Position numbers and translations under genes: made by a program. This document shows positions 1 to 36,705 of a DNA stretch of 36,705 nt, one piece after another. Position 1 is the first letter of the stretch. Every line of letters starts with the position of its first letter. The notes under the pieces were generated by a model. That model saw only the letters and a list, made by a program, of their open reading frames with translations. It was not told the origin of the DNA and did no database searches. This DNA comes from a virus. Location of the stretch: the IMG/VR virus record IMGVR_UViG_3300037840_000689, positions 1-36,705 of that record. The stretch is one strand, 5' to 3'.

Positions 1-996
1 ATGACGTACCGGCGATGCAAATGCCCCATGTGGATGTTCGGTTCCAGCGGTGGAAAACGGATACGGCAAGCTCTTGATACGTTGAGCTGGGAGCGGGCGG
101 ACGAAATACTTCGGGAGCGCGACCCTAGTGAAGTTCACGCGAAGATAACGTTGAAGACGGCAGCTGAGCGTTTCCTCTCCGATTGCCGATTGCGGATCAC
201 CAAAGAGTCCACGCGAAAATATGAGCTGGTGGTGAATGAACTGGTAGCGAAGATGGGCACCTTGGAGCCACGCGTGATTACTTCGGACGACCTGTCGCGT
301 CTGCGTGAACCGTGGGGCACCGGAACGTTCGCGCGAAAACGAATCGAGAAGATGAGGACGTTCTTCCGGTTCTGTCAGGAACGGGGATGGATTAAAGTCA
401 ACCCCGCGACGGTCATAAAAGTGCCGAGGTCAAAAGCAAGACAAGTGGTTCCCTTCTCCGATGCGGAGATGGAAAAGATCCTATGGGCAACGGAACTTTA
501 CCCTGACGACCCTCCGGGGCGACGGGCGAAAGTTAGAGCGTTCGTTCTTACGTTACGCTACACGGGGTTAAGAATCGGGGATGTGGTTGCTTTGAAACGG
601 GAGAGTGTGAGCGATGGGAAACTGCACATCCGAACCGCAAAGACAGGGACAAGTGTGTGGCTTCCTTTGAAGAAAGAAGCTCTGAGGGCGTTGGATTTGC
701 TTCCAAACCGGAGCGATTATTTTTTCTGGACGGGCAACGGGACGCTGAAAAGCGCCGTGTCATCATGGCATCGGAGCTTTGCGACGTTGTTCAAACTTGC
801 AGGAGTGAAGGGCCATCCCCATCAGTTCCGGCATCTGTTCTCGGTTGACCTTCTCTCGCACGGGGTTCCGATTGAGGACGTGGCGATCTTGCTGGGCCAT
901 TCGTCTAGCGCGATCACCGGAAAATACTACAACGCTTTCGTTAAGACGAGGCAGGAACGGCTTGAGGCCAACGTAATGAAAGCGTGGAAGGTTTGA
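1..996 (+). CDS. int: Tyrosine recombinase (phage integrase)
   Basis: This is a 331-residue site-specific recombinase that would catalyse integration and excision of the element. The catalytic set is visible: Arg191 in YTGLRIGD, Lys214 in AKTGT, HxxR at His274-Arg277, His300 in LLGHSS, and the nucleophile Tyr309 at the usual nine residues after the GH histidine. A SAM-like core-binding domain covers about residues 48-140. The N-terminus has a CKCP motif of the kind I associate with acidobacterial island integrases (memory only). It starts with ATG at the first base of the window, so its promoter and any attachment site to its left are not visible. It faces the opposite way to the structural genes, as expected at a prophage end. 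Confidence 0.95.
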   Translation: MTYRRCKCPMWMFGSSGGKRIRQALDTLSWERADEILRERDPSEVHAKITLKTAAERFLSDCRLRITKESTRKYELVVNELVAKMGTLEPRVITSDDLSRLREPWGTGTFARKRIEKMRTFFRFCQERGWIKVNPATVIKVPRSKARQVVPFSDAEMEKILWATELYPDDPPGRRAKVRAFVLTLRYTGLRIGDVVALKRESVSDGKLHIRTAKTGTSVWLPLKKEALRALDLLPNRSDYFFWTGNGTLKSAVSSWHRSFATLFKLAGVKGHPHQFRHLFSVDLLSHGVPIEDVAILLGHSSSAITGKYYNAFVKTRQERLEANVMKAWKV

Positions 997-1024
997 GCAA
1001 AGAATCCGCTTGACTTTTCCCTCC

Positions 1025-1033
1025 TGCTATGAT
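1025..1033 (+). promoter_or_regulatory. Extended -10 promoter for the AIPR gene
   Basis: The sequence TGCTATGAT matches an extended -10 element (TGnTATAAT, one mismatch) 28 bases after the integrase stop codon. Transcription would begin near 1040 and leave a leader of about 105 bases before the AIPR start codon. There is no well-placed -35 box, which extended -10 promoters do not need. Confidence 0.35.
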
Positions 1034-1069
1034 TTACTGGTCGAGATTTGGTGCTGCGGGAAACCTGTT

Positions 1070-1081
1070 GGGCGAAAGCCC
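1070..1081 (+). other. GNRA-capped hairpin in the AIPR leader
   Basis: GGGC-GAAA-GCCC forms a perfect four-pair stem with a GAAA tetraloop, in the middle of the untranslated stretch between integrase and AIPR gene. The surrounding G-rich sequence could extend the fold. Its role is unknown; it may belong to a structured 5' leader. Confidence 0.35.
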
Positions 1082-1144
1082 TGGGGCTGGCACTGAACGT
1101 AGTTAAATCCAAAAAAAGATGCTCCCGATCGGAAACGAAAGCGT

Positions 1145-2398
1145 ATGTCTTCCACCAGTAATCCCTCTGCTGTCCGTGAATTTCGCATCCGTGTCGATAA
1201 AAACCTCATCCGCAGTTTCGATGACCCACATGACAAGCTGCTTGGCATCCACCACGCGTACATTCGCGTAAAGGATTTTCCGAGCGGCGCAATCCCCGAC
1301 AAAGTTAATCCACGCAGTCACGAGGATTTGTCGGGCCGCATTTCGGACGCCATCAAGGAATCACTCGAAGACTCGACGACGTGGTTTCATTTAGTGAACC
1401 GTGGCCTGCTCGTTGTTGCGCAAAAAGCGTGGTACGACACTCGCACTGAAATGCTGCATATCGTCATTGATTCCGAAGACGACGGCGGCGTAGCTGACGG
1501 CGCGACGACGGACCGAACAATTCGCAACGTGAAGCAGGCAGTCTCGGCAGCTGATTTTGACAAACTCACTGACGCCGAGATTCCTGAGAAGTTGAAGCAG
1601 GCGTATGTCCACGTCGAAGTAATCTCCGGCAGCCCGCCAGATATGCTCGTCCCGCTCACGCGGGCGCGTAACACGAGTAATCAAGTGAAAGAGTTTGCTA
1701 TCGAGAACTTGGGTGGCGGCTTCGAGTGGTTGAAAACTCTCATCAATAATTCAACGCTGCGTGGGCGCATCCGCTTCCGCGAGAATGACCCCGAGCCGGT
1801 GGATGTCCGCACAGTGTTGGGGTTGCTGACGCTTTTCCACGAGAAGTGGAATGAGGGGAAAAAGGAGCCGGTCGTCGCGTACACCGGAAAGGGCTCAGTC
1901 ATGAAGTACTATCAGGATGAAGACTGGCGTCCGGGATACGAGGCACTTGCGCCGGTCGTGATTGATATTCTCACGCTATACGAATACATTCACGCGAACT
2001 TCAACGCCCAATACGAGAAGTACAAAGCTACGCAGGACAAGGGCAGCCGTCTCGGTGGCCGGAAGGAAGTGCGTTACACAGGCAACGAGTGGACGCTGCC
2101 AATGACAGGCTTCAAGACGAAGCACTTCATTTCCGATGGATGGCTCTATCCGATGCTCGGCGCGTTCCGTATGCTTTTGGATTTTCCGAAAACGAGCCGC
2201 GGTGCGGTGAAATGGATTGTTCCCGACGCAAAGAAGTTTTACGACGATAATGGTTCAGCGTTTGTTGCCGATGTGTGCGACCAATCTGAATCGTTGGGGA
2301 ACAATGCAAACGCGACCGGCAAAAGCCGTCCGTTATGGAATAACCTGCGGACGAAAATGGAACTACACCGCATGAAGATTCTTGCGGGCCAAGAATAA
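1145..2398 (+). CDS. AIPR-family abortive phage infection protein
   Basis: This 417-residue protein resembles the AIPR (abortive infection phage resistance) family. Matching features are the NRGLLVVA strand at about residues 85-92, the glycine-rich GGVADGATT turn at 114-122 (usually GGxxDGxHT in the family, so the histidine is replaced), and the ARNTSNQV motif at 174-181 followed by a GGGFEW segment. No membrane segment or signal peptide is seen. AIPR proteins are implicated in defence, but their biochemical activity is poorly defined. The gene stands alone between a candidate extended -10 promoter and a strong terminator, beside a TIR gene and a restriction system, which supports a defence role. 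The ATG start is preceded only by weak purine-rich sequence. Confidence 0.72.
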   Translation: MSSTSNPSAVREFRIRVDKNLIRSFDDPHDKLLGIHHAYIRVKDFPSGAIPDKVNPRSHEDLSGRISDAIKESLEDSTTWFHLVNRGLLVVAQKAWYDTRTEMLHIVIDSEDDGGVADGATTDRTIRNVKQAVSAADFDKLTDAEIPEKLKQAYVHVEVISGSPPDMLVPLTRARNTSNQVKEFAIENLGGGFEWLKTLINNSTLRGRIRFRENDPEPVDVRTVLGLLTLFHEKWNEGKKEPVVAYTGKGSVMKYYQDEDWRPGYEALAPVVIDILTLYEYIHANFNAQYEKYKATQDKGSRLGGRKEVRYTGNEWTLPMTGFKTKHFISDGWLYPMLGAFRMLLDFPKTSRGAVKWIVPDAKKFYDDNGSAFVADVCDQSESLGNNANATGKSRPLWNNLRTKMELHRMKILAGQE

Positions 2399-2403
2399 CT
2401 TCA

Positions 2404-2446
2404 ATCCGGCGCGGTCGCTCGTTTCAGGGCCGCGCCGATTTTATTT
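2404..2446 (+). terminator. Rho-independent terminator after the AIPR gene
   Basis: A perfect eight-pair GC stem (CGGCGCGG at 2407-2414 with CCGCGCCG at 2430-2437) has a 15-base loop and is followed by a T-rich run. It begins nine bases after the AIPR stop codon. Confidence 0.8.
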
Positions 2447-3052
2447 TTCGTCGTGACAAGGACAGTTACACCCTGAGGGATAGCAGTCCCCATGATCGCC
2501 CTTCCAACAAGCCCTAGAAATATCGTTGTCTCTTTCTTGAGTTTCTTGATTCATATTTACGAATTAGATTTCGGATATGACCCCCCTACCCCCCTTTTTC
2601 CTCCGAAAAAATTCGGCGAAACGATTTTTGGACTTCGCTCTCTGAGTGATGAGGGCAGAAACGTTATGACTGCTTTCGGCGGGTTCTGCGTCGCCTGTCA
2701 TAATTTCCTCATCATTCAAAGAACGAATGGGAAGCAAGAGGGCCGGTCATATTCACGAATTGAGTTTCGGACGAGGATTAAGCTCCCTCGCAAGCTGACC
2801 TCGCGCACTTATCCCTGCGCGATTTGACCCCTGGGAAAAGAAAAACCCTTTGGCGAGCCTACGAGTTTTGACTTTGACCTTGACCTTGCGATCTCGTCTC
2901 CGCTCACAGGCTACCCAAAGAGTTCGATGTAACCTGTAGCTCGCCTCTCCGTTGCCGGAGATATTTCAATTAAAGCAAACCTGCGGGGTCGCGCAAGGCC
3001 GGATTGGGGATAACGCTTGATAGCGGGGATGGTACCCGGTACCATCGGCCAA
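2447..3052 (+). other. About 600 bp without a convincing gene
   Basis: No well-supported gene is seen here. A 111-codon open frame at 2492-2827 has no recognisable domain and odd composition. The stretch holds a small hairpin (CCGAA-AAAA-TTCGG near 2606) and an imperfect inverted repeat (ACAGGCTAC with GTAACCTGT, one mismatch, near 2910-2940). The latter could be regulatory for the downstream TIR gene. The base composition shift suggests a junction between separately acquired cargo genes. Confidence 0.4.
3031..3043. promoter_or_regulatory. GGTACC-C-GGTACC dyad before the TIR start
   Basis: Two copies of the palindrome GGTACC are separated by one base and together form a 13-base inverted repeat, ten bases before the preferred ATG of the TIR gene. 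The position suits an operator or an mRNA hairpin affecting initiation. No regulator can be assigned. Confidence 0.35.
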
Positions 3053-3742
3053 ATGGCCAGATGCACAGCACCGGTATATGGTCATCGTACAGCGAGCGGT
3101 CGAGACGCCTGCCCGGTATGCGGTGGCCGCTCTAGGGGCTACAGTGGCTACAGCTACCGGTCGTACTCGGCTCCGAGTTACTCCTCGTCCGGGAGTAGCT
3201 GGGGCGGCGGCGGGTCCGACGGCAGTGCAAGACCGCGCTGGTCGCCAGCCGGTTCGTCCGTGGTGTACACGCCTGCCGAAGTGCGGGCACTCACGCCGGT
3301 CCGCGACAGCGTCGTAAAGAGAGTGCCGCTTCCTGAGTTTCGGGATGTCTTTCTCTGCCATGCGTGGGACGACCGGGCGGGGGCCGCAAAGGAGCTGCAC
3401 GACCAGCTTGAATCACGCGGTGTCTCCGTTTGGTTTAGCGAGAAGGACGTCGCCCTTGGCACACCGTTGCTCCGCGAAATTGACAAGGGGCTGGCGAAGT
3501 CGCGAGTCGGGATTGTGCTGGTGACCCCTGCGTTTTTGAGCCGCCTCCGAGGAGAGGGTATCGCCGAGAAAGAGCTATCGGCACTCCTAGCACGTGACCT
3601 GCTCGTCCCGATTGTGCATGGCACGACGTATGAAGCTCTCCGCGAAGTCAGCCCCCTGCTCGGCTCCCGGAGCGGATTGAGTACTACTGAAAATCCGATG
3701 CCAGCCGTCGCAGCGAAGCTCGCCGAGCTGATCGCCCTCTAG
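3053..3742 (+). CDS. TIR-domain protein, probable NAD-directed defence effector
   Basis: I chose the ATG at 3053 (229 residues) over an in-frame TTG at 3017, because homologs I recall begin with the same MARC... N-terminus. Residues 1-25 carry Cys4 and a CPVC pair that may bind metal. Residues 28-68 form a Ser/Tyr/Gly-rich low-complexity linker. A TIR domain covers about 97-205: DVFLCHAWDD (beta A), VSVWFSEKD (BB region), and an AEKEL segment whose Glu174 fits the catalytic glutamate of NAD-cleaving TIR domains. Bacterial TIR proteins often act in abortive defence by depleting NAD or making signal nucleotides; this is family knowledge, not shown here. The gene looks more GC-rich than its neighbours, suggesting separate acquisition. 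No partner sensor gene is adjacent. Confidence 0.85.
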   Translation: MARCTAPVYGHRTASGRDACPVCGGRSRGYSGYSYRSYSAPSYSSSGSSWGGGGSDGSARPRWSPAGSSVVYTPAEVRALTPVRDSVVKRVPLPEFRDVFLCHAWDDRAGAAKELHDQLESRGVSVWFSEKDVALGTPLLREIDKGLAKSRVGIVLVTPAFLSRLRGEGIAEKELSALLARDLLVPIVHGTTYEALREVSPLLGSRSGLSTTENPMPAVAAKLAELIAL

Positions 3743-3791
3743 GTTTTACTGCCGAACAAGAAAAAACCGCGCCCATTCAAGGGTGAGCGGT

Positions 3792-3813
3792 ACAAAGGCA
3801 AGCCTTTGTTTTG
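3792..3813 (+). terminator. Terminator-like hairpin after the TIR gene
   Basis: ACAAAGG and CCTTTGT form a seven-pair stem with a CAAG loop at 3792-3809 and run into TTTTG. It lies 50 bases after the TIR stop codon. The stem is only moderately GC-rich, so termination may be partial. Confidence 0.5.
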
Positions 3814-3830
3814 TGGTTGCGAATAGGATT

Positions 3831-3849
3831 CAAACCGATCCTCGGTTTG
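3831..3849. promoter_or_regulatory. Candidate restriction-modification operator, left copy
   Basis: CAAACCGA-TCC-TCGGTTTG is a perfect inverted repeat with eight-base arms, in the 267-bp gap before the XRE regulator. It shares the pattern AACC-N7-GGTT, with identical spacing, with the dyad at 5765-5781 beside the methyltransferase. A control (C) protein acting at both ends of the system would explain this. It could alternatively be a small hairpin. Confidence 0.45.
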
Positions 3850-3936
3850 TTCGACCTATCGACCAATGATGAAGCCGTGCGCTTTTCGGTTCCATTACAG
3901 CGACCGCCGCGCCGGCAACCGGCCCCATTAGACCGT

Positions 3937-4007
3937 CGGTAGCTCCCATAATTTGACGTATAAAACCGTCCATCATCAGTTCTATACTCTTTCCGGTAGC
4001 TCCGATA
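3937..4007. repeat. Direct repeat flanking the regulator promoter region
   Basis: CGGTAGCTCCnATA occurs at 3937-3950 and again at 3994-4007, 57 bases apart, with one mismatch. Between them lies a TATACT sequence (3983-3988) that could be the -10 box of the regulator promoter. The second copy ends two bases before the preferred GTG start. Repeats in this position often bind an autoregulatory XRE protein. Confidence 0.4.
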
Positions 4008-4009
4008 CC

Positions 4010-4240
4010 GTGCCCAATGAAGCGTATAAGAAGCTCGGGGAAATACTTGTGGATCTACGGACTCGTGCCGGTCTGACGCAAACGGAGCTGGCGAAACGGC
4101 TCAAGCGACCGCAATCGTTCGTTTCAAAGTACGAACGCGGGGAGCGGGGCCTGGATGTTGTGGAAATTCGCGATGTTGCCGTGGCTCTGGGAATCGATCC
4201 GATCCGCCTTTTGAAAAAGTTGTATCGGGAGAGCAAGTGA
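4010..4240 (+). CDS. XRE-family helix-turn-helix regulator, likely R-M controller
   Basis: This is a 76-residue single-domain DNA-binding protein. The segment [20 protein letters not shown] is a textbook XRE helix-turn-helix and is followed by [11 protein letters not shown]. The size and domain match restriction-modification control (C) proteins. I prefer the GTG at 4010; an in-frame TTG at 3953 would add 19 residues that look non-homologous. The stop codon overlaps the start of the nuclease gene (GTGA), so the two are translationally coupled, as is usual for C-R pairs. It would repress or activate the R and M promoters to delay nuclease expression after entry. The family assignment is firm; the C-protein role is inferred from context. 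Confidence 0.85.
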
Positions 4241-4866
4241 AGATCGTTCGCGTCGAAAGCCTGTTCAATTGCGGTCCCTATGCGGGGTCGGCGGATTGGA
4301 TTGCCCGAAGGAAGGAGATTCATGACGCGGTGGAGAAATGCGATTGGCCGCCCGGGACCGGCAAATTCACGATCTTTCCGGGGAAGCATGCGAACGGTGT
4401 AGTTCCCATTAAGAAAGAATTTCAAATCGAATTACAAAAGCGAGGGTGGACGATTGAAGGGGAGGCGAAAAATAAATTAAATCAGGTACTGGGCGACTTC
4501 GATGCCATTGTTATTGGCAAGGGTGGAACGGTGGTCGCGGAATGGGAGACGGGGAATATCTCGTCAAGCCACCGGTCCGTGAACAAATTGCTTATGCAGA
4601 TATCGGACGGTGTGGCAGCAGCGGGTGTTTTGGTCGTTCCATCGCGATCCCTCTACGGATATTTGACGGATCGGATTGGCAGCATCACAGAACTGGAGGG
4701 CTACCTTCATTTTTGGAAGAAGTTTCCTTGCGAGAGCGGGGTTCTTGAATTCATCGTTATTGAGCAGGACGCGGTGAGCGTCGACGTTCCGAAGATTCCA
4801 AAGGGTTCGGACGGAAACGCAAAAAAGAAAATGAAGAAGAAGAAAAAGAAGAAGAAAAAAAGCTAA
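4237..4866 (+). CDS. BamHI/BglII-like type II restriction endonuclease
   Basis: The 209-residue protein starts with a GTG overlapping the regulator stop. Family features are [10 protein letters not shown] near residue 53, GDFDAIVI at 86-93 with candidate metal ligands Asp87/Asp89, the [13 protein letters not shown] block with Glu102 and Glu104, and [13 protein letters not shown] near 134-146. I associate these with BamHI-type enzymes, whose relatives cut GGATCC or related GATC-cored sites; the actual site here is unknown. The protein ends in an unusual lysine run of about 14 residues, encoded by an A-rich tract. Its stop codon overlaps the methyltransferase stop by four bases, tail to tail. 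Together with the methylase it should cleave unmethylated incoming DNA. Confidence 0.8.
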
Positions 4867-5741
4867 GATTCGACGTAATCGTTGTTCTTGTGCGAGCGGA
4901 TCTCGCCGCTTTCAAGCCGGTCAATAATTTCCTTTGTTGAATCGATATCCATCCCGATCCATTCCCTGCCCTTCTTTTCACAGACCGCGTATGTCGTTCC
5001 GCTGCCGCCGAATGGGTCAAGAACGAGATTGCCCGAGTACGTGGACATTTCCACGACGCGGTCAAGGATCTTGGTGGAAAGCGCGTTGGCGCGCCGCCCC
5101 TTTGATTTGAATTTCCAATGGCGGACGGGCGGAATATCGGACCATACGTCTTTGAGGGTGACGCCTTTCGGATTCATAGCGTGCCGGTGGCCGCCGTAAT
5201 CCTTCACTTCGCCGCCGCAATGCCGACATTTTTGGATCGGCGTCCGGATGCGGTTAAAGGTTTTTGGATTCCCTTTGGAGTAGTAGAGCAAGCTGTAATG
5301 GCTAGGATGCAGCCGTCCGGGAATCGGCAGCGATGCGGAGATTTCAACCGCAATCCAATGGCGGAATTCCATTCCGAGTCCGGAGAGATGTGCGCCCAAA
5401 AGAACGTTCCATTTGGGCAAATTATAAAGGAAAAGAGCGCCGCCCGGTTTCAGCGTCCGGACACATTCATTTATCCATAGCTTGCACCACGCGACGTATT
5501 CTTCTTCTGGTTTAAGGTCGTTGAAGCTGGTGCCGTACTTTTTCCCAAGGTTGAATGGCGGGTCGGCAAAGACGGTATGCGCAATCTCGCTTCTGAGGGA
5601 GGGAAGGATTTTCATGCAGTCACCGGAGAACAACGCCCCGAGTGAAGAAACGTAGACAGGTTTGGCGTGCGCCTCCGCGTTCAAAACGCGTGAAGGATCG
5701 AATACCTTTTCGTCAAGTTTCAGCGCTGATTGCCGAGCCAA
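4863..5741 (-). CDS. Site-specific DNA methyltransferase (beta class, DPPF)
   Basis: This is a 292-residue amino-methyltransferase and the protective partner of the nuclease. Catalytic motif IV, DPPF, is at residues 60-63 and precedes the AdoMet-binding motif DPFGGSGTT at 242-250; this order defines the beta class. DPPF suggests N6-adenine methylation, whereas methylases of BamHI itself make N4-methylcytosine with an SPPY-type motif. A CRHC pair followed by a histidine-rich segment at 172-186 may be a zinc knuckle in the target-recognition region. The start is a TTG with GGAGA placed eight bases upstream; no ATG fits the N-terminus. Upstream lies a dyad resembling the one before the regulator. 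Confidence 0.9.
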   Translation of the reverse strand: MARQSALKLDEKVFDPSRVLNAEAHAKPVYVSSLGALFSGDCMKILPSLRSEIAHTVFADPPFNLGKKYGTSFNDLKPEEEYVAWCKLWINECVRTLKPGGALFLYNLPKWNVLLGAHLSGLGMEFRHWIAVEISASLPIPGRLHPSHYSLLYYSKGNPKTFNRIRTPIQKCRHCGGEVKDYGGHRHAMNPKGVTLKDVWSDIPPVRHWKFKSKGRRANALSTKILDRVVEMSTYSGNLVLDPFGGSGTTYAVCEKKGREWIGMDIDSTKEIIDRLESGEIRSHKNNDYVES

Positions 5742-5764
5742 TCGTTTTCTCCGATGAACGAGAA

Positions 5765-5781
5765 TAACCCAAAATGGGTTA
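5765..5781. promoter_or_regulatory. Candidate restriction-modification operator, right copy
   Basis: TAACCCA-AAA-TGGGTTA is a perfect dyad with seven-base arms, 23 bases upstream of the methyltransferase start. It shares AACC-N7-GGTT with the dyad at 3831-3849. It is a good candidate binding site for the XRE regulator controlling methylase transcription. Confidence 0.45.
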
Positions 5782-5796
5782 AGTAGACAAACCTAC

Positions 5797-6240
5797 CTAG
5801 TTAACGAGACCAAGTATACGCGCACACGTCCACCTTCCCAAAAACCCATTTGAGATCATCGCGTCTGCCATTCTTATCGCGTCCGGAGGATTGATGGGAC
5901 TGCCGTAGATGTGAAAGCGTGTGGACATATCGGCCCACGTTCCGGTGCCGAGAACATCGGACGCTCCACGATTGAATTGCAAGATGCCGTCGCTGATTAG
6001 ATTGTTTGAATCCGGTCGACTGACGTTCACACCCTGGCTTTCGCATTGGATGAGTTTCTCAATAATGGCGGCGTTTTTAATGGGTCCAGGCACCAAATAG
6101 GCCCAATTGCGGCCTGAAATGACCGTTTGGGGCGTTGTGATTGGACCACTGACGGCGTAACTACGCGCTGGGAGGCAAAATGGGGCAATGGCGAGGGCTA
6201 GAACGGTGGGAATGAGGAGACAAGGCTTTGTAATAATGAT
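5797..6240 (-). CDS. Secreted lysozyme-like (transglycosylase-type) endolysin
   Basis: The C-terminal 100 residues hold an IIEKLIQCESQG helix with a likely catalytic Glu, a DGILQFN segment and a GTGTW motif, typical of small lysozyme-like muramidases or transglycosylases. The first TTG/GTG (near 6096) would start inside this domain. However, the frame stays open for 48 more codons to 6240 and encodes a basic residue, a hydrophobic run (CLLIPTVLALAIAPFC) and an alanine-rich cleavage-like site, a convincing signal peptide. No ATG, GTG or TTG precedes that peptide in frame. Initiation could use ATC/ATT at 6240-6232, or the upstream ATG separated by an amber codon at 6261-6259. It would hydrolyse peptidoglycan and could exit by the Sec route. 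The exact start is uncertain. Confidence 0.65.
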   Translation of the reverse strand: MIITKPCLLIPTVLALAIAPFCLPARSYAVSGPITTPQTVISGRNWAYLVPGPIKNAAIIEKLIQCESQGVNVSRPDSNNLISDGILQFNRGASDVLGTGTWADMSTRFHIYGSPINPPDAIRMADAMISNGFLGRWTCARILGLVN

Positions 6241-6303
6241 GCTGGCTGTCCAGCCGCCCTATTTGGGCATCAACCGCATTTAAGGGTTGAGGTTAAGTTT
6301 GGC

Positions 6304-6338
6304 GACCTCTTAAGGGTACCGAGCGCTCGGGAGAGGTC
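6304..6338. promoter_or_regulatory. Nested palindrome before the lysin gene
   Basis: GACCTCT (6304-6310) and AGAGGTC (6332-6338) form outer arms around a perfect 12-base palindrome CCGAGCGCTCGG (6319-6330). It sits in the 200-bp gap upstream of the lysozyme-like gene and could be an operator or a folded RNA element. Confidence 0.35.
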
Positions 6339-6359
6339 AAGGATCGTTTTGGGGATAGC

Positions 6360-6395
6360 AAAAAGGCCCGCGTAGATTGGTTGGTGGGGCCTTTT
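6360..6395 (-). terminator. Terminator below the DUF932 operon
   Basis: AAAAGGCCC and GGGCCTTTT form a nine-pair stem with a 17-base loop. On the - strand it ends in a T run, as expected for a factor-independent terminator. The symmetry means it may also work on + transcripts. It lies about 50 bases after the stop of the small acidic protein gene. Confidence 0.75.
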
Positions 6396-6444
6396 GTGGC
6401 GATATTGGCGGAGTTGGGCCGCGACGGGTTGGACGCGGCGGAGA

Positions 6445-6645
6445 TCAGTCTGATTCGTCGGACTCATCCGATTCTTGGGGCGGATCGGCGACGATAGGGA
6501 TTGCGAGAAGCTCAAGCACCTTTTGGGGATCGGTGCCATAGAGCTGCGTGCAGGTTTCCAGTTCGAACGCGATCTGTTCGCGCATCATGTTGACGGCACG
6601 TTCATAGGCGAGGTCGCTTCCTTTGGGGATGTCGGCGAGTTTCAT
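6445..6645 (-). CDS. Small acidic protein of unknown function
   Basis: This is a 66-residue protein that starts in a four-base ATGA overlap with the stop of the DUF932 gene, so the two are translationally coupled. The N-terminal half is helical (DLAYERAVNMMREQIAFELE). The C-terminus is very acidic and ends in repeated Ser-Asp/Glu. There is no recognised domain and no membrane segment. Coupling suggests it works with, or is dosed like, the DUF932 protein. It is followed by a terminator. Confidence 0.7.
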   Translation of the reverse strand: MKLADIPKGSDLAYERAVNMMREQIAFELETCTQLYGTDPQKVLELLAIPIVADPPQESDESDESD

Positions 6646-7370
6646 GTCGCCTCGATCCCCTGCGGATTGAGGAAGGCCGCAAGCGCCGCCGTTGCTTTGA
6701 AGCGCGGGACGGCGTCCAGTCTTTTGAACGCCGAGGTGAAGGCATTGGACAAGGACCAGAGTGTTCGGGGTGCGAACTCCTTGTACGCGGGATCAAAGTA
6801 ATACCGGTGAACTTCCCGGCCGAGATGCTTCGGGACTTCCAGTTCTTCTTCGATGAATGCCCGGTAAATGAAAATCCGGGCACGCTCGTCAGAGAGCTGG
6901 GTCGCCTGCCACAGTTTCACTTGGTTCCGCATCGGCTCGAAGTTGCGCTGCATTCGATCAACGCCGATAGCGAGCGCATCTTCAAGGTTGAAGTTCTTCG
7001 TGTGCTTGTGAAGGACGGGTGTGAAGTCGCCGTGGAAGGCGAGGTTGTCGCAAACGAAGACGCGGTAGCCCACGGTGAGGGCGAGCCGCATGGATTTGTC
7101 GTTCGCGTTGCGGACGCCGATGAGAAACCGGCATCCTTCAAATTGAGTTTCGAGTTCAAGGACGCCGAAAAACTTCATGCAGTCCGCAGAAACGGCGAAC
7201 TCGTCCTTGACGACGTTTATGTGCCGGAACGCGAGCGTCTCCACGAGTGACGTGACGACGGCGAGATGCGGGATCGGTCTGAACGATTCCGTTGCTTCCG
7301 GGGTTGGTATCTGGGCAAGCTCTTCACGGGTAAGTTTCTCCGCGCCGCAATGTGCGAGCAGACCATGCAT
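6642..7370 (-). CDS. DUF932-family phage/plasmid-like protein
   Basis: This 242-residue protein matches the DUF932 (phage/plasmid-related) family. Recognisable blocks include MKFFGVLELE near residue 65, GVRNANDKSMRLALTVGYRV near 84-103, VCDNLAFHGDF, and the C-terminal RTLWSLSNAFTSAFK. The biochemical role of the family is not established; members often occur on mobile elements. The ATG start has a strong ribosome-binding site (GAGGAGG) five bases upstream, unlike most genes in this cassette, and a 25-bp dyad just before that. The separate control signals suggest it is regulated independently of the virion genes. It heads a two-gene operon with the small acidic protein. Confidence 0.85.
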   Translation of the reverse strand: MHGLLAHCGAEKLTREELAQIPTPEATESFRPIPHLAVVTSLVETLAFRHINVVKDEFAVSADCMKFFGVLELETQFEGCRFLIGVRNANDKSMRLALTVGYRVFVCDNLAFHGDFTPVLHKHTKNFNLEDALAIGVDRMQRNFEPMRNQVKLWQATQLSDERARIFIYRAFIEEELEVPKHLGREVHRYYFDPAYKEFAPRTLWSLSNAFTSAFKRLDAVPRFKATAALAAFLNPQGIEAT

Positions 7371-7382
7371 TATCTCCTCCTC

Positions 7383-7407
7383 TTGAAATCACAATCTGTG
7401 ACTTCAA
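7383..7407. promoter_or_regulatory. 25-bp operator-like dyad before DUF932
   Basis: The - strand reads TTGAA-g-TCACA-gat-TGTGA-t-TTCAA: ten of eleven arm positions are symmetrical around a three-base centre. It ends 12 bases before the DUF932 start codon and abuts the Shine-Dalgarno sequence. Such a site suits a dimeric repressor, but none is identified. The arm order (TCACA then TGTGA) is the reverse of a CRP site. Confidence 0.6.
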
Positions 7408-7467
7408 ATTGAATTGGGAATGTACAAATGGGCGTGAGCCCAAAGCCGGAGGCGACGGGTCGAAGCG

Positions 7468-7740
7468 TCAATCTCCGGTTCTGGGATCGCGTTGAAATGG
7501 CTTCATGGCCTCGCGGAGGGCGCGGGGTACTTCGGAATACTTGCTTTCACCTTCAAAGGCATCATGGCCGTTCTCCAAAAGAAGAGCGGCGATGTTCGCT
7601 ATGTGAAGGAGTTTTGTTAGGGCAACGGTGTGGGTGGGCTCGTCTTCATTGCGGCCTTCGTACCATGACGTGAAGGCCACGCCGCAAAAAAAGATGAAGA
7701 CGGCGGCGATGATAATTCCGATGGTGATGAGTAGGGTCAT
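7468..7740 (-). CDS. Small membrane protein of the lysis region
   Basis: This 90-residue protein has one strong N-terminal membrane segment (about residues 3-24) followed by a charged cytoplasmic or periplasmic domain with two predicted helices. There is no recognised family. It lies two bases after the phosphoesterase stop and close to holin-like and protease genes, so a lysis or envelope role is possible. The topology (one membrane helix plus a soluble tail) would fit a spanin- or holin-type accessory, but nothing specific supports this. Confidence 0.6.
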   Translation of the reverse strand: MTLLITIGIIIAAVFIFFCGVAFTSWYEGRNEDEPTHTVALTKLLHIANIAALLLENGHDAFEGESKYSEVPRALREAMKPFQRDPRTGD

Positions 7741-7742
7741 TG

Positions 7743-8468
7743 TTAGAAAACTTCGAGGCGAGGGCGAAGGATGCCCTTTGAGGTCCGTTCAAGAAATGAG
7801 AGGCCCCGCTGCCAATCTGTGATATTTCCGTAGTGCGGCGGTAAACAGAGGCAAGGGGATTCCATTCCGAATGTCGTGTCGCCATTTATGTTCGTGAAGT
7901 AGCGAATGGCGGCTCGATGGACGTGAGCCTGGACGAAGCTACCGCCTTTATTCGTCATTAGGCTCTTGACGGTCATTCCTGCCCCGGCGTTCACGCGGTC
8001 AAAGTGGCCGATCTTGATCCCTTCAAGGTCAAAGAAGGTGTCGGTCCACTTTGCCGCGCCGTCTTTCGTCGAGACCCATTCGATCCCGAGCGGACGCAGA
8101 TGTAATTGGTTGAAAAGGAAATCGGCGTCAAAGACTGCGGGGGCATTTCGCAAAACGTAGTTCTTTACGCGGAACTCATGATTCCCTTCGACGTACTTGA
8201 TGATGGCGTCCGGATGGTCTTGCCGAAGATCTTCCAAGAAATCGCGGCCCATTGGGATCTCGTCCTTGAGCATTCGGCCAAAGTTGGGGATGCGTTCGTA
8301 CTTGGATGCTTCGTAGCAATCGAGAAGGTCTCCGTCCACTACGATCATGTCGGGTCTGTTTTCCTTGAGGATGGCGAGCGCTCTGTCGAGAGCCGGTCTG
8401 TCCTGAAAAGGAAAATGAATATCGTTTATGATTCCGACGAGGTTGATCTTCCTCGCGCTCTGTTTCAC
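7743..8468 (-). CDS. Calcineurin-like metallophosphoesterase
   Basis: The 241-residue enzyme shows the full two-metal phosphoesterase signature in order: NDIH near residue 15, DGDLLD near 45-50, GNHEF near 95-99, GHFDR near 154, and QAHVHR near 180. It may hydrolyse nucleotides, phosphodiester nucleic acid ends or phosphoproteins; the substrate cannot be read from sequence. The start is a GTG whose first base overlaps the stop of the holin-like gene, so the two are coupled. Phages carry such enzymes for nucleotide metabolism or counter-defence, but its place among lysis genes is unusual. Confidence 0.88.
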   Translation of the reverse strand: MKQSARKINLVGIINDIHFPFQDRPALDRALAILKENRPDMIVVDGDLLDCYEASKYERIPNFGRMLKDEIPMGRDFLEDLRQDHPDAIIKYVEGNHEFRVKNYVLRNAPAVFDADFLFNQLHLRPLGIEWVSTKDGAAKWTDTFFDLEGIKIGHFDRVNAGAGMTVKSLMTNKGGSFVQAHVHRAAIRYFTNINGDTTFGMESPCLCLPPHYGNITDWQRGLSFLERTSKGILRPRLEVF

Positions 8469-8674
8469 TACTGCGTTGATGTATCGGGGATGAACTTCCG
8501 GGCGAAGTTAACGACGACGCTCCACACGGCGACGACGATGGGCGTATACACGCCAAAGTCGGTGTGGCCGACGTAAGCGGAAAGGTAGGTCAACGCAGCG
8601 CCGCCGAGTGCGATGCCGAGCCCTTTAAGAACCGAGATTAGCTCCGGAGATGAGATAGAAAATGCTTTAGACAT
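8468..8674 (-). CDS. Holin-like small membrane protein
   Basis: This 68-residue protein has two hydrophobic segments (about residues 15-33 and 43-58) joined by a short loop, and a charged C-terminus (RKFIPDTSTQ). That is the layout of class II holins, which make the membrane lesion that releases or activates endolysins. There is no sequence-specific family match. The 17 bases before the ATG lack a Shine-Dalgarno sequence but follow an AAGGTCG element. It lies directly after the papain-like protease gene. Confidence 0.55.
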   Translation of the reverse strand: MSKAFSISSPELISVLKGLGIALGGAALTYLSAYVGHTDFGVYTPIVVAVWSVVVNFARKFIPDTSTQ

Positions 8675-8691
8675 TTTGGTAGGGTTTGATA

Positions 8692-8698
8692 CGACCTT
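8692..8698 (-). promoter_or_regulatory. AAGGTCG leader element 1
   Basis: AAGGTCG lies 17 bases before the holin-like start codon and overlaps the stop codon of the preceding gene. It is one of five copies found upstream of - strand genes in this window. Confidence 0.45.
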
Positions 8699-9636
8699 TA
8701 GAATTTCGCGATTTCTTTTTGGACGAGGCCGAGCGCCTGTTCAATATCAAGGATGATCTGCTGCGCGAGCGTGAACTGTTGCGCGGTAAGCGCTTGTTTC
8801 GTTGATGCTGGAACCTTGTGGAAGAACACTCCGTCAGTGATGTAAGGCATATAATTCCCCTGGATTTCAAACCATCCTTTGTTACCCCACTCTTCGCTCC
8901 AACTGTTGGGACCGTAAATGCTCGAAGCGTCGAACTGCGTCGCGTTAATGAAGTGGCCGCTCACGATGGTCTTCGGGGGAACGATGGGAAGTATGTCGGC
9001 TGCCGCCCAGCTCGTTTGTCCGACCGGGAGAACTTTGCCGTATTGGGAGGTGTACCACTCTTCGCCGATCTCGGCCTCGATAATCACGTCGCCGTAGTTG
9101 TAGATCGCGTCCTTAATGCTTTGGAATGTCGGGTTCTTTCCCAGAAAGAAATATGACTCGCCGGTCGCGCGACCGAGCGCGTCCGCTTTCGCTTCGTCGC
9201 TTGCGAGCGCCCAATTATCGAAAACATCCTCCGCGAGCGTGGTGTCGCTTGGAAACATCGCCTCGAGGCAAATACCGAGAAGCACGCGCATCTTTGCGAC
9301 GGCCTCAATGTCGGTGCCCTGGCGTTCGATGCCAAGCCCGTCTACGGTCTTTTCGAGCGCGTACGCGGCGCGCGGGCTCAACGGCAGGTATGAAGGAACG
9401 GCCCCTTTTGCGACAAGCTGGCGGTACAGATAAAGGACCAAGCTGTATTGACCGGAATATCCACCGCATCCCGGTTGCGTGTTTTGCATAGTGATCGGAA
9501 CGCCCCCTGCGTCTGTTGGTCGCCATATCGCGGGTGTAGGTGATGCCTTGCCGAGAAGTACGGTTGCCGGGTAGTCAGTGGGTTTCGATTCTCTTTCTAT
9601 TCTTCCGAGTGGAAAATCAAATTTGAACTGCTCCAT
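8698..9636 (-). CDS. Papain-like (C1-type) cysteine protease
   Basis: I place the start at ATG 9636 (312 residues), because the preceding frame is shadow sequence overlapping the neighbour. Catalytic features of papain-fold proteases are all present: Gln51 and Cys57 in QNTQPGCGGYSGQ with the classical six-residue spacing, His228 in VSGHFI, and Asn244 in GPNSWSEEWGNKGWFEI, which mirrors the KNSWGxxWGExGYF motif of the family. No signal peptide is seen. The region after residue 265 adds a helical tail. A papain-fold enzyme beside holin-like and membrane proteins could cleave peptidoglycan cross-links as an endolysin or act on envelope protein during entry or release. The family call is strong; the role is inferred. 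Confidence 0.8.
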   Translation of the reverse strand: MEQFKFDFPLGRIERESKPTDYPATVLLGKASPTPAIWRPTDAGGVPITMQNTQPGCGGYSGQYSLVLYLYRQLVAKGAVPSYLPLSPRAAYALEKTVDGLGIERQGTDIEAVAKMRVLLGICLEAMFPSDTTLAEDVFDNWALASDEAKADALGRATGESYFFLGKNPTFQSIKDAIYNYGDVIIEAEIGEEWYTSQYGKVLPVGQTSWAAADILPIVPPKTIVSGHFINATQFDASSIYGPNSWSEEWGNKGWFEIQGNYMPYITDGVFFHKVPASTKQALTAQQFTLAQQIILDIEQALGLVQKEIAKF

Positions 9637-9688
9637 TATCTTTATTTTGTAATTTATACGGATTTTGTCCAGAGGCGCTCTGCACAAG

Positions 9689-9997
9689 CTAACGGTGGAA
9701 ATATCCGATGTAGGCGATGATCGCGAATTCGACACAGGCGACAATTCCGATACCGGCCCAGATCCAACGCTCAAGAAAGCGAAGACGCCGCTCTTTGTCA
9801 GCCCGCTCGGATTTATATTCGGCGAAGAAATCCGCGAAGTCCTGCTTCTCCATTTTTCTTTCCTCAACCCGGATCAACCGCTCTTTTGTGTCGTTGGAAA
9901 AGCTCTTCAATTCCTCCCGCATACCCTTGAGTTCGGTCCGCATCTCAATGAGGAGATCGTGGTCGGGGGTAATAATGGGCGCTGTGATGGTGTCCAT
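9689..9997 (-). CDS. Coiled-coil protein with a C-terminal membrane anchor
   Basis: The 102-residue protein has a long charged helix (about residues 15-75, heptad-like) followed by a single membrane segment near 78-98 and a short basic tail. This layout resembles XhlA/hemolysin-type phage lysis accessory proteins, which help holins. The sequence identity to that family is not certain. It lies between the tail fibre gene and the cysteine protease, 13 bases after the fibre stop, which fits a lysis cassette at the end of the tail module. Confidence 0.6.
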   Translation of the reverse strand: MDTITAPIITPDHDLLIEMRTELKGMREELKSFSNDTKERLIRVEERKMEKQDFADFFAEYKSERADKERRLRFLERWIWAGIGIVACVEFAIIAYIGYFHR

Positions 9998-10010
9998 TTT
10001 CGTGCGTGGT

Positions 10011-11390
10011 TTAGTTGAGCGCTTGAATCAGGAAACACGGGCTTACTGATCCCGTGCCATTGAATGCCCATGACGGAGGGGGCGCTGAGTTAATGACCAA
10101 AGCCTGGCTCGTTACGGTCTTATATTGAAGCGAAAACGTCGTACTCGCCGATTGGACCTTGTAGAGGCCATCGAATGAGAAATTTCCGGTTGAACTCGTG
10201 ATGTTCTGTTGGAAGATTGTGGTCGCATTTGTGGTGTCGTTAAATTGCAGTCCGTTCGTTACGGTTGAACCGGATGTCGTGACCTGGCCTGCGACCCGTA
10301 TCATGACGAACTGTCCTACTGTGAGACCAGAAATAGTGACCTTCAAATTGGTGGCGTCGACATCGACGAGCGTTGTCGAAGCGGTAGAATAGTTCGAATT
10401 GTTCGCAGTTCCTGCTCCGTGGTATCCGGCTGTTGCGGTTTGCCAGATCGGGTTGGCACCGGCCCCCTGCGTTTGCAAAAACTGCCCCGATGTTCCGGCA
10501 GGGAGGCGGGACCAGGCTGATCCGCTGTAATACGGAACATCGCCTTGCGCGGGGCTTGCGATCCACGGAATGAAAATATTCGCGGCAACCTGCGAAGAGT
10601 CGCTGATGTATCCCGGTGCAATGAATGGCCGCACATCATTTGAAATGTAGCCCTGTGTCCCATCGTTCCAATCTCGGATGATGGTCTCTCCTACAGTATT
10701 GAAAATCTCGCATACCACGATCTTGTTGGCCGGATATGCGGGGGCGGTGGGTGAAACGGCTTCGGAGCCTTGCGTCATAGCGACAGTCCCGGTGTTATCT
10801 ATCGTCACGATGTCGATTCGTGGGTGCGTGATCGGAGCAGTGATCGTTGCGGTGTTTCCCCCGGCGAAGAGAACTTTCACGATTCCCAAATAGAACGTGC
10901 CGGGCTCGATGTAGAGGGCCATGGTGTTTGCGGTGTACGTACCGCTCGTGGCGTTGGTGCTCGCGGTAAATGAACTGAGCGGAGCGTAGACGGAATTGTT
11001 GAGCGATGAAATAGTGATACTCGTTCCGTTCAACGCATAGGCGCAGAGGACAACAAGGCTTTGGTTGGCGGAGGAAAGCGCGACGCCGGTGGATGTCGTC
11101 GTCTGCGGATTCTGGAGAAGCGCCAAGAGATTCGCGGCGGTGGCTGCCGCGCTTGCCCCGATCAATACGTTTCCGGGTGTGGAACCGATTGAGCTTACGA
11201 AGGTAAAGACAACGCCGGTGCCGTTGATGGTGAGGGTGGCAATTTTCGTATTGCCTGGATTCGTTGGAAGCCCAAGAACCCCAAGTTGCTGATGCGGGAG
11301 GAGCAACGACCCTCCGCGCGCGTCATCGCGGAGTGCGTCGTACTGTTCTGAATAACCGGTCTGACCGCTCGCGACGGGAATCGATTTCAT
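10011..11390 (-). CDS. Tail fibre / receptor-binding candidate
   Basis: This 459-residue protein is rich in Ser, Thr, Asn and Gly and is probably beta-structured. A segment near residue 285 (GDVPYYSGSAWSRLPAGTSG) matches the short repeat common in phage tail fibres and tip adhesins. The C-terminal 150 residues look like a separate beta-sandwich receptor-binding head. The start codon overlaps the stop of the previous gene (ATGA), so the two are coupled. Its place at the end of the tail module, just before the lysis genes, suits an adhesin that contacts the host surface. Confidence 0.72.
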   Translation of the reverse strand: MKSIPVASGQTGYSEQYDALRDDARGGSLLLPHQQLGVLGLPTNPGNTKIATLTINGTGVVFTFVSSIGSTPGNVLIGASAAATAANLLALLQNPQTTTSTGVALSSANQSLVVLCAYALNGTSITISSLNNSVYAPLSSFTASTNATSGTYTANTMALYIEPGTFYLGIVKVLFAGGNTATITAPITHPRIDIVTIDNTGTVAMTQGSEAVSPTAPAYPANKIVVCEIFNTVGETIIRDWNDGTQGYISNDVRPFIAPGYISDSSQVAANIFIPWIASPAQGDVPYYSGSAWSRLPAGTSGQFLQTQGAGANPIWQTATAGYHGAGTANNSNYSTASTTLVDVDATNLKVTISGLTVGQFVMIRVAGQVTTSGSTVTNGLQFNDTTNATTIFQQNITSSTGNFSFDGLYKVQSASTTFSLQYKTVTSQALVINSAPPPSWAFNGTGSVSPCFLIQALN

Positions 11391-11953
11391 GAATTTGCAA
11401 ATGTGAAGTCCACTTCGACGGTGGTATCGGTTCCCGCCGATTTTGAATAAGGGGAAGAAAACAGCGCATGGTTAAACATATTCCCGGAGCCGATGCTGGA
11501 CGTGCCCCCGATGAAGGTTCCGAACTCGTTGTAGGTGGTATTCGAGAGAACGGCGTCGGGAAAATAGAACTGGGTTACGGCAACGTTGAAATTGCTGTCT
11601 GCGCCGTATGAAATTGATGCCCGATTCGTTGGGGTCGTGAGCGCGATGTCGGCGTTCATCGGAGTCGTGGAGCCGGTTCCGATCTCGCCCCATGCGATAC
11701 CGAGAGGAAAATTGAACACGCCGTAATAGGCGCTCAAGAGATATTGAACGAGAAGGTCCATTCCGTAGTTCAAGGAATCTACGACGAGATTGTCTTGTTG
11801 GACTTCAATGTGACCGGCGTTAACAAGTTCTTGAGCTTCGGTACCTCGTCCAGCGTCTTGAAGCGCTTGGATTCGGTAGATCGTTCCTGCCGGATGCGAC
11901 CGGACGATCACTCTTCCCGAAATTCTAACGTTCTGTCTTTCGTTGACCTCCAT
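11387..11953 (-). CDS. Tail tip-associated structural protein
   Basis: This 188-residue protein begins at ATG 11953; the longer open frame upstream overlaps the hub gene and reads as non-coding. The start lies six bases after a predicted -10 box, so the mRNA may be leaderless. The fold is probably beta-rich; the middle reads GEIGTGSTTPMNADIALTTP followed by a long strand-rich segment. A comparable layout (GTG-type turn, ...TDxALxxE..., then a conserved TxxExGxF-like end) appears in the protein at 26620-27423, suggesting distant paralogs. Function is likely virion structural, at the tail tip. Confidence 0.65.
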   Translation of the reverse strand: MEVNERQNVRISGRVIVRSHPAGTIYRIQALQDAGRGTEAQELVNAGHIEVQQDNLVVDSLNYGMDLLVQYLLSAYYGVFNFPLGIAWGEIGTGSTTPMNADIALTTPTNRASISYGADSNFNVAVTQFYFPDAVLSNTTYNEFGTFIGGTSSIGSGNMFNHALFSSPYSKSAGTDTTVEVDFTFANS

Positions 11954-11990
11954 GCAATAACAATAGCATTTTGATTTTTCGGCGCCTGTG
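11954..11990 (-). promoter_or_regulatory. Phage late promoter copy D (CACAGGC-N18-TATTGT)
   Basis: The - strand holds CACAGGC (11984-11990), an 18-base spacer containing AAAAATC, an extended -10 (TGC-TATTGT, box at 11960-11965), then six bases to the ATG at 11953. This is one of five sites with identical spacing. Confidence 0.6.
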
Positions 11991-12000
11991 CATGCGCTCG

Positions 12001-13479
12001 TCAGCTCCACTGCGAAAAGCCCCAACGCATTGCCGGTGATGCTCCCGGTCCCCATTTGTAGGGTTTCTGCGTGGAGGTCGCGGCAAGAGTGTCAGTGGCG
12101 GTCACGCCTTCCGCGATGGGCTCAAGGTTCTGGGTGACGGTAGAATCGTCCACGGGAGTCTGGTTGGCTTCCTGTTGGAGAAGGGTCGTCATGAGGTCAA
12201 CGAAAGTTACGGTGTCTGAGCCGATGGCCTCGATTTGATACTCAAGGGTGCCCTGTGCGCCTGGGACAAACACCGTTGCCTCAACGCGCTTTATGATGAG
12301 CGGATAGTTGGTGATGCCGAGTTTTGGAGAATTAAGAATGATGGTTTGGCCTATCGTGCATCCGGCGACAAGAGTATTGAACTTTACGTCGTAAACAGAG
12401 TGGCCGAACTGAAGGATCTCGGCCTGTGCTCGCTGTTGTGCTTCAACGACGCTGGAGATTTTAGAATCAACGATTACGTCTTGAAACTCGCCGTAGGTGG
12501 CGATCCCTACCGGGTCTGATGCGTGAGCGACAATAGGGATGGTGGCAGCGCCGAATATTTTTAGAGTGTGTCCTCCTCCGGGATCTGATGTGAATTTTAC
12601 GAACCGGTTCTTGTCGTTGTAGAGCACCTGGACGGTTCCCGGGTCGGTTTGTTGGTCGATCCCAACCGTTTCAGTCGCGCCGTCGAGCGTCACGGTGATC
12701 GTGGACGTTGAGTACGCGTAGCCAATTGCGTAGACGACGGTCCCACTTACAGTCGTGTACACGTCGGGGGTATTTCCTGCAATGAAGGTTTTCGAATACG
12801 TTCCTCCGATAACAAAGACGCTGTTCTTCATGTTTTGAAGATTGCGGGTTACGTCGAGCGAGTTCCACTCGATCTGCCCGCTCGTCTCGTCAATCTTGAT
12901 AGGGGCGGTTGCTCCTTCCCCCACGGCGTTCTCAACATCGCCCAAAAAGAAGTGGATGTCTTTTGATGGGTCTATGTACCAATCCCATCCGATCAGTTTC
13001 GCGAGCGATTCCAAACACTTCGTAGGCTGCTGGTAATTGAACTTGATGGAAGGCACGAGAAAGTTGGCGGTCTGTACATGGTTTGTGGTGAAGCCTTTTC
13101 CCGGAGCGAAATTAGCGACAAGGTCCAGGACGATGTCGTGCGGGTCAATCATGGCGTAGTTTTTTTTGACGAGTGTGCCGTCCAATAAGTAGCTCCAATC
13201 CGTGCACGTGATCTGGTACGTGAGCATGAGTCCCTCCACACTCACTTCGGTCTCGGTGACGGTCCCGCCGAAAATCTGGCCGGAACTGTCAAACATAGTA
13301 ATCGTGTCATTGAGGACCGGAACGGTCTTGACGGGAAAGGTCTGGCCCGCGCCGAGCTTCACATTGAATTTCAGCGTGGAGACTTCTTTTGTGAGAACAG
13401 AAACGAGATCAACGGTGCTCCAATCGACAGAGCTAGAAATATCGGTGCCGTTATCTTTTATTACGACGGGATTTGCCAT
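12001..13479 (-). CDS. Tail hub / baseplate protein
   Basis: The 492-residue protein follows the tape measure gene by one base, the usual place for the distal-tail or hub protein. The N-terminal half has features of hub folds: repeated strands, ITCTDWSYLLDG near residue 90, and CLESLAKLIGWDWYIDPSKDIHFF near 155-180, a segment like the region joining hub domains in gp27/Tal-like proteins. The C-terminal part is a second beta domain with a flexible tail. It would close the tail tube and carry the fibre. No peptidoglycan-cleaving domain is visible. Confidence 0.72.
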   Translation of the reverse strand: MANPVVIKDNGTDISSSVDWSTVDLVSVLTKEVSTLKFNVKLGAGQTFPVKTVPVLNDTITMFDSSGQIFGGTVTETEVSVEGLMLTYQITCTDWSYLLDGTLVKKNYAMIDPHDIVLDLVANFAPGKGFTTNHVQTANFLVPSIKFNYQQPTKCLESLAKLIGWDWYIDPSKDIHFFLGDVENAVGEGATAPIKIDETSGQIEWNSLDVTRNLQNMKNSVFVIGGTYSKTFIAGNTPDVYTTVSGTVVYAIGYAYSTSTITVTLDGATETVGIDQQTDPGTVQVLYNDKNRFVKFTSDPGGGHTLKIFGAATIPIVAHASDPVGIATYGEFQDVIVDSKISSVVEAQQRAQAEILQFGHSVYDVKFNTLVAGCTIGQTIILNSPKLGITNYPLIIKRVEATVFVPGAQGTLEYQIEAIGSDTVTFVDLMTTLLQQEANQTPVDDSTVTQNLEPIAEGVTATDTLAATSTQKPYKWGPGASPAMRWGFSQWS

Positions 13480-13480
13480 G

Positions 13481-15238
13481 CTACGAGGCGTAATTTCTTA
13501 GCTTCAATTGCCTGCCGATTTGCTTGGCGATAGTGTTCGCAATGAGCGTCGCACCTCCTTGGTCAAGGTACATGCCGCCTTGGATATAAACATTGATGCC
13601 TCCGCCTCCCGCGCCAAGAAGTGCGCCTGGAGTCTTCGTCGCAATAAGGAAGTCGGCAGGGTCGGATTGGATGATCTGACCTCCGGGCGTGATGATGGCG
13701 TCGTGGACACCGATTACGGATAGCGCGCCGGAGACGGCACCGCCAGCCGCTTTGCCAAAGGCGGACGCGGCTCCTCCGATTGCGTTCACAGCGGCCAGGA
13801 CGGGTGCGAATACTCCGGTTGCCCACGAGACAAATGTTTGGATGACTCCCGTAATGAAACTTATTGAGCTGGTCAATGCGCCTTTGATGCCATCCCAAAT
13901 GCCAATGAAGTATGAGCTGATCCCACCCCACACCAGATTCCAAAGTGTTTGATAGAACTGAAGGGATGCGTTGAGGTAAGCAGTAATCCAATTGAGAGCG
14001 GACTGTATCGTCTTTTTAATACTGTCCCACACTATGACGAGGAGATCGCTGATTGCCGTCCAGATGGCTTGCATGTCTTCTTTGAGGTTCTGCCAATTCG
14101 CGATGATGACTGCCGCGAGCAGAGCGACGAGGCCGATAAGGAGCGTGAACGGACCGCCGAGAAGTGCGACGATAACCGCGAGGGTACCGAGAATCACGAG
14201 CAAGCTCCCGAGCAAAGTGAGCAAGCCGCCCAAGATGCCGACGAATATGAGGATCGTTTCGGTAAGTTTTTGGTGTCGCTGCGTCCAACCATCAATGCCG
14301 TCGATAATTTTCACAATCCATTGAAGTAATTCCGTCAGCATGGGCATCTGGGTGTTTCCCATGTCGGAGAGAAGCTTGTTGAAACTTTGCATCGCGACGG
14401 AGAGACTGCCGCTTAGAGTTTCTGCGTAGGCTTGCACTTGACCGTTGACCGCGCCTTGGACAGCTTGAAGGGCAGCCATACCGGACAGCCCGTCCTTGAT
14501 CTGGATGCCGTAGGTGGCAAGAGCGCGGCCTTGCCCGTTCATGGCGAGGACCACTTGATTTGTGGCGGTCGCAAGATCGATGTTCTTCGCGCGCGCGAGG
14601 TCCATTGCGGCCTGATTGACCTGCAACGCTTCGGACACACTCTTGGTGGCCGTGAAAGATTGCATCAGACTATTAGTGCTGTCAGTTACGGAAAAACCGA
14701 GTGAGACGTTTGCGTCGGCTTGCGATTCCAGTTTCGCGGTAATTTCATCAACCGACTGACCGTTGAGCTCTTGGGAGTTCGTTAAAATGTCGAGCTGCTG
14801 CTGGTACTTTTGAATATTGAGCTGGTCCGTAGCGATACTTGCAGCGGCTTTTGCGTGGGAAGCGGCTGACTTTTCGACCGATCCGGTATGCGTGTCAAGC
14901 GTGGCCGTTGCTTCGGCGATGCTCGCCTTGTATCCATTGATCTTATCTTGGAGAAAGGCGACCTGGGTGGCATAGGAACTCGTAGAATCTGCTGCGCCCG
15001 CCATAGCATCGGTCACCGCTTGTTTCAAGCTGTCCTGGGATTCCTGGACGCTTGCTGCTGAATCGACGACGCCGACATACACGGCAGTAATTGCGGCACC
15101 GGCAATGCCAATCTGAATCCCGGCACTGATGGCCTCCTGGCCAACCTGTCTTAAATTATTCTGAGCACCGGAAAGCGCCGAGGCCGATTCGTCAACCGCT
15201 TGGATAAGAATTTCTAGGACGGATTGCGATGCGGCCAT
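13481..15238 (-). CDS. Tape measure protein
   Basis: This 585-residue protein combines long helical/coiled segments (residues about 60-310, rich in Ala, Gln and Ser) with a hydrophobic block near 325-395 and a Gly/Ala-rich C-terminus. This pattern defines tape measure proteins that set tail length and help DNA entry. By the usual rule of about 0.15 nm per residue the tail would be near 90 nm, consistent with a siphovirus. It lies after the chaperone genes and before the hub, the standard order. The leader has no Shine-Dalgarno sequence. A small membrane-peptide gene is inserted just upstream. Confidence 0.9.
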   Translation of the reverse strand: MAASQSVLEILIQAVDESASALSGAQNNLRQVGQEAISAGIQIGIAGAAITAVYVGVVDSAASVQESQDSLKQAVTDAMAGAADSTSSYATQVAFLQDKINGYKASIAEATATLDTHTGSVEKSAASHAKAAASIATDQLNIQKYQQQLDILTNSQELNGQSVDEITAKLESQADANVSLGFSVTDSTNSLMQSFTATKSVSEALQVNQAAMDLARAKNIDLATATNQVVLAMNGQGRALATYGIQIKDGLSGMAALQAVQGAVNGQVQAYAETLSGSLSVAMQSFNKLLSDMGNTQMPMLTELLQWIVKIIDGIDGWTQRHQKLTETILIFVGILGGLLTLLGSLLVILGTLAVIVALLGGPFTLLIGLVALLAAVIIANWQNLKEDMQAIWTAISDLLVIVWDSIKKTIQSALNWITAYLNASLQFYQTLWNLVWGGISSYFIGIWDGIKGALTSSISFITGVIQTFVSWATGVFAPVLAAVNAIGGAASAFGKAAGGAVSGALSVIGVHDAIITPGGQIIQSDPADFLIATKTPGALLGAGGGGINVYIQGGMYLDQGGATLIANTIAKQIGRQLKLRNYAS

Positions 15239-15259
15239 GTGGTGCGGAGAATAGTGTGG

Positions 15260-15379
15260 TTAGGAATGAAGCCAATCTTCTAAAGATCGGTGTGCTCGGT
15301 TCGCGAGACGGAACATCTTGATAACGAACGCGAGGCCAACGATACCGAAGAAAATTACTAGGAAGATGAGGACAGCCAT
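15260..15379 (-). CDS. Small single-span membrane peptide (39 aa)
   Basis: This short gene lies between the tail chaperones and the tape measure. It encodes one strong membrane helix (MAVLIFLVIFFGIVGLAFVI) followed by a basic, positively charged tail ending in DWLHS. An AAGGTCG element sits 24 bases upstream of its ATG, as with four other genes here. Its function is unknown; a holin, spanin or tail-associated membrane peptide is possible. The clean membrane design and the shared leader element support it being real. Confidence 0.6.
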   Translation of the reverse strand: MAVLIFLVIFFGIVGLAFVIKMFRLANRAHRSLEDWLHS

Positions 15380-15403
15380 TGATTTTGTTGATTATTTTTT
15401 TTT

Positions 15404-15410
15404 CGACCTT
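15404..15410 (-). promoter_or_regulatory. AAGGTCG leader element 2
   Basis: AAGGTCG is followed by a run of A and lies 24 bases before the start of the 39-residue membrane peptide gene. Confidence 0.4.
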
Positions 15411-15450
15411 ACTTAACTAATGCCACAGTCACGGATTTTTGGCAAACAGC

Positions 15451-15968
15451 TCACTTCTTGTTTCGGCGGTTCGCTTCGTCCGTTTCCTCACGCAACATGC
15501 TGACGATCATCTGAATGAACCAGTGGGGTTGTTCTTGGTAGGTATACCAGTCCCAACCGAATTCACGGCAGATAAGCGCCGCGACCTGTTCCGGGTAAAG
15601 TTCGGCACGTCCGAGGGAGAAGAACTCGTGCCAGCGTAGTGCTACTTCTCCCTCTAAAAATTTCCGCTCGCGAGTTCCTTGACTTCGTTGAGGATCGCGG
15701 TGTACTCGGATGCAGGAAGGTCCTGCAACCGTTCGGCAAGATTCTCGGTCGAATCGTCAAGCGATACGACGGCGGCTTCTACGAGCTTGATGTTGCGCTC
15801 GATGCCGACGAGAAGCGAAAGCTTCTGATTGGCTCCCTGCTCTGCGGAGACGGACTGGTCGGCGAAGAGCACCTTGAGCACGCCGTTCACCTCGCGGGCG
15901 GTGAGATAACTTTTTACGGTTACTTTGTGACCGCCCGGCGTGATGAGGTCTTTGGTTTCTCTGTCCAT
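15451..15968 (-). CDS. Tail assembly chaperone fusion made by -1 frameshift (gpGT-like)
   Basis: The second frame (15451-15657, 68 codons) has no start codon of its own and is entered from the upstream chaperone frame at 15654-15968 by a -1 shift at A AAT TTT (15657-15663). The product would be 172 residues: the first protein to Phe104 and then LEGEVALRWHEFF onwards, with GWDWYTYQEQPHWF and a charged end ENRRNKK-like. This is the classic lambda G/GT arrangement, in which a small share of ribosomes make a longer chaperone that binds tape measure and tail tube. Length, order and position between tail tube and tape measure genes all fit. Confidence 0.82.
15654..15968 (-). CDS. Tail assembly chaperone, unshifted form (gpG-like)
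   Basis: This 104-residue acidic protein ends at the stop just after the slippery site. It has helical segments (NGVLKVLFADQSVS, ASEYTAILNEVKELASGNF), the usual composition of tail chaperones. It lies directly after the tail tube gene. It would coat the tape measure during tail assembly and is absent from the finished virion. The ATG is 18 bases after an AAGGTCG element and has no conventional ribosome-binding site. Confidence 0.82.
   Translation of the reverse strand: MDRETKDLITPGGHKVTVKSYLTAREVNGVLKVLFADQSVSAEQGANQKLSLLVGIERNIKLVEAAVVSLDDSTENLAERLQDLPASEYTAILNEVKELASGNF
15657..15663 (-). other. Programmed -1 ribosomal slippery heptamer
   Basis: On the - strand the zero-frame codons GGA AAT TTT TAG contain A-AAT-TTT, which fits the X XXY YYZ slippery rule. 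Slipping back one base before the stop reads TTA GAG GGA and continues 68 codons in the chaperone T frame. Confidence 0.8.
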
Positions 15969-15986
15969 TCGTGAAGATGTGGATTT

Positions 15987-15993
15987 CGACCTT
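15987..15993 (-). promoter_or_regulatory. AAGGTCG leader element 3
   Basis: AAGGTCG lies 18 bases before the tail chaperone start codon and just after the tail tube stop codon, in the short gap between the genes. Confidence 0.45.
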
Positions 15994-16001
15994 GAGAAAA
16001 A

Positions 16002-17195
16002 TTAGTAGCTTGCAACGGTATTCGTCACCGTGATTTTTGCCATCTCGGAGTTCGTAAGCGAGTAGGTCGCTTTGAACTTGAGCGTCTGCGCCACGAGGTC
16101 GTTCAATTTGAACGGTCTGCTGAATTCGGTGAAGTACACCTGGTCCAACAGGATCGTGACTTCCGGATGCGACGGCACGACGCCGATGGAGACATCCGTG
16201 TTCTTGAGGTCAATGAGAAGCGACTGAGACACGGTGGGCGTCGCGAGCGCGACGGTCTTGAAGTCTGACTCGTTCTGGAAAAGCGCCGTGAGCGTTCCTT
16301 CGATCTTGAACTGCTTGTTCAAGAAATCTATCGGGGCCACGGAACCGAGCACGTCGTCGTCCTCGATACTTTCGTCAATCGAGAGTTTGAACGATTTGAG
16401 TTTCACGATCGCGCCGTTAAAGGTCATCGTGCCGATCGCCCCGGTCGTCGCAACAGAAAGGTCAAACGACGAAGCGGTCACAATTGCCGCAATCGTCGCT
16501 CCTACCGGAAGATTCGTAGCCGAGACGCGCATACCGACGTTCAAGAGCGTGGTGCTGATGCTGAGGCCCGTGACGTGAATCGTGCTCGCTGCGGTTCCGG
16601 TCGCGGTAAGCGTGCCGTTCACGCCTGCGGTTGACGGCGCGTAGGAGAACGTCATGTACTGGGGCAGGAAACGATTTTCGGCGACCATCGCGACGGTCGC
16701 GGCTTGCGCCACACCTTTGAGCGCCTTGACGCTCATGGTGATGTCCGCGAATTTCTTCAGCTCCACGTCCAAGTCAAGCTTGTGTATCACGCCGAGCGAG
16801 TACACATAATCCACGGAAGTTAGAGCGTCGTTGATGAAAAACGAAAGCGACTGGTGCTGGGCGGTTTCGCCAACGGTCGCTTTATGATCGTAGACCGCCG
16901 ATTCGCCCGCGTGCGTGCTGTCCGCGTTCGCACCGAAGATCGCGAAGAACAAAAGTGGAAGTGACTGATCGGTGAGAGGGACCTTCACGGTACCTTCGAC
17001 ATAGTTCTTCGTGCGGTACTGCGCGGTGGAATCTTCGATGATCGCGAACGATTCGTCCTGGGTTACGTTTTCAAATTTCTCTTCAAGTGAAGCCTCGCTG
17101 AACGGGAGCCAATATGACGCCGATCCAACCGCCGTGCCGCGCGTCGTTTCCTTCGCGATGCCGACTGACTGTAGGCGTCCAATTCCTTTTGCCAT
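16002..17195 (-). CDS. Major tail tube protein
   Basis: The 397-residue protein begins MAKGIGRLQSVGIAKETTRG, a common opening of siphoviral tail tube proteins. The rest is beta-rich, with a Ser/Thr/Ala-rich insert near 195-265 that resembles an added Ig-like surface domain. It would polymerise as stacked rings forming the tail tube. Its position between the tail terminator region and the chaperones is standard. The ATG is two bases after the preceding gene and the leader is A-rich without a Shine-Dalgarno sequence. Confidence 0.85.
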   Translation of the reverse strand: MAKGIGRLQSVGIAKETTRGTAVGSASYWLPFSEASLEEKFENVTQDESFAIIEDSTAQYRTKNYVEGTVKVPLTDQSLPLLFFAIFGANADSTHAGESAVYDHKATVGETAQHQSLSFFINDALTSVDYVYSLGVIHKLDLDVELKKFADITMSVKALKGVAQAATVAMVAENRFLPQYMTFSYAPSTAGVNGTLTATGTAASTIHVTGLSISTTLLNVGMRVSATNLPVGATIAAIVTASSFDLSVATTGAIGTMTFNGAIVKLKSFKLSIDESIEDDDVLGSVAPIDFLNKQFKIEGTLTALFQNESDFKTVALATPTVSQSLLIDLKNTDVSIGVVPSHPEVTILLDQVYFTEFSRPFKLNDLVAQTLKFKATYSLTNSEMAKITVTNTVASY

Positions 17196-17197
17196 AA

Positions 17198-17455
17198 TTA
17201 TGTGTTATTGGTTTGTTCTGGTTCTGCGACCTTTGGCTCCGGTTTGACCGGCTGTCGCTGTATCTTCCAAAGCTCCAGAGCTTCCTCGTTCGTGGAAGCG
17301 ACAATACTGATGGCGAGGTATTCACCGTCTGCGGGAAAGTGGTAACGGTTTTTTATCTGAGATACGGCGCTGATGGTCGTGCCCTTCGGGATCGAAATAT
17401 CTTTGTTCTCCGTTTCGGGGATATCCATCTTGTTTTTGAGGTTTGGTATTTCCAT
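17198..17455 (-). CDS. Small phage protein, unknown function
   Basis: This 85-residue hydrophilic protein has a charged N-terminus, a central strand-rich part (GEYLAISIVASTNEEALELW) and a Pro/Glu-rich tail. No family is recognised. It sits two bases before the tail tube gene and 23 bases after the -10 of promoter copy C, so it may be the first gene of a transcript carrying tail tube and chaperones. A structural or assembly role is likely from position only. Confidence 0.6.
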   Translation of the reverse strand: MEIPNLKNKMDIPETENKDISIPKGTTISAVSQIKNRYHFPADGEYLAISIVASTNEEALELWKIQRQPVKPEPKVAEPEQTNNT

Positions 17456-17509
17456 GCTGAATGCTGAGGTTTGAACTTAGTGTAGCATTTGCGATTTTGC
17501 AGGCCTGTG
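17456..17509 (-). promoter_or_regulatory. Phage late promoter copy C (CACAGGC-N18-TACACT)
   Basis: CACAGGC is at 17503-17509, an 18-base spacer with AAAATC follows, then TGC-TACACT (box at 17479-17484). The distance to the ATG at 17455 is 23 bases, so a short leader without a Shine-Dalgarno sequence is expected. The -35-like part overlaps the end of the tail terminator gene region. Confidence 0.6.
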
Positions 17510-17514
17510 GATTG

Positions 17515-17988
17515 CTAGTTGGCGGATTGAACAGCGCCGGGAACGAGCTGGCGGGCCTTCAAGGTAATGTAAAAAACTACGTAGGTATTGGTACCGCTAT
17601 TTATGGGACCGGGCGGCTCAAGGATCGCCGGAAGAACACCGCCGATAGAGGTTCCCTGAAGCGTGCAATCAAGGTCAAAAACGTTCAAGACGGAATCGAG
17701 CAAGCCTTCGAGATAGGTAGGGTCAGTCTTCGAAATGTTGTCCGGGGTGGTAACAACCATGATGTACCACGTGTAATCGCGGAGATTGTTGGCTTGGTCT
17801 TCGTACACGGAAGTTGTTACGGTTGGTGGAATTACGACCGCCGATGGGAATCCCGGCCAGTCGCGGTCAAGTGGCGAGACTTTCGTCATGTCATCCGCGA
17901 GAACAAATCGGAGCGTGCCACTGTCAACTAGCGACTGGAGATCGGCTATGATCGCGGTTTTCATTTGTTGGGCGTAGGACTGGCTCAT
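17515..17988 (-). CDS. Tail terminator / tail completion protein
   Basis: This 157-residue protein starts in an ATGA overlap with the gp10-like gene. Predicted alternating strands (AVVIPPTVTTSVYEDQAN, DYTWYIMVVTTP, TYVVFYITLKARQL) and its position just before the tail tube gene match the lambda gpU / gp11-type tail terminator group, which caps the tail and joins it to the head. There is no unique signature, so the call rests on order and size. Confidence 0.68.
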   Translation of the reverse strand: MSQSYAQQMKTAIIADLQSLVDSGTLRFVLADDMTKVSPLDRDWPGFPSAVVIPPTVTTSVYEDQANNLRDYTWYIMVVTTPDNISKTDPTYLEGLLDSVLNVFDLDCTLQGTSIGGVLPAILEPPGPINSGTNTYVVFYITLKARQLVPGAVQSAN

Positions 17989-18458
17989 GCGCCTTGTGCC
18001 TGTGACGCCACCTGCGCCGTAATTTTGTCCAGTGCCTGAACGAAGAGCGAATCCACGTCCGGCTGTGCAGCGGCCACGATGCGCTCCATGAAGGGATTCG
18101 CTTTGGTGCCGGGGTGATGGACTATGGTCCCGAAGATCTGTCCAGTTCGTGGATTTGCAAGGACGCGAGCATTAACCGGCACGATGGTGTGCGGGGCGGT
18201 GCCGAACTCAACGTAGGGTGCGTAGGAAGCTTTTGGATACCAGCGCGCCGTGTACTGTCCCACTTCGAATCCCCAGTTCTGGACGAGATAGCCGGTCAAC
18301 ACGGGCACTGTGCTTGCGGTCGTGTACTTAGCGAGAAGCGCCTGCGATCCGACGACGGCGCTCTGAATTATGGGGGCGGCTATCGCTGGGTAAACCGCGA
18401 GTGCCGCTTGAAGAGCGGGAAGATTTGGGATGGTTATTTTGAATTGGGTTTCGGGCAT
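17985..18458 (-). CDS. HK97 gp10-like head-tail connector component
   Basis: The 157-residue protein carries the family hallmarks YAPYVEFGTAPHTI near residue 79 and HHPGTKANPFMERIVAAA near 114-131, typical of HK97 gp10 / minor tail protein family members. It follows the gp6-like connector by two bases and overlaps the next gene by four. It would take part in head-tail joining or tail completion. Confidence 0.88.
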   Translation of the reverse strand: MPETQFKITIPNLPALQAALAVYPAIAAPIIQSAVVGSQALLAKYTTASTVPVLTGYLVQNWGFEVGQYTARWYPKASYAPYVEFGTAPHTIVPVNARVLANPRTGQIFGTIVHHPGTKANPFMERIVAAAQPDVDSLFVQALDKITAQVASQAQGA

Positions 18459-18460
18459 GG

Positions 18461-19129
18461 TTAAAATGCGTTGCCGACGCGCTTATAGTTTTGAATTGTC
18501 TCTTTATCAAAGGCGTCAAGCTGATCCCGCCACGATGTGGTAGCGCCCTGAATCGCTTCGCTTGCTTTACCCTCAAGCATTCGGCGCTTATAAATTCGTA
18601 CGACGATGTTTTCGCAAACGTCGGTGAGATCTGCGGGAAGGCGGTGAAGCGCGGGATTGCCGGCGCTTTCCCAAGCTATCAGATAGCCTGCCGTGTACGT
18701 CGCCCGGAGCATGTTGGAATAAAGGCGCGGCATGGTGCCGTAGACCCGGATAATGCCGGATGTTCCGTCCTCCACAAGTTCGAACTGATCGGGAATGAAG
18801 TCCGTCCAGTTCGGATTGCTCGGTGTTCCGGCGCGCCACTGGAAGGAAGTCAAGGCGCTCACGGGGGCGTTGCGCAAGACAAGGAATTGCTGGCGAGCGC
18901 CGTTCACGCCGTAAACCTCGTTTGTGTAGGTCTTGCTCATGAAGTGACCGTCGTTCGGATACTTCTCAAGGCCTGTCTTGCCGCACTCGCGCTCGATGTA
19001 ATCGGACGCGCCGTTTATGAAGCGGATGAGCTTCGCATCGTTGTCGCTGATTGAAATATCCAAACGGTCCTTGACGCGAGCCAAGGTCGTAAGCGCATAC
19101 GGGACTACTTGTTCTTGAACGGTGGGCAT
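18461..19129 (-). CDS. gp6-like head-tail connector (adaptor)
   Basis: This 222-residue protein begins with a helical segment (LTTLARVKDRLDIS, then DAKLIRFINGASDYIERECGK) that is characteristic of HK97 gp6-like adaptors, which form a ring under the portal. A beta insertion follows (about 65-150), and the C-terminus is helical again (DVCENIVVRIYKRRML). It lies after the capsid and a small structural gene and before gp10, the standard order. The start is preceded by a strongly folded leader. Confidence 0.82.
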   Translation of the reverse strand: MPTVQEQVVPYALTTLARVKDRLDISISDNDAKLIRFINGASDYIERECGKTGLEKYPNDGHFMSKTYTNEVYGVNGARQQFLVLRNAPVSALTSFQWRAGTPSNPNWTDFIPDQFELVEDGTSGIIRVYGTMPRLYSNMLRATYTAGYLIAWESAGNPALHRLPADLTDVCENIVVRIYKRRMLEGKASEAIQGATTSWRDQLDAFDKETIQNYKRVGNAF

Positions 19130-19187
19130 GTTGCCGAGGATTTATCCTCGCGGCATCCCATGTGCCGCCGTCCTGTCGGTCGGCAAC
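19130..19187 (-). promoter_or_regulatory. Structured leader before the connector gene
   Basis: Three inverted repeats overlap: outer arms 19130-19137 and 19180-19187 (GTTGCCGA with TCGGCAAC), a seven-pair repeat at 19135-19150 next to the start codon, and GCGGCA/TGCCGC at 19150-19168. The outer and inner folds share bases, so they are mutually exclusive. Such a switchable fold could control initiation of the connector gene. Confidence 0.45.
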
Positions 19188-19216
19188 ACACGAGATGGGA
19201 GCGAAGATTCAAATAG

Positions 19217-19672
19217 CTAGGTATTTGAGACCGTCGTGTCTACCGGCAACGGGCTTTCATTGCCGAGAATGATCTGGGCAAAGCCGAGAATTGCGGGAGA
19301 GCTGCCGCCGGTGAAGGCGGGCGTGATGACCGCCCGAAGGTATCGCTTCCGATTAAGGTTGAGGCCTTCGATGCGGGCGACGTTCTCCGCCGCTGCGCTT
19401 TCGCAGTTGAGCGTGAAGCCGATCACCGTGCCCGTGTTGTCAAGGGCGTTCGACCAACCGGAGGTGCCGGTCGCGCTTTCTTGGAGCGTAACGGCGATGG
19501 TTGCTGCGGACGGGGAGCCCGAGGCTTGCGCGCCGTTGGCGTAGATCGCCGCGTTGTCCGCGCCGAGCGTGTCAACGGAGCTTCCGTCAACCGCAGTTGA
19601 ACCGGAGAACGACTGAGCCGGGAGGCTCGTGCCGCCGACGATCTTCACATCGTCATAAGGATTGTGACGCAT
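19217..19672 (-). CDS. Small virion structural protein near the capsid
   Basis: This 151-residue Ala/Ser/Thr/Gly-rich, beta-type protein starts with a conserved-looking RHNPYDDVKIVGGTSL segment and contains AATIAVTLQESATGTSGWSNAL and YLRAVITPAFTGGSSP, seen in small proteins next to phage capsids. It has no catalytic motif. It may be a capsid decoration or stabilising protein, or a head-completion protein. The 171-bp gap between it and the capsid gene holds no gene that I can see. Confidence 0.6.
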   Translation of the reverse strand: MRHNPYDDVKIVGGTSLPAQSFSGSTAVDGSSVDTLGADNAAIYANGAQASGSPSAATIAVTLQESATGTSGWSNALDNTGTVIGFTLNCESAAAENVARIEGLNLNRKRYLRAVITPAFTGGSSPAILGFAQIILGNESPLPVDTTVSNT

Positions 19673-19843
19673 TGAATTAATGTTTGGCCCCTGCCTTCCT
19701 TCGACTTTAATCGGAAGGGAAGAAGTATCGGAGAATGTTCATCCCCAGATAGTTCAACGGGCGGTTTATTTACTGATTGCTGTTCCCGTGAGGCCCGATT
19801 CCCTGCCGAGGAAAGACAGAGAACCGGACGTTCACAAAAGCTA

Positions 19844-21097
19844 CTAGGACGCCGAGGTAAAGATGACCGTGAAAGCTTTGGGAAGAACGACGACGAAGGA
19901 ATGGCGGTGCTTGTACACGATGCCGCGCTGGTCGGAAAGAGCGATCTCTTTGCCGCCGAAGCTGCCGGACTCGAACTGAGCAACGCGCATATCGCCCTTA
20001 TCGCCGAACGCGCACGCCTTCATGTTCCCGAAGATCATGAATGCGGTGTTCGCGCTCACCGCAGTGACGAGCGTGGGGAGCCAGCGGTTCGTGAAGACCG
20101 GGTAACCGGCCATCTCGCCCGCAGGCTTGATCGGACCCCCGCCTGGATTGTCCTTCAGCTCGCTGCCTGCGCCAGAGAGGAACAGGAATGGCAAGCCGGA
20201 GGTGGAAGCCAGTTGCGAGCGGACGTTCGCCCATACCGTGCGGTGCATATACCATGCCGCGCCGTCGAGGATTGATTCCTCAAGGGTGGCGATGACGTTT
20301 GCCGCGTCGGTGACGGGGTTGAAGTCGGTCATGTGCGTCTTGCCGGACGTAGACGAATTGCCGTTGTAATAGGTATTCGTGTTCGCCACGTTCAAGATGC
20401 CGACGAACGGACCGGGCGCGGTTGTCGGCGTTCCGCCGATGAAACCTTGCTGGTCGATCATGTTCGCGAGGGCCTCACCGGCCATCGCGAGAAGCCAATC
20501 AGCGAGCTGGACGGAGGCGTCGGCCAAGAGGTCGTTGCCTACCGTGAATGCAAGCTGCCACTTCCGCGCAATGAGGACGGCCTGACCAAAGGTCAAACCC
20601 GTCACTGTTCCGGGGAGATCGACGCCGACGTAAGAGCCGGTCAAGAAGCTGCCGGTGTAGTTCGGAATACCGAGTTCATCGGTCTTCATCGCCCAGTTCT
20701 GGCACTGCTTCAAGATCGTTCCGACGGATGCGGCGATACGGAGAATCGCCGAGGCGACTTCCGCTTCCACCAAATATCCGCCGCGATTGTCCTGCTCTTC
20801 GATGAGCGCTTCGTTGGCTTTCACCTTCAAAGCGCCGTCACGATTGCCGCGATACACGGCCTGCACCTGCTTGGCGAAAGACTTTTTGGTCTCATCATCC
20901 AAACCGGAGATGTCGCGTCCACGGATAGAGCGGTCAATGAGCATCCGCTCAACGACCTGTCGCGCGTTCTTTACGGAGATCTCATCCATTTTGGGGATGA
21001 GAGACTTCTCCATGAAGTCGTTCATCGTCTCGGTCATGGTCTTGGAGGTCTGCTCCGAAACCTTGACGAGAAGATTCTCGAAAGTTTTTTGATCCAC
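19844..21097 (-). CDS. Major capsid protein (HK97 fold)
   Basis: The 417-residue protein has the layout of HK97-type capsids: a helical N-terminal scaffold-like region (residues 1-100) and then the fold, with GGYLVEAEVASAILR, an E-loop region, FTVGNDLLADASVQLADWL near 190, and the C-terminal strand series (EIALSDQRGIVYKHRHSFVVVLP). The start is GTG, 25 bases after the protease stop, with an A-rich leader and no Shine-Dalgarno sequence. It is made after the protease gene, which would remove the N-terminal region during maturation. Confidence 0.93.
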   Translation of the reverse strand: MDQKTFENLLVKVSEQTSKTMTETMNDFMEKSLIPKMDEISVKNARQVVERMLIDRSIRGRDISGLDDETKKSFAKQVQAVYRGNRDGALKVKANEALIEEQDNRGGYLVEAEVASAILRIAASVGTILKQCQNWAMKTDELGIPNYTGSFLTGSYVGVDLPGTVTGLTFGQAVLIARKWQLAFTVGNDLLADASVQLADWLLAMAGEALANMIDQQGFIGGTPTTAPGPFVGILNVANTNTYYNGNSSTSGKTHMTDFNPVTDAANVIATLEESILDGAAWYMHRTVWANVRSQLASTSGLPFLFLSGAGSELKDNPGGGPIKPAGEMAGYPVFTNRWLPTLVTAVSANTAFMIFGNMKACAFGDKGDMRVAQFESGSFGGKEIALSDQRGIVYKHRHSFVVVLPKAFTVIFTSAS

Positions 21098-21122
21098 TTT
21101 TTAAGTTAGGAATTCAAATGGT

Positions 21123-22619
21123 CTATCTGCGGTCGGAGAATTTCTTTCGGAAGCTTTCGTTGAGGTCCTTAAGAGCGTCGCCGACTATAGAGTCAACCGT
21201 CCTAAGCGTTCTCCGCGTGACCATGAAAGCCTCAAAACTGTCCATGGGCTGGTGAACGTCTATGACCTCGACCTTGCGTTTCGGGGCGATCTCCGCCTTC
21301 GGCGGTTTATCGTCCTCCCCCTCGCTACCGTCCGGACCCATAAGATCCGTTAAGGCCGCGATTTGCTTTTGAGTGGATGCTCCATGCTCCGTGTGATGGT
21401 CCTCCAATGCTTTGATGATTGCCTTTATCTTTTCCTTGTTGGCGGCTGAGATTTGGCGTCCTGACTTCTGTGCGATGGCTTTTGCGGCTTTCTCCTCGTC
21501 ACTCTCGCCTTGGCCCATTTCTGCGGCGCAAATGGCCATGTGCGCCTTCTCGTGGCGATTTAACTCCGTACCTACGGCCTTCGTGAATGCGTCTACTGCT
21601 TGCTTTCTTTCATCAGTGCCATCCGCGTCACCAAAAGCGCCTTTGAACTCGTCAACGGACTTTCCAAAAGACTTGACATGGTTCTCGTGCTCCGCCTGGA
21701 ACAGGCCTTTGAACTCGTCAATCGATTTCCTTTGATCCTGAAGCTCGTAATTCTCGTCAATCGCCTTCATGCACTTTGCGAGATGTTCGTCGTGCTCATC
21801 AGCGGCTTTCTCATTGAACTCTTCAAGGGCCGCTTGGTGCTCGGGCTTCGCGGCCTTCTCGTTGTCAATCGCTTTCTCGCCGAATTCCTCAATGGCTTTG
21901 GTCAAGGCTGCGCCGTGGCGCGCGTGTTCAGCTTTCAAACTCTTCGTGAGATCGTTGTCTATGGCTTTGCCGCTCTCAGAAGGAACACAAACAAGATGAC
22001 CGGGGTTATCTTCGTCCTCGGAGAGGACTCCGGCGCTGCCGTCGTCCAGCGTGCATGAATCGCCGACCTGTTCCGCTTTGGCTTCAAACGTGAGGCCCTT
22101 CATGACGAGCTGGGGAATATTCAAATGGAGCTTTTTCATTTCACGCATGGAAAGTGCAAACGGATTTGCCGGTACCGGGACGAAGCTGAACTCAAGAAGT
22201 TCAAGTGAATCGTCTTCGTGAACGATGTAGCCGACAGAAGTGGCTTTGATAAAACCAGCTGCGTAGAGTCCCGCAACCTGAGCCGCGAAGGGATTTAATT
22301 CGGCGGGGGCAAATTTGCCCTCTGCTACCAGCTCGCCGTTCTCAACGGTGATGCCGGTGCAAATGCCGATGGGGAGCGAGTAATAGTCGTGCGCCCAGAG
22401 TACGATGGGATTCGCTTTATAATTGGAAAGATTCCACTTCGACTGGTCAAGCTTGTCGCCTTGCCGGTCTTCGTCCGCCGTGGAGATGACAACCTTGAAT
22501 GCCGAGCCATCCTCAGCCGATTTGATCTTCTCTATGAGAGATTGGGTCTGATTCCTAAGAAGGGCTGCTTGAAAGTCCTTGAGGAGATCGGCTGAGAATG
22601 TTTTGAATTTTTCTGGCAT
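21123..22619 (-). CDS. Prohead protease with C-terminal scaffold domain
   Basis: Residues 1-160 form an HK97-type (S78-like) prohead protease: His77 in VLWAHD, Ser128 in ATSVGY and an EFSFVPVPANP segment. Residues about 200-430 are a highly charged Glu/Lys/His/Asp-rich, heptad-like region, which resembles a fused scaffolding domain. The C-terminus ends in another charged helix. The 498-residue length is more than double that of a plain protease and supports a protease-scaffold fusion. It is one of few virion genes with a strong AGGAGG, though only two bases before the ATG, which is closer than usual. Confidence 0.85.
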   Translation of the reverse strand: MPEKFKTFSADLLKDFQAALLRNQTQSLIEKIKSAEDGSAFKVVISTADEDRQGDKLDQSKWNLSNYKANPIVLWAHDYYSLPIGICTGITVENGELVAEGKFAPAELNPFAAQVAGLYAAGFIKATSVGYIVHEDDSLELLEFSFVPVPANPFALSMREMKKLHLNIPQLVMKGLTFEAKAEQVGDSCTLDDGSAGVLSEDEDNPGHLVCVPSESGKAIDNDLTKSLKAEHARHGAALTKAIEEFGEKAIDNEKAAKPEHQAALEEFNEKAADEHDEHLAKCMKAIDENYELQDQRKSIDEFKGLFQAEHENHVKSFGKSVDEFKGAFGDADGTDERKQAVDAFTKAVGTELNRHEKAHMAICAAEMGQGESDEEKAAKAIAQKSGRQISAANKEKIKAIIKALEDHHTEHGASTQKQIAALTDLMGPDGSEGEDDKPPKAEIAPKRKVEVIDVHQPMDSFEAFMVTRRTLRTVDSIVGDALKDLNESFRKKFSDRR

Positions 22620-22672
22620 TTCCTCCTAATTCGGAAGGTTTGGTTTGGGAAGGTCGCTGCTTACTACCATAT

Positions 22673-23254
22673 CTAGACGCCTGTAGCGAAGCAGGTCGTC
22701 TTTATCGTGCTCGTAACGCCAGTCACGGTGCTGGTCACCGTAAGAGTGACCGTGGCTCCAGTCGCGTTAAGGATCGTGACGGTGCTCGTTACCGCGCCGC
22801 CGCTGACTGCCGTAACGCTGCCTGTCGTAAAGAGCGTTGATGTCGTGCCCGAAATCTGGGCTACACATGGGTCGCCGATGGCGAAGCCGGATGCGTTGAA
22901 CGCAATCTGCGTGCTCGTCTGCGCTGCCGTAAAGGACGAGGAAGCAATCGTGACCGCCGATGTCGAAGATGGCGTCCACGGATACGTGGCGACTGCGGTG
23001 TAAATCAAGGGGATCTGGTTGTTCGCCGTGACGCCTCCCGCGCTGATCGCGCCGGAAACCAAGAGGTTCGGCAGTCCGCTGATCGGGCTCACGCTGTTCG
23101 TCGCGCTGTTCGCGGTGAAAAGCTGGCTCGGCGTGATTCCGCCGGGGAAATCGCCTGCGACCTGCGCCACCGGATGGGCCGCGAGGAGGATACCTCCCGC
23201 GACGAGACCGGCCACTACCGCGACCGCTGCTGAAATCAATAAGTCTTTTTTCAT
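22673..23254 (-). CDS. Signal-anchored Thr/Ser/Val-rich surface protein
   Basis: This 193-residue protein has a short basic N-terminus (MKKD) and one hydrophobic segment (about 5-29), consistent with a signal peptide or anchor. A beta-rich, low-complexity region of Thr, Val, Ser, Ala and Gly follows to the end, with two cysteines near the C-terminus (CVAQ, TCFATG). Similar short proteins occur on candidate-phylum contigs, as I recall. In a phage cassette it could be a decoration or host-surface protein. The AAGGTCG element is 18 bases upstream and a 17-codon leader frame ends four bases before its ATG. Confidence 0.65.
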   Translation of the reverse strand: MKKDLLISAAVAVVAGLVAGGILLAAHPVAQVAGDFPGGITPSQLFTANSATNSVSPISGLPNLLVSGAISAGGVTANNQIPLIYTAVATYPWTPSSTSAVTIASSSFTAAQTSTQIAFNASGFAIGDPCVAQISGTTSTLFTTGSVTAVSGGAVTSTVTILNATGATVTLTVTSTVTGVTSTIKTTCFATGV

Positions 23255-23258
23255 GGAT

Positions 23259-23312
23259 TTAATTATTTGAGACGACCTTTTCCGCTACTTGAAGGACGAT
23301 ATTTTTCTTCAT
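23259..23312 (-). CDS. 17-codon leader frame (possible leader peptide)
   Basis: ATG at 23312 opens MKKNIVLQVAEKVVSNN and stops at 23259, four bases before the start of the next gene. The start lies six bases after the -10 of promoter copy A, so it would be the first codon of a leaderless mRNA. Its N-terminus (MKKN) resembles that of the next protein (MKKD). It may couple ribosome entry to the downstream gene or be an unintended open frame. Confidence 0.45.
   Translation of the reverse strand: MKKNIVLQVAEKVVSNN
23273..23279 (-). promoter_or_regulatory. AAGGTCG leader element 4
   Basis: AAGGTCG lies 18 bases before the start of the signal-anchored protein gene and inside the 17-codon leader frame. 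Confidence 0.45.
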
Positions 23313-23349
23313 GGCTTCAGTTTAGCAAATGGGATTTTCGGAGCCTGTG
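23313..23349 (-). promoter_or_regulatory. Phage late promoter copy A (CACAGGC-N18-TAAACT)
   Basis: CACAGGC (23343-23349), an 18-base spacer with GAAAATC, and TGC-TAAACT (box 23319-23324) are followed after six bases by an ATG at 23312, so transcription should begin at or beside that codon. Confidence 0.65.
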
Positions 23350-23357
23350 GATAGCGC

Positions 23358-23696
23358 TTAGTTAATCGTTTTGGGAAGCGTCGGGTTCACGATGATCGTA
23401 ATGCCGGGATAGCTCACCGGACCGGCTGCGAATGTGACAACGATCTCCGCGAGATAGGTTCCAGGGTTCGGAAAATCGCCGGTCACAACAGCGTAATGGC
23501 ACGTTCCAGCGCTTGCGCTGTCAACGGACATCGCATGGCTGAAAAGAAGCGTCTGTGTGGCGTCCTGTGCCGACTGGACATTGAGCAGCAACGTAGCGCC
23601 ACTCAAATTGAGCGCGTTGCCGTTGCCGTCTTCAAGGGTGAATGGGATGTTGTACCCGTAGTTCCCCTGAACGATTTGAATGGGTTGGATGATCAT
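23358..23696 (-). CDS. BppU-like beta-sandwich virion protein
   Basis: The 112-residue protein has the pattern of the BppU N-terminal domain / Ig-like phage module: QGNYGYNIPFTLEDGNGNALNLSG near the N-terminus and then alternating strands (ATLLLNVQ, CHYAVVTGDF, TYLAEIVVTF). This domain normally attaches baseplate or fibre proteins to the virion. It is a single domain with no extension. It lies in the block between portal and protease, close to lectin-like and repeat proteins, so it may help anchor them. Confidence 0.65.
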   Translation of the reverse strand: MIIQPIQIVQGNYGYNIPFTLEDGNGNALNLSGATLLLNVQSAQDATQTLLFSHAMSVDSASAGTCHYAVVTGDFPNPGTYLAEIVVTFAAGPVSYPGITIIVNPTLPKTIN

Positions 23697-23709
23697 AGTT
23701 TTAGTGGAT

Positions 23710-24894
23710 TCAGAGTTCTAACGTGGTGTTGAGATTTTGTGGGTCGGTGAGCGTTGTGGATTTATTGGTATCGGTGAGCGTGGTGGTCGCGGGACCGATT
23801 AGAATGACAGTGTTCTTCCAGAGAAGTTTAAGGATATTTGCCGCGCCGTAGAGACCTTTCAAGATCGTCATTCCAATTTTTATCGGAATGCTGATAAGGA
23901 AAGATTCGATGACGCTGAAGGTCTCGCTGAGGTTTTTGGTAAATCCTTTATTGAGTATATCGCTCAGCGAAATTGCGTCAATAAACGACCGGAAAAGCGA
24001 TTTTGTGAGCGCGATGGTTTCGGAGAGCGAGAGTTGGTCCGCAAAGGAGTTGCTGGCGGTCCTTGCGAATGATTCAGAGATTGTCACAGTGTCGGAAAGC
24101 TGTCTCACTACGCCCTTGACGATGGCCTCAATGATCGAAAGCGAGTCGGTCAGAGCGCGACTTAGGCTTTTTCCAAACAATTCCGCGACATTGATCGTGT
24201 CCGCGAGCATCCTGGCAAGTGAACGGGCGAGAATATCCGTAATCGCAAATGTCTCCGTAACCACTTTGCCCGCGATCTTCGAAATGGAATCAGAAAGAGT
24301 GAGCGTTTCGACGAAGGACCTCACAAATTCCCTCACGATAGTGACCGCTTCATTCAACGTGATGGAGTCCGAAAGAAACCTGCTTATGGATTTTGCGAAG
24401 GATTCGGAGAGCGTGATGACCTCCGTGAGCGCCTTGCCGCACAGCTTTACGATTCCGGAATCGGCAACGGTGAGAGTTTCCAGGAAGGATTTACCCGGTT
24501 GCTTGGATATCGCGTCGCTGAGTGAAAGAGCGTCCGTGAGCGATCGCGCCAGCGTCCAGAGAAAGCTTTCCGCAATCGGCACCGTTTCCGTGAGAGCTTT
24601 GCCGCACTGCCGCGTTATCGCTTCGGAAATTGAAAATGCTTCGCTCAGCGCTTTGCCTGCCTGCTTCGCGACGGAATCGGATAATGAAATGGTGTCGCTG
24701 AAAAATACGGTGACCGAATAGACGAGCGATTCAATGACCGTGATGGTTTCGGCGAGAACCTTTTGAGGCCCTCGTGCCAGCGTGTCGGCAAGCGAAAACG
24801 TCTCGCTCAGCGAGAGGGTGTGGAGCGTTCCGCTGCTCGCCATGCCCGCTTTGATAATTGGCCTGAACGGTTGGGATCTTCCTAGACGTGCCAT
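23710..24894 (-). CDS. Tandem-repeat fibre-like protein (about 17 repeats of 18 residues)
   Basis: This 394-residue protein consists almost entirely of a repeat of about 18 residues, from residue 24 to 330. The approximate consensus is LTETxTLSDSxxKxxGK, for example ALTETVPIAESFLWTLAR and SLTDALSLSDAISKQPGK. About 17 copies can be counted; a few are 19-20 residues. Each has Leu/Ile/Val on a regular spacing and a basic residue at the end. A solenoid or extended fibre is likely. The N-terminus (MARLGRSQPF) resembles that of the next upstream protein, and the C-terminus is a Thr-rich tail. There is no known enzyme motif. It would suit an adhesin stalk. Confidence 0.75.
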   Translation of the reverse strand: MARLGRSQPFRPIIKAGMASSGTLHTLSLSETFSLADTLARGPQKVLAETITVIESLVYSVTVFFSDTISLSDSVAKQAGKALSEAFSISEAITRQCGKALTETVPIAESFLWTLARSLTDALSLSDAISKQPGKSFLETLTVADSGIVKLCGKALTEVITLSESFAKSISRFLSDSITLNEAVTIVREFVRSFVETLTLSDSISKIAGKVVTETFAITDILARSLARMLADTINVAELFGKSLSRALTDSLSIIEAIVKGVVRQLSDTVTISESFARTASNSFADQLSLSETIALTKSLFRSFIDAISLSDILNKGFTKNLSETFSVIESFLISIPIKIGMTILKGLYGAANILKLLWKNTVILIGPATTTLTDTNKSTTLTDPQNLNTTLEL

Positions 24895-24895
24895 A

Positions 24896-26098
24896 TCAGT
24901 ACGTGCCCGCTCGGTTTACGGCTTGGCCCGCGACGAGGACCTTGCTCAAAATGGCCGGGTCGTAATCTATCGTGGCCCAGACCTTGGTTACGTCGATGCG
25001 ACGGCCGCTTGTTCCCGGACCGGTCGTGAGCTTGTAACCGATCTGCATCGTATTGAGTGTGCTTTGTACCCATGGATTGCCATCGGGGTCGTTGTAGAGA
25101 GTGATGGCGTATCCGAACGCCGTCGTTGTGCCATTGGTTTTCCAGGTCGTTGAATTGGGAATGATTGCGGAACTTTGGGTAATGGTTCCCGAACCGGTCT
25201 TTTCGACCTCTGCTTTGATTGCGGCGGTCGCGTCCGCGGTGCTGTTGCGGAACCGAAAACCTATCTGCACGACTTTGACGGTATCAAGAGGGCTGAGGCC
25301 GGAAGCGCCACATTTGAAAAGATCTTCCTGATTGAGCGTGCTCGATCCGTTGAAACTCGTGGCATCGTCGGGCGTGACCTCGTCCACGCGGGTGAAGTTG
25401 TTGGAAGATCCGGCAGTGCCGCCGGTCTGCGTCGCAAATGTGTTCACGTCTCCTGCGGCGTTGGGAAGAAGGCTGATTACTTTACCCGGTCCGGGATAGC
25501 TTGTTTGACTTGCGCCTGAAGTATCATTGATAGCCCAGTCGTCGTAAAAGAGATTCATGGTCGCTGAGGTCAGCGGATTACCAAGATAGAAGGAATCGAA
25601 GTTATTTACGGTGGCTGTGGCAGACCCCGCGAATTGAACGCCATCCACTCTTCCATTGAGTGTGGCGGTTCCCGATCCGCCGCTCACGTCCATTTCCAGG
25701 CAGTACCATTGGCCCGTGAGCAGCGTCGGGCCATTCGACCCGATTTGTGTACCGCCCGGGCCGTTCGTCAACAGTTGGACAACACCGGCGCTCGTCACGC
25801 AAATGGCCGCGCGGACTGCCACGGCTACCGAGTCGAAGGCGCTTACTACTTCTGTGGTTGCGCCGGGAAAAGTAGTGAAGTTCACATATACTCGGCAAAA
25901 GGCTTCCGTGCTGCTTGACGAGCTTTTAATCACTTGTCCGAACCAAGAAAAAGAAGCCGACACGTTGATCTGCATGGATGCCGCGCCGCTGCGGAATGTG
26001 GACGTGCTGATTCCGCCGCCGTTCAAACCCGCCTTCGCGAATTCAATCCCGGCGGTGGCGCTTTGAAGTTCGAAACCTGATGTCCAGAGGCGCGCCAT
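24896..26098 (-). CDS. Concanavalin A / LamG-like lectin-fold virion protein
   Basis: The protein begins at ATG 26098 (400 residues); the longer open frame upstream is a shadow of the neighbouring gene. A lectin/laminin-G-like beta sandwich occupies about residues 1-210, seen from GQWYCLEMDVSGGSGTATLNG followed by FDSFYLGNPL and FYDDWAIND. A second beta domain follows to the end. It probably binds sugars or another surface. It is followed after one base by the repeat protein, with which it shares an MARL start, so the two are likely coexpressed partners. Confidence 0.72.
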   Translation of the reverse strand: MARLWTSGFELQSATAGIEFAKAGLNGGGISTSTFRSGAASMQINVSASFSWFGQVIKSSSSSTEAFCRVYVNFTTFPGATTEVVSAFDSVAVAVRAAICVTSAGVVQLLTNGPGGTQIGSNGPTLLTGQWYCLEMDVSGGSGTATLNGRVDGVQFAGSATATVNNFDSFYLGNPLTSATMNLFYDDWAINDTSGASQTSYPGPGKVISLLPNAAGDVNTFATQTGGTAGSSNNFTRVDEVTPDDATSFNGSSTLNQEDLFKCGASGLSPLDTVKVVQIGFRFRNSTADATAAIKAEVEKTGSGTITQSSAIIPNSTTWKTNGTTTAFGYAITLYNDPDGNPWVQSTLNTMQIGYKLTTGPGTSGRRIDVTKVWATIDYDPAILSKVLVAGQAVNRAGTY

Positions 26099-26115
26099 TT
26101 CCTTATTGCGCCCGG

Positions 26116-26616
26116 TTAAATATCCAAGATGACGTAGCAGTAGCAGTTGACGGCGGTTCCGGCAGTCACGCGGATGCGGAGCGCGCTCGCCGCGTTCACG
26201 ATTGGTTCCCGTCCGAGCGGGAATTGTTTGACGTATTGGTTGGTGGGCGCGACAAGCTGAAAATCCATTTCCCGTGTCGCCGTGGTGCTCCCTTCCCCGG
26301 TGCTCGTATAGCCGGTTGCGGTTGTGCCGACAACGATGTATGCGGTGGTTGGGTCTTGTTCGAGGGGATTGAGGCGCGTGATGTCGGCGGCGACGGATGC
26401 CGTTACCGTCGCAAAGACCGTGCCGGTTTCGACGAGTTCGCATTCGATGGGCGTCGCTGCGGCGCTGCCGTCAAAGCTGATGCCCCATTCCACCACCTTG
26501 CCCGTAACGCCAGAAGCAAGCTTCACTTGAAGCATTGTCTTGATCGCCGTGCCGGTCGTCACCTTGACGGGCGCTGCGGTGGTTGGCATTGCGCCGTTTT
26601 GGATGAGGACGAGCAT
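26116..26616 (-). CDS. Beta-rich virion protein, unknown
   Basis: This 166-residue protein is rich in Val, Thr, Ala and Gly, consistent with a small beta-barrel structural protein. Readable segments are VEWGISFDGSAAATPIECELVETGT and SALRIRVTAGTAVNCYCYVILDI at the end. Similar short proteins occur as phage decoration or fibre-associated subunits. No catalytic motif is visible. It lies three bases after the previous gene and shares its transcript. Confidence 0.6.
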   Translation of the reverse strand: MLVLIQNGAMPTTAAPVKVTTGTAIKTMLQVKLASGVTGKVVEWGISFDGSAAATPIECELVETGTVFATVTASVAADITRLNPLEQDPTTAYIVVGTTATGYTSTGEGSTTATREMDFQLVAPTNQYVKQFPLGREPIVNAASALRIRVTAGTAVNCYCYVILDI

Positions 26617-26619
26617 GGG

Positions 26620-27423
26620 CTAGGTCTGGTATTTGTGCGTAACTTGGAGAGAGTCCCCGTTCGCAACATTCACAACCGAAAAACCCTGGTGCGCGAGGAG
26701 GTTGTTGCCGTTCGCGGTGATGTCGTTCAACGTCGTGCCGCTCGCGTGAGACGCGGCGCTCGTTCCCTTCTGCGCCCGGACGATGGTGCTGAACGTGCCC
26801 GATCCGCCGCCTGCCGTGACCTGGATGATCTCCTGCTCCCACTGCAAGAAGTCGTTGTTCACGAATCCGGTACCGCTCGCAACGGTCACGCTCGTATCGC
26901 CCGCTACCCGTGATTGCGTCGTGGTCGTTTGGACCGGCGCGGTCGTGCCGTCAAAGATTCCTTCCTCCGTGATCGCGAACGCGGTCGTAAAATTCCAGGT
27001 GTGGACGAGTTGAGTGGTGTCATTCGTCACGCTCGTCGTTACTTGAGAGGCGGTCGCCGCAACGCGGTTGCTGCCGTTGCCGGTCGCTTCAATGAAAAGG
27101 GCCATGTCGGTCGCGCCAACGGAAAGCGTCCCGGTGCCGAGGGCAAGATTAGTGAACGGGTTGTACGAACCTTGGTTCGACATTCGCCCGTTCGCTCCAG
27201 CGTGGCCGACGTTGGTGATTATGTTGTGGATGCGGAGAACGGTGACGAAGACGCCGGTGACGAACGTTACTCGGGTGACAAAGCCGAATTTCTGGCGTAA
27301 GAATCTGCCGATAAAGTTCTCACGCCAAAGCGGCTTGATGTTACCGTCGTTGTCGCGATGGACGATCTCCGTCGTGACCTCGCGCGTTCGGATTCTTTCT
27401 GACTTATTCCTCAGTGCCTCCAT
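26620..27423 (-). CDS. Virion structural protein with a fibre-type C-terminal module
   Basis: The 267-residue protein has an N-terminal part of charged helices and a Gly/Thr/Val-rich rest. The C-terminal portion reads AGDTSVTVASGTGFVNND, QWEQEIIQVT and STIVRAQKGTSAASHASGT, a repeat-type module common in tail and fibre proteins (an E-I/V segment followed by RG-QGT-AxxH). The middle has layout similarity to the tail-tip protein at 11387-11953. It overlaps the gene at 27404-27730 by 20 bases. Confidence 0.65.
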   Translation of the reverse strand: MEALRNKSERIRTREVTTEIVHRDNDGNIKPLWRENFIGRFLRQKFGFVTRVTFVTGVFVTVLRIHNIITNVGHAGANGRMSNQGSYNPFTNLALGTGTLSVGATDMALFIEATGNGSNRVAATASQVTTSVTNDTTQLVHTWNFTTAFAITEEGIFDGTTAPVQTTTTQSRVAGDTSVTVASGTGFVNNDFLQWEQEIIQVTAGGGSGTFSTIVRAQKGTSAASHASGTTLNDITANGNNLLAHQGFSVVNVANGDSLQVTHKYQT

Positions 27424-27730
27424 CTTTTGTGGGCATTAGTTTTTCGACGATTTGGTCCGCGAGTTCCGACGCCGCTTCGTTGCCCGCGTTGGCTTTACGG
27501 CCATCGATGTCGTTCTGAAGGACTTGGGCTTGCCGGTCGAAATACGCTTGAGGATTTTCAGGATCAATCTCGTCCGGGCGCTGAGCGTAGGTCTGGGTGT
27601 GGTAGAGCGTGCCATCGTCATTGTGGAATTCGACGGTCGTTACGACGACAAGAGTGGGCTCGTCCTGATTCGTGGCGACGTTGAACTGCGGGAGGGTCTG
27701 CTTTTCAGCAGTAACGATTACGGCTTTCAT
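27404..27730 (-). CDS. Small protein after the portal gene, unknown
   Basis: This 108-residue protein has an N-terminal strand region (TLVVVTTVEFHNDDGTLYHTQTY) and a charged, helical C-terminus ending in EKLMPTKDGGTEE. No family is recognised. Its ATG lies seven bases after the -10 of promoter copy B, so it may be read from a leaderless message. It begins the block of beta-rich proteins downstream of the portal. Confidence 0.6.
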   Translation of the reverse strand: MKAVIVTAEKQTLPQFNVATNQDEPTLVVVTTVEFHNDDGTLYHTQTYAQRPDEIDPENPQAYFDRQAQVLQNDIDGRKANAGNEAASELADQIVEKLMPTKDGGTEE

Positions 27731-27768
27731 TGCTTTAACTGTAGCAAACGGGATTTTGAGAGGGTGTG
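27731..27768 (-). promoter_or_regulatory. Phage late promoter copy B (CACACCC-N18-TACAGT)
   Basis: CACACCC (27762-27768), an 18-base spacer with CAAAATC, and TGC-TACAGT (box 27738-27743) precede the ATG at 27730 by seven bases. It follows directly after the portal stop codon, so it starts a transcript for the downstream block. Confidence 0.6.
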
Positions 27769-27775
27769 GATAGCG

Positions 27776-30079
27776 TCAAATTGCGACATCCTCGGGCCGC
27801 GCGAAACACCGGCAATTCGGGTGAAGCGGCGGCGCGCCCACGTCGCCGTAATCCATCGTCATCGTTTGCGCGTCGTCGCCTTCGCCCACGGAAAGCGTTT
27901 GCCCGGCATCAAAGAAGTTCTGATCTATCGAAATGACCTTGCCATCCATCGCTTGACAGTAAGGGCAAACGGCTTCGTTTTCGGCGGTGTGCCATTTAAT
28001 CGTCTTTACGACGCCGGATTGTTTCCATGTTTCTTTGAGCGCGGCGTTGGTCGTCCTGAACGCCTCGGTCTGAGCGACGCGGTCGGCGCGCGCCGTGTCG
28101 CTCCATTCGTAAATTTCGCTTACGGTCTTGCTGATGTCCGGCAAACTTGCGCCGGTTGAAAGCCCGTCATTGATCTTGGTCTCCAATGTGTCAAGGGTCG
28201 TCTGCTGGTAGCTCTTCGCCATCATGCTGACGGACTGATGCAACATGGCCCGTGCCGTCTCTGAGAGAGGATTCAAGTCGGGCATTTCAAGCGCGTCGGC
28301 GGCGATCTTCCCTTCGGAGGTGAAGAGGTCTACGAAGATAGGTTCCATTGCGTCGGTCGTGATAGAGATCCAATTGTCTAGGTTGAAAAGGTCTTTGGGG
28401 TCTATCGCTTTCTCGATGGCGGTCGGAAGATTCTTGAGGACCTCGGCCTTCTGTTTTTCGTTCAAACGCCGGACTTCGGCTTTGATCGTTTCTTCGGCTT
28501 TGCGCGTCCGTTCGTCGAACGCTTTCCACACTGCCTGGTCTTCTTCCTTCGTTGAAAACTTGCGCGTGGGGTTGGTAATCGCTTCCTTGACAAGCGCCGC
28601 GATCTTCACGCCAAGCCGGTCGCCGATTGCTTTGCGCTCTTTCGCGCGCTTCTGAAGTTTCGTGCGTGCGGGGATGAAAGCTACCTTCTGACTGCTTGCC
28701 TTTGCCGGTGGCTTCGGAGGCGGTGCCGGAGGGTCGGCGGGTTTAGGCGCATTTGCCGGTTGCATTGCGGTGGGTGACATGAGCGCATCGCCGCCGTCAA
28801 CCGGACCCAAACCCATGAACTCTTCGCGCGCCTCGTCCACGGTAAGGACCGGGACTCCGCCAACGGCGGTCTTCATCTCCTCGGTGCGCGCGGCGCGGTC
28901 TTCCGGCACGGGGTCGTTGAACGTGATGTAGAGGTCATCGCCGTAGCGGGGGACAAGTTTCTCGTTGAGGAACGAACAGATGAGCTGCATGTGCGGCTTG
29001 ATGACGCGCTTGGAGAAAACGTAATCGGCGGTCTCTGCCGTCGCGCGATTGGTATCGGATTCTGCCGTGCCGAGAATTGTGCGGGAGACGCCGAACATGG
29101 CAAGGATGCGCTCGCGCGAATCCTCCGAGAGATTCTTGAAGTCCATGTCCTTCGGGCTCGTGCCGGCGGACTGCCACTCAACGTCTTTGGGCAGTACGGC
29201 GATGCCGTTCATGTTGGCGATGCCGCCGTGCTGATTCGTGAATCCGGCTTTGAGAACTTCGAGCTGCGCTTCTGCCGTGAATTGGGTTTTGAGGAATCCG
29301 GAAGGCCGCGCGCCACTCGCGAAGAACTTGCGATTGAACTCCATCGCGTAGTTATCGTTATCAATGTATTCAGCACCAGCTTGGACGGGGCTGTAACCCT
29401 CGTACATGTTGAGCGGGTCGGGCAGGCGGAAGTGGAGGATCTGGTACGGCTGGAAAACCAGTTCCTTCGTTTCCAGTTTCATCTTGTAGCCGGTGACTTT
29501 GTACGGCCACGTGGTCTTGTCAAGCGTTGGCCGGACTTTGCTCGGGTCCATCGGATAGATCGCGGTGGGCTTACTGAGGTCGTCCTTGACGCCTTCCAAA
29601 TACCAGTAAGCGTTTCCAGTGAGATAAAGATGGGCGGATAGGAGATACTTGAGTTCCGGCCCGGTCATGGAATCGTTCACGCTGTCCAACAGGTCAAGGA
29701 CATCGTGTTCGTCCTGCTCCTCCGGGCCATCCTCCTGGACTTCAAACAAGCGCCACTCGATGTTCATGACTTCGCGCGCGATGGCGTTGACGGACGCGTA
29801 GACGAAGCCGGTGTTGTTCGCTAACGCTTTTGCGGCGTCAATGTGATGACCGCCGGAAGGACGTTCAATGGCGAACTGGCTTGAGCCGGTGCTGATGTCA
29901 GCGAATTGTCCGCCTACACTCTTCACGAGACCGAATCGGTTGAACGTGATCCCGCGTTCCTGGGAATACACCTCGGGCTCTATGCGCATGAACTTCGGAG
30001 CGAGTGCGTTAAACGTGCGGAGTGCCCAGCTCGGTTTGTTCTTCGCGGTGAGGGATGTGGGGGGACGTTCCTGCGCCAT
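27776..30079 (-). CDS. Portal protein fused to a Mu gpF-like head protein
   Basis: The 767-residue protein joins two usually separate genes. Residues about 40-400 form an HK97-type portal (NAIAREVMNIEWRLFEV, LTGNAYWYLEG, LHFRLPDP), which is the DNA-entry ring. A Pro/Ala-rich linker (about 425-455) leads to a helical region and then a Mu gpF / SPP1 gp7-like domain at about 660-767, recognised by RVAQTEAFRTTNAAL, a CPYC pair at 705-708 and HPNCRC at 753-758. That minor head protein is normally separate and is injected or guides packaging. The fusion forces equal amounts. It lies downstream of the terminase genes in the standard order. Confidence 0.88.
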   Translation of the reverse strand: MAQERPPTSLTAKNKPSWALRTFNALAPKFMRIEPEVYSQERGITFNRFGLVKSVGGQFADISTGSSQFAIERPSGGHHIDAAKALANNTGFVYASVNAIAREVMNIEWRLFEVQEDGPEEQDEHDVLDLLDSVNDSMTGPELKYLLSAHLYLTGNAYWYLEGVKDDLSKPTAIYPMDPSKVRPTLDKTTWPYKVTGYKMKLETKELVFQPYQILHFRLPDPLNMYEGYSPVQAGAEYIDNDNYAMEFNRKFFASGARPSGFLKTQFTAEAQLEVLKAGFTNQHGGIANMNGIAVLPKDVEWQSAGTSPKDMDFKNLSEDSRERILAMFGVSRTILGTAESDTNRATAETADYVFSKRVIKPHMQLICSFLNEKLVPRYGDDLYITFNDPVPEDRAARTEEMKTAVGGVPVLTVDEAREEFMGLGPVDGGDALMSPTAMQPANAPKPADPPAPPPKPPAKASSQKVAFIPARTKLQKRAKERKAIGDRLGVKIAALVKEAITNPTRKFSTKEEDQAVWKAFDERTRKAEETIKAEVRRLNEKQKAEVLKNLPTAIEKAIDPKDLFNLDNWISITTDAMEPIFVDLFTSEGKIAADALEMPDLNPLSETARAMLHQSVSMMAKSYQQTTLDTLETKINDGLSTGASLPDISKTVSEIYEWSDTARADRVAQTEAFRTTNAALKETWKQSGVVKTIKWHTAENEAVCPYCQAMDGKVISIDQNFFDAGQTLSVGEGDDAQTMTMDYGDVGAPPLHPNCRCFARPEDVAI

Positions 30080-30083
30080 TCGT

Positions 30084-30491
30084 TTATTGAGGAATTATTT
30101 GTCCCTGCTGAATGGCGAACGAAGCGACGCCGTCGTTCTCCTGTGCGCTTACGCCTTTTGAGCGCGAGTATTCGCACGCAAGGGGGATGTCGAGCGTGAG
30201 GGGGTCAAGCAAAACTATGGTGTGGCGCTTGGTTGTTGCGAGCGGCATAGAGCAATGAGGACAGAGCAAGATGATCGCGTCGTAGTCGGGCCAGCGCGGT
30301 TCAAACTCCTCGCGGAAGTCGAACTTCGCGCCGATTAACGTCCAGATGAGTTTCTTGAAAAATCCGCGCGGCGGATCTATCGGCCTCGTGACGACGGTGC
30401 GCATCGGTTCACGCTTTGCGATGTAAACAAAATCGCCGGGGCTTGCGAGGTCTGCGGACGAGGGGACACGACGGAGGTCGATAGCTTCCAT
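30084..30491 (-). CDS. Small phage protein with a CxxC metal motif
   Basis: This 135-residue protein has an internal CPHC pair near residue 77 with a following histidine (KRHTIV) and Cys107, a likely metal-binding site. The N-terminal half is a mix of strands and basic segments (KREPMRTVVTRPIDPPRGFF). No family is known. It lies between the terminase and portal genes and ends four bases before the portal start. A promoter of the late family (copy E) precedes it. An adaptor or regulatory role is possible. Confidence 0.65.
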   Translation of the reverse strand: MEAIDLRRVPSSADLASPGDFVYIAKREPMRTVVTRPIDPPRGFFKKLIWTLIGAKFDFREEFEPRWPDYDAIILLCPHCSMPLATTKRHTIVLLDPLTLDIPLACEYSRSKGVSAQENDGVASFAIQQGQIIPQ

Positions 30492-30537
30492 GATGGGATT
30501 AACTTCACTTTAACAAATGAGAATGTATAGGCAAGTG
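30492..30537 (-). promoter_or_regulatory. Phage late promoter copy E (CACTTGC-N18-TAAAGT)
   Basis: CACTTGC (30531-30537), an 18-base spacer, and TGT-TAAAGT (box 30507-30512) precede the ATG at 30491 by 15 bases. It is the most divergent of the five copies. It lies in the divergent gap opposite the start of the + strand gene at 30579. Confidence 0.5.
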
Positions 30538-30578
30538 GACAAGCACAATGCTAGAGTCCTGCACGATAAGGACGGGGC

Positions 30579-31514
30579 ATGCACAAACTAATTGCATGGT
30601 TCGGCGAGCACTTCGTACCAGTTTGGAAGGCCGTCTCTATAGCGTTGACGGGAAGCTTTGGTGTCCTTGGCCTTTTGACGGAATTCAGAGACAAGAACAC
30701 GAAGAAGATTACGAAGTGGGGCCGCATATCGCTTGCAGGGATACTTATGAGCACGGCTTTCGGAGTAGCCGCGCAGCTCAAAGAATCACATGATGATGCT
30801 CAAAAAGCTTATGACGATGGGCAACGGGCGTTAGAGCTTGCAAATGAGAATAACAATATGCTGCACGATATAAGGCGGGGACTTCACCCTCTCGACGGCT
30901 TGGTTGTGGATCTCGATTTCGATGTGCCATGCGTTCAGGAGCGGTATGCAGCATTTTGCGAAGATGTAACTAGGCAACATAAAGATCCGGTGTGGGTCGA
31001 TTCGTCAAACTGGATAGGGTGGCCGCGCCGTTTAGATTTGGGCATTCTGATTTACTTATTTCGTGACCGTGCCGCCGCACTTTTGGCGATCAAAGGCACG
31101 AAATGGGGAAGCATTTCTAGCGATGGTGATTTATCGATGCTTACGCTAGGACGCGGATTGGACAGAACTCTCGCGGCAACGCCCGAGGGAGATGGACAGG
31201 TAACGATTCATATGATCGATCGGCACCCTGTAATTCAGTCAAGCACAGGAGAAATTACTAGCATCCTTGATCTTCCAGGCACAACGGTTGTGTTGTGCGT
31301 CGTTGAGCAGGGACTCTATGGTTTGGACTTGACGCAATTTGAACTCAGAACAAAGAACGGTGAGAAGATTGAGGCAAAAGGATCTGAATTCAAGTGGAGC
31401 TCAAGTGTGACCATGAATTTTTACACGTACACTTTCCCATCCGTTCCTAAGTCTCAATCCAATGGATCTTCGGCAGTTCCAATCCCTGTTGCACCAAACC
31501 CTGCAGCAAAGTAG
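30579..31514 (+). CDS. Membrane-anchored + strand cargo protein, unknown
   Basis: The 311-residue protein has two N-terminal membrane segments (about 17-35 and 47-66), then a helical stretch (AQKAYDDGQRALELANENNN) and a soluble C-terminal domain of about 200 residues that I do not recognise. The ATG has a good ribosome-binding site (AAGGA, six bases upstream), unlike the late genes. It is read against the virion genes and ends 68 bases inside the 3' end of the large terminase gene, so the two genes are convergent and overlapping. This is typical of a moron acquired separately. A role in host-surface change or superinfection exclusion is possible but unproven. Confidence 0.7.
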   Translation: MHKLIAWFGEHFVPVWKAVSIALTGSFGVLGLLTEFRDKNTKKITKWGRISLAGILMSTAFGVAAQLKESHDDAQKAYDDGQRALELANENNNMLHDIRRGLHPLDGLVVDLDFDVPCVQERYAAFCEDVTRQHKDPVWVDSSNWIGWPRRLDLGILIYLFRDRAAALLAIKGTKWGSISSDGDLSMLTLGRGLDRTLAATPEGDGQVTIHMIDRHPVIQSSTGEITSILDLPGTTVVLCVVEQGLYGLDLTQFELRTKNGEKIEAKGSEFKWSSSVTMNFYTYTFPSVPKSQSNGSSAVPIPVAPNPAAK

Positions 31515-32919
31515 TGAGCCCGTCACAAAGATCGTCGTGCGATTCCACACCGAGATTAAATATCTGCCCGAGTAACTGCTCGCACCCAGTTCTTGGAAAG
31601 AGCACGGTCCCGTTCTTGATGTAGGGCGCGACCACCTGCAACCGGCTGCGCTTGTCCGTTGTCGGCTTCATCGCGACGACGGGAAGCATGGCCCGCTCCA
31701 TCTCCTGTATCGCCGCTTTCTGATACGCAACGTCTTCAACGAAGAATAAGTTCGCGCCTTTAAGCTCGCCAGGAATCTCCCGGACCTTCAAAAGAAAATT
31801 GTGAAACGTGACGTGCTCGTTGAACGGGTTCGGACGGATGAAGATCTTTGGCGTGTTCTCAATGTAGAACACTTCGCCGGTCACAATGGTCGTGTAGTCC
31901 GCGCCCTCCTTCTGCGAGATCGCGAGGTCAATGCCGTGGCCTTTGATTGATGCGACGGCGTTTTTCGGCGGTTCGTCGTAATAATGAATGTCCTCCGGTT
32001 TGACGATCTGTTCTTCTTCCGGAACGACTTTGAGCTTATATTCCCGTTCCCATGCAATGGCCCCGACACGATCACGCTCGTCGTCAAGCGCCTTTTGGTT
32101 GGGATACTGGGCTTTCCAAATGCAGCTCTGCCACTCTCCGGCGTCGTTCACGAGCGAGTATTCAAGAGTTTTGAAGGATTTCTTGCCCTTGACACGGGCG
32201 GCCAAAGCGTCCATGTGGAGGTTGTTAATAAGGATCACGAGCTTGCGGGTCTGGCGATCTAATGCGGGGATAACTTCGGAATTGAGCCACTGTTCGGTCT
32301 TGTCGCGGTTCTCCTTGTGCCGCACCCATTCGAGGTCTTCCGGGTCGTCAATGATGACGGCGCGGGGCCGGTACTGCCGGTGCTTCAAACCACGGATCTT
32401 CTGGCCGCGTGAGCGCGCGAGGATGCGCACGCCGTTCGAAAGCAGCATATTCTTCGCCTGCCATTCTTCCTCGCTTTCGAGCGTCGGGTCCTCGGGCGAT
32501 TGGTCGAACGCTTTTTCAAGTTCAAGCTTCCCGTAGTCCTGCAAGAGAAGCTGATTTGTTTCCAGCTCGTGCTTGATGTTCGCGATGTTGATTCCCGCCT
32601 GGAGTCCGGTGTCGGCGATCGGGAGAATGAACGGATACTCGTCCGTTTTTTCGAGCGCGAGGTATATAGGAAGGATGAGCGAGCCCCACGTTGTTTTGGA
32701 GCAACCGCGAAAGCCGGTAATCTCCAAGAACTCGGTGCCGGGGTCTTCCAGCGCCGAGATCATCTCGTCATGGAACTCGCCGGGCGGGAGATAAAGATGA
32801 TGCTCGAAATACAAAAGCCCGAAACCCTTGAGCGTCTTGCGAAGCTGTCGGCGTATTTCGGGGTCGCTGAGGAGTCCTTCAAACTCCCGCTTGGCTGTCT
32901 GTGCTTGTTGCGGGGACAT
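31447..32919 (-). CDS. terL: Terminase large subunit (ATPase and nuclease)
   Basis: The 490-residue DNA-packaging motor has both active sites. In the ATPase domain, the Walker A-like GFRGCSKTT is at 69-77 and Walker B VIIDDPED at 188-195. The RNase H-like nuclease contributes Asp331 in GIDLAISQ, Glu395/Asp396 in FFVEDVAYQ and the HDDLCD box at 461-466. It cuts concatemers and drives DNA into the prohead through the portal. The gene starts 41 bases inside the small subunit gene. Its 3' end overlaps the + strand cargo gene. Confidence 0.93.
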   Translation of the reverse strand: MSPQQAQTAKREFEGLLSDPEIRRQLRKTLKGFGLLYFEHHLYLPPGEFHDEMISALEDPGTEFLEITGFRGCSKTTWGSLILPIYLALEKTDEYPFILPIADTGLQAGINIANIKHELETNQLLLQDYGKLELEKAFDQSPEDPTLESEEEWQAKNMLLSNGVRILARSRGQKIRGLKHRQYRPRAVIIDDPEDLEWVRHKENRDKTEQWLNSEVIPALDRQTRKLVILINNLHMDALAARVKGKKSFKTLEYSLVNDAGEWQSCIWKAQYPNQKALDDERDRVGAIAWEREYKLKVVPEEEQIVKPEDIHYYDEPPKNAVASIKGHGIDLAISQKEGADYTTIVTGEVFYIENTPKIFIRPNPFNEHVTFHNFLLKVREIPGELKGANLFFVEDVAYQKAAIQEMERAMLPVVAMKPTTDKRSRLQVVAPYIKNGTVLFPRTGCEQLLGQIFNLGVESHDDLCDGLTTLLQGLVQQGLELPKIHWIET

Positions 32920-33478
32920 CTACTGCGGGAGAAATTGTTTTCGGCCTTTGTGGGAGTGTGAGGTCAATGCCCCAACGCTGGAACGCTTCCGCGATCTTCG
33001 CCGCCTTATCGGGGTCAAGCGGCAACGCGCGGTAAACGTTCAAGTCCACGGTGCCGAGCTTGCGGTCGAAAATGCCGGCGTCCATTTCAGCTTTCAGAAT
33101 CGCAAGGTCCATCTTGATGATGGTGTCAGCGGCGCGGATGATTTCGCCGGTCTCCGGTAAGAGAATCCCGTCCGCGGCGTACTCCGGCTTCCAATCAATT
33201 ATTTTCCAGAGCTTTTCGATGATGACGCGATAGCGTTCTTTCGTGATGGCGAGGCGCTCGCCGATCTTCTGTGCGTCCACGGCAAGGGCTTTCTCGCGGT
33301 TGAGCTTGCGGACTACCTTCGCGACGTAATACCAGTCAAGCGTGTTGCCCTGATTCGTCTTGAAGCCGCGCTCGGCGAGGTCTCTTTGGAGTGCCGCGAC
33401 GGACACGAGCGGGTTCCGCGCGACGATGTCGCGGATGGCGAGCTTAAGCTGATGTTCTGCTTCGGGGGTCTTGCGCAT
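32879..33478 (-). CDS. terS: Terminase small subunit candidate
   Basis: I start it at ATG 33478 (199 residues); the longer frame to 33568 would overlap the promoter and start of the divergent gene. The N-terminus is a helix-turn-helix-like helical bundle (EHQLKLAIRDIVARNP then VAALQRDLAERGF). The middle is helical (AITKERYRVIIEKLWKII), the usual oligomerisation region, and the C-terminus is Pro/Asp-rich. It is immediately before and overlaps the large subunit, where the DNA-recognising small subunit lies. The call rests on position and fold, not on a clear family match. Confidence 0.7.
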   Translation of the reverse strand: MRKTPEAEHQLKLAIRDIVARNPLVSVAALQRDLAERGFKTNQGNTLDWYYVAKVVRKLNREKALAVDAQKIGERLAITKERYRVIIEKLWKIIDWKPEYAADGILLPETGEIIRAADTIIKMDLAILKAEMDAGIFDRKLGTVDLNVYRALPLDPDKAAKIAEAFQRWGIDLTLPQRPKTISPAVDVPATSTDSQAGV

Positions 33479-33506
33479 TGCTTGGGGCAATTTGCGGTTT
33501 AAAGGA

Positions 33507-33536
33507 TTGACGAAGTAACCTTTAATACAATATAAC
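33507..33536 (+). promoter_or_regulatory. Promoter for the + strand membrane gene
   Basis: TTGACG (33507-33512) is separated by 18 bases from TATAAC (33531-33536), close to sigma-70 consensus. Transcription would begin near 33543, a few bases before the GAGGG ribosome-binding site and ATG at 33555. It lies in the divergent gap with the small terminase gene. Confidence 0.6.
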
Positions 33537-33554
33537 ACGACGTTGAGGGCACTT

Positions 33555-33902
33555 ATGAATGACCCCAATCAACCGCAAGTCGGTAAGCGATCCTTTACAC
33601 AAGATGCCGCATGGAGTGAAGAACTTGAAACTGGCGGCGACGGCCGTACACCAAAACCTCCGGAAAAACGCAAGCGGTCGTTTTCGATAGAAGCATCGGA
33701 CTTCGTCGCAGTAGGCGTGATAATTCTGGCTATAGGGGCTGTTCTCGTCGCCGTCATCGTTGCCCTCGGAATGGTATTTGGAAAGCTACCCGCAAAAGAC
33801 GGTAAGGACATCATTCTTGGATGCGTCGGCGGGGCGGCGATTTCTGGCGTGGTGGCAGCGTTGTTTGGGAGAAAGTCAAAAGCTAAACGGAAGGCTTCGT
33901 AG
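33555..33902 (+). CDS. Small membrane protein on the + strand (cargo)
   Basis: I use the ATG at 33555 with a GAGGG ribosome-binding site just upstream, instead of the upstream TTG. The 115-residue protein has a charged cytoplasmic N-terminus (about 45 residues), one strong membrane segment (FVAVGVIILAIGAVLVAVIV), a short loop, a weaker Gly/Ala-rich segment (GCVGGAAISGVVAALFG) and a basic tail. No family is known. It is driven by its own promoter against the direction of virion genes, as expected for a moron or lysogenic conversion gene. Its 3' end overlaps the opposite reading frame at 33883 by 20 bases. Confidence 0.65.
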   Translation: MNDPNQPQVGKRSFTQDAAWSEELETGGDGRTPKPPEKRKRSFSIEASDFVAVGVIILAIGAVLVAVIVALGMVFGKLPAKDGKDIILGCVGGAAISGVVAALFGRKSKAKRKAS

Positions 33903-34098
33903 AGAGTTCTTCCAAAAGGTCGCTAATCTTCTTATAGTCCGCCGCTTCCCCCACAACCTCAATTTTGATCTTCAAATGCTGGAGTTTCTTCAACTGCTCC
34001 GGATCGTAATCCTTCGTCGCCTCAAGCGTCTTGATGATGTCCTTGTGACTGACAGCCGGGGCGACTTTGATGGTGTAGGGTGGAGGGGTTGAAAGGGT
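33883..34098 (-). pseudogene. Start-less paralog of the 65-residue protein
   Basis: The frame encodes YTIKVAPAVSHKDIIKTLEA onward, ending SDLLEELSTKPSV, clearly homologous over its length to the protein at 34686-34883 (YTIKLATAANHKEIMRKL ... RDLLKDLSKK). However, an in-frame TAA at 34099-34101 leaves no ATG, GTG or TTG before the conserved YTIK. A TATAAT box at 34119-34124 on the same strand lies just upstream. Either the copy has lost its start and is decaying, or it uses a rare start codon. I list it as a likely pseudogene. Confidence 0.6.
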
Positions 34099-34193
34099 TT
34101 ACAGAAGAAATTGAAAGGATTATAACGTATTGGGCAATTGGCGCTCTCGGGATAGCATTGGTTTATTAGTTTTGAGATGAAAGGCGGTATCTC

Positions 34194-34679
34194 ATGGCGG
34201 CACCTGCTTGGCGGACGGCTACGATGGCAGCTCACCGATTGACTGCACGAGTGAACATACCTGCTCCAGGAGCAGGACTTCCGAATCCGTTCACAGTATC
34301 TTTCCTGCCCGACCCATACGTTATCGTCGACGCGACTGGCGCCCAACTCTACGAATTTGCGAAGGCACGATTCACCATCAATGTTACAAACATAACTCAG
34401 TACTCGCTGAATTGGGTGGTGACGTCATTAGGGTGGGAAGCAACGGCAGCGATAGGGGTACCGGGGCCAGACATCAAGGTCCTCATGGAAAATACTCAAG
34501 GGGGCGTCCTAGACATATGGGACGTAGGACCGCAGGATCAGCCGTGTAGCAATAACTCGACGCCCGTAGCGTATATCAATCCGAATGGCAAAGCCGGCAT
34601 TCTGAACAATCCTTGCTTAATTGTAACGATCTTGTTGCCTCAATCAGTTTGGCGGAGTTGTTACCCTCGTAAGATTTAA
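34194..34679 (+). CDS. Unknown + strand cargo protein (161 aa)
   Basis: The ATG has AAAGG about ten bases upstream. The sequence is Pro/Val/Thr-rich and probably beta-type (NIPAPGAGLPNPFTVSFLPD, KARFTINVTNITQYSLN), with a C-terminal hydrophobic strand (NNPCLIVTILLPQ) and two or three cysteines. There is no clear signal peptide or catalytic motif. It is one of three + strand genes inside the leftward cassette and is not part of the virion order. The gene is flanked by both copies of the small YTIK paralogs, which points to an insertion or duplication event. Confidence 0.55.
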   Translation: MAAPAWRTATMAAHRLTARVNIPAPGAGLPNPFTVSFLPDPYVIVDATGAQLYEFAKARFTINVTNITQYSLNWVVTSLGWEATAAIGVPGPDIKVLMENTQGGVLDIWDVGPQDQPCSNNSTPVAYINPNGKAGILNNPCLIVTILLPQSVWRSCYPRKI

Positions 34680-34685
34680 TAGGTT

Positions 34686-34883
34686 TTATTTCTTCGACAA
34701 ATCTTTAAGCAGATCCCTGACCTTTTCCATATCCGCATAGTCCCCGATGATTTCGAGCTTCGCTTTGACCTTGGAGAGTTTGGCGAGGTCGTCCGGCACG
34801 AGCTCTTTCCCTTCGGAGAGCTTTCTCATGATTTCTTTGTGGTTCGCGGCCGTCGCCAGCTTGATAGTGTACCGGTCAATCAT
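34686..34883 (-). CDS. Small charged protein, intact copy of a paralog pair
   Basis: This 65-residue protein is made of Lys/Glu/Asp/Leu-rich helices and strands (YTIKLATAANHKEIMRKL, KVKAKLEIIGDYADMEKVRDLL). The alternating pattern suggests a small alpha/beta fold. The start codon overlaps the stop of the 50-residue Cys protein (ATGA). A degraded second copy lies 0.6 kb away on the same strand beyond the + strand gene. Function is unknown. Confidence 0.65.
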   Translation of the reverse strand: MIDRYTIKLATAANHKEIMRKLSEGKELVPDDLAKLSKVKAKLEIIGDYADMEKVRDLLKDLSKK

Positions 34884-35032
34884 TTATTCGGTTTCTTAGC
34901 GACGAGCGTGAGCCAGACGACTTTCTGCCAGGCATCGCAAAAACTCCTAACGCGCTTTTTATCACTTACACGAAGAACGGTCTTGAGGCAGGAATTACAC
35001 CGATATTTCCGTTTCCGATTGGCCAGCTTCAT
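34880..35032 (-). CDS. 50-residue basic protein with a CxxC motif
   Basis: This short gene starts in an ATGA overlap with the stop of the gene at 35029 and ends in an ATGA overlap with the next gene, so it is tightly coupled on both sides, which strongly supports translation. The sequence is very basic (MKLANRKRKYRCNSCLK) with Cys12, Cys15 and Cys32, possibly a small metal-binding nucleic-acid protein. No family is recognised. Confidence 0.68.
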   Translation of the reverse strand: MKLANRKRKYRCNSCLKTVLRVSDKKRVRSFCDAWQKVVWLTLVAKKPNK

Positions 35033-35325
35033 TTCCTATTTAGCGCAATAAAGAGTTTTGCGACTGCTTCTTCGGGAGTGAAACCATCGGTTCCAACTAT
35101 TCCACCTGCGACTGGATGAGCTATCCAGATCTCGCGGAACTTTTCTAAGGACTCAAATCTATTCCCGCACGCCTCAATGAGTTCGGAAAGGGTGGGATAT
35201 GCCAATGGTTCGTCCTTCACGGTTACATAAGCTGTTCCCAACGTTTCTTCAAACGTCGGCACGAAACTCTTCGGTGGTTGAGGCCGCCCGGCATCTTTCA
35301 ATTGTTTGGCTAAATCAAAATCCAT
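35029..35325 (-). CDS. Conserved phage hypothetical protein (98 aa)
   Basis: The protein begins MDFDLAKQLKDAG and contains YPTLSELIEACGNRFESL and a GFTPEEAVAKLFIAL end. This pattern (LAKxLKDAGFPQ, TLSELIEAC, TPEEAVAxLW) is widespread in phages and prophages, but I know no function for it. It lies between the coiled-coil protein and the Cys-rich protein, with an overlap at its 3' end. Confidence 0.75.
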   Translation of the reverse strand: MDFDLAKQLKDAGRPQPPKSFVPTFEETLGTAYVTVKDEPLAYPTLSELIEACGNRFESLEKFREIWIAHPVAGGIVGTDGFTPEEAVAKLFIALNRK

Positions 35326-35375
35326 ATGAATAATGCGACTAAAGTGAGAAATCCTACGACCTGAAGGAATTGCAT
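35310..35375 (-). CDS. 21-residue hydrophobic peptide, tentative
   Basis: The short frame from ATG at 35375 encodes a nearly continuous membrane helix (MQFLQVVGFLTLVALFIWI) and stops 16 bases inside the next gene. The leader is A-rich with no ribosome-binding site. It resembles the other tiny membrane peptide (15260-15379) in design. It may be real but is short enough to be chance. Confidence 0.35.
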   Translation of the reverse strand: MQFLQVVGFLTLVALFIWILI

Positions 35376-35403
35376 GTTTGTTTTTTAACGAATTCTTAGA
35401 TGG

Positions 35404-35793
35404 TCAGATCGCCCTGATCTTATCCGCCACCAGTCTGCTGTTCGCCGCCTCGCTTATGAAATGCTTCGCGGTTTTCTCGCCTTCCTCCACGTCCACGGCT
35501 TCTTGCTTCGCCTGCTGGCGCTTGGATTCCACGATCTTCTCGGCTTCGCGCTTCTCGCGGTCGGCTTCGTATTTCTCCTGGCCCTGAAGGGTTTGGTACT
35601 CGGGCTTCTCCGATTCGGCCTTGATGTTGGCTTCAATCGCCTCGGCTTCGTTGGTGAGCTGTTCGATGAGCGCGCGCTTTTCTTTTGCTCGGTTGAGCGC
35701 AAGCTTGGCGCTGATCTCGCTCGTCGCGGCTTGCTGTTCTAATCGCGCGATATATTGCCGCTTCGCTCTCCACTTCGCAAAGAATCTGTACAT
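35404..35793 (-). CDS. Coiled-coil small phage protein
   Basis: This 129-residue protein is an almost continuous charged helix (YIARLEQQAATSEISAK, EQLTNEAEAIEANIKAESEK) and therefore a probable coiled coil. It has no membrane segment. It follows a strong TTGACA promoter and an AAGGTCG element 19 bases before its ATG. It is the first gene of a leftward transcript carrying the small genes down to 34.7 kb and possibly the terminase. It may be a scaffold-like or DNA-associated protein, but nothing specific indicates a role. Confidence 0.7.
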   Translation of the reverse strand: MYRFFAKWRAKRQYIARLEQQAATSEISAKLALNRAKEKRALIEQLTNEAEAIEANIKAESEKPEYQTLQGQEKYEADREKREAEKIVESKRQQAKQEAVDVEEGEKTAKHFISEAANSRLVADKIRAI

Positions 35794-35812
35794 GAAATGT
35801 TGTTGGGGGTTT

Positions 35813-35819
35813 CGACCTT
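35813..35819 (-). promoter_or_regulatory. AAGGTCG leader element 5
   Basis: AAGGTCG lies 19 bases before the coiled-coil gene start and 14 bases after the predicted -10 box of its promoter, so it would be inside the untranslated leader of the mRNA. Confidence 0.5.
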
Positions 35820-35833
35820 ATGAGGTTATTTTA

Positions 35834-35861
35834 ATTCTAGCGCGCCGCCATAACCTGTCAA
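35834..35861 (-). promoter_or_regulatory. Sigma-70-type promoter of the right-end operon
   Basis: The - strand reads TTGACA (35856-35861), a 16-base spacer and TAGAAT (35834-35839). It is the best consensus promoter in the window and would start transcription near 35827. Confidence 0.75.
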
Positions 35862-35883
35862 CGGGCGGGAATCCACAGGGGAA

Positions 35884-36432
35884 TTACGGGTTTCCGAATC
35901 TATCGACCGCTTTGAAAACTGCCACAATCTTCGTAATAGCACGGCTCCATCCGCTGCCGGAGTATTTTCTATGCGTACGTTCCTGATTGTCGGGGCCGAA
36001 TTCGCTTATATATCCAAACAGTCCCGCAAGATCGGAGTATTCCATAGAAAGCTGAGGCTTCTCGATTGAGTCTCCCTTTGAGTTTCTTTTGATCGTAGGA
36101 GAATAGACATAGTCTATTCCGACGCCGACCGTTTTCGGCGGATCGTAATGCTCGCCCGCGCAGATTTGGCGTGTGCCGCCGATGGTCGCTGTAATAAATG
36201 CGGCGTCAAGAACTAGCGGCGCATTACTCACCAGAATGTGATACTCCAACGTCAACGAACCATCGGCGTTTCCGAAACCGCGAAGAGACTTTACGCTGGG
36301 AATCGGTTGCGATCTAAGCCGCAAGTCGGCTTCGACGAGACGCATCGTTCGCCAATTCGCGGTCGCATAGAAAGCGGTCACCAAAATGAGGACAACCGTA
36401 AGCGCGGCGGTAATGTATCCAAGCGTGACCAT
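35884..36432 (-). CDS. Single-span membrane protein of unknown function
   Basis: The 182-residue protein has one N-terminal membrane segment (about 5-24), a short charged linker (NWRTMRLVEADLRLRSQP) and a soluble domain with alternating strands (LTLEYHILVSNAPLVLDAAFITA) that would face the outside or cytoplasm. No family is recognised. The start has no ribosome-binding site but is preceded within four bases by a GCGGTA-GTT-TACCGC dyad. Its soluble domain could be a host-interaction module. Confidence 0.6.
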   Translation of the reverse strand: MVTLGYITAALTVVLILVTAFYATANWRTMRLVEADLRLRSQPIPSVKSLRGFGNADGSLTLEYHILVSNAPLVLDAAFITATIGGTRQICAGEHYDPPKTVGVGIDYVYSPTIKRNSKGDSIEKPQLSMEYSDLAGLFGYISEFGPDNQERTHRKYSGSGWSRAITKIVAVFKAVDRFGNP

Positions 36433-36435
36433 AAC

Positions 36436-36450
36436 GCGGTAGTTTACCGC
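36436..36450. promoter_or_regulatory. GCGGTA-GTT-TACCGC dyad at a start codon
   Basis: A perfect six-base inverted repeat with a three-base centre lies in the 24-bp gap, four bases before the start codon of the membrane protein gene. It could be a repressor site or an mRNA hairpin that hides the start. Confidence 0.4.
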
Positions 36451-36456
36451 AAGTTC

Positions 36457-36705
36457 CTAGTTCGGCCCGATCTTCTCGTAAACGTCTATATAGAATCGGT
36501 AGCCGAGCTTTGCTGCGGCGATCAGCGCCGTGAGTTCCCGCGCGTCCCACTGCTTGATCTGTCGGGAGAGCTTGTCAAGATACTCGGCGGTTCCCTGGCC
36601 CCAGCGAAGATCGATTCCCTTCGCGTGGTTGTAGGTATCGTTCCCCCATGAATTACAGTACTCATTCTGGCCGTTCACGTTCTTCGGATGCCAGCGCGTT
36701 GACAT
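36457..36705 (-). CDS. Small unknown protein at the window edge
   Basis: This 82-residue protein starts at the last base of the window and is complete. It contains several aromatics (WHPKNVNGQNEYCNSWGNDT near the N-terminus) and a helical C-terminal half (ELTALIAAAKLGYRFYIDVY). No family is known and its promoter lies outside the window. It would lead the same leftward transcript as the membrane protein downstream. Confidence 0.6.
   Translation of the reverse strand: MSTRWHPKNVNGQNEYCNSWGNDTYNHAKGIDLRWGQGTAEYLDKLSRQIKQWDARELTALIAAAKLGYRFYIDVYEKIGPN

Follow-up and report, generated by a model that had tools for sequence, protein, structure and literature searches.

Some bacteriophages switch on a class of genes through an activator that works with the sigma70 holoenzyme of the host; the late promoters of P2 use Ogr in this way, and those of Mu use C. 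Thermus phages P23-45 and phiYS40 reportedly make leaderless messages and use extended -10 promoters, and we know of no DnaA-like box in these phages. The middle promoters of T4, with MotA/AsiA, and the late promoters of N4, with its SSB, are also activator-dependent and are read by sigma70 holoenzyme (PMC5312081). Short sequences repeated beside phage genes include the Start-Associated Sequence (SAS) of cluster K mycobacteriophages, which contains a Shine–Dalgarno (SD) sequence and lies 3-7 bp before the starts of non-structural genes (PMC3203893). In bacteria, TA-led genes carry TANNNT about 12 bp before the start codon, and three of three Acidobacteria genomes are predicted to be leaderless-positive, with a mean of 13.3% (PMC3160421). 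For Acidobacteriota phages, no published promoter class was found in the literature searched. Here we describe a family-wide late promoter of these phages, whose unusual box matches the DnaA consensus and whose leaders are predicted to be very short or absent.

The window analysed here is the whole 36,705-nt stretch of IMGVR_UViG_3300037840_000689, a 36.7-kb virus record with a tyrosine integrase on the + strand at its left end. The head and tail genes occupy the - strand, beginning with terminase (32919) and reaching the tail fibre region, and PHROGs and NCBIfam matches delimit a late transcription block at 10011..32919 (-). This block contains genes for the terminase large subunit (31447-32919), portal (27776-30079), prohead/capsid proteins (21123-22619 and 19844-21097) and tape measure (13481-15238), all on the - strand, as well as connectors, tail and tail fibre. 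The right end of the window (36457-36705) falls inside a NinG-like gene, whose NinG identity was inferred from its cluster; because the record ends within this gene, the provirus boundary is not a true end and most early genes are absent from the window. We found 34 IMG/VR loci with portal relatives, mostly 55-65% identical to the window portal. The only close relative in a bacterial genome lies inside a contig of 232 kb from a MAG that is labelled Acidobacterium sp. palsa_291 (Acidobacteriota), and weaker portal matches occur in the same order. The phage family that carries the late promoters in question is temperate and, judging from this integrated relative and the weaker matches, its members probably infect Acidobacteriota soil bacteria. 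Beside the integrase, the left end carries AIPR, TIR-domain and BamHI-like restriction genes on the + strand (1145-4866) that look like defence cargo, adjoined by an N6/N4 DNA methylase gene (4863-5741). In related (pro)phages, the gene for a Replic_Relax protein neighbours that for an FtsK/TraG-like ATPase (L100:2984-5225 and relatives), a plasmid-like module that is unusual for siphovirus-type prophages. An Rfam scan of the window gave no match.

The initial annotation, made from the letters alone, had described five - strand sites in which CACAGGC or a variant precedes an extended -10, and all five are present as described. Promoter 1 (30507..30542, -; box TTGTCCACT at 30534-30542, -10 TAAAGT at 30507-30512) has a -35-like TTGCCT at a 16-nt spacer and stands before the gene 30084-30491, which precedes portal and whose ATG at 30491 lies 15 nt downstream of the -10. 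Promoter 2 (27738..27773, -; box CTATCCACA at 27765-27773, -10 TACAGT at 27738-27743) precedes the gene 27404-27730, which is predicted to be leaderless, its ATG at 27730 lying 7 nt past the -10. At promoter 3 (23319..23354, -; box CTATCCACA at 23346-23354, -10 TAAACT at 23319-23324), the ATG at 23312, 6 nt past the -10, opens a 17-codon ORF that is followed by the gene 22673-23254. Promoter 4 (17479..17514, -; box CAATCCACA at 17506-17514, -10 TACACT at 17479-17484) leads, with an ATG at 17455 that is 23 nt past the -10, into a small tail gene (17198-17455) and a tail protein gene (16002-17195). Promoter 5 (11960..11995, -; box GCATGCACA at 11987-11995, -10 TATTGT at 11960-11965) precedes a tail-fibre-like gene (11387-11953) whose ATG at 11953, 6 nt past the -10, is again predicted to be leaderless. 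Exactly 18 nt separate CACAGGC, CACACCC or CACTTGC from TAnnnT in all five sites, TGC or TGT precedes the -10, and the A-tract in the spacer is found in four of the five; these features, and the three closest ATGs, are as the initial annotation had them. Outside the late block, a contrasting ordinary promoter (35834..35861, -; TTGACA-16-TAGAAT) leads into the AAGGTCGAAA leader of the gene 35404-35793.

The sites are statistically distinct and are conserved in relatives. With leave-one-out matrices, the withheld site ranked 1, 1, 1, 1 and 2 of about 73,350 positions. A matrix scan had been proposed as a check, in which hitting coding sequence as often as intergenic sites would count against the family; coding sequence was not matched in the window, the weakest of the five sites scoring 33.2 bits and the next place only 9.3 bits. 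A strict pattern, itself drawn from the sites, gave three matches versus 0.02 expected. The proposed scan of related phages recovered sites at orthologous places: iterated over 1.03 Mb of related phage DNA, the matrix converged on 20 distinct sites, every one of which has an ATG 6-23 nt downstream, and the motif is kept across dozens of related viruses. Site 11960 is orthologous to L053:11470, L065:11552 and L115:11165, site 17479 to L053:6068, and site 30507 to promoters in L008, L127, L068 and L018, with orthologous genes downstream in each case. The ortholog of site 23319 is L052:19236, where a leaderless ATG starts the gene itself and the downstream gene is again orthologous. The post-portal site 27738 is matched by promoters in the equivalent position of L005, L014 and L064, where the gene that follows is a different one. 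These orthologous positions hold across 40-80% amino acid identity, in flanks that have diverged. On phage contigs found later, which were collected with major head and tail genes, the frozen matrix gave 10 matches, nine of them before an ATG, while neither of two control matrices gave any and 1.13 M host positions contained none; two of the ten (in L182) were not fully blind, because this contig had already surfaced as L043 in an exact-pattern scan. The combination of box, -10 and ATG gave 14 matches versus 1.4 +/- 1.2 for permuted boxes. In IMG/VR, two large contigs (136 and 234 kb) also matched the exact pattern, which we take as chance.

Box promoters are concentrated in late DNA. Where terminase and tail could both be placed in a phage record, 32 of the 34 box promoters lie between these genes on the late strand, a segment making up 28% of sequence space (p about 5e-16, with sites that shared ancestry makes non-independent). 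The architecture was not enriched in 31 host-order genomes, which gave 12 matches and a similar number for the reversed pattern. A host promoter class was rejected, as the pattern was no commoner than this reversed control and the extended matrix matched none of the 1.13 M host positions. The family thus holds up as late and, with respect to the sampled host DNA, phage-specific.

We found that the conserved unit is longer than CACAGGC, extending 5-6 nt further upstream (GTWATC-CACA). The box, TTATNCACA, ends 20-25 nt before the extended -10 (TTTGCTAnnnT), and TTATNCACA (with N being G, A or C) persists in the -35 region of divergent versions, as seen upstream of orthologs in about 25 phages; the window boxes are one or two mismatches away from it. 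Counting only perfect matches that stand 20-25 nt ahead of a -10 with an ATG after it, we obtained 17, versus 0.5 expected. Raw genome-wide counts of TTATNCACA are weak (rank 13 of about 300 permuted words), and the decisive evidence for the box is its position relative to the -10. One-mismatch copies adhere strictly to TNCACA and are loose in the first three positions. A second cluster of forward boxes occurs at gaps of 33-34 nt, about one helical turn further upstream, and an inverted TGTGCATA is found at about 30 nt in the pre-portal promoter of several phages, cases that may trace back to a single event. Of 65 promoters, 8 have a TTG -35 with a spacer of 16 nt, as TTGCCA in some. Across 20 family sites the extended -10 has TA and the final T in all 20, the G in 16 and the T before it in 19. 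The proposal that CACAGGC replaces TTGACA was therefore half right: something other than TTGACA does occupy the -35 region, but the extent of the box, its shifts and inversion, and the TTG at 16 nt indicate that CACAGGC combines the right half of a box of the activator type with a degenerate -35 and is not a new -35 hexamer.

These sites are probably activator-dependent late promoters of the sigma70 type, a reading in which start sites, activation and the use of the housekeeping sigma are deduced from sequence. In this mechanism, host RNA polymerase with its housekeeping sigma would read the extended -10, and a DNA-binding protein on the directional box, which spans about -45 to -34 and has the consensus GTTATNCACA(A/G)GC, would recruit polymerase and stand in for a good -35 hexamer. 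The majority of late operons have the box, so that a single factor would turn on the head and tail genes jointly. RNA synthesis would begin 6-9 nt after the -10, leaving leaders that are absent or very short (mostly 0-12 nt) and lack an SD sequence, and Acidobacteriota ribosomes would accept such messages.

The initial annotation had named a sigma factor and an activator as alternative readers of CACAGGC, and our results favour the activator. Taken alone, the constant spacing in the window would be compatible with a sigma factor that reads an unusual -35 as well. Such a sigma factor, either alternative or encoded by the phage, for which the CACAGGC region would be the -35 element, gains from the exact 18-nt spacing of the five window sites, from a -35 region conserved in place and from a strictly late gene class, yet we consider it unlikely. 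The -10 has the common extended sigma70 form, the box is kept while its distance varies (20-25 nt, with a second cluster at 33-34 nt) and is sometimes flipped, some promoters have TTGCCA at a spacer of 16, and no sigma gene was detected, all of which suits an activator better. Sigma70_r2 (PF04542) was found in 11 of 14 control genomes and was absent from 19 phage records, some of them possibly fragments; nor did any of 124 early-region proteins have this domain among its leading Pfam matches. Against an alternative sigma of the host stands the lack of enrichment in host-order genomes. A sigma54 promoter was rejected, as GG/GC 10 bp apart (-24/-12) fails, AA occupying the positions ahead of TTTGC at which the -24 GG would be expected.

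The box could instead be an operator, comparable to the stoperators of cluster A mycobacteriophages: a prophage repressor bound to it would mask the -35 at each late promoter and so silence late genes in the lysogen. A short, asymmetric, phage-specific box, mostly in one orientation and scattered over intergenic sites, would suit such a role; we nevertheless regard it as highly improbable, since the box is confined to the late block when repressor sites would be expected at early promoters too, it replaces a good -35 in most sites and so leaves a promoter that is weak without help, and no classical repressor HTH was found in the early regions. That chance or DNA duplication produced five sites without promoter function is a natural worry for sites that were picked by eye, but the leave-one-out ranks, the out-of-sample recovery with zero control matches and the orthologous conservation amid diverged flanks make it scarcely credible. 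For the activator itself, no conserved candidate was found among the early-region proteins of relatives, which include primase, SSB, NinG, exonuclease, Replic_Relax, FtsK/TraG-like proteins and unknowns, and HTH regex scans of early regions revealed nothing conserved; a gene for a phage sigma factor or activator could nevertheless have escaped these searches, given that early genes are absent from the window and that several of the related records are fragmentary.

Considering that the box, at the level of sequence, is identical to the DnaA-box consensus (N free), DnaA is the boldest candidate for the activator. Host DnaA, or a protein copying its specificity, might bind the box over late -35 regions and recruit RNA polymerase, which would fit the sequence of the box and its constancy across phages. 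We hold this only tentatively, and think it more likely wrong than right by some way, because a constitutive host protein alone explains neither late timing nor lysogen silence. If true, a DnaA switch would tie virion production to phage DNA replication. A phage-encoded DnaA was rejected: Bac_DnaA_C (PF08299) is absent from the phage records, several of which are fragments, and present in one copy in the host MAG. With oriC as a test of host DnaA specificity, no box cluster was found near dnaA in nine genomes. In three host-order genomes (L269, L270 and L271, around 1501-1530), a conserved triple box TTATTCACA-TTGTCCACA-TTATCCACA lies beside an rsmH-like gene; it is not a recognised oriC, and DnaA control of a cell-division cluster is possible. 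Among the phage relatives are TTATGCACA promoters.

Leaderless starts are predicted at a minority of sites, about one third: an ATG lies 6-7 nt after the -10 in 10 of 29 family sites with an ATG, and the others lie mostly at 11-25 nt. Of the three leaderless starts claimed for the window, those at 11953 and 27730 open full genes, whereas 23312 opens only the 17-codon ORF (23312-23259, -; MKKNIVLQVAEKVVSNN and a stop), and the gene 22673-23254 begins 4 nt after its stop. This ORF, which contains AAAGGTCG, may be a leader peptide, a coupling cistron or the remnant of a duplicated gene. Using simple ORF calls as gene starts, we found SD sequences in 9.0% of phage genes versus a background of 9.6%, and TAnnnT at -12 in 22 versus 5.8; in an Acidobacteriota genome the values were 34.6% versus 9.8% for SD sequences and 9 versus 1.4 for TAnnnT at -12. 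The -12 peak in this genome, together with the three predicted leaderless-positive genomes of the phylum, suggests that leaderless starts follow the habits of the host. Leaderless messages had also been offered as the explanation for missing SD sequences; they account for part of the sites, but the lack is phage-wide and some SD-less genes carry a leader element of another kind, AAGGTCG.

A second conserved start-associated element consists of AAGGTCGAAA, then 14-23 mostly A/C-rich nt, then ATG. In the window it occurs at 35819-35810, 15993-15984 and 15410-15401 (-), and the shorter AAGGTCG at 23279-23273, 17233-17227 and 8698-8692 (-). About 20 related phages contain 38 non-redundant copies of AAGGTCGAAA, 34 with an ATG at 12-24 nt; 564 kb of host DNA contains two, neither with an ATG at that distance. 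Of 1118 phage ORFs, 53 are preceded by AAGGTCG and 0-6 by control words; no host ORF among 229 has AAGGTCG before it. Its distance from the start is too great for pairing as an SD sequence, and the element is possibly a novel leader or translation signal.

Together, these data make three questions testable: the identity of the late-gene activator, the possible use of a replication initiator as a late switch and the mode of translation start in SD-poor phages. Like the T4 middle, P2, Mu and N4 promoters, the late promoters described here combine a poor or absent -35 with a sigma70-type -10 and a short upstream box that is conserved among several promoters of one phage; they would likewise be switched together, and they share the extended -10 with T4 middle promoters. 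They differ in that their box is the DnaA-box consensus, unrelated to those sites as far as we are aware, and in that their transcripts are predicted to have leaders of mostly 0-12 nt. As in DnaA boxes, the CACA end is strict and the first three positions are loose; the boxes described here differ in occurring singly in each promoter, at a nearly fixed place relative to the -10, before late genes only and in no oriC cluster. As in TA-led genes, late sites can place the -10 6-7 nt before the ATG with no SD sequence, but here such sites belong to a repeated, phage-specific late promoter with a second box. Leaderless messages and extended -10 promoters are also what is reported for P23-45 and phiYS40, which are other phages of other hosts. 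Finally, the late motif resembles the SAS in being repeated, directional, next to start codons and almost absent from the host (PMC3203893), whereas it is a promoter, and the AAGGTCG element is the closer analogue of the SAS.
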